DNA of 64,000 nucleotides from Diplonema papillatum (Eukaryota > Euglenozoa > Diplonemea > Diplonemida > Diplonemidae): positions 62,001-126,000 of the forward strand of contig JAPJBO010000209.1 of NCBI GenBank assembly GCA_030068145.1, read 5' to 3'. Of the stretch, positions 1 through 64,000 are shown one piece after another. Position 1 is the stretch's first letter. Each line of letters begins with the position of its first letter. Below the pieces are notes generated by a model. The model did not search any database, was not told the DNA's origin, and saw only the letters and a list, made by a program, of their open reading frames with translations. The position numbers and the translations under genes were made by a program.

Positions 1-400
1 ACCCATTGACCGTGAGCGCGCTTCGGCGTGACTGCTTTGGAAGAGGGACACTGCTTGGCACTCTCTACATACCCATTGACTGTGAGCGCGCTTCGGCGTG
101 ACTGCTTTGGGATACCCATTGACCGTGAGCGCGCTTCGGCGTGACTGCTTTGGAAGAGGGACACTGCTTGGCATTCTCTACATACCCATTGACTGTGAGC
201 GCGCTTCGGCGTGACTGCTTTGGGATACCCATTGACCGTGAGCGCGCTTCGGCGTGACTGCTTTGGAAGAGGGACACTGCTTGGCACTCTCTACATACCC
301 ATTGACTGTGAGCGCGCTTCGGCGTGACTGCTTTGGGATACCCATTGACCGTGAGCGCGCTTCGGCGTGACTGCTTTGGAAGAGGTACGCTGCTTGACAC
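1..400. repeat. 113-bp minisatellite
   Basis: Units start at 1, 114, 227 and 340, an exact 113-bp period. Each unit holds two related half-units of 70 and 43 bp that both begin ACCCATTGAC and contain GCGCGCTTCGGCGTGACTG. The array decays after about 400. Open frames on the minus strand here simply follow the repeat and are not genes. Confidence 0.95.
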
Positions 401-615
401 TCTCTAAAAACTCTTTGACTGCGATCCGCTTGCTTTGGAAGAGGGACACTGCTTGACACCATTTACTGTGTTCTGCCTCGAGTGGCTACCCTCAAGCGAA
501 CCGCCGACAGAGCTCCGCCGCAGTAGCATTTGTTTTATTTTCTTTCGCGCCGCCGCGGAAGACGCGGGAACGTACGAAGGCACGTGGGACCGGATGCGGT
601 CGACCCTGGAAGCGC

Positions 616-912
616 GTGATCTCGCAGGCTGCGCGGCGCATGCGCAAGGTTAATGCGCTGAACTACATCGACCACCTCATTTGTGCGGCACCGACATGCC
701 ACGGCCACGTTCAAGCTTGCTCCGACCACTGCACCCTCTGCCGACACTGGCTAGCCGTCGACGCTCATGACGACAGCCCCATCCTGAAGTGCAAATACTG
801 CCGACGCGTCACTGCTGCTGTGTGCGCTCAGATTGGCGCCGCTCAAGCGGCCGCCTTAAGTCACTCGTTTGTTGATTGCTCCGTTCTTCTCCCTGACTTG
901 TTCCCGGAGTAG
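616..912 (+). CDS. Doubtful Cys/His-rich 98-aa ORF
   Basis: This small open frame encodes clustered Cys and His residues (CAAPTCHGH, then CSDHCTLCRHW, then CKYCRR), a spacing that could bind zinc. I do not recognise a family. It begins in GC-rich DNA and stops just before a SINE-like tail, so it may be a transposon remnant rather than a host gene. No splice sites or neighbours support it. Confidence 0.25.
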   Translation: MISQAARRMRKVNALNYIDHLICAAPTCHGHVQACSDHCTLCRHWLAVDAHDDSPILKCKYCRRVTAAVCAQIGAAQAAALSHSFVDCSVLLPDLFPE

Positions 913-2533
913 GATGACACATACTACTACGACTACTACTACTACTCTTTCGCGCCCGTGTGCGGCTGTGAGGGGAAGAGATCGTCTGGGTTAGAATGCA
1001 AAGAATCTGTGGCGATAATCTGCATCGCCGGAAGATGCGACGATCGCCAGCCCGGTGGCTCAGGGTAGCAGACCCCTTCGTCGGCGCGCGCACCTGGTAT
1101 GTGTCCGCACGTGCAATATACAAAGTACTTTCGTCCAGCCCGGAGAGGGGGTGTGGTCCTGGAATGGATAGTCCTGGAAGGGGTCTGCCTATCCCTTGTT
1201 CGGGTCTTGGGGTGGGTCTCTCCTGCTTGACGGGATTGCTGTCCCATTCCGAAAGAATGAGGAAGGTGAGCTGACATTCTTTGATCCTGCTGGGTTTGGT
1301 CTCTTAGTAACGCCGAGTGACTTTCTGGTGTTGGTTCGGGAAGGTGTACTGAAGTTCGCGGCGGTTCGCGGAGGCGTGTCCTCGAGCAAGGTGTGGTGGA
1401 AGAGGAGCTCGCAAGCTGGCTGAAGGAGAACTGTGAAAATGTTTTACCAGCGCTTCCGCGCTTGTGACCTCAGCAATAAAAGAGGGGAGACCGTTCCAGT
1501 CCGCATCCCCCCGACAGCTCTTCTCTGCTGGCAAAGGACCATTGGGATAGGAGCCATTGGGACAATCCCATGGTACCGCGTGAATGGCGCGATCGGGCCC
1601 ACGGCAGCGCAAGCCAGCTAACGGTGGTCGCGCACGCAGCCTGTCTGCTCGCGGTCGCGCCGGCCCGGCCCGCAACCGCAGCCGCCATATGGCGGCCACA
1701 TTCGCCCGTGCCGTGCCCACACGCCGGCCAGCTCATCCCATCGAGCTAGCAATCCAGCTAAGGGGCACAACCGAGGATCCCGTAGCGTCAGCGGTCCGGC
1801 CAAGGAACGTAGCTGAGGTCCGTTTGGTAGAACAGCGCATTAAACATGAGTTTAATTCGCACACCGGAGCGGCGCCTACGGCTCCGAAGGCAACCGCACG
1901 GAAGGAGAATTAAACCGTCAGTCTTTGTGCTCAGAAAGGTGCCAAAATGAGGAGCCGGAATGTCCTCACGGACGTGTAGCGTCCGTTAGGGGTCCCGAAC
2001 ATGTGGTATGGACCACAGAGTCATCGTGTGGACCCCCTCTGCGTGGCCGCATGCTGCTATACCGTGCCTACATGCGCCGCGGTTTGAGTTCAGCTTGGAA
2101 CACGTACCGCGGAGTAGGAACGTCGATGCGGACACATGAAGTAACGCCATGCACCATGCTTTGTGTATCTTGCCGTCGCATTCCTCGCTCGCCTTGCTGC
2201 GGGATCGCTGGCTGCTTGCGCACCTCTCCTGCTCCCTTCCCTTCCACTCTGCTTCCTTCTCTCATGTTGTACTGTAGATCCGGGTGCCTGCTCGCTGCCC
2301 ATGCCTCGTGTGCTTTCATAAACGGTTTCGCGGGTGTCGTCGCAGCTGCGTCAGGGCGCGGCTGGCTCATTGCCCGCAACACTGCTTCGGTTTGCGAAGC
2401 GAGTCCGGCTCGGCACAAGAGGCTTCGCATTATTCTCGCTTCGCGCTGCCACGCTGGTGAGACATGCCCACAATGCCATGCTACGCCACAGATCCATGCT
2501 ACCGCGCTGGTGACCGGTCAGAAAGACTGGCCT

Positions 2534-2803
2534 TTACTGCGCCCGTATCAGACCTACTTGCGCACCCGTCTTTGCCTGCACTATGTCCGTGGCCGCGTTG
2601 CTTAGCGCGTCCGCATCGAGGTTTCTGTTTCGCGGTACGTGTTCATTGAGTCGCCATCGAAATACATGCATAGCCTGCAGTAGTTTCTCTGGGGAAGAAC
2701 AGCTCGGGCCGTTGTTACCTTCGGTGTCGAGGCTGCCAGTCGCCCCGTCTGCATCGCCGCATCCAACAGCCGAAAGTTTCTGTGGCGCACAGCATCCGCA
2801 CAC
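2534..2803 (-). pseudogene. Retroelement RNase H C-terminal scrap
   Basis: On the minus strand the frame reads HVPRNRNLDADALSNAATD, which matches the usual end of retrotransposon RNase H domains (HVPR..N..AD.LAN.A.D). The upstream RNase H core is not visible in the same frame. It is best read as a decayed fragment of a retroelement of unknown type. The call rests on this one motif. Confidence 0.4.
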
Positions 2804-3435
2804 AGCTTAAAAGCTCCCGGTAAGTCATGTAAGGAATCAAGCTTGCCAGGGGTTAACCTATTCTTTGGCACAAACCGTCGCGTGACATTGAAGTTACATA
2901 CAAACATGTATTGACATGAGAATATTGGCGTGAGAAGTACTAAAACTGTAGCGTAGCAGTATCGTAACGGCAGCGCAACGGTAGCGTAACGGTACGGTGG
3001 CCTGACGGTTGACTCATATACATTCGGGAACCAAAGGGACCACAAAATGCCCCCAAAAGAATGTCGGCACGACGCACCATGCCAGAGCTGAGACAGACCT
3101 TGACACCACAGTCCGCTTGTCGTCCTCAGGCTGCTGGTCGGTACAAATGTGCCACCAGTTCTTGCAGTGTCTCAGTTACGACAGCCTGGCGAAGAAGCCG
3201 AGCGCTGATATTCTTCGTGGAAGCATACCACCTACCTGCGCAAAACTGGAGGCAGAAAAGATGAAGCGTAGTGCCGAGGGTTTTGCCCCCGTTTGGTTGT
3301 GGTTACACCGTGAAGATCTCCTCCCTCGCGTCTTTTTCCCGACAAAATGCAAAATCACGAAATTTCCCTTTACACCCGCACCCCCTAGACCCCATGCCGG
3401 ACATTGTCCGCCTAAGTCTAGCTGACACGTTCCCG

Positions 3436-3544
3436 TAACATAGCCCTTTCTTGCTCTAAGAGAACCCATTCATCAACGGTCACACGGAGACCCTAAACCC
3501 CCGGAATTCCAAGCGAACTTTAACTCTAAAAAAAACCCCCGCAG
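3436..3544 (+). repeat. Dispersed repeat supplying a splice acceptor
   Basis: This block contains CTTGCTCTAAGAGAACCCATT, then CACACGGAGACC, then AAGCGAACTTTAACTCTAAAA. Close relatives occur at 14383-14410 with 14615-14745, and at 15655-15746. Partial versions occur at 22975, 29440, 31500 and inside the ORF at 37785. Here it ends in CCCCCGCAG, which appears to be the 3' splice site of the next exon. Confidence 0.7.
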
Positions 3545-5857
3545 CAGCCCGCCCGCCCCAGGCCGCCCGCGCAGCCGCCGCTCGACCCCTGCCACGTCAA
3601 GCACCCGGCGCAGTACTGCCAGGCGGAGCGCGAAGACAGCGCCGCCGCCGCCGCCACGTGGTTCGGAAGGCACCCCCACCCCCCGCACCCCCCGCACCCC
3701 CCGCAGGCCCCGGCGCCGCCGGCCGGAGAGTGCACCGGGGTGGAGAGCTTCGGGGGCAGCGCGCGGTCTGTGTCAGGCAGGCTGCCGGAGGTGCTGGCGA
3801 CCGAGGACGGGAGGGAGTCGACGGCGTCGACGAAGACTCGGTCGTCCAGCGAGCTGCTGTCGCCAGCGGGCGCGCGGGATTCGGCGTCGCAGTCCGCGGC
3901 CGGCGGCGGCGGGGCGGACGACGAATCGTCCAGCACCCTCGCTTCGAGCTCGCGGAGCGGCGGCGGCGGCGGCGGGAGCGACGGCAGCTTCAAAAACGAG
4001 GGCGGCGGCAACGGCGGCTGCAACAACGACAGCAACAGCAACGGCAACGCCAACCGCAGCTGCAAGAACGGCGACGGCGGCGGCAGCAGCAACAGCAGCG
4101 GCGGCGGCGGCGGCGGCAACAACCGCAGCTTCAAAACGGAGAGCGGCGGCAACATCAACTACAACATCCGCAGCTTCAACAACGGCGACGGCGGCGGCAG
4201 CGGCAACAACCGCAGCTTCAACAACGGCGACGGCGGCGGCAGAAGCAACAACAGCGGCGGCGGCGGCGGCGGCGGCAACAACCGCAGCTTCAAGAACGGC
4301 GACGGCGGCGGCAGCAGCAACAACAACCGCAGCTTCAAAAACGAGAGCGGCGGCAACATCAACTACAACAACCGCAGCTTCAAGAACGGCGACGGCGGCG
4401 GCGGCAACAACAACAGCAGCGTCGGCGGCGGCAACAACAACAGCAGCGTCGGCGGCGGCAAACACAGCTTCAACAACAGAAGCTCGAACAACAACCACAC
4501 CAACGCGAACAACGACAGCACCCGCAGCAACCACATCCTCAGCGACAGCACCAGCATCAACCGCAGGAACAACACCAGCACTGGCAACAACCTCAGCTTC
4601 CACAGCAACGGCAACATCAACAATCGCAACAACAGCAGCAGCTTCAACAACACCAACAGCACCAGGAGCAACCGCAGCTTCCACAGCAACGGCAACATCA
4701 ACAATCACAACAACAGCAGCAGCTTCAACAACAACAACAACAACAACAACAGCACCAGGAGCAACCACAGCTTCCACAGCAACGGCAACAACAACAACAC
4801 CGGCAACAACCGCAGCTTCCACAGCAACGTCAACGCCAACGTCAACAACAACCACAACAACAACATCAACAGCAGCAACCGCAGCTTCAACAACAGCACC
4901 AACAACTACAACAGCAACACCCCCGGCGCCAGCCTCAACCGCAGCTTCCACAGCAATGCCAACGCCAACGTCAACAACAACAACAATCACAGCAACAACA
5001 TCAACAGCAGCAACCGCAGCTTCAACAACAGCACCAACAACGACAACAACAACACCCCCGGCGCCAGCCTCAACCGCAGCTTCCACAGCAACGGCAACAC
5101 CAACAACAGCCTCTCCTTCACGGTCCACCAGAGCGCCCTCCTGCTCGAAGACCGCGCCCCGTCCGGCGGCGGCTTCTCCCGCTTCGAGTCGACGGCGGCC
5201 GCCGCCGCCGCCGGCGGCGGCGGCGGCGGGCCGACCGCGTCTCCGCAGGATTCCCTCGTCTGCTCCCTGCAGGAGCGCTCCGTCCACCTGCTGGGGCACT
5301 CGCTGGCCCCGTCAGAGGCCGGGTGCCCCGAGCTCGAAGACTCGCGCGCTTCGTCCGGCGGCGGCGGCGGCTGGCTGCGGCCGCCGCCGCGGCCCACCTT
5401 CGCCGGCCTCCGCCTGGCGGACCCGCGCGATCCGAAGGACACCTGGCGCTTCCTGGTGGAGGCGAAGCGGGTGCTGTGCGACCAGCCGGCGCCGCGGCCG
5501 CGCACTGCCGCCGGCGCCGCCTTCGTCGGAGTCGTGGCTCGGCGGGTGGCGGCGGCGGCGGCCGCGCCGCACGACTGGCCGCACGCCCGCCGCCGGGCGC
5601 CTTGCGTCAGCTGCGACCCGCGGCTGCTGCCGGCGGCGTTCGACGCCATCAAGAACAGGTCCCGCGTGGCTTCGGCGGGGCGCGAGATCCGGGCGGTGGA
5701 GACCGAGAGGCAGCTGGCTGTCGAAGCCTTCAACCGACACTTCTCGAACGTGCAATCAGCGTCTGCGACTCTCCATCTATACCGCTGCATCCGCCGCAGG
5801 CTGCCAAAACCAGCGCATTCGAAGAGGAAAAAGCGTCGGGCAGTCAAAACCATGTAG
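3545..5857 (+). CDS. Last visible exon of Asn/Ser/Gly-rich protein
   Basis: I do not recognise the family. The frame ending at the TAG at 5857 is favoured because its codons almost all end in C or G (AAC, AGC, TTC, GGC), as in the other genes here. It opens after a CCCCCGCAG acceptor with a region containing HPHPPHPPHPP, then a Ser-rich stretch. A long low-complexity tract follows, built from NRSF, GDGGG and NNNN units (about 3960-5110). The C-terminal 230 residues are more ordered (LADPRDPKDTWRFLVEAKRVL, then CVSCDPRLLPAAFDAIKNRS) and end in a basic patch, KRKKRR, that could be a nuclear signal. No start codon is assigned because upstream exons are not visible. Long open frames exist in other frames because the AAC/AGC repeats contain no stops in any frame. 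The C-terminal part has decayed copies downstream. Confidence 0.6.
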   Translation, partial: QPARPRPPAQPPLDPCHVKHPAQYCQAEREDSAAAAATWFGRHPHPPHPPHPPQAPAPPAGECTGVESFGGSARSVSGRLPEVLATEDGRESTASTKTRSSSELLSPAGARDSASQSAAGGGGADDESSSTLASSSRSGGGGGGSDGSFKNEGGGNGGCNNDSNSNGNANRSCKNGDGGGSSNSSGGGGGGNNRSFKTESGGNINYNIRSFNNGDGGGSGNNRSFNNGDGGGRSNNSGGGGGGGNNRSFKNGDGGGSSNNNRSFKNESGGNINYNNRSFKNGDGGGGNNNSSVGGGNNNSSVGGGKHSFNNRSSNNNHTNANNDSTRSNHILSDSTSINRRNNTSTGNNLSFHSNGNINNRNNSSSFNNTNSTRSNRSFHSNGNINNHNNSSSFNNNNNNNNSTRSNHSFHSNGNNNNTGNNRSFHSNVNANVNNNHNNNINSSNRSFNNSTNNYNSNTPGASLNRSFHSNANANVNNNNNHSNNINSSNRSFNNSTNNDNNNTPGASLNRSFHSNGNTNNSLSFTVHQSALLLEDRAPSGGGFSRFESTAAAAAAGGGGGGPTASPQDSLVCSLQERSVHLLGHSLAPSEAGCPELEDSRASSGGGGGWLRPPPRPTFAGLRLADPRDPKDTWRFLVEAKRVLCDQPAPRPRTAAGAAFVGVVARRVAAAAAAPHDWPHARRRAPCVSCDPRLLPAAFDAIKNRSRVASAGREIRAVETERQLAVEAFNRHFSNVQSASATLHLYRCIRRRLPKPAHSKRKKRRAVKTM

Positions 5858-6029
5858 TTAAATGCGCGTCCTGATATCCTGTACCACGTAACAGGACCCT
5901 GATGGCCATGGGGATGAAAAGACGGTCGCACTCAGAGACTTTGTGGCATCCCGGATTGTTTTAAGAAAACGAACTTCGCTCAAAAAACCCCGAGACACCA
6001 CGACTTGTCTCTCTCCACTTGCAGCGCCA

Positions 6030-6455
6030 CCGATGAGCGATCTCGAGAAATACCTGGCGGCTCCTGGTTGAAGCAAAACGGGTGCTGTGGGCCCAACTAC
6101 GTGAACCCGCAGTGCCACCGATTAGCGATCTCGAGAAATACCTGGCGGTAGAAGCAAAACGGGTGCTGTGGGCCCAACTAGCTGGCAGCCGTGCACCCGC
6201 AGTGTGCCACTCGAAGCTCGCAGACTCGCGGCTGAAGGACACAAAGGCGAAGCAACGAGTGTGTGTAAGTTACGTGCGTAATGTGTAGTAGGCACCGTTC
6301 GGAACCCAGCTGAAGGCCTGCAGGGGAAAAGTCAGTGCCTGCTTACGGACACTGCTGCCGGCGCCGCCTTCGTCGGAGTCGTGGCCCGGCGGGTGGCGGC
6401 GGCGGTGCCGCCGCCGCACGACTGGCCGCACGACTGGCCGCAGCCAAATGCCTCG
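6030..6455 (+). pseudogene. Decayed partial copies of the preceding exon
   Basis: Two fragments around 6050-6095 and 6138-6180 resemble 5444-5485 (both share GGGTGCTGTG after a GAAGCRAARCGG-like stretch). A third, 6346-6450, resembles 5500-5600 (GCCGGCGCCGCCTTCGTCGG). Frames are broken and the pieces are separated by unrelated sequence, so these are not exons. Confidence 0.75.
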
Positions 6456-6480
6456 TCTTCTAATTAAAGACGCGCATGAA

Positions 6481-7869
6481 TGGACCAAAGAGATTCCTTC
6501 TGTCCCTACCTACTATCTGGCGAAACAGCAGTCAAGGGAACGGTGCCTCTGATCAGGTGTCCACAATCAGCACCTACCGGTATGCCTCTAAAGCAACCTG
6601 GCGTCGCTGCAGGTGTGCCGCCTTTGGTCACGGCAAACAGTAGTCATAGAAACGTCTATGCAACTGTGCTGTGCCTTTGATCAGGTGTTACACATATGCC
6701 TCACACGGAAGGTGAGAACGAACTCTGCGCGGATCCGTCCGCCGTTGCTGGCAGGCATTCTTTCTGGGATCGTCCGCCCAACGCTCCGGACTGCTGCGGA
6801 GAACCTTCTCGCCTTCGGCCCCGACGAACCACGAACACTTGTACACGCCGCGCTCGTATCGGGAGTGTCAAGTAATATCGGTTAGATGCTGACCCCATGT
6901 GTCACAACATGTGAACGCACGTTGTGTCACATGTTTCATATCATGCGAGTCCCTAGCAAATAGATCGTCTACGTGATCGCACGTTCATATATCATACGAG
7001 TCCCTAACAAGTGCGTTGTCTACAAGATACATGATTTCCCTCCGTTGGTATGCAGAGAATCGTAGCTTCACCCACTTGCCCACCATTCCTTGCCCTCTGT
7101 CCTGAGGCGTCAAGACGTTTGCGACAAACACAACAACAGAATCATTTCACCTTTCGGTTTTGCACACAAACCGTGTGGAAGAAGCAGCAGACGGAGCCAG
7201 GAAGGATGCATAGATAGATAGCCAGTAAGGAGGAACCCAGCCCAACGCGTCCGGTGAAACACATGAGGCAGTAGAGCATTCGGCTACCTTTTTTCATAGA
7301 GATGATCACCACCGGAAGATAGTACCCTGGGCAACCAAGTGTCAACAGGCCAGAAGACAGGAGAGAGAGAACCCATACTAAATTTGGTCACACCCCGACC
7401 AGTGTTCGCGCTAAGGAAGAAAGCGGCTGATTTCTGACCGGCTGATAATCCTTGCCGGCTGATTTTTGGAAGGTCTGCCGATCAGAAGGGGTTTACGACA
7501 CCATCTTGCCGGTGCATCAAGCTGATTCCGCTCCATGGGCGGCATAGCCAAAGTTCCAAATCCGCTTTTGCACGACTCGCGGGCCGCACTTCAAACGGCT
7601 ACACGATGGGGGGAATATCTCCCCCCTCTATTTCGTCCATACGAAAAGAAATGTGCACAACTCGACAACAGAGACTGTTTCTTCTTGATGAGGGTGCTGC
7701 ACGTCTCAAACGCAACGGCATCTTCGCATGCAAACCATACAGGCACGTGAGTGCAGTGATTGCGCTTACAGTGAAAGCTTACACTGTTGAAAATCGGCTG
7801 TTTTCGTGCGAGTCCGCCGGTAAAAAAAAGGGCTCGAAATTTAACAGGCGGCTGATCGCGCGCACTGGC
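6481..7869. other. No gene seen
   Basis: Only short open frames with no recognisable domain occur. The sequence is less GC-rich than the neighbouring exons. At 7430-7500 there are several GGCTGATTTCTG-like repeats of about 25 bp. Confidence 0.55.
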
Positions 7870-8513
7870 CCGTTTTGTTGAACGCTTACGCCCGCCACTA
7901 ACCCCAGATTTACCTGTGTTTCGTGTGGGCTACAGCACATTTACCTCCTTTGATCTATCGCGGCTGGCAGTCTCCTCAAGCATTTCCTACAAAGCAGGTG
8001 CTCGTACAAAAATACTCGACGTAGCTGCTTCGACTCCGAATGGAAGGGGGGAAATATAGAGGTAAGGGGCAAATACAATACAAACCCAATCTGATTCGTC
8101 TGGCTGACACCATTTGCGCACTTAACCATGGTTAAGAAGACGACTGAAAGCTCAGACACGAAGATAGCTCAAAGCATTTGCAAAATAACACGAAAAGCCT
8201 CTAGGCAAAAACCCGTTTTCACAGTTCTTCGCTTACACCACCGTGTGTTGTTTTCTCACTCAGGACTTTTGACCTGTTGTGTCTCACGTCCGTTCAACAC
8301 GTAGTTCGGTAGTTACAGCACTTGGGATCCCTTCTGTTCTTTGTCGGGCAGCATCGTCGAGCATTTCCTTTCAAGCTGGCGCTTGTTGTTGAACGCTTAC
8401 GCCCGCCACTAAACCCAGATTTACCTGTGTTTCGTGTGGGCTACAGCACATTTACCTCCTTTGATCTATCGCGACTGGCAGTCTCCTCAAGCATTTCCTA
8501 CAAAGCAGGTGCT
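7870..8513. repeat. Composite dispersed repeat upstream of aminotransferase gene
   Basis: The segment with GGCTACAGCACATTTACCTC and CTCCTCAAGCATTTCC occurs twice here (7926-8011 and 8436-8513). It occurs again at 58288-58362. Its upstream part appears inverted at 42843-42888. Between the copies lies a minus-strand member of the 270-bp family also found at 12389, 13752, 32090 and 59372. The second copy ends 35 bp before the aminotransferase start codon, so it probably supplies promoter or 5' leader sequence. Confidence 0.7.
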
Positions 8514-8547
8514 TATATACAAAGAAAAAAAAGATTCAGACAAAAAA

Positions 8548-9546
8548 ATGAAGGTTCTCAGCCGCGAGGATTATCTCGACAGCATGCGTGATGTCCGCAA
8601 AGAGATCAACCCAGACGGCCCGTCCGCCGTGGCCATGTACAGCAGCCTGGTAGACGGCGTCGTCACGGACCCGGAGCTGATGCTGTTGCCGGTCGACGAC
8701 CACATGGCTGCGCGGGGCCACGGGGTCTTCGACATGTGCACCCTGCGCAACGGGTGGTTGTACCGGCTGGCCGCCCACCTCGACAGGCTCCTCGACAGCG
8801 CCGAGTCAGCGAAGTTAGAATTCCCGTACCCGGGTGGCAGGGCGGAGAACGCCCGGAAAATGACCGAAGTCATCTCCGGCACCGTCTCCGCGTGCAGCGT
8901 CCGCGACGCCCCGATCCGGTACTTTTTGTCCGCCGGCCCGGGGAACTTCGCCTTCGGCCCAGCCGGCTGCAGAACGGCGTTCTACGTGGTGGTCCAGGGG
9001 AAAAGCTCCATCCGGGATTTGGCTGAGGGAGTCCCCGAGGTCTTCGTGCGGAGCGTTCCGTTGAAGACGATGCCGTTCGTGAAGTCGAACAACTACATGA
9101 TCAACACGCTGGTGTACATGTCCGCGAGGGAGCAAGGCGGATCCTTTGGCCTCACCCTCGACGAAGACGGGATGCTGGTCGAATCGTGCAACCTGACGCC
9201 GATTCTCGTCGTGAATTCGACGCTCGTCACGCCGCTCTCCGGGAGAGGCACGAACGCTCTGCGCAGCGTGACGCAGCTGCGGGTCTTCGAACTCGCGGAA
9301 GCCGGCGCGCTGGCCCCCGGCGTCTCGGCCGTCGAGCGGCGGCCGATCGCCGAAGCCGAAGTGTTCGCCGCCGACGAGCTGTTCCTCGTGGGCGGCGACA
9401 CCCACGTGTTCCCGATCGTCAGCTTGGACGGAAAACCCATCGGCGCCGGCGCGGCGGGGCCGGTGGCGAAGAGCGTCATCCGGGCAATCGAGGCGGACGT
9501 GGCGGCCGCTCCGTCGCCGAATCACATCCGTGTGGCTTACGACTAG
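8548..9546 (+). CDS. Fold-type IV PLP aminotransferase (D-amino-acid transaminase / ADC lyase-like)
   Basis: The 332-residue product matches the branched-chain/D-amino-acid aminotransferase superfamily, most like the plant D-amino-acid transaminase/aminodeoxychorismate lyase group. Seen directly: DDHMAARGHGVFD and LYRLAAHLDRLLDSA near the N terminus (the family usually has DDH..hRGHGVFD), the PLP-lysine segment MPFVKSNNYMIN, and LVESCNLTPILVVN, which corresponds to the usual EG.N.N.F stretch. These enzymes form internal aldimines with PLP and either move amino groups between D-amino acids and 2-oxo acids or release pyruvate to make p-aminobenzoate. I cannot tell which. I chose the ATG at 8548 because family similarity starts about 30 residues later and the upstream frame lies in a dispersed repeat. 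There is no intron and no obvious targeting peptide. A partial copy follows. Confidence 0.9.
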   Translation: MKVLSREDYLDSMRDVRKEINPDGPSAVAMYSSLVDGVVTDPELMLLPVDDHMAARGHGVFDMCTLRNGWLYRLAAHLDRLLDSAESAKLEFPYPGGRAENARKMTEVISGTVSACSVRDAPIRYFLSAGPGNFAFGPAGCRTAFYVVVQGKSSIRDLAEGVPEVFVRSVPLKTMPFVKSNNYMINTLVYMSAREQGGSFGLTLDEDGMLVESCNLTPILVVNSTLVTPLSGRGTNALRSVTQLRVFELAEAGALAPGVSAVERRPIAEAEVFAADELFLVGGDTHVFPIVSLDGKPIGAGAAGPVAKSVIRAIEADVAAAPSPNHIRVAYD

Positions 9547-9714
9547 CTGTGCCCACGTACCCATACAGCACTTCTGCTTCTGCAAATGTATTAGTGCCTG
9601 GTGCGTAGAGCAACTTTGGAGCTTGTTTCACGCAACAGCAACAGCCTATGACTAGCTGTAAGCGACGCATTGTGCTTCTTGCCCACGTGCACAAATGTCC
9701 AAGAGCCTGGTTCG

Positions 9715-9905
9715 AAAAGCAGGGCTCACCCTCGACGAAGACGGGATGCTGGTCGAATCGTGCAACCTGACGCCGATTCTCGCCGTGAATTCGACGCTCG
9801 TCACGCCGCTCTCCGGGAGAGGCACGAACGCTCTGCGCAGCATGACGCAGCTGCGGGTCTTCGAACTCGCGAAAGCCGGCGTGCTGGCCCCCGGCGTCTC
9901 GGCAT
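9715..9905 (+). pseudogene. Partial copy of aminotransferase (residues ~200-260)
   Basis: This repeats 9148-9335 almost exactly, including LTLDEDGMLVESCNLTPIL, with a few substitutions (for example Val to Ala and Glu to Lys). It then runs into a piece of dispersed repeat at about 9905. It lacks the PLP lysine and both ends, so it cannot be an enzyme. The near identity suggests a recent event. Confidence 0.92.
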
Positions 9906-10289
9906 TTACTTCCCCCCACCATTCGGGGTCAAAGCAGCTACGTCGAGTATTTCTCTCGATTCCGCGAGCCACGAGCAGGGGTTTACACAGCCTCAAGAGC
10001 TTCCGCGGGTGCCAAAAAGTGGCGGCTGTTCAATTCTTCTTTTTTCGGGAGAAAATTCCACGTCGATATTCCTGTCCTGCAGGGCTTACGCTCCACGTGT
10101 GGAACGTGTGGATTTCCACAAGTTAATTCTTTTTGGTTTTTGTTCCCCCACGTGTGGATCCACAGGTACCACATGCGGATTTTGATTTATTGGTCCACAT
10201 GAAGGGGTGTCTAGGCCCACTAGTGGTCAAGGCCGCACAGCCAGGTGTCGGCAAGTCCAGTAGCGCCCGCTATTTCTTTTGCCGTCGCA

Positions 10290-10630
10290 CATAAGGGGAA
10301 AGGTTTTTTTCCCCTCAAACCTTAAGCGCCCACACGTGGACCACACGTATTTTCTTGAGAGGGATAAACACGCAGTCTTTTTCCCTCAGGTTTTATCGTC
10401 GCAAACGAATCACCGCGTGCATCGGGCGGCGCCCACAGCACGGAACAAAGCGCCCATGCGGGGCTTCAAGCTCATTAGACAATCGACGCATACCACACGA
10501 ACGTATCAGGTTACCACACAACGTAAGCACACTCTCCCCGGTAGCTCCGGTCAGTTGACCTCCGCCGGGCTTAAAAATGTTTCCTTCCGCGTGAAGGCAC
10601 ACGGAAGAGGGCCTCCGCAGGGGTGCTGAC
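10290..10630 (+). repeat. Short relative of YR-retroelement ends
   Basis: AAACACGCAGTCTTTTT at 10368 matches the 5' leader of the element at 23.3 kb. TTCCTTCCGCGTGAAGGCAC followed by ACGGAAGAGGG at about 10580 matches that element's 3' end at 27.9 kb. Both ends within 350 bp and no coding region between them suggest a deleted or non-autonomous derivative. Confidence 0.5.
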
Positions 10631-11056
10631 CCCAGCGAATGAAAAGGCTCCTTTTCCGCGGCAGGATGTATCTAGCAAGGTGGCCGGTGCTTCTCACTGG
10701 CCCCGACGCACGCCAGCGTCCTCCTCCAAACCCTCTCTGTCTCTATTTATGTCTCTCTTTCTCTTTTCTCCGCATGTGGTACAAAGAAGCGAGGTGTGGC
10801 GCGGCAGCTCTTCCCCAGAGAAGGGAAATAAAATCTGAGACCGAATACGGAGCGTAAGCCCTGCTGTCCTGTCGAGTGTCGAAAAAATGCACCGCATCCG
10901 TGGCCACGACGCGAGCCTGCTGGCCCTGCAAGTTAGCCATGCTGTCTGGTGCACCGGATTGTCCCCTGGACAAGCCTGACAACCGAAGGGACGACGACCC
11001 CGAATCTGTCTGTCGCGGTCTACCAGGAGGGGTGGGTGGTACTCCCGAGGGGGCGT

Positions 11057-11540
11057 GGTATGGTCGTTTTGGCAGAGTGAGCCGATGCCTCTCATCTCAC
11101 CTTTAAAACACGGCTAATTCACGCATGCTCTTGACAGACGCTAGCGTCCGACTTTCGCACGCGCGTCGCATTCGTTGGTGTGGGTTCCATCGGACACTCG
11201 GATGAGCTTCGTTACTTCACCGCCGCAGGTTCCCCCTTGCCCTGGGAGGTCTGCTTGGCTGCCTTCGGCTCCCGAGGAGGCTTGTTGTCATACAAGTGGT
11301 ATGGTCCTTTGACAGAGTGAGCCGATGCCTCTCATCTCACCTTTAAAACACGGCTGAGTCACGCATGCTCTTGACAGACGCTCGCGTCCGGCATTTTGCA
11401 CATGGCGTCGCAGTCGTTGGGTGGTATTGACAACGGGTTTCATCGGACACTCGGATGAGAGAGCATCGTTACTTCACCGCCGCAGGTTCCCCTCTGCCCT
11501 GGGAGGTCTGCTTGGCTGCCTTCGGCTCCCGAGGCGGCTT
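11057..11540 (+). repeat. Tandem duplication of a ~241-bp unit
   Basis: Two copies begin GGTATGG at 11057 and 11298 and share GAGTGAGCCGATGCCTCTC, GACAGACGCTMGCGTCCG and CACCGCCGCAGGTTCCCC. No long open frame runs through them. Confidence 0.85.
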
Positions 11541-11555
11541 GTTGTCGTATATACT

Positions 11556-11728
11556 GAGCCGGTCCATCCCCTCTTGATAGACCGTACCGAAGAATACAGC
11601 ACCGGGCAATTCGATGCAGCTCTAGGGACTAGGGATGTACCTGATAGATCGTGGTGAACCGTGATTCACTGTGATAAACAGCGGCAGGCACTTCGATGCA
11701 GTTTCAAGAGATAGGGGCGGACCGGCTC
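11556..11728 (+). mobile_element. MITE family A, copy 1
   Basis: Inverted ends GAGCCGGTCCATCCC and (reverse) GAGCCGGTCCGCCCC bound a 173-bp non-coding element. Its body contains CACCGGGCAATTCGATGCAG and CAGCGGCAGGCACTTCGATG. Flanking TATA-like bases may be the target duplication. Confidence 0.85.
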
Positions 11729-12014
11729 ATATACGTGGTGCGATCTGCACCCGGCAAGAACTAAGCACGCACCCCGGCAAGAACCGAGCAGAAACACGGC
11801 CGAATTTGAAACTGGTCACACTGAGTTTCCGGTCTCACGTACTGCTACGGTCGGCGGAGGCGCGCTGCACGTCGCGGCTCTGCTACGGTGGGTAAGAAAT
11901 GCAAGCACAAGCGGCGCGTGGCGGCAGATGCATGCACGCATACCTTCCCTGCAGGCGGCTTCATGTCCATGAAAGACTGCAGTTCGGCGCCCACAGCGCT
12001 CAGCTTCCCATTTT

Positions 12015-12200
12015 GAGCCGGTCCGTCCCTATCTCTTGAAACTGCGTCGAAGTGCCTGCCGCTGTTCATCACAGTGAATCACGGTCCACCACGGTCTATC
12101 AGGTCCATCTCTAGTCCCTAGAGCTGCAGAGCTGCATCGAATTGCCCGGTGCTGTATTCTTCGGTCTATCACGGTCTATCAAGAGGAGATGGAGCGGCTC
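12015..12200 (-). mobile_element. MITE family A, copy 2
   Basis: This is the same element as at 11556 in inverted orientation, bounded by GAGCCGGTCCGTCCC and its imperfect inverse. Copies 1 and 2 face each other 287 bp apart. Confidence 0.85.
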
Positions 12201-12388
12201 ACATTTTTGAACGTGCTCGCCTGGGCTTCTCTCTCCCCTCACGCCCGCTGGCGCTGTGGCTTACCCGCTATCCCGTCTCCTTGCTTTGCCGTGTGGCGCC
12301 GCGATGGAAACGTGGCAAACACACGAAGATCGTTACGAGTCGGTTCGCTTCCCCTTCTTTCTCAGCGGCGCGTAATGCGCAGCTTGAA

Positions 12389-12570
12389 AGAAATTGCTCG
12401 ACGATGCTGCCCGACAAAGAACAGAAGGAATCCCAAGTGCTGTAACTACCGACCCACGTGTTGAACGGACGTGAGGTCATGCGGGTCTACCCCCTGCACG
12501 ACAAATCACACAAACACAACAGGTCAAAGTCCTGAGTGAGAAAATTACACACGGTGGTGAAAGCGAAGAA
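12389..12570 (+). repeat. Dispersed repeat R1, copy
   Basis: It contains ATGCTGCCCGACAAAGAACA, GTGTTGAACGGACGTGAGGT and CAACAGGTCAAAGTCCTGAG. The family recurs at 8028-8370 (minus), 13752-14020, 32090-32345 and 59372-59580. No inverted ends are obvious. Confidence 0.85.
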
Positions 12571-12610
12571 CAAAAGGCGACGGGGTGAGAACCTTGTACA
12601 AGCCAGGGTA

Positions 12611-12786
12611 CTAAAGGGGGGGGGTCGAATAATAACACTGTGTTATTATTCGATTTGTCGAATAATAAAAAAAGTTCCGGGTAGCCGCACAGTAGCAGGA
12701 TCAAGTAGTGGTAGTGTTTTTAGACAACCAGACGTGTGTCAAATAACTGTTATTATTCGACCCCCCTCCCCCCCCCCCCCCTTTAG
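12611..12786. mobile_element. Inverted-repeat element with poly-G/C ends
   Basis: The 176-bp element starts CTAAAGGGGGGGGGTCGAAT and ends in the inverse ATTCGACCCCCC...CCCTTTAG. GTTATTATTCG occurs in both orientations inside. It looks like a MITE, though the homopolymer ends make the exact borders uncertain. Confidence 0.7.
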
Positions 12787-13000
12787 AACTTGAGCCAGTC
12801 TTTTTATCACCTGGTGATCTGGACCTAAGTTGAAAATATCACCAGCCAGTCCCTGCCCACCTGCTGGGGAGGCCCAAGCCTCCCACAACTGCGGTTCAGA
12901 GTATCAAACAGCTGTGAGGAACACGAAATAGTACGTACATTCAGCCGATTTTCCAGCGTAAACTTTGGCTCGACGAGCTACGAACAGCCGCCTGACAAAA

Positions 13001-13312
13001 ACCAGACTCACACCGCTGTCCTGTCTGCAGACACTCAGGTTCCGCGCTGATGATGATCCGCCTTGTGTGTTCGTGGCTTAAAGGACCGAAGCACGGCGCA
13101 GACGGGACCAGTGCGGTGTTGAGCACATGCCCATTCCAAGCACGTTCTTGCATTCCCCCACCTCATACCAGACTCACACCTATCTGCCGCCACTCAGATT
13201 CGGCGCTGATGATCGTCTGCCTTATGTGTCCTGGCTTAAAGGACCGAAACACGGCGCAGACGGGACCAGTGCGGTGTTGAGCACATACCCATTCCATAGC
13301 ACGTTCTTGCAA
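13001..13312 (+). repeat. Tandem duplication of a ~166-bp unit
   Basis: Both copies begin ACCAGACTCACACC (13001, 13167) and share GGCGCAGACGGGACCAGTGC and GGTGTTGAGCACAT. A weaker relative occurs around 33330-33400. Confidence 0.8.
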
Positions 13313-13646
13313 ACCCACCCTCCTCGCCCCTGTTCCTTCAAGTCCAGTGTCCCGAGGTTCGTGTTAACTGTTAAACATCGGAGAAATCACAACGCACCGC
13401 TTCCCACAGGAAAAGAGAACTCAACACCAACCAAAAAAAAAAGCCCGAAAGAAAGGAGCAACAACAACTACAAAAAGGAAGCCGAAAAAAAAAAAAAAAA
13501 AAAAAAAAAACACAGCAACTCGACACCTTTCTCCCCGGGGGGTCCTCTTTCACCCCTTTCCCCACGGCTGCTGGTGGTCCCCCGTTGGCTCTGTAGGGTC
13601 TCCTCGGCCGCGCCTCCCCACCCCCGTGGGGCCATAGACCGAAACA

Positions 13647-13711
13647 ATGAGATTGAAGCGATTCCTTCTCCGCTACTACCCGCCGGGTCTGACTCTCGAA
13701 TATGAGCGAAG
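13647..13711 (+). CDS. DAW1 exon 1
   Basis: The exon starts at ATG 13647 and encodes 21 residues plus two bases, including the conserved [14 protein letters not shown] stretch. The donor is GCGAAG|GTGTGT, phase 2. Only 40 bp separate it from an R1 repeat in intron 1. Confidence 0.93.
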
Positions 13712-16700
13712 GTGTGTCGCGGTTTTCTTTTACAGAAGCGCCCGCCTGGAATGAAATGCTCGACGAAGCTGCCAGACAAAGAAGCGAAGGAATCCCAAGC
13801 GCTGTAACTACCGAACCACGTGTTGAACGGACGTGAGGTCATGCGGGTCTACCCCTACACGACAAGACACACAAACACAACAGGTCAAAGTCCTGAGTGT
13901 GAAAACAACACACGGTGGTGTAAGCGAAGAACAACGACCTTCTTGTATTCGCCCCTCTACCTCTATATTTGCTCCCTTCCATTCGGAGTCGAAAGTAGCT
14001 ACGTCGAGTATTTTCATTCTTGAAAGCATGCAAAATCCTCTGGGGAACACTTGAAGCCTCATGAGTTTTCGCTGGGATCGTCGGAAACACAAGCAAAAAT
14101 TTGAAGACAAGAACTTTAGCTTTAAAAATCGGTCACAAAAACAGTCCCGGGCATGGCTCGCCATTACTCATAATGGAAGTGTATGGTGTGATCCACAGTA
14201 GAAAACTTAGCTTCCCATGCACTTACTAAGAACTTCCCCAAGTACACCCCATGTACACCCAAGTAAGGCCATTTCTGGCGATTTTTTGCATTTAGTACTT
14301 CCCGTGAACTTCCCAAGTACCCCGAGTACCAAGTAAGGCCACCGGATCACACCAGTGTAGACCGAAGAAACAACCCACATCCACATAGCCCTTACTTGCT
14401 CTAAGAGAACCCATTTAACAAAAAACGAACGTGAACTCGGTGTCGGTCACAAGAGTCATGGAAATGGCAAAGCACATAGGAAATAAGAGCGCGCGCTAAA
14501 AATAAATCGAATAGTCGGCAAGGCAACAATGATACGCGCACAAGCACACGTACTGCCACTACAGCAGATACGATGCCACACTAACATACTATACCTTAAA
14601 GGAACCTTTCCGACAATGGTCACCCGGAGACTTCAAAACTCCGGATCCCTAAGCCAACTTGCACTCTAAAAATTTCCCGGGAGACCCTACAATACCGGAA
14701 GCTCAAGCGAACTTCAACTCTAAAAAAAAAACCCCCGCAACACAGCAGTCATACTGTCCGTTTGCGTGCGAGTCCGCTATCAGGAGCCCAGCGGGAAAGC
14801 AACAGAATGGGCCCCTTGGCTAATGCACGAGATCAAGTCTAGCTCGAAGATACGATAACACAAAACATTTCTTTTGGGAACCCCGCCGATCACCACAAGC
14901 ACGCACTAAGCTGAACTTCACAAGCACACAAAAGGTCGAAAGACACCAATCTCTACGTCCATTCGGAATCGTCGGAAACACAAAAAAAACAGCAACGGCA
15001 CGGTCGAAACGAAGACGATCGACCTGCTGACTCTCTCGCCTCATTCGAACCTCGATGCCCTCGCAAGACATGTCGTCGACGAGGAGCCGCTCATCCCGGA
15101 AAGCCGATACGAGCAGGTGAAGCAGCTCCTTGCGAAGCTTCAAGAGAAGACCTATGACACAAAGCAGGTACGGCACCCACTTCTTTTATAATGTAGTCTC
15201 TTCATGATAGCCAGCTACATAAAAACCCGTGGGGAAACCACTCTTCAAAAGTCTACGACACCATAAGCCCTGGTGCAAAAACAAGCACTGTAAACAACGC
15301 ACAGCAACGACGACTCCATCAGACGAATAACCTCACTAACCACGGGTACCCAGTGTGCCCAGAGTGCCTTAGCTGTGGCGAGCAACGAACAGTTTTACCC
15401 TGCAAATCTACCCAAAAAAAGCCTTGTTTTAGGACGGAAACAACCCGCACCACGTGAAGCACCGCACTGCGAGAAAATACATATAAACGCGGACAACAGA
15501 CCGGTACGGGCTACAAGGCAACCCCTGCAACTTGTAGAACGTGGGGGGCCCAAGACTACACTCCACGAAGGAATGTACTTGGTGTCGGTCACAAACAGTC
15601 CCGGACATGGCTAGCCATAACCCATAACGAAAGCGTGCACTAAATATACAACCCGTAACCACATAGCCCTTTCTTGCTCTAAGAGAACCCATTCATGAAC
15701 GGTCACACGGAGACCCTAAAACCCCAGAATTTCAAGCGAACTCTAAAAAAGGTGTCACGGGAAATGCCGGCAGCCGCTGCTTACCGGCTAACAGTGCATG
15801 CAGATCCGTGTGGTCCGTGTACTTAGAAGTTCCCAATGCTTAACGGCTTTATCACGTGGGCGGCCCTGAGATTACCCTCAGGTGACACCACTTCATGTTC
15901 TTTTTTATGGTAACGATGCTTGTCTACATCAAAAAGTGTCGGATGGCAGCGTTTTGTGTTAAATCACTCAAAACAGGGTTTACACACGTACGCACAAACA
16001 AAAAATATGCCGGCTGTGCCTACCCTAGAACAAATGGATCTACCGAACGTAGATTGGGATCCCATCCCAGTCGTGCTATATCCGGTGAGCCGCCCGGCTG
16101 CTGTGGGACGAAGACACTGCGTTTTTCCCCATCATGCGACACCGCCCATGATGTCGCCAACGGACGACACTGTTCGCGTTGTGGCGGTATTTGTATCGCC
16201 TCATGCCTGCGGTCCCGGCTCAGGGGCAGGGACAATCGTGACAGATTCGCCTTGGCAGAGGCGCTCAACACCACGTGGGTATGTCCACATGCTGTTGGCT
16301 GGTGCACAACGGCAGCCCGTTGATTCCGGTTGAACCAGAGCCCGAGGAAGCCCAGGAGGTACTGCCGCCTGAGTGGGAGGCCGAGTCAGTCCTCGGCGCG
16401 GGTTCCCAGGCTTCGGTGATCGCACCGGTCCGGGTTGAATTGCTCAACCACAAAGATCGGGGGTAGCCCAGTTGGCAGCCCTTGCCCAACAGCAGCGGGC
16501 GGCCCTGATGGCCCTCGGTTGCAGAGACCTCCGAGTTCCGTTTGATCTTGATATTCGAAGGGTTTCCGAATGGATCCCATATTTGGGCTCTCCTGACTGC
16601 GTCATCGAAATTCTTAACAGAATCCGACAGCGGTACGGGCTTTCTTAGAGCGCCCGAACTCCCCCGAGGCCGACTCCGTCAGCATGAGCATGCGCACCTT

Positions 16701-19700
16701 GTGGAAAATGGTGTGGAACAGTCGTTCAAAGCAAAATGGCACTTGGAGAGAGGACAACTTGAGAGTTCTTCACATCGCAATGGTGCAATTTCAAGGGGTC
16801 GGGCGTTCCCCGCGGCGTTGCTCGGGCTCGAGGTATTGCCTATGAGGCATATCTCGACGGGATGGCGAGTATCAGGAGTTTACTGATCTCGTCCTCAGGG
16901 TGGCCGTCAACAAGACCGAGTCCGCCGATGAGGTTAAGGCAGCTCGGAGAGCAGCGCAGGCTACTCCGTTCGCGAGCAGGCGTCCCATAGCGGTGAACCG
17001 CGGGGCCGCCGGACGTTCGTCTGGTTTCAAGAGGAAGTCCGGACACGACAGCGGCCCCCGAGCAAAAAAGGGAAAATATTGACTCCTCGGGACCCGACTC
17101 AGCAGTCTTTGGCGTCCCGGTTAGCGAGCTCAGTTCCGACCTACTTGTACGAAGGCACACAATAGCCTGTGATGCCGCGGGTAATGAACCCGCCCCAGTC
17201 TCGCAAGGGTACACAACAGCATGTGATACCTCGGGTATTGGATCCGCCCCAGTCTCGCGAAGGCACACAACAGCCTGTGATGCCTCGGGTATTGAACCCG
17301 CCTCGATCTCGCGAAGGCACACGTCAGACCGTGATGCCGTGGGTATTGAACCCGTCCCACCCTCGCGAAGCCCTACAGCAATACTCATGCCAATGATTTA
17401 CCAGCACACAGTATCTGAGTGGTGGATGAATTTGAAATGGGCTGTTGGCTTCAGGAGTGTGCACCAGGGGGAGCGGGGCGAGGGTCACACAGATGGCAAA
17501 CAGTGCCACCAGTACGTTGGTCGATATGTTTAATTTCTCCACCTGAATGTACCGTACCGTTTGCCGGGGGGCGGAGCCCCCCGGACCCCCCAGCAGCCTG
17601 TCATGCCTCGGGTGTTGGACCCGACCCAATCTCACGAAGGTACACAACAGTCTGTGATGCCGCGGGTATTGAACCCGCCCTGGTCTCTCAAAGGCACACA
17701 ACAGCCTGTGATGCCTTGGGTATTGAACCCGCCCCAGTCTTACGAGGGCACACGACAGTCCGGGAGGCCCACTTTAAAGCTCGGAGCCGCCCAAGTCAGT
17801 CTGCGGCGGCCCGGTGGTTGAATTCGCTTCGCCTTCGCGGCGCGCAACAGCCCGTGGGGCCGTCGACGTCGGAAACGCTCAAGCCTCACGACAGCCCACA
17901 ACAGACGGCGATACCCAGAGAACCAGACGCTCTCAGGATTTGGCGAGAACAATTGGAACAGAGCCGAATCAGGAAGTTCAACCGCCTTGCAGACCCGGAC
18001 TTCCCTTCTCTCAGGCGGAACTTGCTGAAGACGATGTCCGCCTGCTTCCGCGGACAGGACTCCTTCTTGTCGGTCATGCGACGCACCGAGGCCTTCGAGC
18101 TTCAGCTTCGGGCGATCGAGCCGCACATCACCCGGGAGGAGGCCTTCCACCTAGACTACTGGACCTTGGTCAGATCCAGGCTGCCTCGGCGCGACAGTAC
18201 CTGACGTACTACCGTCAATCGCTGAAGACTCCGCAATCGGCCTTGCGGCGTGCTCTTACCAACCGCCTAGAGCTCTTCAGAGAGCACGAAGCAAAAATGC
18301 GACGGGTACCGACGCTGAGATCCATCAAGGAGTCCATTCCGAAGGGCTCTCTGATCCAATCGGCTGCCCTCGCTCTACAGCTAGCGACGGGGGCACGTTG
18401 GGTAGATCTGGAGCGGCTGGAGCACTTCCACGTAAAGCTGCAGCACCGGGATCTTCACTCCGACCAGTTTATGGTCACCTGGGTGAAGGGCAAGACAGAC
18501 CTTGCCGGCCTGGGACAAAGCCAAGTGCTCCCGGTAAACGGTTCCCTGTCGGCCCGCTTCCTGAAGTGGTTCCGCTCACAGCCTTCGTCCTCTCCGAGTC
18601 ACCGCCACCGAGTTCCGCTGCTTTTTGGCCTTTCGAGTTGGAAATGCAATGTTCCACATGACGCGACTGGCTATGGGTTATCGAGGCGCCCCACAGCCCG
18701 GCCAGGCCGTCTCTCTTGCACTCGCTAACAACTCGACGCGCGGAGACGTTCAGTCCCTGGTCTGGCTCGACAACGTGATCCTGGTGGGACCGGACTTGCT
18801 GAGGTTACGCGAGTGCATCAGCAGGTTTCGGGCACTTTGCGCCCGCTATGGGGCGGTTATTGGATGAATCCGGCCCGATCCAGCGGGGAACGGTTTTGGG
18901 CTTGGAGATGGATCTTTGTGCCAAGCGGTGGCGGATGGATCCTTCCTGGGTGGAGAAGATAGGCCGAGCTGTTAGCCTTTTAGACCTTACGTCGGCTCTA
19001 CCTTTACGCATCTGGCGGCGTCTATGCGGCACAGTGGTATGGCGGGGACATGCTTTGAGCCTGCCACTCTTTCAGCTGGCTCCCGTGCTCCGATGGATGT
19101 CTGCGACGAGCAAGGACATCGAATTGACACTCCCCTCGGTGTGGGAAGAAGAGACTTGCGTACCTGCCGCAACCTATGGAGTGCTTCCAGACGGCTTTAG
19201 GGGCCCTTTTGAGCAAACCCTGGAAAAGCTGGCAGCCCCTGCCCACTCGCTCCTTGTTGGCACTACTGACGCTAGTCTCACTGGCTGGTGTTTTATCGTC
19301 GATCTGGAGGTGGTCCGATGGGGGTTCACTCCACCCGAATTGGTTCCGGATCAGATACATCCCCGCGAGATGTACGCACTTTTGAGACTGGTGATGCATC
19401 TGGTTGACATTGGCTCATCTTGCTATCGAGTTAGGGTTGGCGTGACAGCACAGTTGTCATCGGCGCCTGGCGTCGGAAATATTCTTTCGATCCCACTATC
19501 TTGGAGATGATAGTGACCGCGCTTCAGCTGGCCGAAACTGCGGGGCTCCTAAACGAGCCTTTCTACATCCCCAGTCTGCAGAATCCCGCCGACAAGTTTA
19601 CGCGAGTTACGGACACCACCTTGCCGGCGTTTCCCTTTAACAACAACGTCAGGTATTGCAAACCTCCCGGTGAATAGACCAGCCACGTCTACCTGGTGAG

Positions 19701-20560
19701 CGCGATACGTCCTCTTACGGCGGCCTATCTCTGGCTATAGCCACACCGCCTGGCTTTCGGTCTCCCTCCCACGGTATACGTACACTCAGCGACATCCCCG
19801 TTCCAACCCTCGTCATGATGACTTACGTGTCGTTGAGGCTTGCCCTCCTACAACAAAGTGAGAATCGTTAAACTGAAGAAAAAAGGAGGTGATGTGCCTG
19901 CATGGAACACGACACTTTTTAGCCATATTTGAAGATATGATTTCATCCTTCGGGGGACGGATAGAGCGTGGGAGGCCCATCCGGCGCTCGCCTCAAGACT
20001 TCTGTTTTCATCTTGCGGTGATAGCTGCGCGGGGGTTTCGGTCCCGTGCAACAGCTGAGCATTTTTACTCAGGCGGCACATCTCATCCGAGGATGTGGCA
20101 AGCTCTCTCTGCGCAATGAGCTTGACCTGACTAGCAGTTTTGAGTCCTGTTCCGAGACTCGCTCGCACGGCCAAGCAGTGTGTGGGTGGTGTGTGTGTGT
20201 GGTTGAAGTTCATGTCTGGAGCGAAGTTTAGCCCGTAATACCGGTCGGGTTGGAGCTTCCGCATTTGTACGTGTACCCCGTGTGTTGTGTTGCCGACAAT
20301 CAACCGAGGTTGATGTGCAATCTGGAGTCTTTCGACCGTTCTTGGTATTCCTTCCGGGCCCGCGACACAACGTGTCAACACACGCCTGCCAGGTCCCGCC
20401 CGTCAGTCAGAACGCCCCCGGCTGCGCCACCATCGTCTTTGACAGGGCCGCGGCTCGCACCGCGCCCACGACGTAACGACTTACGCCCGCCGTAGCAGTA
20501 CGGGACAGTAGTGGGGCGACCGGATACTCTCCGGAGAGATGGTCCCTGCACTCTAACTCG

Positions 20561-20606
<46 letters not shown>

Positions 20607-23600
20607 TCCTTTGGGTAGTGGTTCTGCTATCAACCCAAACGCAGCGTGTCGGAAACTCAAAGCCGACTGGTGAAAGTGACACGTGGACTACACTTCGATT
20701 CAGACGTTACCCACTCAAAGCCCTGAACTTAAAACACACACATACACACAACAGGTCTTCTACCTGTTCAAGATGCTGCGGGCGCACATCCTGCCGCTGA
20801 CGAACTGCGCTTTCAACAAAGATGGCGACAAGTTCATCACGGGGTCGTACGACCGCACGTGCAAGGTTTGGGACACGGCGACCGGAAACGAAATCGTCAG
20901 TCTCGACGGGCACAAGAACGTCGTTTACGCGCTCTCCTTCAACACCCCCTTTGGCGACAAGGTGGCCACGGGAAGCTTCGATAAGACATGCAGGGTATGC
21001 TGACCGATTGTTCTACAGCATTAGAGTAAAGTCGGACTTACGTCAGATTAACGTCAGATTAACGTCAGACTAACGTCAGACTAACGTCAGACTAACGTCA
21101 GACTAACGTCAGACTAACGTCAGACTAACGTCAGACTAACGTCAGACTAACGTCAGACTAACGTCAGACTAACGTCAGACTAACGTCAGACTAACGTCAG
21201 ACTAACGTCAGACTAACGTCAGATATTGAGCCTGACAACCACCCCATCATTCACTGCGAGCGCCGCCTTCGGTGGACCCGAGGAGAATTTGCAACAAGAA
21301 ATTGCACCGACAGCTTTGGGACTCGCGCACGGGTGACTGCTTGTACGCGCTTCGCGGCCACCTTACGGAGATTGTCTGCCTCTGCTTCAACCCGCAATCG
21401 ACGTTGCTGGCTTCGGGCTCGATGGACAACACAGCTAAGGTATGCAGTGTGTATCAAAGTTGGTGAAATGGATGGAAGACTCAACCGGGTATCTTCGAGT
21501 TGGACACAGGATATGGGTGCTTCGCGATGAAGTACGAGCTTCCGTGTCTGATGCCTTCGTCTAGGAGCTCACGGTCTGACCTTCATCTAGGGGCTCACGA
21601 TCTGACCTTCGTCTAGGGGCTCACGGTCTGGCCTTCGTCTAGGAGTTCACGATCTGACCTTCGTCTAGGGGCTCACGGTCTGACCTTCGTCTAGGAGCCC
21701 ACGGTCTGATTTCGTCTAGGGGGCTCACGGTCTGACCTTCTTCTAGGGGCTCACGATCTGGCCTTCGCCTAGGGGCTCACGGTCTGACCTTCGTCTAGGA
21801 GCTCACGGTCTGACCTTCGTCTAGGGGCTCACGGTCTGACCTTCGTCTAGGGGCTCACGGTCTGATTTTCGTCTAGGGGGCTCACGGTCTGATCTTCGTC
21901 TAGGGCTCACGGTCTGATCTTCGTCTAGGGGGCTCACGATCTGACCTTCGTCTAGGGGCTCACTGTCTGACCTTCGTCTAATCTTGAATCAAACGAACAG
22001 CTGTGGGACGTCGAGACCGGGCAGGAGCTTCACACGCTCTTGGGCCACACGGCGGAGATCGTCAGCTTGAATTTCAACTCGACGGGCGACACCATCATCA
22101 CTGGGTATGAGTCCTCGCTTTTTCACACTTTCACTGAGGGAGTTGAAGCACCACGAAAGTCGATAAGAGTTTCAGCTTAGTGGGAATTTGATCAAAGTAG
22201 CATCAAGACCAGCCGCAGTCAACGCCGCGCGGTGCGAGGTTTTGATATTAATCATCATGTTTCAAACCCCCGGTTGCGCGTAACCTGGAAGCACCCAGAG
22301 GGTGTCGGTGGTACAAAGGTGCAGTTGCCCGCATCCATCCGGCAATCAGGTCGCATCGGGGAGGTGACACTACCCGCCTGGACAAGGTGTCCTGCTGCCC
22401 CAACCTCCATAAGAGAACTTCGCACAGCTTCAGGGTGTGGTTGGTGCAAAGGAAAAGTCAAGTTTCAAGGTGACCTCGCCCAAGCTCGTTTCCCCGGGTT
22501 AAGGGAGTCACTCAGCATTCCCTTGCCCTGGTGGATTCAGTTACAAAGACGTGTCTTTACTTCTTCCAGCACGTACCTTGCGCGCCTGACCCAGCGAGCT
22601 ACGAGGGTCCCAACAAAATATCAAGTCCCAATTACTTCCAACTTTCTCCTTTACCTTGCATCAAATAGGTGTCACGGCAAGTTTTGGCAGCCGCTGCTTA
22701 ACAAAATTTGACGTGGGCGGCTTTGGATTTACATCTGAATGACACCTCCACACCACAATATGTTGTCGACAACAAACAAGTAGAACAATAAAACAAAACT
22801 ACGCATTCTTTTCTTCAAGGCTGTTCTCGCCAGACAATACGAAGAGCAGAAACTCGTCAGACAATAACAATACGAAGAGCAGAAACTCGTCAGACAATAC
22901 GAAGAGCAGAAACTCGTCAGACAATACGAAGAGCAGAAACTCCTCATTATACGGCCATTGTTAGTACCAAAAACGAAGCGAACTTTAGCTCTAAACAAGA
23001 GTGCCCAAAGAAATGTCGGGAACAGCAAATTAAATGCCCCCACAAACACAGCTCCTTCGACCACACGTCCAAGATCTGGGACGTACGCTCGGGACGGTGC
23101 ATCCACACGCTGTCTGGACACAAAGGTGAGATCTCCAGCACCCAGTTTAACTACAGCGGCGACTTGGCCATTTCCGGGTCTATCGACAGAACTTGCAGGG
23201 TCTGGAACGTCAGCTCCGGTCAGTGTATCTACACGATGCGGGGCCACACAGATGAGGTCTGCGCGTTATTTGTTTTTTTTTCGGTGAGAAAAAACACGCA
23301 GTCTTTTTTCGCTTGGTCTTATTCTCCCAACAATATAGGTGAACACCCAAACACACACCTTCTCCCTTTCCGGTTTTTTGCGCCACTGACCCGCAGGTCA
23401 GAAAAAATTTCAAAGTTCCCTCACCAGAATATGCCGCCGAAGGCGCAGGCGAGAAACGGGGATGAACTTCTGGAACGGGAGAAGAGGATGGAGGAGCTGG
23501 AGCGGTCGCTTAAAGAGCGCGAGGATAAGCTGAGGGAGGCTGAAGACCGGCTGAAAGAGCAGCAGCAGCAGCGGGGAAGACCGCTAGAGGACCCGGACGA

Positions 23601-26600
23601 ACCGCGGGCGAAACGAAGCAGGCCAGCACCACAACAGGAGTTGCGTCCCGAAGCGTTGCTGCCGATGTTGGACGTCGATCGGGCGGGGGCCATCTTTGAT
23701 GCCTTCGAGGATGAGTACCCGGGTTTCTGGCAGAAGATGGATGCCGATGCGCTGCAAGAATTGGCGCTGGCCGGCGATGAGCGGGAGGCGTTGGAGCTAT
23801 TGGACCGGCACGTGCCCCCAGTGGGAAATAGTATGGTGCTTGACGAGGATGAGGAAGACGACTTCAAGATGCTGGAGGCGACATTTTGGAAGGACGCTCC
23901 TATCGGGGTCGGGGGCTTTGCTCTTCTCGAAGGTACGGTGTCACGCCTGTACAGGTTTCGCAGCAATAGGGAACTGCAGGAGAGACGGGATGATGTGACT
24001 TCCAAAGTCCGGGAGCACCTGCGAATGCGGGGTCCGACGGCCACGCCGATGTGGCTGCTAAAGCTGACTCGGTTGTTCAACGAGTACGAGCAGCTGCAGG
24101 CGGTCTACGACACGCGGAACCCGGCCGCAGGTGTGGAAATGCGAGGAATACAGGAGGCCTCGCGCCTTCCACGACACGTCGCAGAAGCACGCCGGCGTCT
24201 GAAAGCTGCAATCAGGCAGCGCGGCAGTGACCGGAGTACGAGTGCGAAGGGTCCGGCGGCAATCTGCCATAACTTCCGCAATGGGCGTTGCATGCGTGAA
24301 CGCTGTAGATTCAGGCATGTAGCGGCGCCGCAACGGGTATCGGTGCCGCCCTCGGGCAAGCGGAACGCACCTTCAAAAAACGAAAGGCTCCCCTCCCAGG
24401 TGGCGTCGTGGGAGGGAAAAATCGAGAAGTTCGAATCGTTAGCTTTAGCGTCATCGACGAGAAAACAGCGTCTTTCGATGGACCTTGGAGAAGTTCACAC
24501 AAGCTGCAGGGCTTCGAGCAGCACCGGCATCCCTCCGGATCAAGGCATTCGCGGCTGCAATGCTCGACGGAATGAGCGGGGCCCAGCTCGCCCGCTACAC
24601 GGCGCGGGAGGCCGGCAGACGGGGCCGCCCGAGGACCGGGAAAATGCGCACGGTGTCGGTGGAGCAATACGTCAGCGTGTTGGGCTCAAGATGGGGTGTT
24701 CCAGCGGCCGACCTGGCGAAGACGAAAAGGGCGATTTTGAAGCGACGTCTGGAAAGAAGGGAGACGCCGAGACACGCGGTCCCGCTGAGCTTCGAGGAGG
24801 CACAGACGATCATAGGCATCGTATCGGGAGACGAGGAGCTCGCGGCTGCGGCGACACTCCTATGGAGCTGTGCGTTACGGATGGCAGACCTGACCGCTCT
24901 GAGGTCCGGAGACGTCACGATGCAGGCCCCTGGTATAGTTCGGTTTGCTTGGTGGACCTCGAAAGAGGCAAGCCTTCGCCTGCACGAATCAGAAGTATCC
25001 TACAGGCTCCCACTGAATATGGCGTCGAAAGTGAGAAGTTCGGCAAGACGACCGCACAGACCCTGCTGCGTATAGCGAGAAACGTTGCGCCGGCTTGCTC
25101 TGGGCACAGCTGGAAGAGAGGCGCGCTACAGCACCTGGCGAGGGGCGGTGCCGACTGGGAGGAGCTTCTGCTCCTTGCGAGGCACGCATCGGTGACAACA
25201 CTGCGGCGTTACCTTTGGGGATGCGTGACCCCAGACCACCGACGGACCGAAAGACTGTCTGCGCACCTGCACGCGCCAGTGAGGTAGCTTGTCCTGCAGG
25301 ACGACCGTCTCAGCAACGGTGTTTTTTACCAGAGGGAATTCGCTCTGCAGAGAAACCGCTTCCGCAGAGGCACTCTCCAGTTCAAGAGAAAATCCGCTCC
25401 GCAGAGCGACCGCTTCCGCAGGGGTACTCCCCAGTTCAAGAGAAAATCCGCTCCGCAGAGCAACGGCTTCCGCAGAAGCACTCTCCAGTTCAAGGGAGGA
25501 TCCGCTCCGCAGAGCGACCGCCTCCGCAGAGGCACTCTCCAGTTCAAGAGAAAATCCGCTCCGCAGAGCGACCGTTTCCGCAGGGGCCCTCTCCAGTTGA
25601 AGAGAAAAACCGCTCCGCAGAGCAACTGCTTCCGCAGAAGCACTTTCCAGTTCCGGAGGAAATCCGCTCCGCAGAGCAACCGTCTCCGCAGAGGCACATT
25701 CCAGAGGGAATCCGCTCCGCAGAGCAAACATCTCCGCAGAGACACTTCGCAGAACCGCCTCCGCAGAGGCGCCCCTTTTCAGAGGGAAGCCGCTCCGCAG
25801 AGCAACTACCTCCGCAGAGGAACGTAGCACAACCGCCGCCGCAGACGCCCCCCTTCCCAGAGGGAAGCCGCTCCGCAGAGCACCCGCCTCCGCAGAGGTA
25901 CCCGCTCCCGCAGGGAGTACTCGACAAAGAGCAGCCGAGGCACCTTTGGCAAGTTGGAGCCCGCTCCGCAGAGCAGCCGCCATTACGAGGGAACCCCGCT
26001 TTGAAGGGAACGCGCGCCGGGCGAAGCATAAGTTGCTCCTTCATGGAAGCCCTCCGCGTAGCTAGTCCACGGGACGACACCGCGCTGAAAGTCAAAGGTA
26101 CTCCAAAGGTTAGTACCTTCTGTCCGTGGTACGCCAGCAATCTGGCCGTGTTCCATCCCCTCAAGGAGTGGAATGAAGAGTTTCACCCGGACGCCAGCAA
26201 GGCAACACTGAAAGTGCTTGCCTGGGCAGAAGCCGCTATGCAGGGCGATCTCGGCGAGAAATCGGAAGAGGAGTACGACAGAAAGGAGCGCGTCGAGAGC
26301 TTCGTCGTCGAGGCACGGCTCGATGTTAAAGCGAAGGTCCGGTCATCTGAAGCAGTTCTGGGCGCGCTGTCTACGCGCTCGTACATGAGGTCTCTGCCAA
26401 GACCGATTCTCCAGACGGCCGACGGACCTCTGGACACTTTGCCAAACACGAGGGCAAACTATGCAGTGATCGAGCAAGGTCTGACCGACACAGAGGCGTT
26501 CACGTTGCGGCAATGCACACAGGAACTGCTGCTGACCACCACGGAGAGGTATCAGGCGCTACCCAGCCTGGATATAACGCAAGGCGACCTCAGCGCGATG

Positions 26601-29600
26601 CTGAAGTGCGGCATCGTGCGACTTGCAGAGCGAAGGCCGAGGATTACACTACGAGTTTTTAAAGTGGCGAAAAAGGGCAAGAGCGAGACTCGACGGCTGA
26701 TTGATGGTCGGCCCTTCGACCTGCGCACTGCACGGGTGCTATCGCCAAAGACCCCGTCGCTTAGAGACATAGAGTCATTCGTACTAGAGTTCTCTTTCTT
26801 CATGGTTTTGGACTTACTGGGATATTTTATCAGTTACCAGTGTCACAGGCCCTATCCGAGTCTCTCGGTTTCAGGGCAAGGGGTGGCGAGTACTATGTAT
26901 TCACTGTCGCGGTGCCAGGTATATCCCGCGCCCCCACTGCTGCGCAGCTGTCAACCCTTGGGGTTAGGCGTCTTGCCGGCGTTTCAGACAGTAGTCTCGC
27001 AGTATACGACGATATTGGGCTGGGCGGTTCGACCGAAGAGGATGTGCGTGAAAAAGAGAAGCGGCTGAGAAAAGCCATTGCAGATGCAAATATCCAGATA
27101 AGGGAGGATAAGGTGACTATCCCATCTTCGACAGGAGTCTTTGGCTAAATCTCGAAGAGAAGACGCTCGCTGTCCCGCGTCAGTGGGCAGATGCTGTAGC
27201 AGGTCAAGAAACGCCAGGAAAGATCACTTCGTTCAGGGGTTTGGCCCAATTCATTGGCTGCCTGCGGAGGGCTCTTTATGTAATGAGAAGTCCGGCGGCT
27301 GCGTATCCAAGGCTGCTCAGAGCCAACAGGCAGATAAGTCGAAGGTGCGTAACCAACAAGGACTGGGACACTCTGGTCGCGCCCTCGCAGAAGCTGCTGG
27401 AGGAGGTCAACGCGGGGAAAAAGTGGCTTCGCGAATGCAATCCCCGCCAAGTCGGTCACCCCACGAGAGATTTGCATATCTGGGCGGATGCTTCCGATGA
27501 GGGAGGTGCCTTCGCGGTGCTGGACCCAACGAGAGGCGTGGTTCTCGCTCGAGAGCGGTGGACTTGGGCAGATAAACTGACGCAGCTGGCCCCGCCAACG
27601 CCCATACGGCGCCGAGAACTCGTAGCAGCGGCTATCGGTCTGCGCGTCGCGAGAGAGATTTCGGTCGGTTGGGTCAGGATGGAGGCTTTCCATGACAATA
27701 GCACCGCAGAAAGCCGGTGCAGGAAGCTGGCGTCCCCCCACTTGGCCGAGAACCATCTCCTTGTCGGACTGTGCGCGCATCTGCAGAAGGCGGACGTCCG
27801 AACACACCTCGTGCCGAGTCAGAACATGGTGGCAGACATGGACACAAGGAGTTTGTAAGCGGGGAGAAGAGAGGGGGGGGCTTTGTTCTTAATACGGTTG
27901 GATTTCCTTCCGCGTGATTGGCACACGGAAGAGGGTACGCCGCAGAAGTGTTTCCTCCTGCGAGTCAACGGGCCCTCTGTTCCATAGCGGGAAGAATTCA
28001 ATTGACTGGCCCCCCTCGCAACCTCGCAAGGACAGGAGCAAGGTGGTCCTGTGTTTCTCCACGGGACCCCGACGCTCGCTGCGTCGTAATAAAAACCCAA
28101 ACGAAGAATTGTCTCTTCCTCCTTCTATCCAACGTCTTCCTTCAACGTCTCATCGTACTGCCAGCGGAAAAAATCAAAGGGATGGGAAATAAGATTGGCT
28201 GTGCGTAGGGGGCAGCAGTCGGTTGTGAGACTGACAGGTGAGCAGCGTCACCTCCCCTAGCGAGCTCTCGGATCAAGCTGCGTCTGATGCAGCTGTTGTA
28301 TGGATCGTCTACATACACTCAGCCGCGCGTGCCTTCATCGCGAAGGTTACTGCTGCGGCCTTCTGGGTGGCAGCTGTGTGGTCAAGTAGCGAGATCTGAG
28401 GCCCTGTGATGGCTGAGTGCACACCTAAGCAGCAAATTTTGCTGTGTATAAGCCTTCGTGGGGGCCTGGTCAACCACCTCATCACTATAGGGCACAAACC
28501 TTTCTCGACAGTGATTGGACAGTCGGGATTGCCGGGGGCGGGTCTCCATGAAGAAAAGAATTGTAAAGCAAGGCCTGCCCCCTGCGCCTGCTGTCTTTGG
28601 GCTGCTTCGGCAGACGACACATACTACTACTACTACTACTGGCTGTGCGTAAATAATAAGAGCCACGTCACTTTTTTGCTTGGCAGTATGATTGGACAAT
28701 CGGGATGCCAGGGGCGGGTCTCCATGAAGAAGAGAAAAGTAAATAAAGACCTGCCCCCTCGTCAAAGCTGGGTAGAGGGGCGAAAGACCCATCGAACCAT
28801 CTAGTAGCTGGTTCACTCCGAAGTTTCCCTCAGGATAGCTAGAACCATAACAGGAGTTACGCCAGGTAAAGCGAATGATTGGAGGCAGTGATGGCTGAGT
28901 GCACACCTAAGCAGGGCTGCATCCTCGTGTTGTAACCGTGTTGTGTATAAGGCCTTGTGGGGGCCTGGTGAACCACCTCATCACTATAGGGCACCTGGGG
29001 CGGGTCTCCATGATGTAGAGAAAAGTAAAGCAAGACCTGCCCCCTGCGCCTGCTGTCTCCGGCTGCTTCGGCAGACGACACATACTACTACTACTGCCTA
29101 CTGCTTGCTATGTATGGGGCAGCAGTCAGTTGTGAGACTAGCGGGTGAGCAGAGCCACCTCCCCTAGCGAGCTCTCGGATCAGGGGATCAAGCAGCTACA
29201 CTCTAGCCCGGTGCAGTAAAGCTTCCTGTCCCAGCCCCTCCCGCCCACCGACCACGTGTAGCTGAACCTCACAAAACAAACAAGAGATCGATCACAATCT
29301 GTACGTCCATACGGGATTGTCGGGAACACACTGACCAACAAACAAAGACGCACACCGATTCTCTTACCTCTCGTAGCCCCCACTCTTAAGAACCCTCAGA
29401 GCACAAAGCTTATCTCCCCCTAAGAATACGAAGGTCAGACTTTAAAACCCCGGAGTTTCAGGCGAACTTTCACTCTAGTAAAATTAGTATGGCGTTTTCT
29501 TTTGTTTGTGTTGCAATAGGTGTCATGGGGGGGCCTTCACGTGGCGACACTGTTGACCGCACCTTAATTGAGTCGCTGTCGCCGATCCCCCAACCGCCAG

Positions 29601-30406
29601 CATCATGTACTTGATGCGACGCGGAACAAGTGCTTACAGCACCGCTCGGCGAATAGAGGGCCACTAAAGTGGCAATTCGACCGGTCGGGGGGTGCTTAGC
29701 AGCCAATGGCCTGATGGCTGAGTGCACACCTAAGCAGGGCTGCATCCTCGTGTTGTAGCCGTGTTGTGTATATGGCTTCGTGGGGGCCTGGTCAAGCACC
29801 TCATCACAATAGGCGCAAACTTTCTCGACAGTGATTGGACAGTCGGGATTGCCGGGGGCGGTCTCCATGAAGAGAAAAGTAAAGCAAGACCTGCACCCTG
29901 CGCCTGCTGTCTCCGGCTGCTTCGGCAGACGACACATACTACTACTACTACTACTACTACTACTGTGTTGCGCTAACGAAACTCACCTGCTTTTGTTTCA
30001 TGTAGCACGCTGCCAACTACTAATTTTTACTACCAACAATGCATTGTTAACACAAACAAAAACGGCGCAGGTTCTCGACGTTGCTTTCGAGCCGAGGGGG
30101 CAGAAGATCGTCACCGCATCGGCGGACAACACGGCCCGTGTGTTCAGCACAGCCACGGGGGCCTGCATCGCCTCGTTTTTGGGCCACGACGGCGAGATAT
30201 CGAAGGTCGCGTTCAACCCGCAAGGCACCAAGTTCATCAGCGCGTCGTCGGACAAAACGTGCAAAGTCTGGAACGCCGAGACCGGCGTCTGCCTGCAGAC
30301 TCTCGAGGGGCACACCGACGAAATCTTCAGCTGCGCGTTCAACTACTGCGGCGACACCATCATCACCGGTTCGAAGGACAACACCTGCCGCATCTGGAAG
30401 AGCTGA
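13647..30406 (+). CDS. DAW1/ODA16-type WD40 dynein axonemal assembly factor, seven exons
   Basis: Seven exons (13647-13711, 14993-15167, 20755-20994, 21314-21439, 22001-22104, 23052-23256, 30071-30406) join with matching phases (2,0,0,0,2,0) into 1251 coding bases, a 416-residue protein. Human DAW1 is about 415 residues and aligns end to end. The N terminus carries the family signature LLRYYPPG...LEYE and the IDLL segment, followed by eight WD40 repeats ending in [12 protein letters not shown]1 (Chlamydomonas ODA16) is an adaptor that helps load outer-arm dynein onto intraflagellar transport for axoneme assembly. All introns are GT-AG. The intron 6 donor is weak (GAG|GTCTGC). Only 7.5% of the gene span is coding, because introns 2 and 6 each hold a YR retrotransposon and introns 3 and 4 hold minisatellites. 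No frameshift or stop interrupts the exons, so the gene is probably functional. Confidence 0.95.
13752..14020 (+). repeat. Dispersed repeat R1, copy in DAW1 intron 1
   Basis: This is the most complete copy. It runs from the TGCTCGACGAAGCTGCCAGA-like start through CAACAGGTCAAAGTCCTGAG to CATTCGGAGTCGAAAGTAGC and CTACGTCGAGTATT. The distal part also occurs alone at 9905-9955 and 32285-32345. Confidence 0.85.
14993..15167 (+). CDS. DAW1 exon 2
   Basis: The acceptor AAAAACAG and donor AAGCAG|GTACGG frame 175 bases. They encode the helical N-terminal region with [11 protein letters not shown] and [20 protein letters not shown], as in other DAW1 proteins. Confidence 0.93.
15751..15889 (+). mobile_element. 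MITE family B, copy 1
   Basis: The ends GGTGTCACGG and (inverse) GGTGTCACCTGA bound a small element with GGCAGCCGCTGCTTACCGGC and ATCACGTGGGCGGC inside. This copy carries about 55 extra bases in the middle compared with the one at 32511. Confidence 0.8.
16009..17083 (+). pseudogene. Gag-like region of YR element 1
   Basis: The frame opens with [20 protein letters not shown] and, after frameshifts, continues with [18 protein letters not shown] and [15 protein letters not shown]. It ends in a basic tail ([18 protein letters not shown]) before a stop at 17083. Position and basic tail suggest Gag; no zinc knuckle is visible. Confidence 0.55.
17160..17780 (+). repeat. 54-bp tandem repeats in YR element 1
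   Basis: Units such as GTGATGCCTCGGGTATTGAA followed by CCCGCCCCAGTCTCGCGAAG recur every 54 bp (17169, 17223 and so on). They stop at about 17390, then resume at 17597 after unrelated sequence of about 200 bp. The unit is 18 codons and stays open in several frames. Confidence 0.9.
17770..18625 (+). pseudogene. Tyrosine recombinase N-terminal half, YR element 1
   Basis: After a frameshift near 18200 the frame reads [20 protein letters not shown] and then [18 protein letters not shown]. The latter contains the first catalytic Arg motif of tyrosine recombinases (TGAR..DL..L). The HxxR and Tyr motifs are missing because the next sequence is RT, so the enzyme is dead. Confidence 0.75.
18625..18960 (+). 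pseudogene. Reverse transcriptase fragment, YR element 1
   Basis: [20 protein letters not shown] resembles the RT segment before the active site. [10 protein letters not shown] occupies the place of the usual Y.DD box but has Asp-Asn instead of Asp-Asp. The fingers region is absent. Confidence 0.7.
19210..19677 (+). pseudogene. RNase H fragment, YR element 1
   Basis: [20 protein letters not shown] carries the first catalytic Asp and [15 protein letters not shown] the Glu. The frame shifts before [16 protein letters not shown], which matches the region after the third Asp of retroelement RNase H. Confidence 0.65.
20560..20603 (+). repeat. (CT)n microsatellite
   Basis: About 22 CT units (TTTCTCTCTCT...) lie in DAW1 intron 2, 150 bp before exon 3. 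The tract could help define the acceptor but is too far away to be its polypyrimidine tract. Confidence 0.95.
20755..20994 (+). CDS. DAW1 exon 3
   Basis: The acceptor CACAACAG and donor TGCAGG|GTATGC frame 80 codons. These contain [16 protein letters not shown], the family's lead-in to the propeller, and the first two WD40 blades ([19 protein letters not shown]). Confidence 0.95.
21036..21226 (+). repeat. 11-bp minisatellite in DAW1 intron 3
   Basis: About 16 copies of TAACGTCAGAC lie head to tail, with early units reading ...AGATTAACGTC. The array begins 42 bp after the exon 3 donor. Confidence 0.97.
21314..21439 (+). CDS. DAW1 exon 4
   Basis: Forty-two codons, one WD40 blade ([16 protein letters not shown] to GSMDNTAK). 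The acceptor is CACCGACAG and the donor AAG|GTATGC. Both ends are phase 0. Confidence 0.95.
21560..21985 (+). repeat. 26-bp minisatellite in DAW1 intron 4
   Basis: About 16 units of GGTCTGACCTTCGTCTAGGG plus GCTCAC occur with small length variants. The array ends about 15 bp before the exon 5 acceptor, so it crowds the likely branch-point region. Confidence 0.95.
22001..22104 (+). CDS. DAW1 exon 5
   Basis: The blade [20 protein letters not shown] continues to DTIITG. The acceptor is AACGAACAG. The donor ACTGG|GTATGA leaves phase 2, completed by the first base of exon 6 to give Gly-Ser-Phe-Asp. Confidence 0.95.
22668..22746 (+). mobile_element. MITE family B, copy 2
   Basis: This 79-bp copy has ends GGTGTCACGG and TGACACC and the internal GGCAGCCGCTGCTTAACA. 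It is the most diverged of the three copies. Confidence 0.75.
22833..22950 (+). repeat. 27-bp tandem repeat in DAW1 intron 5
   Basis: Four units contain CAGACAATACGAAGAGCAGA. A single similar unit (CAGACTATACGAAGAGCAGA) occurs at 44403. In both places a relative of the block at 22471-22560 (CTCGTTTCCCCGGGTTAAGG) precedes it, so the two belong to one dispersed family. Confidence 0.85.
23052..23256 (+). CDS. DAW1 exon 6
   Basis: Sixty-eight codons plus one base cover [20 protein letters not shown] through [11 protein letters not shown]. The donor GATGAG|GTCTGC is weak. If unspliced, the same frame runs open through 175 bp into the Gag ORF of YR element 2. Confidence 0.95.
23431..24470 (+). CDS. 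Gag-like protein of YR element 2
   Basis: The ATG at 23431 starts a protein with a Glu/Lys/Arg-rich coiled-coil-like helix (residues about 10-45), a Lys-Arg cluster (RAKRSRPAP), and a mostly helical middle. Near residue 290 there is a CCCH zinc finger, [18 protein letters not shown], spacing C-x7-C-x4-C-x3-H. Such fingers bind RNA in cellular proteins. Here the finger probably binds element RNA, replacing the retroviral CCHC knuckle. The frame overlaps the start of the recombinase. Confidence 0.8.
24470..25287 (+). pseudogene. Tyrosine recombinase of YR element 2
   Basis: [20 protein letters not shown] has the first catalytic Arg. After a frame change near 25040, [13 protein letters not shown] has the HxxR motif and [11 protein letters not shown] has the nucleophilic Tyr. 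All four core residues are therefore present but in two frames. These enzymes integrate circular DNA copies without target duplication. The stop is at 25285-25287. Confidence 0.85.
25310..25990 (+). repeat. 54-bp tandem repeats in YR element 2
   Basis: About 12 units containing AATCCGCTCCGCAGAGC and CTTCCGCAG repeat every 54 bp (for example 25388 and 25442), with shorter units at the distal end. The array stays open in the RT frame and would encode an 18-residue repeat containing RSAE and PPPQR-like motifs between recombinase and RT. Confidence 0.92.
25990..27148 (+). pseudogene. Reverse transcriptase of YR element 2
   Basis: [20 protein letters not shown] matches the RT fingers motif (VPKK.G..R...D.R.LN). 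VLDLLGYF stands where DL..AYF is usual. After a frame change near 26830, [20 protein letters not shown] and [11 protein letters not shown] supply the GxxxAP segment and the Y-D-D box. This copy cannot make one continuous RT. Confidence 0.85.
27150..27858 (+). CDS. RNase H domain of YR element 2
   Basis: [33 protein letters not shown] and [12 protein letters not shown] supply the Asp-Glu-Asp catalytic set. The C-terminal [17 protein letters not shown] matches the usual N..AD..SR ending. The frame is intact from about 27241 to the TAA at 27858. Confidence 0.85.
28408..28640 (+). mobile_element. SINE-like element, copy A
   Basis: It starts GATGGCTGAGTGCACACC, which fits a tRNA-Leu-type A box (GATGGCCGAG), and ends in CGGCAGACGACACATACT with a (TAC)n tail. 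It is non-coding. Copies C and D have the same ends. Confidence 0.7.
28690..28884 (+). mobile_element. SINE 3' part joined to a 28S rRNA fragment
   Basis: 28690-28760 repeats the SINE segment around CGGGTCTCCATGAAG. From 28767 to 28884 the sequence is the large-subunit rRNA region with GAACCATCTAGTAGCTGGTT, CCGAAGTTTCCCTCAGGATA and GTAAAGCGAATGATT. The junction is abrupt. About 118 bp of rRNA is far too short to be a gene. Confidence 0.85.
28890..29096 (+). mobile_element. SINE-like element, copy C
   Basis: It has the same head (GATGGCTGAGTGCACACC) and tail (CGGCAGACGACACATAC, then TACTACTAC) as copy A, with an internal deletion after ATCACTATAGGGCACC. The flanking CACCTCCCCTAGCGAGCTCT occurs both before copy A (28249) and after copy C (29158), so the A-C region sits between direct repeats. 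Confidence 0.7.
29713..29964 (+). mobile_element. SINE-like element, copy D
   Basis: The full-length form reaches from the A-box-like head to a (TAC)n tail of about nine units. It ends about 105 bp before DAW1 exon 7. Confidence 0.72.
30071..30406 (+). CDS. DAW1 exon 7 (last)
   Basis: The acceptor CGGCGCAG opens 111 codons holding the last blades ([32 protein letters not shown]) and stops at TGA 30404-30406. The end matches the usual DAW1 C terminus plus two residues. Confidence 0.95.
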
Positions 30407-30599
30407 GGCAGCCGAAACGAAGGAAAAAAAAAAGCGAGAAGCCCGGCCAAACACGTGAGAAGACCCGGCCACGGCATTTGCTTGGCTCGTCGATGGAACG
30501 TCCCCCCCCCCCCCTCTCCCTCCCCTCCGACACTACAGCAATACGAAGTGCCTACCGCACAGGTCACCGGAGGGAGGAGGGGGGGCGTGCGTGTGTTTG

Positions 30600-31086
30600 A
30601 ACTTGCACAATCGACGATTGTCTTTCGTACTTCAACGATTGACTGTCGTACGTCGGCGGTTGACTTTCGTTACGTCGACGATTGACTGGCATCCATTGAC
30701 GATGGACTTTCGCACGTCGACGGTTGACTGTCGTACCTTGACTGATTGACTTTCGCACGTCGACGGTTGACTGTCGTACCTTGACTGATTGACTTTCGCA
30801 CGTCGACGATTGACTGTTATACGTTGGCGGTTGACTTTCGTTACGTCGACGATTGACTGTCATTCATTGATGATGGACTTTCGCACGTCGACGATTGACT
30901 GTCGTACCTTGACTGATTGACTTTCGCACGTCGACGATTGACTGTTGTACGTTGGCGGTTGACTTTCGTTACGTCGACGATTGACTGTCATCCATTGACG
31001 ATGGACTTTCGCACGTCGACGATTGACTGTCGTACATTGACTGATTGACTTTCGTACGCGACGATTGACTGTCATCCATTGACGAT
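30600..31086 (+). repeat. Minisatellite downstream of DAW1
   Basis: Units of roughly 27-43 bp combine TTGACTTTCGCACGTCGACG, ATTGACTGTCGTAC and TTGACTGA in changing order. The array lies 200 bp after the DAW1 stop. Confidence 0.93.
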
Positions 31087-31705
31087 GCTTGGTCAAGCGT
31101 ACCGAAACATGTCGCTTTCCCGGTCGCCGTGTCGTCAGGGTTTACTTGAGGTGACACACATCCTCATCTGCGAAAGCCACAGGCAAACGTACACTAAATC
31201 CTGCCCATCTCGAACAGAGAACGATATAGATGCAACAACCCCACCCACCCCCAACCCCCATGAGAGGCAGTGCGCCATGTCCTGCCCAAACACTGAACTA
31301 TGATTTTTTTTTTACCAAGAAGGGATCCCGGGAGAAGTGTCGGTCGAACGATACCGTGGCGTGAAGGTCACCTTCTACGAGGGGCCTACCGTGTGTTCGA
31401 CACGTTCGACGTTGACCGAGACAGCAACCGAATGGCGACAAAGATACACCACCGACACTCTTCGAGCTTTTAACAACGCAGTCGATGCTCCAACGGCCCG
31501 AGAGTCTCATCCGGAGCCTTCAAACCCCCGGGGATTCAGGCGAACTTATTTCTAAACCGAGGATGCGTGAAACGTGTGTGACCTGACTTTTTGGCCCAGC
31601 AAAAAGCAAAATCGAGTTGAAAGCAACGGTTGCAAAGCGCGCGGTGTTTGCAACTAGCTTCCGAAGCGCCCCTGTTGGGTGACACTTGCTTTTTGCTGCA
31701 TGTGT

Positions 31706-31883
31706 GAGCCAGTCCATCTCCTCTTAATAGACCGTGGTAGACCGAAGAATACAGCACCGGGCAATTCGATGCAACTCTAGGGACTAGGGATGGACCTGAT
31801 AGACCGTGGTGGACCGTGTTTCACTGTGATAAACAGCGGCAGGCACTTCGATGCAGTTTCAAGAGATAGGGACGGACCGACTC
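31706..31883 (+). mobile_element. MITE family A, copy 3
   Basis: It is bounded by GAGCCAGTCCATCTC and the inverse of GAGACGGACCGACTC-like ends, with the family body CAGCGGCAGGCACTTCGATG inside. The ends are slightly mutated. Confidence 0.82.
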
Positions 31884-32089
31884 AATGTATGCAACGGTGC
31901 GGCATCCGTAGCGCTCTAGTCCAGTTTCGACCCGAGGAACGGCGAATTGATGGCAGTTCAGAGATAGCCCTCTCTTTTTGCATGGTACCAACCGCGGTTG
32001 CCATCATCAAAAAGTGACGGCTGGCAGCGTACCTGTGGAAATTACCAAAAAAGGATATCACACTACGCACAGACATAAGCGCCAGCTTG

Positions 32090-32345
32090 GAAGGAAATGC
32101 TCGACGAAGGTGCCAGACAAAGAACCGAAGGGATTCCACGTGCTGTAACTACCGAACATGTGTTGAACGGACGTGAGGTCATGCGGGTCTAGCCCTACAC
32201 GACAAGCCCCACATCAAGAAAAAAAGTATCGAATGAAAAAGCAACGCACGGCGGTGTAAGCGAAGAACAAAACAGATTGTGTTCGTATTCTATTTGCCCC
32301 TCTACCACTATGTTTCCTCGGGGTCAAAGCAGCTGGAGTGTTGAC
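32090..32345 (+). repeat. Dispersed repeat R1, copy
   Basis: It carries ATGCTCGACGAAGGTGCCAG, TGTTGAACGGACGTGAGGTC and, distally, GGGGTCAAAGCAGCTGGAGT. The CAACAGGTCAAAGTCC segment is replaced by other bases. Confidence 0.8.
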
Positions 32346-32510
32346 CACAATGTCATGAGAACAATTGTCCCCAAAACCCAAACCTGAAACAATAACATAC
32401 CCAGTTTCACTGGAGTGCCGGAGAACCACGGAAGGAATTTAGCAGAAAGAGCACCAACACTCCTCTTTCCATACAGTAGTTGAAGCACCCAATCCAACTA
32501 TTTGTAAAAA

Positions 32511-32593
32511 GGTGTCACGGGATAAGCCGGCAGCCGCTGCTGACCGGCTTTATCACGTGGGCGGCGCTGAGATTACCCCCCTCAGGTGACACC
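32511..32593 (+). mobile_element. MITE family B, copy 3
   Basis: This 83-bp copy has ends GGTGTCACGG and GGTGACACC and is the most compact, reading GGCAGCCGCTGCTGACCGGC then TTTATCACGTGGGCGGC. Confidence 0.82.
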
Positions 32594-34477
32594 ACTGCAC
32601 TACGTTTTTAACCATACTCCAACACCGAAAGGTGTGCAGAGAAGCCACGGCGTAGGTTCCAAGCACGCGTCCGGGGGGCTGCGGTTCTCAAGCGGAAATT
32701 GTGTGGTTTAAAAGATTCGTTCGCCCATTGAGGCTGGGAGTCGAAACGTGGACAATTTTGCACTACAATTTGACTGTTGCTATCCCCGACACCAAGAACA
32801 AATTTGCTACGGATGTAGTCTTTTTTGGACCCTCCACGCGCTTTTACTCTGAGAAAAGTGAATTAGCACGCTAATAAAAGTCGAATTCCCGAAGATTACG
32901 AGTTCTGTCTCCATCCGCGCTGAACAAATGGAATGGCAGGCGTGGAGCGGTTTGAGCCTGATGGCCAGTCTGAAATCACGTTTTTGCACGTCAGAACCGC
33001 AACCCCCCGCTACCCCTTCGGCTGTGTTTCTCTCTCGCGTGATCGCGCCAACCGGATTAGATTCCTTTTCTTTCTTTGTTTTTAAACACCGCACCCCACC
33101 ACGTTCATCGACGTGGAACCTTCCTTTCCTTTTACTTTTTTTTTTTTTTTGTTTTCTGGGGGAGAGGAGGGGGAGTGCTGAAAGTGGCAAGGGCAGGCAA
33201 CGGCAACGTTACCAAGTAACACTTGCCCGAGAACAGTGCTTGACTGCCCGTGGCACCTGCACTTTGCTGCTCTAAGTGTCTAGAAGTAGGAGGTCTGTGA
33301 CGAGTTATGCAGGACACTGACAAACGAGACTTAAAGGACCGAAACACAGTGCAGATGGGGCACATACAGACACACTGTATGAACACATACACCGTTCCAA
33401 ACGTGACCCTGCCGCCAATGCCACAGACGATCCGGTGTGCTTTTTGAGGCATGCGACCTCTTGAAACCCAGATAAATGGCCAGAAAAAGCCGTAATTCGG
33501 CAACCATCGCAGCGGGTTCCGGCGGATGGATATACGTCGCATGCCCGCACGGCGTCGTACGCAACAGAAAAAGTTTCTCCCTTCCCTATTCTTTACCTTG
33601 ACAAGGGGAGTCCCCCACGCCTTAGCAGCTGTAAATTTGTTGCATTAATGTGTGGGCCTTTGAAGCGTGGATGATGCCTCTCGCGCTGCTCCTTAAGGTT
33701 TCTGGCTCATGCCAAAGCGCCGCCGCCCGGGTTAAGGGTCAGGCGTGAGCCAGGGCCAGGGAGGCTGTTCGGAGGGGTCACCACCCACAATTTGTTGCAG
33801 TCGTGGGATTGTCAGGCCTTCGACGGCCTACTACTACCCTGAGCAACAACGCACTATGTCTCAGCAGCTGGATCTTACAAAAGCTGGTGTTGAACGAAGC
33901 GGGTGTCACAGTGGATTTTTGGGTGTACGTATACACGCGTATTTGGTGTAACCCGCTTTGTGCGTGTGACTCGGGCACACCCTCTTTGTCTCATGTATGT
34001 TCGGCCACCCGAACTGCCTTTGTGGATTGGCTCACTTTTTAAGCCGTCCTGAAGACGACGGCGCAACGTGAGAAGCCGCCCAGCACCAAGCACACAACCG
34101 AAAAGCACGGGAAGCGCCTGCTCGTAGCCACACGTGCGTTTTAAGTCCCGCCCCCACCACCCCACTCCCCCCCCCTTCTTTTTCTCTTTTTATTTTGTTT
34201 CTTCTTCTCCTTCACCCTTCTTCGTTTTTTTTTTTTTTCCTGATTCGTTTCCTGTTTTCCTTCCCTATTGGTGTGCCAGAGGTTGGGGGGGGGGGTCTCC
34301 CCCCCCTGTCCGAAAGTCTTGTTTCTTCTCTTTTCCCCCGTTCTCTTTTTTTCTCTCCATAATTTTGTTCTAATTTAATCCTTTCCTCCTCTCCCCCTGT
34401 TCTTTTCCTCCTCCTACCCAGGGGGCCGGTGGGAACTCAATACAAGGACATCGTTTTCCCCCTTTAACTTTCCTTCG

Positions 34478-35270
34478 TTGTTTCAAACTTATTTGCCGTA
34501 CCAATGTCGCTCTTCGTTTGTGTGCGTCTGTTCCAAAGGCAGCGTCTCGTCAGAGGTTCTGCACGGCTCGGCTTTTAGACGGGATGAGACTGTCAGTGGA
34601 GAAAGAAGACCCTGTTGCGTTGGAGAACAAGCGGACCGCCAACGTAGACGTAGTAGTGAAGCTGACGCAAACCCAAAGGGAGTGGCAGGGATCTACCAGG
34701 ATTTCGAGAGAAGACAACAATAGGTCGGGAAGGGCAGTGCGCGAGCAAGTGCTTCATCTCGACGCCGCCACGCTTGGGCGGGTAACGATGGTCGACTCTT
34801 GCGAGAGCTGGGACAGACACCGGTCGCGACGTGAGTTCGGCGGTATCCGGGGTGCGATGCTGCAGCTGCGTGGCGAGCAGACGGCGTGGAGTGCGGGTAT
34901 ATCGCACTCATGCGAGCGATGGAGGGCAGTTTTGCGATGCCATCGGCGGTGAACATTCTCAGTTTCGCCCGCGAACATTTCAACATGCGTTGCAGGAGTG
35001 TGGCACGCTTACCGGGGCTGGACACACTTATCAGGTGTCGAGCTTCTGCCTCCAACACGGTATCAGATTCCAGCCCAATCCGGAGACAGTGTACACAGCG
35101 CAAACCCGCTGTACAACTGGGTCGTGCTGAGAGGAACCGGCTCAGTCGAGCGAGACAAAGACCGACCCCACCCGGCCAACGTCGTGTTCCTGGCCAACCT
35201 GGGGGTTCAGAGCGGTGATCCCGGCCACTTTATGAACAGTTTTGGCGAGCCACTAAAGAATAGGCGCTGA
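34478..35270 (+). other. Coding-like region, unassigned
   Basis: Several overlapping open frames carry plausible protein sequence (for example MEGSFAMPSAVNILSFAREH at 34919, and HPANVVFLANLGVQSGDP near 35176) but no single frame spans the block. I recognise no domain. It could be a decayed transposon ORF or upstream exons of the 1291-residue gene. Neither is supported by clear splice sites. Confidence 0.3.
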
Positions 35271-35504
35271 AGTCCTCCGCAAAGAAGCGCCCCAGCTGAC
35301 CGCAAAGGCTGCACCGAAGCGCCCGGCCGACCACAAAAAGGACCGGCGCAGAAGCCCCCCGCAAACCCAGCACCGCAAGGCCGCCCACCGAACACTGGGA
35401 GCGCGGCGATCAAGTCCAAGATGGAAATGGGAAACGGGGGGGAAAAAGGGGAAATTAGCCTGTAGGTGCTTGGTCGGAGTTGGGTTAAATTGAGTTAATG
35501 GGTA

Positions 35505-35640
35505 CATCCGTACCGACGGGAGCATTTCCTGAACAACGGTTGCAAATGAAAGAGAAAACGAAGCTAACGAAAAAAGTGCCAATACAGGAAACCCCCTTCC
35601 CCCAGAGAGGTTTATACCCTGTACACGCAAGAACAAAACG
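35505..35640 (+). repeat. Dispersed repeat R4, copy 1
   Basis: It shares GGGAGCATTTCCTGAACAAC, CAATACAGGAAACCC and AGAGAGGTTTATACCCTGTA with a second copy at 56530-56655. It ends about 40 bp before the start codon of the large ORF. Confidence 0.75.
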
Positions 35641-35676
35641 GTGTGATATGCGTGGACCCAGGGACGACAGCCCGCG

Positions 35677-38600
35677 ATGAGCGTCGGAACGCCGGAGTGC
35701 GGCGGCGTACCGTGGCTGGAAGGCGAAGTGCTTTGGGCCGACCCGCAGCGTACGGTGTTCACGCCCGGGCGCCGCCGGCTGTTCGGGGCCCTGCGCGGGC
35801 TCCTGCGCCGCGCGGACGCCGACGCGCGCGCCTCGGCTACCGACTTCGGGAAGCTGGACAGCTTCCTGCAGTCACTCCTCCGAGTCCCCGCAGCCCCCCC
35901 GCGCTTCTGCTTCGTGACGGGCGCCGACCCTTCGGAGGACACCCCTGCCTCCACCTACCAGGCGGTGGCCCGCAGGATCCTCGAAGCCCACCCGCGCGCC
36001 CCGTTTTTGACACCCGAAAACGCAGACCACCCGAGCTTTCGGGTGCCGACGTGCCGGGAGCCTCTCGTCGTGGTCACCGACCCGTCCGAAACAGCGAGGA
36101 TCCAGTTCTCGCCCGCCGCGGGACCGCCGCTGTTCGGGCTGCGGTGGGACGCGAGGACGCTCTCCTTCGGGACTCGGCAGTTTGCCATCGACCTAACCGA
36201 CGTGTACGTCGAGCAGGTTGATGTCACGCTGCCCGCTGTCTCGGGCGCGGGCGTGCCCGTCCAGGGGTTCGAGTTCGACTTTTCGAGGGATTCGGCGGGG
36301 GTACCTGTCGACCTCCTGTCGGAAGCGTGCGCGGTGCGGCGGTTTAAACCGGCGCCGTGCACGCCGTCCGGGCAGTCGACGAGGTACCACGTCTCGTCGT
36401 GGGTTCTGCAACGGGTCGACGGGGGAGCGTGGGTGGACGTGGCCGGGAGGCTCTCGGGGCACCTGCTTGAGGGCGGCAACCGGGACTGCATGCTGCAGGG
36501 CCTCGCAGGGCTTGCCGTCGAGGATGGATACACGGGGCCGGTGCTGGGGGAGGCGTCCGGCCTGGGGGGCGCAGTGTGGCACAGGCGAGCGCACGCGGCG
36601 GCGTCGCATGGGAGTGGCCGGTTCTCGTACGGCACGCCGCAGAGCGACGGCTGGTACTCCATCGTCGCAAGCGCGGAACCTGAGCACTCGGCACACGACG
36701 TGACAACAAGCCGCCCCGTTCCCCCGGATCCCAGCGGACGACCGACGGCGAACCCACCAACGAGGCGGGATGCGCGCGCAGCCGACTGCGACCCCGAAAC
36801 GTGCCGGGAGGCGGCAAGCCGCCGCTCCTTTCCACGGGAGCGAAGCGGAATACCGGCGGTGGCGAAAACGGCACAACCCCCGCAGGGCGCGGGGGGCTCC
36901 GAATCGCGCGAAACGAGCCCGAGCGACAGCGCCTGCGAAACGGAGGACTCGGCGCAGGACGCGGCAACGAGCTGCTCCTGTCCCGGGGATTCAAGCAGGA
37001 CACGTTCCGACAGGTTCGCGGCGGCGGCACAACCGCCGCTGGACACTGGGTACAATAGCCCGTGCCAGCTGCGCGGCTGCGGGGTGGAGGCGGCCGGGAG
37101 CACGGGCGCATCGAGCTGCGGGAAAGCTGGCGACCCGCCGACGGAAATGTCCAGTACAGCTAGACGCGGTGTCGACGAGGCGGACGAGAGGTCAATGGGC
37201 AATCGCAGCAGCAGCATCGGCGCGGGGGGAAGGGGGAGTCACCGGTTTCGGTTTATTCCGCTGGAAGTGTCAGCCCAGCGCTTGGACCGGTACCGGGAGA
37301 AGGCGTGCGAGATAGTCTCAACCATGAGCCGGAACTCGCCGACGCCTCCGTCGTTTCTGTTCGTGACGGGGTGTCACGGCATACCGGCGTGCTTTGTCCC
37401 TTGCCTGGGCAGAACGGGGATACCAGCCGTCCGGCTCTCGGTGTTTAGCCCGGTTCGACATCTGTACGGCGTCTTCCTCAACCTCATCCAGCACCAGCGG
37501 AACTTGCCCGTCTTGTTCCCGCGCTTGGCGCCCGCCTTCGTCGACCATGCCACCCACGGGCTGGCCGACTGGTCCACCCTCGAGCCGCTGGTCCTGCAGG
37601 CGTTCCACTCCTTTGCCAGCAGGATCACAGACGAAGCCGCCTGCGTCCTCCTCGCGCTTTCCGATGACCTGGCCCGCCAGGAGCTGGGTGCCGCTCACTT
37701 GGACTTCATGCGTCTCCCGGCAGACGGCAGACCGGCGACCCCCCGCAAACAGGACGTCTTCCCACATCGCCAGAAGTCATCCGGACACTCCGAAACCCCG
37801 GAGTTCCAAGCGAACTCCCCCTCCGAAAGCGGGGAGCGGGAAACGCGCAGCCGAAAGCCGGCGAACGGGGGCGGCCCCTCCCCGCCACCGGCGGACGCCG
37901 CCGGGCGCCTGCTCCTCTCCGTCGGCGAAGTGCAGAGCGAGAAGGCGTGGCGCGTCGACGGCAGGGCCAGCGTGCACCCGTCATTCCCCGGGCTGTCAGG
38001 GTGGTTCTGCCAGGAGCAGAAGAAACCCCGCCGCCAGGTCGGGCAGAATCAAAGTGGTACCTCTGCCAATCCGCATAATCCGTATACAAGTCCAACGGTA
38101 AACGAGCAAGCGCGCCGGTCTGCAGAAACTCTAGCTGTTCCGACAAATGAATGCTCGGTACCCCGGAAGCTCGGTGTCCAACGGGCGGCACCTGTAGGTG
38201 CCTGTCCGTCGCCACCAGCAAGTCTGTCACACCTCGTTCCCGTGGAAGTCCAACGTACCAACCAAACGTCACTCGAGCACAGCGGGGGAACCCCGAAGGT
38301 CAAGCGGAGAAGGCTTTCCAGCCCAGTCCGCACCTCGGAAACCCCTCCGCCTGAACGCCGTCGCGTACTGCCACTCTCGCGCCCTCCTTCTGCATCGGCG
38401 AATTTGACAGAAACCCAGCAGCCGCCCCCGGCTGCTCAGCAAGGCGGTACGCCGGAGCACAGGCGCTTCTCCACCTTCGTCCCTCGCCCTGTTCCGTCGG
38501 CTGCTTCTTCGTTCCGACGGACACAGCCAGACCGCGCCCCTCCCGCGCCGGCGGATCCGGCGGAACCCCGGCCGCAGCCGCCTGCTGTTGCTCAGCAGCG

Positions 38601-39552
38601 AGGCTTTGTCCCTTGCACTGCTCTGTTGCCCGTTTCTTCGCCGCCCCCGCGCGCCGAGTTCGCCGCCTGCCCGGGCCCGTCGTCGGCAGATCCGGCGGAC
38701 GTCGCGCGTCTGTCGCCGTGCGAGGTTGCGGACCGGGCGCGGGTTGCCGTGCAGATGTCGCTAACCTGCAGCTTCTTCCTGCGGGTTGCCCGGGTCGCGC
38801 GGCAGCGCGGCTTCGCCGGGCCGGACGTCGAGAGCGACCTGGTGCGGTGGCTCGGGCGGAGCAGCGGGGGGAGCCGGCGGGTTGCGGTGCCTTCATCGCT
38901 GCGCGAAGCCCTGGTCGCGCAGTACGACGCCGAGGGGTTGGCCGGGCCGTGGGTCGACGCGTGCGGTGACTTCCTCGCGGATCCGGAGTATGCGCTGGCC
39001 GGCGGGCACCCCGCCGTGTTCAGCTCGCTGCTGCTGGGACTGCAGGACACGGCGGACCTCGCGCGTCGTGACACATTCTTCAGCGTGGCACCGTCCTGCG
39101 ACGACCACCTGCTACTGCCCGAGTCGGCGGCGTCCGGCGACCGACACCTGCCCGTGGCCGAGGCATACCGCAGCTACGGCCTGCGCACGCCCGCCCTCTG
39201 CGCGACGCCGGCCCTGCTCGAGCCCGTCATCCTGCCCCGACACCACCGGAAAGCCGGCCTCCCCGTCCGCAGCAGCACCCGCCTGAGCGACAGCTTCACC
39301 TACGTCGCGCGGCGGTGCGCGTCCGCCATCCTAACCCACGTCGGCGCGGCCCGCGTCCGGCTGTCGTTCCGAGTGTTCTCCAACGTGTTCTACGAGACGG
39401 CCGTCCTCTGCCACGCGCTGAAGGACGACCGGAGGTACCTGCAGGTGCCCCCAGTGCTGACCAGCCACGACTTAGCTCTGCTGAACGTCCACCCTTTCAC
39501 GATCGAGTGCGCCGCAGATGGCAGCATCAGCGTCAGGAACACGAAAGGGTAG
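35677..39552 (+). CDS. 1291-residue intronless protein of unknown function
   Basis: A single uninterrupted GC-rich frame with strong C/G third-position preference runs from the ATG at 35677 to the TAG at 39550-39552. I do not recognise a family. Ordered regions are at about 1-350, 525-690 and 1010-1290. The linkers are Pro/Ser/Arg-rich and look disordered. The motif PPRFCFVTG near residue 79 and PPSFLFVTG near residue 554, each after a helical stretch, suggest an internal duplication. The last 40 residues (LTSHDLALLNVHPFTIE onward) are repeated in broken form downstream. A piece of a dispersed repeat (CCGGAGTTCCAAGCGAAC) is embedded in the coding sequence near 37800. No signal peptide or membrane segment is evident. 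Whether it is a host gene or a transposon gene is open. Confidence 0.7.
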   Translation: MSVGTPECGGVPWLEGEVLWADPQRTVFTPGRRRLFGALRGLLRRADADARASATDFGKLDSFLQSLLRVPAAPPRFCFVTGADPSEDTPASTYQAVARRILEAHPRAPFLTPENADHPSFRVPTCREPLVVVTDPSETARIQFSPAAGPPLFGLRWDARTLSFGTRQFAIDLTDVYVEQVDVTLPAVSGAGVPVQGFEFDFSRDSAGVPVDLLSEACAVRRFKPAPCTPSGQSTRYHVSSWVLQRVDGGAWVDVAGRLSGHLLEGGNRDCMLQGLAGLAVEDGYTGPVLGEASGLGGAVWHRRAHAAASHGSGRFSYGTPQSDGWYSIVASAEPEHSAHDVTTSRPVPPDPSGRPTANPPTRRDARAADCDPETCREAASRRSFPRERSGIPAVAKTAQPPQGAGGSESRETSPSDSACETEDSAQDAATSCSCPGDSSRTRSDRFAAAAQPPLDTGYNSPCQLRGCGVEAAGSTGASSCGKAGDPPTEMSSTARRGVDEADERSMGNRSSSIGAGGRGSHRFRFIPLEVSAQRLDRYREKACEIVSTMSRNSPTPPSFLFVTGCHGIPACFVPCLGRTGIPAVRLSVFSPVRHLYGVFLNLIQHQRNLPVLFPRLAPAFVDHATHGLADWSTLEPLVLQAFHSFASRITDEAACVLLALSDDLARQELGAAHLDFMRLPADGRPATPRKQDVFPHRQKSSGHSETPEFQANSPSESGERETRSRKPANGGGPSPPPADAAGRLLLSVGEVQSEKAWRVDGRASVHPSFPGLSGWFCQEQKKPRRQVGQNQSGTSANPHNPYTSPTVNEQARRSAETLAVPTNECSVPRKLGVQRAAPVGACPSPPASLSHLVPVEVQRTNQTSLEHSGGTPKVKRRRLSSPVRTSETPPPERRRVLPLSRPPSASANLTETQQPPPAAQQGGTPEHRRFSTFVPRPVPSAASSFRRTQPDRAPPAPADPAEPRPQPPAVAQQRGFVPCTALLPVSSPPPRAEFAACPGPSSADPADVARLSPCEVADRARVAVQMSLTCSFFLRVARVARQRGFAGPDVESDLVRWLGRSSGGSRRVAVPSSLREALVAQYDAEGLAGPWVDACGDFLADPEYALAGGHPAVFSSLLLGLQDTADLARRDTFFSVAPSCDDHLLLPESAASGDRHLPVAEAYRSYGLRTPALCATPALLEPVILPRHHRKAGLPVRSSTRLSDSFTYVARRCASAILTHVGAARVRLSFRVFSNVFYETAVLCHALKDDRRYLQVPPVLTSHDLALLNVHPFTIECAADGSISVRNTKG

Positions 39553-39589
39553 ATTGCCTCATTTTTTTATCAGATCCTGCCGCGGGGGC

Positions 39590-39870
39590 GCGTAAAAAAA
39601 CGTGGAAGGACTCCACCCTTTCGTGATCGAGTATCTGCATCAGAAACATGAAAGGGTGATTGCCGCATTATCAGATCCTGCCGCGGGAGCGTAACATGTC
39701 GGAAGAAAGTGTCTTTTGCCACCGCGCTGAAAAAGGGCAGCGGAGGGTATTTATAAGTGCCCCGAATGCCGACCAGCCACGAGTTGAGCTTTGTCGAGCG
39801 TAGCGCCAACCACTTGTGATCGAATGCACCAGCATCTCGCCAGGAAGACGAAAGAGTGCTTGACACAGTC
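39590..39870 (+). pseudogene. Two decayed copies of the large ORF's 3' end
   Basis: 39608-39695 repeats CCACCCTTTCRYGATCGAGT through the ATCAGATCCTGCCGCGGG found just after the stop codon. 39745-39865 repeats the segment from GTGCCCC..ATGCTGACCAGCCACGA to AGCATC with many changes. Neither copy is open. Confidence 0.85.
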
Positions 39871-39879
39871 ATTTACCAC

Positions 39880-41030
39880 CCGAAGTTATTGAGACGACGG
39901 CAGATTCATTAGCCAAATCACGGGGCGCGAAGCGCAGTGATATCCCTCCTCGTTTCAATTTTGCGATCGCCTCACTCCATCAGTGGACGGCGTTCGTGCC
40001 TTTGCGAAATACAATCTCTTTTCATTTGCCAGTCTTTGATGTCAGTTCTATTCATGAGTGGGTGTGCGTCACCTATCATCGATGGCCAACGTCAACAGGA
40101 AGTGCAGCGATCCTTCCGTCCGCCTGGAGATCAGGTCCTATGGGTCAAGGAACCATTCGGCTTCTTCGACCGGCCCTTTCCAGTGTGGTGCCCCTTCTTT
40201 CGGAAATCCAGCTGTTAAGTGACAGCTTTACAGCACCTAGCACCTGCTGTGCTTCTGCAGGCATTTGCCTGTATGTCTGACGTGCTTCTCTAGCACGCCG
40301 TTCTTTTTTAGAGTGGAAGCTTTGCTTGTGAATCTGGGGTTGGGTGACCGTCGTCCAATTGGTTCCTTCCCTCTCTCTCGCCGCTAATCAAGCAGCCACC
40401 GTCCGAGCGAACAGCTTTACGGCACCTGAGGCTTCTCTAGCTGACCGTTCTTGTTATATCGTGCCCTTTCGGAACTCCGGCAACATGACCGTGGTGGGTC
40501 AATGGGTGACCATCACCCATTGACTTGATGTGCGCGGAGAAGGTCAACGTGGTAGCGACGACCCAGGAACATTCATGCAGATGGTTGGGTATAGACTACC
40601 ACCCTGTGACTTGCTATGCGTATTCTTAGTGATAACAATCTTGCGGGTTGCCCTTCAACGTATTCTGCAGGCTAAAAAGACATAAGCAGCATGTTTTGGT
40701 GGCTGATCAGAATTTCTTACCTGAAAAAGACACACGGTAAATACAAGTGGGAAAACGACAACTGGCACGCACAAACAAAACGAAGCGCCTGTCTTTTTTG
40801 ACACTACTGGAAAAGCCGTGAAAACGGCAAGGACCCTGCACCCTCTGGCCACTACCGCGTTCCAGAAGGTTACGTACTACGCCTGTCGTGTTTCCAACCA
40901 GCTTGCGCCACATTCCGGATATCCGACCATGCAGGCCGCGGCACCATGCGTCCGCACAATGCGGAAGGTGAACGCGCGCCGAAGTGCAACGACCAACGTA
41001 TCTGCACACCGCTGACGTGCAACTGTACTG
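39880..41030. other. No gene seen
   Basis: Open frames are short. The only marked structure is a hairpin at 40498-40524 with perfect 12-base arms (GTCAATGGGTGA and its inverse) around CCA. A duplicated TTCTCTAGC/CCGTTCTT-like stretch occurs at 40280 and 40430. Confidence 0.5.
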
Positions 41031-41034
41031 TTCT

Positions 41035-41165
41035 TGCGCCGGCCCGACGCCAACGAAATCGTCTCGCAGTGCATGCTCTTCTCCAGAAATGTCTTGCTGG
41101 TCGGATCGATCGAGGACGCGAGCCTTCTCGTAACGCACTCCATCCCCATAGATCCAGGCTTTGCT
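41035..41165 (+). pseudogene. Decayed partial copy of desulfurase exon 1
   Basis: CCGACGCCAACGAAATCGTC through TGTCTTGCTGGTCGGATCGA and CCATCCCCATAGATCCAGG repeats 41738-41915 with deletions and substitutions. It lies 260 bp upstream of the real gene. Confidence 0.85.
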
Positions 41166-41422
41166 CCCGAAGTAGATTGTCACATACCTACTACTGTCGT
41201 CATAGATTGTTGCTGCATATCAAGTAAACAAGCCAAACTACTACTAAAACAACTACCGTTATTGTTTTCATAAAGCTAGCGACTTGTGCAGTCCATCGTC
41301 ATGAATTTGCTGGTACACATCAAGTTCGATGTACGGTACTGCTACTGCAGCACCTGCTATTACAGTACCGCTACTACTTTCTACTTTATTCTTTCATATA
41401 GGACGGGAGGAGGGGTGCGGCC

Positions 41423-42307
41423 ATGGAGCGGCTGAAGGCGCTGTTTCCCGGGGAAGATGCGATGATCGAAGATGTGCTGCGGGTTGTGTCTGAGCACCAC
41501 CGGCGGAAGGCCGCCGTGCGCCCGGTCAGCTTCGACCAGGCCGCCTCTTCGGAGATGACACCCGAGGCGGTGACCGCGCAAGTCGTCGGGAACCTGCTCC
41601 TCACCGCGAACAGCAACTCGACGCACACATCCGGACAAGCCGCCCACGCCCTGTCCACCCGCCTGAAGCAAGCGGTCCTGTCCTTCGCCAACGTCCCGTC
41701 CCCCTCCGAAGCCGGCGTCCACTTCACCGACGGCGGCGCCGACGCCAACGAGTTCGTCCTGAAGTCGATGCTCCCCGTTCTCCCGCGGCGGTTGGGGGGT
41801 GGCGTCGCCAGGGATGTCTTGCTCGTCGGATCGATCGAGCACGCGAGCCTTCTGGACAGAGCCGCCGAGCTGAAATCCAGGGGTTACGTCACGCACCCCA
41901 TCCCCATAGACACAGCTACTGGCGTGTACAGCGTTCAGTACGTCAGGGAGAAGCTGGCAGAGTTCGGGGAGAGGGTTGCTTTGGTCTCGATGCACCACGC
42001 CAACAACGAAATCGGCGCCATTCAACCGCTGGCCGAAGTAGGCGCCGCCGTGCGAGAGCTCACGCCGAAGGCGCTATTCCACGCGGACTGCATCCAGACC
42101 CTGGGCAAGATCCCCATCGATTTGCCGGCGTGGCGGGCGGACGCCGTCACGCTGTCCTTCCACAAGGTCGGCGGCCCGAAGCGGACGGGAGCCGTGGTGG
42201 CGGCGAAGGCGAACAGTCTGCCAGCGGCGTTCAAAGCGACGCAAGACGTCGCTTCCCAGATCGCGTCGTGGGTCGCCGCCGCGGAGGCTGTCGGGAAGCT
42301 GGGAGAG
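41423..42307 (+). CDS. Cysteine desulfurase exon 1 (PLP domain)
   Basis: The 295 codons begin at the ATG at 41423 and follow the class V aminotransferase pattern: FTDGGADANEF (usual FTSGGTEAN), SIEHASLL, HHANNEIGAIQPL, FHADCIQTLGKIPIDL, and the PLP lysine in SFHKVGGPKRTGAVV. After that the usual GGGQE..R.GT.N loop is not recognisable, and the segment is about 20 residues shorter than normal. That loop touches PLP in related enzymes, so activity may be altered or a mini-exon may be missing. The donor is GGAGAG|GTCCGT. A poly-T run of about 20 follows directly in the intron. Confidence 0.9.
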
Positions 42308-45300
42308 GTCCGTTTTTTTTTTTTTTTTTTTTTGATACTAACAATTTTGTGCAGAGGACTTTAGCACTTTGTCTGACCGAGCAAAAAAGCCGGTTTCAGC
42401 CAAAACACCGGTTTTGGGGCTCTGCGGTGCCTGTGGGTGTCTGAGTGCCTGGGACCGTTGCCCCGCGCACGCAAACAAGGGAACGGAGGGTGGTGAGATA
42501 TAGGCTTGTGGTGGCGGTGTGCACGTCTATCAAACTACGGCGATGATGAGTGACAAGCTTCGAATAGCAGTACACACCGTGACGCGCCACAGGTACAGTA
42601 CTACAGGGGCCACTTGAAATCGAATTCTATAAATTATTTTTATTGGGAAAAATAAATTCCCTCTGGTGGAAATGGCTGGAGGAGCGTGACGATAAATTTC
42701 GTTTATTTTTTGACAGGATTCCGTTGTGTTTACACAGGCCGGACAAATAAACGAATTTATTTTTTCCGATCTCGGAATTTATTTTGCGCCGCCAGCTATT
42801 TTCAGTCGGAAGGTGGTAAATGTGCTGCAGCCCACGCGAAACACAGGTAAATCTGGGTTTAGTGGCGGGCGTAAGCGTTCAACAAAAAAGACCGACTTTT
42901 GCAGTTGTGTAGTTTTCTCCCCCTCGATCCTCCGTCGAAATGAGCGCACAGGCAGCCCCTCGAGTATTTTGTCTGCTGCTACCTTTTCTCCAAGCCCGCA
43001 CCCGACTACAGACGGCTTCGCGGTTGGAAAGCATCGGGAGCGTGTTGCTGGAAGGGATCGTGTCGCTGTGCGGCGAACTGGGCGTGACGTACCGAGTTTT
43101 GTCGTCGAAGCCGCCTGTCGGCATCCCTGGGATCGTGAACCTGCTATTCCCGGGAATGCAGGGAAGGCATGTGGTCGCGATGCTGTCGGATAAAGGGGTG
43201 AACGTGTCGAGCGGCGCCGCGTGCTCTAGTCAGAACGACGAACCGAGCAAGGTTATTTCGTCGCTGAAGGTCACTGGGGAGGACTACCACTCGGCCGTTC
43301 GGTTCTCGTTCGGGCCGTCCACCACGGAAAACGACGTCGAACGCCTCCTGTCCGCCCTGCGCGACGTGCTCACCCGGCTGTCCGGCTCGCAGACCCGCGA
43401 GCTGTCCAAGCGGAAGTACAACGAGGAGATCACTCACCGCAGCACCGGGGCGGCCGCGCCGCCCGGGCCGGCCGCCGCGGACAACCCCGCGGCCGCGAGC
43501 GCGTCGCCGGCGGAGCACGCGGACCCCGCAGGCGCGGCGGAGCCGGGGGCCAAAAAACGGAAGGAGGCACCGACCAACGAGGAGCCCCCGGCGCCCGGCA
43601 AAGCTGCGGACGCGGTGGTATGTGTTCACAGTTTCACTGCCTTGATGCACCACGAAAAAAGTCGGCAAGCGACACACAGACATTCTCACAGCCTTCAGGG
43701 TGTGGCTGGTGTCAAAGAAAAAGTCGAACTTCTTACCTGGCTTATTTTGGACCGGCAGCGTTGCTGCCCTCAAACCTCGCACTCGTGTGCTTGCTAACAA
43801 GAAAGGTAAACGGCAACCCAAGCTAGACCACTCGACTGCACAACTTGTGCCACGAAGAAGAAGAAGAAGAAAAAGAAAAAGAAAAAGGCCGCTCCTGGTC
43901 CAGGAACGTGACGGTCAACCACAGCTTGCAAAGCTTGAGTCGGAGGCAGCACAGTGCCACAACCCCGTCCGCTCTGCCCTGTGGCTGACCGTCTCGACGA
44001 GCTTGTGTTCAGCGCGAGCGCCAAGCCCCAAGGTGCGCCAAGCCTTGATGCTTTAGTTTGGGAAATCGGTAGCCACTTGACCCGTAGACCCGTGGCTCTG
44101 CAGTACCGAACACGTGAAGCTTGACTCCCGTGTAGCAGGCTTTCCCTGGTACCAAAGTAACAACTTGTGCCACGAAAGATACAAATCCCGACCCGCCATG
44201 CCGTATAAAGAACATGAGTCTGCAAAATAAAGCCGCCCGAACAATACAGGTTTCCGGGAGGGGTTTTGTCAAGTTTTTCCACCCTCCCTAACCCCCGGCG
44301 ACCTCGCCCGAGCTCGTTTCCCCGGGTTAAGGCAGCCACTCAACATTCTCTTGCGCTCGTGGCATCAGTTACTTCTCCCTTTCTTCTGGGCAGCTCTCGC
44401 CAGACTATACGAAGAGCAGAAACTCCTCCCCTCTGCCCGTCCATGGTCCAGGTCCAGGTCCAGGTTCAGGGGGGCAGGGATGAACCGGGTGGACTGTGGG
44501 ACACCGTGGTAAAACAGCGGCAGGCAATTCGATGCAGTTCCAGGGGATAGGGATCGACCGGCTAAGCTGCGTTTTTTTTTTGCACGTTTGTCAAATGGGG
44601 TTCTTGTCAAAAACGTACGTTTGCAAACATTTGGTACCATCGTCTGCCTGCAGCTAAACATACGCTGCAGGTATTCCTGCAGCTGGTGTTGCAGTCGCAG
44701 CCCAACCGCCACTTCACCTCACCATGTGTTGTAGTCGCAGCCCAACCGCCACTTCACCTCACCACTTCACGAGATGCGGCAATCGCTGTCACGTATTCAG
44801 TCACTGTCAGACAGAACAACATCCGAGACTTAACCCAGCGACCTCCACAGGGTTCATGTCCAACGGTGTTCCAGAAGCGTTTCCCTGCGTAAATATGTAG
44901 TATTCCTGGGGTGATCCACCTATTTTTTAGCACAAAAAATCACAACTTTTCGTCGTCTTGTTGCGTTAGTGGGGCAACTTTTCATAATTAGGTTTGACAC
45001 ATTGTTCTGCAGAGCTCTGCAAAGGTCTGCAAAGTTGTGCACCACGCAACAAGACGACGAAAAGTTGCCACCACCTCGACCGCCTCTGATACGACCGGCA
45101 GCTTTGACGAGCACGTCTCCGAATCCTCCTCTTCGGAACCTCAGCGTCCGCCGCTGGACCGCGGCTGCAGGGACTGCGACCTGGGCGTCCAGGACACAGC
45201 GGATCACCTGTGGTGGGTGTGCCCCGCCTACGACGAGATTCGCGGCCGTCCTTGCTTCGCCGAACTCCTGCGGGCGGACCGGGCGAGGTGGCCGTCTTGC

Positions 45301-47422
45301 ACGCGTGTGCATGGGGTTATTGTCGAAGGAATGCGGGTGGAGGTCGCGGCCCTTCACCGCCTCATGGCGGCGGTGTACACTGCACGCGTGGAGGCGGAGC
45401 GACGCCGCCTCTCCGCAGTGCAACCGATGCACCCCTGGCACGCAGCTGCGCCGCTGCCGGCGGTGCAACACCTGTTCGACTTCGACCGCCTTCCGGATGA
45501 GCCGCCGAGATGGCCGTACGGCGGCCGTGCGATGCGGGCGCTCAAGGGCTGGCTGTCGGCACTGAGGTGGACCAACGCAGGCGAGGTGTCGTGCGTTGAG
45601 CTGGCAGTGGACTTCGAGGTCCACACCGGGGTCGACGTCCCTGCCCCCCCGGGAATACGAAGGCTCGCCGCCAACCAGAGGGGGAAGACCCTCTGGACGA
45701 TGCTGTCGACATTGTGCCGCCTGTGCCAGGACCTGCAGCTGCCGTCGCCGTTGCCTGCCGAGCGGAAGGTCCGGGTGGGCTCGATGAGGACCCTGGGGGC
45801 GCCGATGCTGTGGGGGGGATTGACACCTCGCCCACGCTTCGCCGGGGGCGAGGAGACGCACGGGGTGCTGGGGACGAGCTTTCCGCGGGCAGCTGCCGGG
45901 GACGGGAAGAACTGGGGCGGGGACGTGTTCCCGCAGTACGACGCGGCGCGGCGGGCACAGCGTTCGCTGCGCTGGGACGTGCCCACCCCTCTGCCGCAAC
46001 GCCCGCGCCTTCCCGTGCTTGTACCGGCTGCGCAGGCGGACCCTCTGCTCCGCACGCAGTCGGTCTGCGATGCCTGCGCGAAGCAGAAGTGCGCGGTGTG
46101 CACTGGCATGCGAAGAAACTACAGCCTTGTAGTTGACCAGTGCTGCCAGGTGCACCACCGCCCTGACGACGGCCTGCGCATTCAGTGCTGCCGGGCGCAT
46201 CGGCTGACGCGATGTGGGACCTGCCCGAACGCCGACGCGTGCTGCGGACGGGGGCATCACAGGGGTGGTGCTGGCCGCGACGGCAGCAGTGGCGACGGGG
46301 GTGGCGGTGGTCATGGCGGCCGCGGCCGTGGCCGCGGCCGCGGCGGCCGAGGCGGCGGAGACGACAGTGACGGAGACGGTGGCGGCGGCCGCGGCACTGG
46401 TCGCGGCCGCGCACGCGGCGGCGGTCGCGGCAGCGGTCGCGGCGGGGATCGCGGCGGCGGCGGCGGTGGCGGTCGCAGCCTAGGCGAGAGCGACGGCCTC
46501 ACAGGCCGGAAGCGGCGCGCGCCGTCCCCACCTGGAACACCTACCAGCCGTGGCCGGAGGAGGCGGACGACGAAGTCGCCCCCGAAGCGCGCCCCCCCGC
46601 CAGCAGGCAGGAAGCGACCCGCGCCATGCACCCCCACGGCCTCTCCCGCAGCCGCGCTGCGCGCACGACGACGACGACGCGCCGATCTCGGCGACGACGG
46701 CACTGGCCTCGCCGGCCCGAACACACCGCGCCCACCCGGCCCCGCCCGGCCCTCTTCGATGGCAGGCCCTGACTCGGGCCCTTTTACTGATTCTGGTTCC
46801 GACCCTCCACGGGTCACACAACGATCGCGCCCTCCCGCCGGCTCTTCCCGGCTACTCGCGTCCTCCGCATCGCGGCGTGCCTACCGGCGCAAACGAGAAA
46901 GCGAAGATTCCGATTCCTTTTCGGATTATGAAATCGTCAGTAGTTTCCAAGAACAGTTGCAACCGACTAGAGTTGCGCCGCGCCGAAAGCGCGGAAAAAG
47001 TGACCCTTCTGGAGTCACGTAGCGAAAAGCTGGCATAGTGTGGTACTCATTTGCTTGCAAATGATTCCCCACTAACGCAACAAGACGACGAAAAGTTGCC
47101 ACCAACGATTTAAAAGCTACAGTTTCTGTACTTTATTGTATGTGATTTTTCTGGCAAGGGAGCGGGGGGAACACATCACGGCGATGGCGGCGCTTTCGGC
47201 GGCGCCATCGTCGATGCTCGACCGCCTCGGAGAAGCAGCGGAGCGGGCCAGCCGGGCAGCAGCGGCGGCTCGAGGCCAGAAGGAGCGAGGGGTGGCGCTG
47301 ACGCTCCTGGAGGCGGCTATCAGCCTCCTGGAGGCAGAGCAGCGGGACGAGACGAGCCAGGGGGAACCGGCGCTGTCGCAAGGACGGCCGAAGTACCAAG
47401 GCGAGGATCGTGAAGGGGCACC

Positions 47423-47463
<41 letters not shown>

Positions 47464-47499
47464 CGCAACAGCAACAGCACAGCAACAGCAGCACCGCAC

Positions 47500-47531
<32 letters not shown>

Positions 47532-50500
47532 GCAACCGCACCAGCAGCAACAGCAACAACAGCAACAGCAACCGCACCAGCAACAGCAGCGACAGCCACA
47601 ACAACAACGGCAACCGCGGCAACAGGCACAACAGCAACCACAACAACAGCAGCGACAGCAACAGAAGCAACCGCAACAGCAACAACAGCAGCAGCAACAG
47701 CACCAGCAACCGCAACAGCAGCAACAACAGCCACAGCAGCAACAGCAACCGCAACAGCAACGGCGGAACCGACCGCAACAACAAGAGCAACCGCAGCAGC
47801 GGCAACATCAGCAGTGGGTAGACGTCGTCAGACGCAAGGCGACCGTGTGCGGCGTGCACAGTTTCGACTGGAACGTGCCGATCCTCGAGTCGTGCTCATT
47901 CGAGGCGAAGAAGGAGGGGCTCTGGGTCGCACCCAGCGTCGATGAGGCCGAGACGGCGATGGGCGTGGCGGTCGATGCTGCGGCGCTGGCGACAGAGGAG
48001 GTTCGGTACGCGGTGTTGTGCCGACAGCCGTTCGAGAAGAGCGAGGCGCGCCACGTCCTCATGGAAACAGGCGTGGTGCAGCGGATGCACCTGTGGACGC
48101 ACGGGGACGTTCGGCAGGCCGGGAAGGTAGGGAAGGTCCGGCAGGCGGCGACAGAAGGCGAACAGAAGCCCGGCGCGGCCACGGCGGTGCTCGTCCTCAC
48201 CGTGGCACGCAAGCACGCGACGGCAGAGACGTGGGCATGCGTGGAGAAGGACCCGCACGCGGCGATGACGCGTCTCTGCCGCCGGGCGGTGAAGGCGACT
48301 TCGGCGCAGACGCGCCTCGAAGCGGCCTCCATGTGGGGCGTGACGTCGCAGCAGGGCCGCCGAGAGCTCCTGGTTCGCGTACCTGCGGGACACGTGGACG
48401 CCATCCTGCAGGGGTCGGGTAGGGATGGCTGCTTCTGGCGACCAGTCGGGAAGGAAGCGCGCGACGCCACGCCGGTCGTCGCATTAAATGCGGACGTGAC
48501 GCGGGAGACCGCGTTGGCGTTGTTGAAGAAGTGCGGCGAGGCCGGGGGCGGTGTCGTTCTTGGTGGAAGACGTCTTCTGCTGCGGGCGCGCGGCTCGGGG
48601 ATGCTGGCGCGCGTGCGGGCGGCTGCTGGTGAGCACGCGGCGCCCCCGCTCGAAACGAAACTGCGGTACCTCGTGTCCGGTGCCAGGGCGCGAGAACACG
48701 AGGCCGACGTCGAGATGCTGCTCAGGCTCGCTGGCTGGGCTGCGACGGTCACGACATCCTTCGTGAGAAGCGGATCGCGGACGTGCGTGGTGACGGGGGA
48801 TGGCGGCCCGCCGTTCCGCGTCATCGAAAGGGAAGGGTCGCCCTTCATTGTCGTCAACGACTACGACAAGGGCGAGATGCCGCGGCCGCGTTCTAAGCGC
48901 CTCGCCTCCTCCCTCCCGACGACGCCCGGCCAGAGGCGGCGCATGAAGCTGCCCGCCGCCGAAGTTCATACGGATCCGGAGCCGGCTCCGTCCAACAAGC
49001 GGAAGCACGAGGAGGTGACACAGCCGGCGGAAGCGGGACAGTCGCTAATCCAGCGAGCTGTGGCCGGTGTGGTCGAGATGCTGTCCCCCCCGCGCCAGCG
49101 TCTGAAGGAGCCGGTCGAGGGTGAGAAGGCCGGTCACCGGCACGAGCTGTCCGATGGAGTGCGGGCTCCAGCGGAGTTTGAATGCGGCGATTGTCAGAAG
49201 ACGATCCAGAAGGGCCGCATGCAGAGGAGGTGCGAAGAGTGCGGCGCCAGCGTGTGTGTCACGTGCTCGCGCGCCTGACTGCCGTCAAGCCACGACGCCC
49301 GCGCGGACGGCGATGCTGCGGGAGCCCGCTTGATGCGATGTGGGGATGTGCATCCCAACCCTGGCCCCGGGCGCCGAACGCTCGCCTCGACCGCCGCGGC
49401 GGCTTTCCGCCGCGGACGTCGCCGTCGGCCGGCCGGCGCAGCCCGGTACGTTGCCGCGCGTATGCTGCACCGCGCGCGGGGCGTGGGTTCCCGGGTTGCC
49501 TCGCGGCGTGAGCGTGTTGAATGTGCGTGGCTACCGTCGAAGCACGACGCCCGTGAGTATGCGTACGCCGCGGGGGAACGGCTCTTGAGGTGCGGGGACG
49601 TCCACCCGAACCCTGGTCCCCCGCGCGATCTCACTCTTGCTGCAGTCAATGTTGGCTCGCTGGCCCTGCACATTGACGAGGTGCGTGCGATGGCGCCCGC
49701 AGACGCGATTGCGGTGCTGGAGACGTCGATGGGCGAGTTGCAGCAGACGCAGGCGACGGACTATCTCGCGAGACCGTGCGCCGTCGACGGGTCGAGGTGG
49801 AAGACGCTGTGGGGGCCGCCGCAACCGCCGAAGCGCAGCAAGCACTGTCCGCACGGAAACCCGCATTCCGGGCAGAAGGGGGGAGGAGTCGTTGTGCTTG
49901 CCAGGCAGCCGGGGGTGGCCCACCTGCTGCCCAACGAATCGCTGCAGGAAGTGCGCAACCGGGTCATCCACACGATGATCGCGACGGGGGTCGGACGGAT
50001 GTTCGTACACTTCTTTGCCGTCTACGCCCCATCGGGGAACACGGCAGCGGCGTCCCGGGAGCGGCTCCTGCAGACGGTCCTCTTCGAGGCGCAGGCCATG
50101 GTGGGGCAGGCCCCGGCGGTCGTGATGGGCGACTTCAACACGGACGTTGAGCGGTCGCCGGCGCTTCGGCATGCCCTCAGCAACGGGTGGACGGACGCAG
50201 CGCAGCTGCAGGCGGCGTGCGAGGGAGGACGACCGCCCAACACCTACACGGGCACGAACACGTCCGGCACGCGCATCGACTACGCCCTGATGAACCGCGC
50301 GGCCGCGTCCGCCTTTGTTGCATGCGAGACGATCGGGGTAGGGAGCGTGAGGGGCCACCGCTGCGTCCGGATTCGACTCGCGGTGCAGGCGTTCGAACAG
50401 CAGACATGGAGGTTCAACGTGCCGCGAGCGATACCCGTGAAGCCGGCAGGTAGGGTCGTCGAGGTCCCGAGGCTGGATGCCGTGTGCGCCGCCGCCCGCG

Positions 50501-53500
50501 AGGGGGACGTCGAAGGGGCGTGGATGGCGCTCTCCGCAATGTGCGAGCAGTACCTGCTAGACCGCAGCGGGATGCCTGCCTGTGAGAGACGTGCGCACAC
50601 CGGCCGCGGTAACTCGGAGCTGAAGATGACTCGCGTTGCGGCGAGGAGTACGCCGGACCGGGGCGTGGCGTGCGAGACGGAGCTGAGGCACGGGAATGCG
50701 ATCCGGCGTCTGGAGCACTACGTCTACCAGCGAGCTCGCCTAGAAGCGTCCGGACCATTCCAGGTGCCCCAAGAACTCCGCTTGTGCTGGCTGCGCTGTC
50801 TCGCCGTGATCCGTGGCGGCGGGGTCGGCGAGCCGCCCCCCTCCGACCCGCCGAGCGCAGAGGTCGCCCGCGTTTACTTGCACGACGTACGACTGCGCAG
50901 TGCGAGATACAACGCGGCTGCGGCGAGGGTACGGAAGAGGCAGCAACACGAGAGGCAGCTGACGATGTTTGGGACGGATCGCCGGGCTCTTGTGACGATG
51001 CTACGGGGGGGTCCGGGGCAGGCGGCCGATGCGGTGCGGACAGCGGACGGGCGGCTCACCGCCAACGTCGAGGAGATGGACGAGGTGCTGCAGGAGGCGT
51101 GGGACCCGATCCTGCGCATGTACGGGGAAGGACGCCCAGAGCCCGAGTACGAGGTGTTCCGCAGGGCCTTCGAGGGTTTTATTCCCCGCCGCCAGATGGA
51201 CCTGCGGGATGTGACCGGGAGGGAGCTACGGGATGTGCTCAACAAGCGGAAGAAGAAGACTACGGCGTGTGGGGTGGACGGCTGGCGCTTGGACGAGCTG
51301 AAGGCCCTGCCCGACGAGCTGCTGGACGGGTTCGCGACGCTCTTCAATCTGGTAGAGGAGCGAGGGGAGTGGCCGAAGGGTATGCTGACGTCGTTGGTGT
51401 CGCTCATACCAAAGACCGACGACACCTCGCCAACGAACTTGCGGCCAATCACCGTGACGAGCTGCGTCTATCGGTTGTGGGCCTGCAGGCGTTTGCAAGA
51501 CGTCATGGAGTGGCAGGAGGGCTGGGTGCTACCGACACAGCATGGCTTCCGCTCGGGGCATCAGAACGGACGACGTCCTCATGGAGCTGACGACGTTGAT
51601 CGAGGAGACGCTGCTGGACGAGACGAAATCGCTGTACATGGTGGCGCTGGACTTCGCGAAATGTTTTGACCGGGTTCCGCAGGGTATCGTTCTCAGTCTT
51701 GCAGAGGAGATGGGTCTCGACGCGCGCATCTTGCGCCCCTTGCGCGCCATGTACCGCGGCATGAAGCGACGGTTCAAGCTGCCGCTCGGCGTGGGCTCCG
51801 AGTTCGAGGTCACCAATGGTATCTGCAGGGGTGCCCACTTTCGGTCATACTCATCAACGCGCTTTGTCGGTAGTGCTCCGCGCGGTGTCGGTGCGCGTGC
51901 CGGAGGTGTCTTCGGAGTCGCTGGCGGATGATGCCACGCTCTTCGCGTCCGTGGAGTCCGAGCTGCAGCAGGCGGTCGACGTCGTCGCACAGTTCTGTGC
52001 CCTGACCGGGATGCGCCTGAACATGTCGAAGACACTGGCGATGGGGATCCCCGCGGGCACGACGCGGCAGCGCGGCGGCGGCCGTACGCCAGCGCGGTGA
52101 AGGTGGGCGGCGAGGCCATACCGACGGCGACGTCGGCGAAGATCCTCGGGGTGCGAACGAGTGTGGAGAGCGTCCGAGCGAGTCGGGCCAACGATGCGCG
52201 TCTGAGCGCACATGACGGTCTGATTGACAGGCTGAGCACCTCGAAGCTTCCATTCGATGTCCGCTGCGAGGTGGCGAGTTCGAACGTTCTCAGCAGTGTC
52301 CTTGCGGGGTGCTCCTACGAGACGTACACGCAGACGCGCCTGAAGGGGCTGCGGACGCGGGTCGTAAGGGGCGCTTTTGGGAGAAGCATCCGTCGAGAAT
52401 GTGACGGCGGTGCTGTCGATCCTGGCGAAGGGTCACCGGCTTGATCCGGTGCTCGGCCGTACAGGATTCTGTGCGACTTCGACGTGCGAGAGGCTCCCCC
52501 GCGTGTACGCCCGCATGCTGAACATCGCCCGGCTTTACAGCCGGCACGGTGTGTTGTTGCCGGAGGCGCGCCTAGGACCTGTCGGGATCGCCATCTCTGA
52601 CGGTTTCACGGTCGCGGGCATCGATTTCGAAGGTCGCGATTTTGCGACCGCGGCGCTCGAGGGCCGCCGGCTTCTCGACATGGAGAGGGGCGAGAGGCAC
52701 CACGCCATCCGGGCGCGGCTACGGCAGACGACCTGGACGCAGCTTGCGAGGCAACGACCGTCTTACGACGGCGTGCAGGCAGGGGTGGACTGCAGGCGTA
52801 CGAACGAGCTGCGCCTGGCGACGGCTGACGCTGGCGAGAAACGTGCACTGGCGGTGATCCTGTCCGGGGGTGTGTTTCTCGCAGCGCGGTGGGGACGGAA
52901 TGCGCGTGCGAACGGAGGGGCGGCCGGGTCGGACGGGTCGCCGAGCTCCTCGGCGTCCGTGTCGTCGACCGCCTCTGATACGACAGGCAGCTTTGACGAG
53001 CACGCCTCCGAATCCTCCTCTTCGGAACCTCAGCGTCCGCCGCTGGACCGCGGCTGCAGGGACTGCGACCGGGGCGTCCAGGACACAGCGGATCACCTGT
53101 GGTGGGAGTGCCCCGCCTACGACGAGATCCGCGGCCGTCCTTGCTTCGCCGAACTCCTGCGGGCGGACCGGGCGAGGTGGCCGTCTTGCACGCGTGTGCA
53201 TGGGGTAATTGTCGAAGGAATGCGGGTGGAGGTCGCGGCCCTTCACCGCCTCATGGCGGCGGTGTACACTGCACGCGTGGAGGCGGAGCGACGCCGCCTC
53301 TCCGCGGTGCAACCGATGCACCCCTGGCACGCAGCTGCGCCGCTGCCGGCGGTGCAACACCTGTTCAACTTCGACCGCCTTCCGGATGAGCCGCCGAGAT
53401 GGCCGTACGGCGGCCGTGCGATGCGGGCGCTCAAGGGCTGGCTGTCGGCACTGAGGTGGACGAACGCAGGCGAGGTGTCGTGCGTTGAGCTGGCAGTGGA

Positions 53501-56500
53501 CTTCGAGGTCCACACCGGGGTCGACGTCCCTGCCCCCCCGGGAATACGAAGGCTCGCCGCCAACCAGAGGGGGAAGACCCTCTGGACGATGCTGTCGACA
53601 TTGTGCCGCCTGTGCCGAGACCTGCAGCTGCCGTCGCCGTTGCCTGCCGAGCGGAAGGTCCGGGTGGGCTCGATGAGGACCCTGGGGGCGCCGATGCTGT
53701 GGGGGGGATTGACACCTCGCCCACGCTTCGCCGGGGGCGAGGAGACGCACGGGGTGCTGGAGGCGAGCTTTCCGCGGGCAGCTGCCGGGGACGGGAAGAA
53801 CTGGGGCGGGGACGTGTTCCCGCAGTACGACGCGGCGCGGCGGGCACAGCGTTCGCTGCGCTGGGACGTGCCCACCCCTCTGCCGCAACGCCCGCGCCTT
53901 CCCGTGCTTGTACCGGCTGCGCAGGCGGACCCTCTGCTCCGCACGCAGTCGGTCTGCGATGCCTGCGCAAAGCAGAAGTGCGCGGTGTGCACTGGCATGC
54001 GAAGAAACTACAGCCTTGTAGTTGACCAGTGCTGCCAGGTGCACCACCGCCCGGACGACGGCCTGCGCATTCAATGCTGCCGGGCGCATCGGCTGACGCG
54101 ATGCGGGACCTGCCCGAACGCCGACGCGTGCTGCGGACGGGGGCATCACAGGGGTGGTGCTGGCCGCGACAGCAGCAGTGGCGACGGGGGTGGCGGTGGT
54201 CATGGCGGCCGCGGCCGTGGCCGCGGCCGCGGCGGCCGGGGCGGCGGAGACGACAGTGGCGGAGACGGTGGCGGCGGCCGCGGCACTGGTCGCGGCCGCG
54301 CACGCGGCGGCGCACGCGGTGGCGGTCGCGGCGGCGGCGGCGGTGGCGGTCGCGGCGAGAGCGACGGCCTCACAGGCCGGAAGCGGCGCGCGCCGTCCCC
54401 ACCGGGGACACCTACCAGCCGTGGCCGGAGAAGGCGGACGACGAAATCGCCCCCGAAGCGCGCCCCCCCGCCAGCAGGCAGGAAGCGACCCGCGCCTTGC
54501 ACCCCCACGACCTCTCCCGCAGCCGCGCTGCGCGCACGACGACGACGACGCGCCGATCTCGGCGACGACGGCACTGGCCTCGCCGGCCCGAACACACCGC
54601 GCCCACCCGGCCCCGCCCGGCCCTCTTCGATGGCAGGCCCTGACTCGGGCTCTTTTTCTGATTCTGGTTCCGACCCTCCACGGGTCACACAACGAACGCG
54701 CCCTCCCGCCGGCTCTTCCCGGCTACTCACGTCCTCCGCATCGCGGCGTGCCTATCGGCGCAAACGAGAAAGCGAAGACTCCGATTCCTTTTCGGATTAT
54801 GAAATCGTGAGCAAGTTTCCAAGAACAGTTGCAACCGACTAGAGTTGCGCCGCGCCGAAAGCGCGGAAAAAGTGACCCTTCTGGAGTCACGTAGCGAAAA
54901 GCTGGCATAGTGTGGTACTCATTTGCTTGCAAATGACTCCCCACTAACGCAACAAGACGACGAAAAGTTGTGATGCCTGCGCAAAGCAGAAGTGCGCGGT
55001 GTGCACTGGCATGCGAAGAAACTACAGCCTTGTAGTTGACCAGTGCTGCCAGGTGCACCACCGCCCGGACGACGGCCTGCGCATTCAATGCTGCCGGGCG
55101 CATCGGCTGACGCGATGCGGGACCTGCCCGAACGCCGACGCGTGCTGCGGACGGGGGCATCACAGGGGTGGTGCTGGCCGCGACAACAGCAGTGGCGACG
55201 GGGGTGGCGGTGGTCATGGCGGCCGCGGCCGTGGCCGCGGCCGCGGCGGCCGGGGCGGCGGAGACGACAGTGGCGGAGACGGTGGCGGCGGCCGCGGCAC
55301 TGGTCGCGGCCGCGCACGCGGCGGCGCACGCGGTGGCGGTCGCGGCGGCGGCGGCGGTGGCGGTCGCGGCGAGAGCGACGGCCTCACAGGCCGGAAGCGG
55401 CGCGCGCCGTCCCCACCGGGGACACCTACCAGCCGTGGCCGGAGAAGGCGGACGACGAAGTCGCCCCCGAAGCGCGCCCCCCCGCCAGCAGGCAGGAAGC
55501 GACCCGCGCCATGCACCCCCACGGCCTCTCCCGCAGCCGCGCTGCGCGCACGACGACGACGACGCCCGATCTCGGCGACGACGGCACTGGCCTCGCCGGC
55601 CCGAACACACCGCGCCCACCCGGCCCCGCCCGGCCCTCTTCGATGGCAGGCCCTGACTCGGGCTCTTTTTCTGATTCTGGTTCCGGCCCTCCACGGGTCA
55701 CACAACGAACGCGCCCTCCCGCCGTCTCTTCCCGGCTACTCACGTCCTCCGCATCGCGGCGTGCCTATCGGCGCAAACGAGAAAGCGAGGACTCCGATTC
55801 CTTTTCGGATTATGAGATCGTGAGCAACTGCCAACAACAGTTGCAACCGACTAGAGTTGCGCCGCGCCGAAAGCGCGGAAAAAGTGACCCTTCTGGAGTC
55901 ACGTAGCGAAAAGCTGGCATAGTGTGGTACTCATTTGCTTGCAAATGACTCCCCACTAACGCAACAAGACGACGAAAAGTTGTGAAAAGTTGTGAATTGA
56001 TTTGGAATTCTGTGATTCTTTCTGCTAGAAAATAGGTGGATCGCCCCAATTCCAACCGATGTCACACCTATTTAGCCCGAACACGACAGAACGGCGCAGC
56101 GGCGAGCGAGCAGGGCAATAGCAAGGACAAGGGCAACGGCAAAGGCAACCGCTCGACAGAATGGCGGTCGAAGGGACAATACACAACCAGGAAGGAGAAG
56201 CGGGCGGCCGCGCAGCCAGCCCCGGTGAAGCACCCCGAGACGATCGACTTCGGATCGCCCGAGGACGTAGCTGCCGCCTTCAAGCAAGCAGCGGACGCGG
56301 CGGCCGCAGGTAGCAAAGCCTTTCTTTTCTTGAAAGTATGCCAATACTGCAGGGAATAGTTGACTAGACCTCTTGAGTTTGTGCTAACCACGAATTGAGG
56401 AGTCGGGAGAACCTACAAAGCCAAAAGCAGGACCGACCCCCCCCGTTCGTGAGAAAAAGCGAAGAATAAAAGCACCTTCTTTTTTCCATCTATCTTTGTC

Positions 56501-59500
56501 AAGAGCTGCAACTCAACTATTCTCGATCGTACATCTGTACTGATGGGAACATTTCCGGAGCATAGGTTGCACATGAAACAGCCAACGAAAAAATGCTCAT
56601 ACAGGAAACCTCTCCGAGAGAGGTTTATCCCTGTGCACGCGAAGAACAAGAAACCTTTGCCTTATCATTTCTATCACTCATGGTCAGTTGATGCTGATCG
56701 TCCGTTACTTCGTTTATCAGTGCAAGCCCCAACTTCGGAAATGTTCTGAGTTAACATGCTGAGCTAACACTTGCTGTGGTTTGATTGAAAAGCAGAATCT
56801 ATCGGGAAGACGGCACCGGCCAAGCAACCATCAGAAACGAACAAACAGTTGCTGTCACGCGTAAAGCCACGCGGGTGATGTCACTCCGTCGTGTAACTTT
56901 GAAATGTCCCCTAGCTGAGCCGGTCCATCCCCTCTTGATAAACCATGATAGACCGAAGAATACAGCACCGGGCAATTCGATGCAGCTCTAGGGACTAGGG
57001 ATGGACCTGATAGACCGTGGTGGACTAGGGATGGACCTGATAGACCGTGGTGGAGCGTGATTCACTGCGATAAACAGCGGCAGGCACTTCGTTGCAGTTT
57101 CAAGAGATAGGGACGGACCGGCTCAGCTAACGCGTTCAAGGCGCCAAGCTCTGGCTTTCGGCTACGTTCGTTCACAAGTTGCAATACCATGCGAGCGAAC
57201 GTTCACTTGAAACTCCAGAGTTTCAGAGCCTCCGGATGACTTTCGACAAATGGGGATATTCTTCAAATGCTGAAATACACAGCAGGCGTTGGACGTTGCG
57301 ACGCGGTGATGGTCACATTCGGCGAGCTGGTGCTGAAGGGGGCCAACCGGAAAGCGTTCGAAAAGAAGCAAGTGTACAACTTGCGGCGGAAGCTCGACTC
57401 CGACCCGGCGACGCAGGACCTCATCATGTGGACCCCGCAAGGGTACCCCCAGGCAGGCTTTCTGCTCCTGTTCTTCATCCGCCAGGAAGATGTCCCGAAA
57501 GGAGGCCTCGACGCGACCTCGAAGGTCTCTCGCGTCCCGATGCCTGCCAGGAGAATTCGCTCCGACGTGTGCAACCTCCCCCCTCTCCCCTACCGATTGT
57601 AATTAAACTTGGAATCCGAAATTGAACGTTGACTACCAATTCTAATTAAGGGTTTGCGGGTTTGCGGGTTTGGGATTTGGCATCAGACGTTGACTACCGG
57701 TTGTAATTAAATTTGGATCCGAATCTCCTGTCCTAGTCGGGCTGTTTTTTGTGGCTTGCGGTTTGGGTTTTCGGTGTTTTCCCTTAAGGAATTGCCTGGA
57801 GAGCGCTATCAAGACGAGCGAGAAGAGGCGGAATCATGATGCATCACGTGCGAAGAAATAACAGCAATGCCGGTGATGCAGATTATCGCAACAGATTCTT
57901 CGCAATCCAACCCAAACTATCACGGGTCTATCAGGGAGGAGACGAACCGGCAGTAGTTGGCAGCGTACTACATAAGGCAGGTGAGTTCCGCAAACCAAGT
58001 TAAAAGAGGCGGATGCTCAAACTTTGCAAGCTGCGTTTTGTTGGGGGCGGCACATCTGCTCACAATAGCGCAGGTGTCCCAAGGCAAGCTCGGTGTCGAC
58101 GTTCTTGACCTGAAAGCACTGTACACATATTCTGGCACGTGCGTCGCTCCGTGCTGTTCAGTTGAGCACAGCACTGCTATTCCCACCCTCCTATTCGTGC
58201 ACTCATGCACAGAACAGCAGCCCTGCTCAGCATGAACACTCTGCCTGCGTACTTGCGCCTACACCCGCCACTGAACCCAGGTTTACCTGTGGCTACAGCA
58301 CATTTACCTCCTTTGATCTATCGCAACTGGCAGTCTCCTCAAGCATTTCCTACAAAGCAGGTGCATATAGAAAAATATGCCTTCGCTCTTTCGCTTTCCT
58401 TTCAAAACTGTTGCGTTGACGCATCCACACCTGCCTTGTTCTCTTTCCTTTTTTGTGTACGCTTTTTTTTTTTTTTTTTTTTTTTTGAGCAGGCCGAGTT
58501 CCAGGCCTCTCTTCAGGTTGTTCTTCTTCTTTTTCACCTGGTACGTCTTGAGTTAGGGATCTCCATGTGAAGCACGGACAAGTAAACTGTGACAGTGACA
58601 TGAAACTGCAGTTTGGTGTTGGTTCGCTCATTGCTCAGGCTTACATTTTTGGAACACATTGCAATGTCTCGAAAGATAAAAAGTACATCACCCTCCCCTG
58701 AAAGACTGTATTGTTGTGGCGGGTTTTCCGTTCCAGCCACGGTTCTCGGTGTAGCACGTGTAGCGCTCTTCGCGGTTGCAGACTGCAGAGCAGTACTAAT
58801 AACGTCGTAAACAATCGAAAACGCAGGAGTACGAGACGGTGCTTAAGCTGCTGAAGGAGGTGTCCGGCCTGCTCACAATCGTGCCCGTCCTGATGGCGCC
58901 GCCCAAATGGGACTCGCTCCGGCAGCGGGTGTTCGAGTCGTTCAGCCGGCACTACCGAAGGGCAATCGCGGCGGATCCCGCGCTCGCGGCCGTCCCGTTC
59001 GGAGTGCGCGCACGCCGCGGTGACAAGGCGTTCCCGATTGGGGCAGAGGAGATCAACCGCGTCCTCGGGAGCAACCTGGTGTGGCTTTTTTTTTTGTCGT
59101 ATAAGACGCTAGTCTTAGAAGATTAATATTAACCGACTAATGATATACTGTGAAACAGGGCCTCTCGCTCCATCACACAACCGCTCACGCTCTTGCTTAC
59201 TCACCATCCCGCCCCCTAGCTTTCCGTGTCCTGAGGCGCCACGATGGAAATGTGGCAAACACACGAAGATCATTAACAGTTGGTTCGTTTCTACTTACCC
59301 TTTTACGCAGCGGCACTGAGACTGGAGCTAATTGCAGCACGAGACGCACACCAAGGAGGAGAATATTAACACAAGCGCCAGCTTGAAAGGAAATGCTCGA
59401 CAATGCTGCCCGACAAAGAACAGAAGGGATCCCGAGTGCTGTAACTACCGAACCACGTGTTGAACGGACGTGAGGTCATGCGGGTCTACCCCCTACACGA

Positions 59501-62053
59501 CAAATCACACAAACACAACAGGTCAAAGTCCTGAGTGAGAAAGCAACAAACGGTGGTGTAAGCGAAGAACAAATCAGATTGTGACAAAATGACGCATGTG
59601 ACCCACATGACCAAGATGACCTATCCGAAATAACCCACATGACGCACGTGACCCGTGTAGCCCGTATGACACACATGACCCGATGACGCACGTGACCCGT
59701 GTAGCCCATATGACGCACATGACCCAAATGACGCACGTGACCCGTGTAACCCATATGACACACATGACCCATATGACGCACGTGACCCGTGTAGCCCATA
59801 TGACGCACATGACCCAAAAGACGCACGTGATCCGTGTAGGCCATATGACGCACATGACCCAAATGACGCACGTGACCCGTGTAGCCCATATGACGCACAT
59901 GACCCAAATGACGCACGTGACCCGTGTAACCCATATGACACACATGACCCAAATGACGCACGTGACCCGTGTAGCCCATATGACGCACATGACCCAAATG
60001 ACGCACGTGATCCGTGTAGGCCATATGACGCACATGACCCAAATGACGCACGTGACCCGTGTAGCCCATATGACGCACATGACCCAAATGACGCACGTGA
60101 CCCGTGTAGGCCATATGACGCACATGACCCAAATGACGCACGTGACCCGTGTAGCCCACATGACACACATGACCCAAATGACGCACGTGACCCGTGTAGC
60201 CCATATGACGCACATGACCCAAATGACGCACGTGATCCGTGTAGGCCATATGACGCACATGACCCGTGTAGCTGACGCAGATGACTCAAACGATTTATAT
60301 GACCCATAATACCGCCGAACAGCTGATAAATTGGTGCTAACGCATTATATGCAAACCGAACTAATACAGGTGCGTAGCACACAACTGCTGGAGTACAAGG
60401 TGCCCCTGGTGGTGAATCTCAAGAAGCCATTGGTCCACATTGAAGTATGCTTTGCCTGTTTGGCTCATTGAGCCGATGTGGTTCATCCGACGTCCGTGCA
60501 AGTACCGCCCTTGACGGTGGAAAAAAAGGACATCACCCTCCCCTGAAAGACTGCATTGTTGTGGCGGGGTTTCCGTTCCAGCCACGGTTCTCGGTAGCAC
60601 GTGTAGGAGAAGGCGGCTTGCCTTCGGCCGTCGACGACAACGCGATGCTGTCGGGTACGACTCGCCGGTCGCCTGCCGCAAGATGATGCGCACGTCTCGT
60701 TCGTGCACTTCGACTGGCACCCCTCATCGCTGCAACCGCTTGTATCCACCCATGCCATACCCCCGCCTCAACGGTCGACCGGAGACTCAAAAACACCGGC
60801 TTCTTGAACTGAAAGCAGTCATATAACAAGGTTGCTGTAGGTGAACCTGCAACAGCATCATGACCAACTATTTCATCTCCGGAAGAAACGAGGAAACGAC
60901 TTTTTGGAAGAAAGTTGAAAGTTCCGAACACAAGCAATATTATCGAAACCAACACTCTGAAAACTGTCCAACACAACAGGTGCGCGTGCGGCAGGACGTG
61001 ACACTAGTCTTTGTGTCCGGCGACGTGGAACGCGGAGAAGGCGGCTTGCCTTCGGCCGTCGACGACAACGCGAAGGTGCTGGGCCTGCTGTCCGGCGGGC
61101 ACGACTCGCCGGTCGCCTGCCACAAGATGATGCGGCGGGGCTGCCACGTCTCGTTCGTGCACTTCGACGGGTACCCCTACGTCGGCCGCGAGGTGGTGCT
61201 CAAGATACGGAAGATCCAAGGCGTTCTCAACCGGTACCAGGAGCCCGCGGGCAGGCTCTTCGTCGTTCCGTTCGCGAAGATACAGGAGACGATCGTAGAC
61301 ACAGCCGGCGTCAGCCCGAGCTACCGGACGGTGTTGTACAGAGTGTACATGTTCAGACTGTCGCAAATGGTGGCAGCAAAGCACGGGTTTCGGGCGCTTT
61401 GCACGGGGGACAACTTGGGCCAAGTGGCGAGCCAGACTCTCAGCAACATGGCGACACTCGACGGCTACTCGGACCTGTTCACCGCCCGGCCGCTGGTCAC
61501 TTCGGCGAAGGACGCGATCATCGCGGACTGCGAGAAGCTCGGGTTCTACGAGTACACGAAGCTCTACGGCACCGCCGACTGCTGCACGGTGTTCCAACCG
61601 AGCAACCCGGTGCTGCACGTGCAGAAGGAGGCGCTGGCGCGGGCTGTCGCGAGGCTCGACGAGGCCGGCATGCAAGCCGTGCTGCAGGAAGCGTTCGCTG
61701 GCCGGACCATCTACGACGGCAGCGACGACAAGGACCTGATCCTGCCGGCTGTCCCGACCCCACCCCAGGCGTGTCCGTTCGTTCCGAAGCAAAGCAGGCA
61801 AGCGGCCGCAACCGCGGGAAACCCCAACGAAGCGCTCAAACCGAACCAAGAGCAAGACGCCCCCATGGCCGCCGCTGCTGCTGAAGAGGTTTCCAAGCAG
61901 AACACGAAACAAGACACTCCCATCACGGCCACGAACAACCACGAGCAAGACACTCCCATGGCCACTGCTGAGGAGGCTTCCAAGCAAGAGGCAGATCTCA
62001 AGAGCAAGCAAGACACCCCTATGGCTGCTGTTGGCGACGAAGATGCAAGGTAG
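41423..62053 (+). CDS. Proposed cysteine desulfurase-ThiI fusion gene
   Basis: The exons are 41423-42307, 43012-43617, 56090-56309, 57286-57442, one unresolved small exon, then 58827-59078, 60370-60444 and 60980-62053. The first two encode a NifS-type desulfurase, the third a Lys/Ala/Gly-rich linker, and the rest a ThiI with THUMP region and PP-loop domain. The junctions 42307|43012 and 43617|56090 are phase 0/0, and 56309|57286 is phase 1/1, giving a Gly codon. The only mismatch is 57442 (phase 2) to 58827 (phase 0), so at least one exon of length 3n+1 is missing, where the THUMP region is also short by about 20 residues. In bacteria a desulfurase hands sulfur to ThiI for 4-thiouridine at tRNA position 8. 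The alternative is two genes: the desulfurase reading through to a stop at 43797, and ThiI starting at the ATG at 57267. Confidence 0.6.
42308..43011 (+). other. Intron within desulfurase region
   Basis: This 704-bp GT-AG intron holds a poly-T tract at 42312-42332. It also holds an inverted piece (42843-42888) of the repeat found upstream of the aminotransferase gene. Confidence 0.85.
43012..43617 (+). CDS. Cysteine desulfurase exon 2 (catalytic Cys) and linker
   Basis: After the acceptor CCGACTACAG the frame gives VNLLFPGMQGRHVVAMLSD and GVNVSSGAACSSQNDEPSKV, which contains the active-site Cys of desulfurases. RFSFGPSTTENDVERLL follows, ending the fold. About 75 further residues are Ala/Pro-rich with a Lys patch (AKKRKE), unlike a normal desulfurase end. 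A good donor GCGGTG|GTATGT lies at 43618. Without splicing, the frame would continue 60 codons through non-coding-looking sequence to 43797. Confidence 0.88.
44300..44575 (+). repeat. Mixed repeat fragments
   Basis: 44300-44420 matches the family at 22471-22560 and 22833-22950. 44497-44570 is the 3' portion of MITE family A (CAGCGGCAGGCAATTCGATG, then GATCGACCGGCT). Neither is complete. Confidence 0.7.
45076..47022 (+). CDS. LINE ORF2 C-terminal part (copy 1)
   Basis: The frame carries CRDCDLGVQDTADHLWWVC, the C..C...H....C motif common near the end of LINE ORF2 proteins. A region with VAALHRLMAAVYTARVEAER follows, then a Cys/His-rich block (CDACAKQKCAVCTG to CCGRGHHRGG). Next come an RGG-type low-complexity tract, an Arg-rich segment, an acidic stretch (RESEDSDSFSDYE) and a basic end. 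A tail of this length beyond the usual finger is unusual. This copy has lost the endonuclease and RT. Confidence 0.8.
   Translation, partial: STASDTTGSFDEHVSESSSSEPQRPPLDRGCRDCDLGVQDTADHLWWVCPAYDEIRGRPCFAELLRADRARWPSCTRVHGVIVEGMRVEVAALHRLMAAVYTARVEAERRRLSAVQPMHPWHAAAPLPAVQHLFDFDRLPDEPPRWPYGGRAMRALKGWLSALRWTNAGEVSCVELAVDFEVHTGVDVPAPPGIRRLAANQRGKTLWTMLSTLCRLCQDLQLPSPLPAERKVRVGSMRTLGAPMLWGGLTPRPRFAGGEETHGVLGTSFPRAAAGDGKNWGGDVFPQYDAARRAQRSLRWDVPTPLPQRPRLPVLVPAAQADPLLRTQSVCDACAKQKCAVCTGMRRNYSLVVDQCCQVHHRPDDGLRIQCCRAHRLTRCGTCPNADACCGRGHHRGGAGRDGSSGDGGGGGHGGRGRGRGRGGRGGGDDSDGDGGGGRGTGRGRARGGGRGSGRGGDRGGGGGGGRSLGESDGLTGRKRRAPSPPGTPTSRGRRRRTTKSPPKRAPPPAGRKRPAPCTPTASPAAALRARRRRRADLGDDGTGLAGPNTPRPPGPARPSSMAGPDSGPFTDSGSDPPRVTQRSRPPAGSSRLLASSASRRAYRRKRESEDSDSFSDYEIVSSFQEQLQPTRVAPRRKRGKSDPSGVT
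45076..47074 (+). mobile_element. LINE copy 1, 5'-truncated
   Basis: The copy starts at TCGACCGCCTCTGATACG, internal to ORF2, and ends ...CCCCACTA. It is flanked by T plus CCACC on both sides (45044-45072 and 47075-47103), a 29-bp target duplication. It is nearly identical to copy 2 over this stretch, so it is recent. Confidence 0.9.
47184..49278 (+). CDS. LINE ORF1 with poly-Gln tract and C-terminal zinc motif
   Basis: The likely start is the ATG at 47184. Its frame encodes a helical N-terminal segment (MLDRLGEAAERASRAAAAAR, then LTLLEAAISLLEAE) and enters a CAG/CAA tract. The rest of ORF1 (VDVVRRKATVCGVHSFDW onward) lies in another frame after the tract, so a length change in the repeat has shifted this copy. 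The middle is probably nucleic-acid binding, but I see no RRM signature. The C terminus FECGDCQKTIQKGRMQRRC to CVTCSRA has six or more Cys in a treble-clef-like arrangement. The stop is TGA 49276-49278, in the same frame as the downstream 2A modules and ORF2. Confidence 0.75.
47426..47812 (+). repeat. CAG/CAA/CCG-rich tract in LINE ORF1
   Basis: The tract is built from CAGCAACAG-like triplets with interspersed CCGCAA and CACCAG. It is open in several frames (poly-Gln, poly-Thr/Ala, poly-Asn/Ser), so non-triplet slippage can change the ORF1 frame without a stop. Confidence 0.93.
49279..49368 (+). other. 2A-like module 1
   Basis: Directly after the ORF1 TGA and in frame, 30 codons end in RCGDVHPNPGP. 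Ribosome-skipping 2A peptides have the consensus D(V/I)ExNPGP; here His replaces the Glu. An ATG (49333) lies inside the module, only three codons before the Asp-Val. Confidence 0.75.
49531..49620 (+). other. 2A-like module 2
   Basis: This repeats module 1 exactly 252 bp (84 codons) downstream. The pattern is LPS-x-HDAR, four variable residues, AAG-x-RL-x-RCGDVHPNPGP. It ends immediately before the endonuclease domain (TLAAVNVGSLAL), the place where a cleavage would release an ORF2 enzyme. Confidence 0.75.
49621..54842 (+). pseudogene. LINE ORF2: APE endonuclease, RT and C-terminal tail (frameshifted)
   Basis: Endonuclease motifs are AAVNVGSL, AVLETSMGE, VMGDFNTDVE, SGTRIDYALMN and SVRGHR, all intact in one frame. 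RT motifs are LIPKTDDTSPTNLRPI, QHGFRSG, VALDFAKCFDRVP and, in another frame, SLADDATLFA, which has the Asp-Asp pair. Frames change near 51560, 51835, 51880, 52100 and 52380. The C-terminal frame to 54842 has CRDCDRGVQDTADHLWWEC and the Cys-rich/RGG tail seen in copy 1. The enzyme would nick target DNA and prime reverse transcription from the nick. This copy cannot encode it whole. Confidence 0.88.
54972..55958 (+). mobile_element. LINE copy 3, strongly 5'-truncated
   Basis: It begins within the Cys-rich tail (GATGCCTGCGCAAAGCAG) and ends CCCCACTA. T plus TG flanks both sides (54947-54972 and 55959-55984). One triplet-scale and one single-base difference from copy 2 lie in the Arg-rich part. 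Confidence 0.9.
56090..56309 (+). CDS. Linker exon joining desulfurase and ThiI
   Basis: Between acceptor ACACGACAG and donor GCCGCAG|GTAGCA lie 73 codons plus one base. They encode a Gly/Lys/Ser-rich hydrophilic start (NGAAASEQGNSKDKGNGKGN) and a helical end (SPEDVAAAFKQAADAAAA). There is no recognised domain. The incoming phase (0) fits the desulfurase donor at 43618, and the outgoing phase (1) fits the ThiI acceptor at 57285. The frame has no start codon after the acceptor, so it is not a first coding exon by itself. Confidence 0.65.
56530..56655 (+). repeat. Dispersed repeat R4, copy 2
   Basis: It shares GGGAACATTTCCGGAGCATA and CATACAGGAAACC...AGAGAGGTTTATCCCTG with the copy before the large ORF (35505). 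It lies in the intron after the linker exon. Confidence 0.75.
56917..57124 (+). mobile_element. MITE family A, copy 4
   Basis: The ends GAGCCGGTCCATCCC and the inverse of GGGACGGACCGGCTC are flanked by AGCT on both sides, a likely 4-bp target duplication. An internal 30-bp piece (GGTGGACTAGGGATGGACCT) is duplicated. Confidence 0.88.
57286..57442 (+). CDS. ThiI exon a (N-terminal/THUMP start)
   Basis: CDAVMVTFGELVLKGANRKA matches the start of ThiI (IRFGEISTKGKNR in Bacillus subtilis), a conserved segment of the ferredoxin-like domain. VYNLRRKL follows. The acceptor is ACAGCAG. The most likely donor is CCGCAAGG|GTACCC. If ThiI were separate, the ATG at 57267 in the same frame could be its start. 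Confidence 0.85.
57443..58826 (+). other. Intron region with an unresolved ThiI exon
   Basis: Family alignment needs roughly 15-25 residues between exons a and b, and the phases require an exon of 3n+1 bases. One candidate is a short exon after GCGCAG at 58075 with a donor at TCG|GTGTCG, but its sequence is not convincing. Repeats at 58288-58362 and a poly-T at 58466-58487 are also here. Confidence 0.5.
58827..59078 (+). CDS. ThiI exon b (THUMP domain)
   Basis: Eighty-four codons after acceptor AAACGCAG begin EYETVLKLLKEVSGLLTIVP, which corresponds to the RLKQVFGI region of bacterial ThiI. They continue with FGVRARRGDKAFPIGAEEIN, the THUMP RNA-binding segment. The donor is AACCTG|GTGTGG, phase 0. 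Confidence 0.88.
59372..59580 (+). repeat. Dispersed repeat R1, copy
   Basis: It contains CAATGCTGCCCGACAAAGAA, GTTGAACGGACGTGAGGTCA and CAACAGGTCAAAGTCCTGAG, and abuts the 45-bp minisatellite. Confidence 0.82.
59585..60285 (+). repeat. 45-bp minisatellite in ThiI intron
   Basis: About 15 units combine GACGCACGTGACCCGTGTAG, CCCATATGACGCACATGACC and CAAATGAC. The unit is 15 codons and free of stops on both strands, which creates long meaningless open frames. Confidence 0.96.
60370..60444 (+). CDS. ThiI exon c
   Basis: Twenty-five codons between CTAATACAG and ATTGAA|GTATGC encode YKVPLVVNLKKPLVHIE. This matches the strand before the PP-loop domain (VDVRRPDIELHVEV in B. subtilis). Both ends are phase 0. 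Confidence 0.88.
60525..60722 (+). pseudogene. Decayed copy of the start of ThiI exon d, inside the intron
   Basis: 60607-60722 repeats 61035-61180 (GAAGGCGGCTTGCCTTCGGC) with deletions that destroy the PP-loop. The preceding 80 bp (CATCACCCTCCCCTGAAAGA) repeats 58672-58755. Confidence 0.85.
60824..60862 (+). other. 18S rRNA 3'-end-like scrap
   Basis: TAACAAGGTTGCTGTAGGTG followed by AACCTGC and ATCAT resembles the universal end of small-subunit rRNA (TAACAAGGTTTCCGTAGGTG, AACCTGCGGAAGGATCAT) with about seven mismatches in 39 bases. It is in the intron before ThiI exon d. Confidence 0.6.
60980..62053 (+). CDS. ThiI exon d (PP-loop catalytic domain, C terminus)
   Basis: After acceptor CACAACAG the frame gives the PP-loop LLSGGHDSPVACHKMMRRGC, which binds and adenylates with ATP. 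VHFDGYPY, TGDNLGQVASQTLSNM and TADCCTVFQPSNP follow; the last holds the Cys pair aligned with the catalytic Cys of bacterial ThiI. There is no rhodanese domain, as in B. subtilis ThiI. Beyond the fold are about 90 residues of acidic/Lys repeats (KQDTP, HEQDTPMATAEEASKQE) of unknown role. The stop is TAG 62051-62053. The motif GATGCAAGGTAG at the end is repeated at the end of both downstream partial copies. Confidence 0.92.
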   Translation: MRVRQDVTLVFVSGDVERGEGGLPSAVDDNAKVLGLLSGGHDSPVACHKMMRRGCHVSFVHFDGYPYVGREVVLKIRKIQGVLNRYQEPAGRLFVVPFAKIQETIVDTAGVSPSYRTVLYRVYMFRLSQMVAAKHGFRALCTGDNLGQVASQTLSNMATLDGYSDLFTARPLVTSAKDAIIADCEKLGFYEYTKLYGTADCCTVFQPSNPVLHVQKEALARAVARLDEAGMQAVLQEAFAGRTIYDGSDDKDLILPAVPTPPQACPFVPKQSRQAAATAGNPNEALKPNQEQDAPMAAAAAEEVSKQNTKQDTPITATNNHEQDTPMATAEEASKQEADLKSKQDTPMAAVGDEDAR

Positions 62054-62082
62054 AACGACTCGACGGCTAACTGGTCACTTCG

Positions 62083-62885
62083 CCTGCGAGAAGCTCGGGT
62101 TCTACGAGTTCACGAAGCTCTACGACACCGCCGATTGCTGCATGGTGTTCCAACCGAGCAACCCGGTGCTGCACGTGCAGAAAGAGGCGCTGGCGCGGGC
62201 TGTCGCGAAGCTCGACGAGGCCGGCATGCAAGCCGTGCTGCAGGAAGCGTTCGCTCGCTGGACCATCTACGACGCCAGCGACGACAAGGACCTGATCCTG
62301 CCGGCTGTCCCGACCCCACCCCAGGCGTGTCCGTTCGTTCCGAAGCAAAGCAGGCAAGCGGCCGCAACCGCGGGAAACCCCAACGAAGCGCTCAAACCGA
62401 ACAACCACGAGCAAGACGCTCCCATGGCCACTGCTGAGGAGGCTTCGCACCCCGCATGTCGCCGGCTGGAAGTGCAAGGCGCCCCCATGGTCACTGCCGC
62501 TGCTGAAGAGGTTTCCAAGCAGAACACGAAGCAAGACACTCCCATCACGGCCACGAACAACCACGAGCAAGACACTCCCATCACGGCCACGGACAACCAC
62601 GAGCAAGACACTCCCATGGCCACTGCTGAGGAGGCTTCGCACCCCGCATATCGCCGGCTGGAAGTGCAAGGCGCCCCCATGGTCACTGCCGCTGCTGAAG
62701 AGGGTTCCAAGCAGAACACGAAGCAAGACACTCCCGTCACGGCCACCGCCGAGGAAGCTCTCATGCTGAACAACCACGAGCAAGACACCCCCATGGCCAC
62801 TGCTGAGGAGGCTTCCAAGCACGAGGCGGATCTCACGAGCAAGCAAGACACCTATGGCTGCTGTTGGCGACGATGATGCAAGGTA
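62083..62885 (+). pseudogene. Partial copy 1 of ThiI 3' end
   Basis: It repeats the gene from GCGAGAAGCTCGGGTTCTAC (61534) onward, including DCCMVFQPSNP and an expanded acidic/Lys repeat region with two extra units containing RRLEVQGAPMV. It stays open for about 280 codons but lacks the PP-loop, and ends ATGCAAGGTAG. Confidence 0.9.
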
Positions 62886-62894
62886 GAGCAAACT

Positions 62895-63120
62895 TCCGGC
62901 ACCCCAGGCGTGTCCGTTCGTTCCGAAGCACAGCAGGCAAGCCAACCTCACAGCCGCAACCGCGGGAAACCCCGACGAAGTGCTCAAACCGAACAACCAA
63001 GAGCAAAACGCCCCCATGGCCACTGCTGAGGAGGCTTCCAAACAAGAGGCAAGCAAGCAGCGCTGCAAGAGCAAGCACGACACTCCTGTGGTTGCTGTTG
63101 GCGACGAAGATGCAAGGTAG
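62895..63120 (+). pseudogene. Partial copy 2 of ThiI 3' end
   Basis: It starts inside the CCCAGGCGTGTCCGTTCGTT segment and covers only the low-complexity tail, again ending GATGCAAGGTAG. Frames are broken relative to the gene. A further scrap (GGCAAGACACTTCGATGGCC) lies near 63311. Confidence 0.85.
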
Positions 63121-63655
63121 ATCAACTTCAGGCCAGGAGCGCCGGACGTGTCCTCACGAGGTGTTTTGGCGCTCAATGGAACTCCTACCGGTTCTTCTCC
63201 GTTGGCCTGACACCTTGGGTGGAGCGCCGCAGTGCATGTATCCTGTTTGCGACGGCAGCAACGACTGCCCGATGTGCCGACTATGATGCTCCTATGTTCC
63301 TACGCATAGCAGGCAAGACACTTCGATGGCCACTGTTGAGGAGTTAAGAACAAGCAAACCGCACCGATGGCCAAGAAGAACGCTTCCATGGCTGCTGCTG
63401 GAGATACTCGCAAACAGAGAAAGCAAGCTTCTCCAGCCCCCGGATCAAGTGCTCACACCGCACATCGTTAAGATCTTGGGCACCCGCGTGCTTCGGACAG
63501 GTTGAAAAACGAATCGAGACACGAGCCTCGACGTTGCAACCGTGTACAAAGCACGGTGTCCGGTCCACGACATCAATCCGCGCTGTCCTAACACTCGGCG
63601 TTCACAGTACCCCCCATAGTCACAGCGGCGTAGTGCATTTCTTTTTAGCGTTTAT
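63121..63655. other. No gene seen
   Basis: Only short open frames occur. Bits of the ThiI tail repeat reappear to about 63440. Confidence 0.5.
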
Positions 63656-63659
63656 TCGT

Positions 63660-63960
63660 TGCCGGGACTGCATCATTAGTTTCCCAAGACAGCTCGTTGA
63701 GACTGCATCTCTGCGACTCAGGGACTATCCTCGTTGCGACTGCATCTCTGCGACTCAGGGACTATCCTCGTTGCGACTGTATCTCTGAGACTCGATGACT
63801 GTTCTCGTTGAGCACCTCTGCGACTCAAGGACTTTTCTCGTTGAGACTGCAATACTGAAACTCAAAGACTGTTCTCGTTACTATTCTCGCAGAGGAGACT
63901 GCATCTAAGGCGACTCAAGAACTGTTCACATTTCAAGCTCCCGAAGGTGCCCTCACCGCT
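63660..63960 (+). repeat. ~37-bp minisatellite
   Basis: Units contain GACTGCATCTCTGCGACTCA, GGGACTATCCTCGTT and diverged forms such as AAAGACTGTTCTCGTT. The array decays toward the window end. Confidence 0.9.
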
Positions 63961-64000
63961 GTTCGTCAGACTGAGGTTCGGTCCAGAAGACAACGAATCG

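What the first reader, a model, noticed from the sequence alone, without database searches (positions are those of the whole stretch)
41423..62053. Cysteine desulfurase and ThiI may be one fused sulfur-relay protein
The desulfurase exons end in a charged linker at a good donor (43618, phase 0). The next spliceable exon (56090-56309) has no start codon of its own and begins in phase 0. It leaves in phase 1, which is exactly what the first ThiI exon at 57286 needs. The two enzymes are consecutive partners in bacterial 4-thiouridine synthesis, so a fusion would channel persulfide directly to the tRNA-modifying site. I do not know of such a fusion being described, but could not search for one.
Basis: partly seen in the sequence, partly recalled or inferred. 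Interest (0 to 1): 0.93.

Follow-up and report, generated by a model that had tools for sequence, protein, structure and literature searches.

The report
Fused sulfur-to-tRNA enzyme in diplonemids
A marine flagellate encodes, as one protein, the enzyme that takes sulfur from cysteine and the enzyme that puts sulfur into tRNA, which bacteria make as two separate partners; seven related proteins share the fusion, which hints that these eukaryotes make a tRNA modification otherwise known from bacteria and archaea.

Summary
The fusion is real. Seven exons (41423–62053, six GT–AG introns) translate letter for letter into a deposited 1130-aa "putative tRNA sulfurtransferase" of Diplonema papillatum with Aminotran_5, ThiI ferredoxin-like, THUMP and ThiI (PP-loop) domains. 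Seven more proteins carry desulfurase and ThiI in the same order; four have transcript-assembly names. Both halves form one fully supported clade, which fits one old fusion. The linker exon and phases were read correctly. The "missing exon" does not exist: the first ThiI exon runs to 57566, not 57442. An unmentioned exon lies at 60370–60444. The catalytic residues checked are kept in 8 of 8; no rhodanese domain was found. Adjacent bacterial desulfurase–thiI genes have the same order. Most likely the protein passes persulfide directly to tRNA U8, making s4U. Activity, target and compartment are untested, and a conserved stretch near the PLP site is lost in 8 of 8. Two 2017 reviews call s4U8 unreported or absent in eukaryotes. 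My searches listed no paper on this fusion. A new variant of a known two-enzyme pathway.

The parts
41400..41401 (+). AG after a T-rich stretch, 21 nt before the ATG; possible 5' (spliced-leader) acceptor
   Evidence: sequence; the alternative model P0007 reads on from 41402; trans-splicing itself is inferred from recalled knowledge of diplonemids
41423..42307 (+). exon 1: N-terminal extension and first part of class I cysteine desulfurase (aa 1-295), incl. H140, D222, Q225, H247 and PLP lysine K248
   Evidence: PF00266 E 5e-27 on 41423-42310; alignment to E. coli IscS
43012..43617 (+). exon 2: rest of desulfurase with persulfide cysteine C366, and first part of the charged linker (aa 296-497)
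   Evidence: PF00266 E 9.4e-08 on 42985-43617
43618..56089 (+). intron 2, 12,472 nt, with retroelement-like sequence
   Evidence: GT-AG; of five long ORFs scanned (four of them in this intron) one, 49279-51669, matches Pfam: PF03372, E 4.1e-14; repeated blocks 45076-47098 / 52965-54970 (97%) and 53955-54973 / 54969-55985 (99%)
56090..56309 (+). exon 3: linker exon (aa 498-571), phase 0 in, phase 1 out; its end lies in a predicted helix
   Evidence: resembles the linkers of P0002-P0004; helix 554-570 in the model
57286..57566 (+). exon 4: start of ThiI ferredoxin-like domain (aa 571-664); donor after 57566, not 57442
   Evidence: PF22025 E 5.5e-07 on 57288-57599
58827..59078 (+). exon 5: probably the rest of the ferredoxin-like domain, then start of THUMP (aa 665-748)
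   Evidence: PF02926 match over aa 721-785 of P0001; no Pfam hit on this exon alone
   Evidence: PF02926 match over aa 721-785
60980..62053 (+). exon 7: end of THUMP, PP-loop (ThiI) domain with SGGHDSP and DCCTVF (C974/C975), low-complexity tail, stop (aa 774-1130)
   Evidence: PF02568 E 1.2e-49 on 60980-62050; alignment to 2c5s and 4kr6

Best explanation
One nuclear gene encodes a single protein: class I (IscS/NifS-type) cysteine desulfurase, a charged disordered linker, then a ThiI without rhodanese domain (ferredoxin-like, THUMP, PP-loop). Proposed action: the front half forms a persulfide on C366 with PLP on K248; the sulfur passes directly to the PP-loop half (most likely C975, equivalent to Cys344 of E. 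coli and T. maritima ThiI), which adenylates U8 of the tRNA bound by its ferredoxin-like and THUMP domains, giving s4U8. This is the two-enzyme NifZ-ThiI pathway of Bacillus in one chain. Shown here: gene structure, domain order, conservation of catalytic residues, occurrence in eight proteins. Inferred: direct transfer, the accepting cysteine, U8 as target, activity. The fusion probably arose once, before the sampled lineages diverged.
For: The 7-exon model equals P0001 exactly. Eight proteins with both domains; P0002, P0003, P0005 and P0006 have Trinity names. Positions of IscS H104, N154, D180, Q183, H205, K206, C328 and R354 kept in 8 of 8; ThiI SGGxDSP, DCC and TGDNxGQVASQT in 8 of 8. No rhodanese match in 8 of 8 at E 0.001. 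The fused rows form one clade (100/100) in both domain trees, and P0005/P0006 split first in both, the other six together with 96/94 and 90/93 support. One ThiI match in the genome, in this gene. A desulfurase gene lies directly upstream of thiI in L016, L017, L018 (annotated) and L019 (adjacent ORFs). In B. subtilis NifZ and ThiI are both needed (PMC5372739) and together sufficient (PMC4041423, PMC5372745) for s4U8 (passages).
Against: No expression, activity or tRNA data. P0001 is a gene model of the same genome, so it is no independent proof of the splicing. Another model, P0007, takes only exon 1 of this gene and joins it to the upstream ORF. The GGx[QH][EQ]..R[SA]GT stretch is absent in 8 of 8 fused proteins and present in 6 of 6 references; only its threonine is kept. 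All 8 fall below the TIGR00342 cut-off and below each desulfurase cut-off listed. THUMP passes its Pfam cut-off in 4 of 8. Even in B. subtilis the sulfur-accepting cysteine of ThiI was not identified (passages of PMC4041423 and PMC5372745). The active-site distance cannot be judged from the model.
Confidence: 0.75

Rival explanations
1. Two separate genes; the linker exon and splice phases match by accident and annotation merged them.
For: 12.5-kb gap with retroelement-like sequence; an in-frame ATG at 57267 just upstream of the ThiI exon (sequence); P0007 splits the gene.
Against: Four proteins with transcript-assembly names and three from ENA contigs carry the two domains in one chain; the linker exon resembles the linkers of three of seven relatives.
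Confidence: 0.02
2. The fusion is real but serves another sulfur acceptor, such as the thiamine thiazole, instead of tRNA U8.
For: Diplonemids are reported able to make thiamine (passage of PMC7052976); ThiI has a thiamine role besides tRNA (passage of PMC9957541).
Against: The ferredoxin-like domain passes its cut-off in 6 of 8 and THUMP in 4 of 8. The rhodanese domain, which I recall as the part of E. coli ThiI needed for thiazole, was not found. Searches of the genome for ThiG and THI4 did not complete, so this rival is not tested.
Confidence: 0.12
3. The fusion is real and s4U is made, but the desulfurase half is inactive or a docking platform and another desulfurase supplies the sulfur.
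For: The GGx[QH][EQ]..R[SA]GT stretch is lost in 8 of 8; other PF00266 proteins exist in the genome (12 matched stretches, one being exon 1 of this gene; 12 of 42 candidates scored).
Against: All eight catalytic positions checked, including lysine and persulfide cysteine, are kept in 8 of 8.
Confidence: 0.1

Closest known systems
Bacillus subtilis NifZ-ThiI pair
   Same: Desulfurase plus rhodanese-less ThiI, sufficient together; nifZ immediately upstream of thiI (passages of PMC5372739, PMC4041423, PMC5372745). Same gene order in L016-L019
   Different: Two proteins in a bacterium; here one chain in a eukaryote. The desulfurase half is 24-31% identical to four thiI-adjacent enzymes and 25-29% to NifS and IscS, so it is not clearly a NifZ
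E. coli IscS-ThiI
   Same: Same chemistry expected, equivalent catalytic residues in the desulfurase half
   Different: E. coli ThiI has a rhodanese domain with Cys456 (passage of PMC5372739); none found here
Bacterial desulfurase-rhodanese fusion (CD-Rhd, Pseudorhodoferax)
   Same: Natural fusion of a desulfurase with its sulfur acceptor, shown to be bifunctional (abstract passages and section 4 of PMC8931425)
   Different: The acceptor is a rhodanese domain, not a tRNA-modifying enzyme
Plant ABA3 (desulfurase with MOSC domain)
   Same: Eukaryotic desulfurase fused to a downstream sulfur-using domain (passage of PMC8931425)
   Different: Linked to molybdenum cofactor, not tRNA

Membership tests
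ThiI (tRNA uracil 4-sulfurtransferase) | PP-loop ThiI domain | tested here: met
   PF02568 above cut-off in 8 of 8
ThiI (tRNA uracil 4-sulfurtransferase) | N-terminal ferredoxin-like domain | tested here: met
   PF22025 above cut-off in P0001-P0006 (6 of 8, the window's protein included); no hit in P0008, P0009
ThiI (tRNA uracil 4-sulfurtransferase) | THUMP domain | tested here: inconclusive
   PF02926 above cut-off in 4 of 8 (P0001, P0002, P0003, P0005), just below in P0004 and P0006, none in P0008 and P0009
ThiI (tRNA uracil 4-sulfurtransferase) | catalytic cysteine equivalent to Cys344 | tested here: met
   DCC in 8 of 8; second C aligns with the cysteine of 4kr6 (T. maritima)
ThiI (tRNA uracil 4-sulfurtransferase) | NCBIfam TIGR00342 curated score | tested here: not met
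   0 of 8 reach 264.5 bits; scores 168.0-244.7
ThiI (tRNA uracil 4-sulfurtransferase) | makes s4U8 in tRNA | not testable with these tools
   needs tRNA analysis
class I cysteine desulfurase (IscS/NifS) | aminotransferase class V fold and PLP lysine | tested here: met
   PF00266 in 8 of 8; lysine in 8 of 8; model matches IscS/NifS structures with TMt about 0.8-0.9
class I cysteine desulfurase (IscS/NifS) | persulfide cysteine in its SxGxAC loop | tested here: met
   8 of 8
class I cysteine desulfurase (IscS/NifS) | GGx[QH][EQ]..R[SA]GT stretch (pattern defined here from the references) | tested here: not met
   0 of 8 fused, 6 of 6 references; only the threonine is kept. A bare GGx[QH] occurs elsewhere in P0002-P0004
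class I cysteine desulfurase (IscS/NifS) | NCBIfam curated scores of the IscS, NifS and related models | tested here: not met
   All desulfurase models listed for the 8 proteins score below their cut-offs
NifZ (ThiI-dedicated desulfurase) | specific relation to thiI-adjacent bacterial desulfurases | tested here: inconclusive
   Identities overlap with those to NifS/IscS; best NCBIfam model is NF002806 or TIGR03402, and neither is specific to thiI-adjacent enzymes; the tree keeps the fused clade apart from all six references

The most novel reading that the evidence does not exclude
Diplonemids, a species-rich group of marine eukaryotes, make 4-thiouridine at tRNA position 8 with a single-chain cysteine-to-tRNA sulfur conveyor that needs no carrier and no rhodanese domain: an s4U of a eukaryote, with a sulfur route of its own apart from the mitochondrial desulfurase (which I did not identify in this genome), and possibly a near-UV sensor as in bacteria.
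Probability: 0.5. Interest if true: 0.85.

Novelty: new variant of a known kind. Interest (0 to 1): 0.72.

Why it matters
[quoted passage not shown] This gene is a concrete candidate in a eukaryote described as genetically tractable (start of the abstract of PMC8611851 in the listing). How rhodanese-less ThiI handles its sulfur was called unanswered (passage of PMC5372739); a natural single-chain version fixes the partners one to one and suits structural work and persulfide tracing.

Tried and rejected
Separate-gene reading: set aside because of the fused proteins with transcript-assembly names. Missing exon: rejected. Origin from a bacterial desulfurase-thiI operon: the gene order fits, but both trees keep the fused clade on its own long branch, identities do not single out thiI-adjacent enzymes, and family scores do not either, so it stays a guess. 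Fused copies on plasmids: 0 of 289 matching plasmid records had one place covering 80% of P0001; the seven best-ranked rows join hits to both halves, at adjacent genes in those I looked at (4 of 7). Nearest standalone ThiI: 7631 hits among 7999 scored candidates, best 120 listed, none of these 120 marked EukProt; of the 10 with an organism name 7 are Planctomycetota/Planctomycetes, 1 Victivallaceae, 1 Lentisphaeria and 1 only 'bacterium'; 5 of the 120 went into the tree. A profile search for more distant fusions returned 6 proteins, all known already, and did not return P0005, P0006 and P0009, so these searches (about 7994 candidates scored each) are not exhaustive. The prokaryote genome scan gave 2 archaeal ThiI loci; I listed their ORFs but did not annotate the neighbours. 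Fold model: mean pLDDT 68.7, pTM 0.44, residues 434-546 unordered; matches to ThiI structures have rmsd about 15-16 A, so domain placement is unsure. MnmA (PF03054) gave 0 matches, 2 candidates scored, exon by exon. ThiG (PF05690), THI4 (PF01946) and rhodanese (PF00581) searches of the genome did not complete. Two literature hits checked in passages and found unrelated: rhodanese-ThiI in archaea, CysH-SufS fusion.

Full report
What is there. The window is part of a 271-Mb assembly. Its gene product is identical to a deposited protein of Diplonema papillatum, 1130 aa, named "putative tRNA sulfurtransferase" (P0001), from which I take the organism. I joined seven exons, 41423–42307, 43012–43617, 56090–56309, 57286–57566, 58827–59078, 60370–60444 and 60980–62053; the translation equals P0001 letter for letter and all six introns are GT–AG. 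Pfam finds Aminotran_5, the ThiI ferredoxin-like domain, THUMP and ThiI in that order.

The jump from the desulfurase to the linker exon, and from there to the ThiI exon, is right in place and phase. The supposed donor at 57442 is not used: the exon stays open to 57566 and joins 58827 in phase 0, so no exon is missing. A small exon, 60370–60444, was not mentioned.

More than one protein. A search of about 5.8 billion proteins (7994 candidates scored) returned nine; eight have both Aminotran_5 and ThiI in one chain. The ninth, P0007, is another model of this same locus that takes only exon 1 and joins it to the upstream ORF. Of the eight, P0002, P0003, P0005 and P0006 bear Trinity names, which I read as assembled transcripts; P0004, P0008 and P0009 come from ENA contigs without a species name. 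That the seven others are diplonemids is an inference; the prefix Hpha of P0005 I read, from memory, as Hemistasia phaeocysticola. P0002 begins at the position of P0001 residue 45, and P0009 ends a few residues after the catalytic cysteine, so some models are incomplete. In trees of each half the eight form one clade (100/100), and P0005/P0006 split from the other six in both; that six-row branch has 96/94 support in the ThiI tree and 90/93 in the desulfurase tree, and the order within the six is unresolved in the first. The references were few (12 non-fused ThiI, 6 desulfurases), so one fusion event is likely but the donor lineage is open.

The linker. The peptide of the linker exon aligns with the linkers of P0002, P0003 and P0004 so that 11, 21 and 24 of 2000 shuffles score as high; P0006 and P0009 are borderline (74 and 76), P0005 and P0008 show nothing (1752 and 1758). 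The AlphaFold2 model (8 sequences, mean pLDDT 68.7) leaves residues 434–546 unordered and puts a helix at 554–570. Foldseek matches one part to IscS/NifS structures (TMt about 0.8–0.9) and another to the ThiI structures 2c5s, 4kr7 and 4kr6 (TMt about 0.5, rmsd about 15–16 Å).

Is it competent? Positions equal to E. coli IscS H104, N154, D180, Q183, H205, K206, C328 and R354 are kept in 8 of 8 (the roles of these residues are recalled). The stretch GGx[QH][EQ]..R[SA]GT, present in 6 of 6 references, is gone in 8 of 8 except for its threonine; as I recall, it lies by the PLP phosphate of the partner subunit. This is the main structural oddity and an argument for caution. In the ThiI half SGGHDSP (histidine where the five references have I or F), TGDNxGQVASQT and DCCTVF are kept in 8 of 8. 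The second cysteine of DCC aligns with the catalytic one of T. maritima ThiI (role from passages of PMC4041423). Three cysteines are invariant in this half, C828, C974 and C975, and no invariant CxxC of the archaeal Fe–S type is seen. No rhodanese domain was found. Against a plain filing as ThiI or IscS: none of the eight reaches the NCBIfam cut-off of TIGR00342 or of any desulfurase model listed.

How it most likely works. In B. subtilis the desulfurase NifZ and a rhodanese-less ThiI are needed (PMC5372739) and sufficient (PMC4041423, PMC5372745) for s4U8, and nifZ lies immediately upstream of thiI (passages). I found the same order in plasmid records of Paenibacillus, Monoglobus and Anoxybacillus (annotated) and as adjacent ORFs in Acetoanaerobium; their ThiI proteins of about 390–400 aa are too short for an added rhodanese domain, judged by length. 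The diplonemid protein has the same two parts, in the same order, in one chain. The simplest reading is direct persulfide transfer from C366 to the ThiI half, probably C975, within the chain or across a dimer (T. maritima ThiI acts as a dimer; passage of PMC9957541), and s4U8 as product. This step is inferred; even in B. subtilis the accepting cysteine was not identified. The N-terminal extension carries acidic residues and shows no obvious mitochondrial signal by eye; a cytosolic site is a guess.

Other genes. PF02568 has one match in the genome, in this gene, so the fused protein is the only detectable ThiI; a six-frame search can miss genes cut by introns. PF00266 gives 12 matched stretches, one of them exon 1 of this gene, with 12 of 42 candidates scored; among the rest are frames that look, by eye, like a SufS-type and a selenocysteine-lyase-like enzyme. 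PF03054 (MnmA) gave no match. Searches for ThiG, THI4 and rhodanese did not complete.

What is in print. Nine text searches on this topic (open-access PMC papers only, and only part of the matching papers listed) listed no paper whose title or abstract start describes a desulfurase–ThiI fusion. The diplonemid genome paper PMC10161547 and the diplonemid mitochondrial proteome paper PMC12699882 hold none of ThiI, thiouridine, desulfurase or sulfurtransferase in their main text (word search; supplements not seen). The protein itself is deposited, so its existence is public. The closest described fusions I met are desulfurase–rhodanese in bacteria and desulfurase–MOSC in plants (PMC8931425).

The locus. 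Intron 2 holds an ORF with an endonuclease/exonuclease/phosphatase domain, the only one of five long ORFs scanned that matched Pfam (the fifth lies upstream of the gene), and long near-identical blocks; with the reverse-transcriptase-like reading that I see by eye in the same ORF, it looks like decayed non-LTR retroelement sequence. Decayed partial copies of exons 1 and 7 lie beside and inside the gene.

Noticed in passing
62084-63133: Several diverged tandem partial copies of the end of exon 7 lie just downstream of the stop (e.g. 62084-62436, 95% identical to 61528-61877); the first ones fall in a stop-free frame 61740-62876 that overlaps exon 7 in another frame.
   Followed up: partly
60606-60724 and 41080-41128: Short decayed copies of exon 7 (79% identical, in intron 6) and of exon 1 (90% identical, upstream of the gene).
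   Followed up: partly
59633-60265: Tandem array of a 45-base unit, about 14 copies, inside intron 5.
   Followed up: no
43618-56089: 12.5-kb intron with retroelement-like sequence; an ORF has an endonuclease/exonuclease/phosphatase domain, reverse-transcriptase-like reading was seen by eye only.
   Followed up: partly
35647-39552: Long open frame upstream with no Pfam match; the gene model P0007 joins much of it to exon 1 of the desulfurase.
   Followed up: no
whole genome assembly: No exon-level match to MnmA (PF03054) in the 271-Mb assembly; introns may hide it.
   Followed up: no
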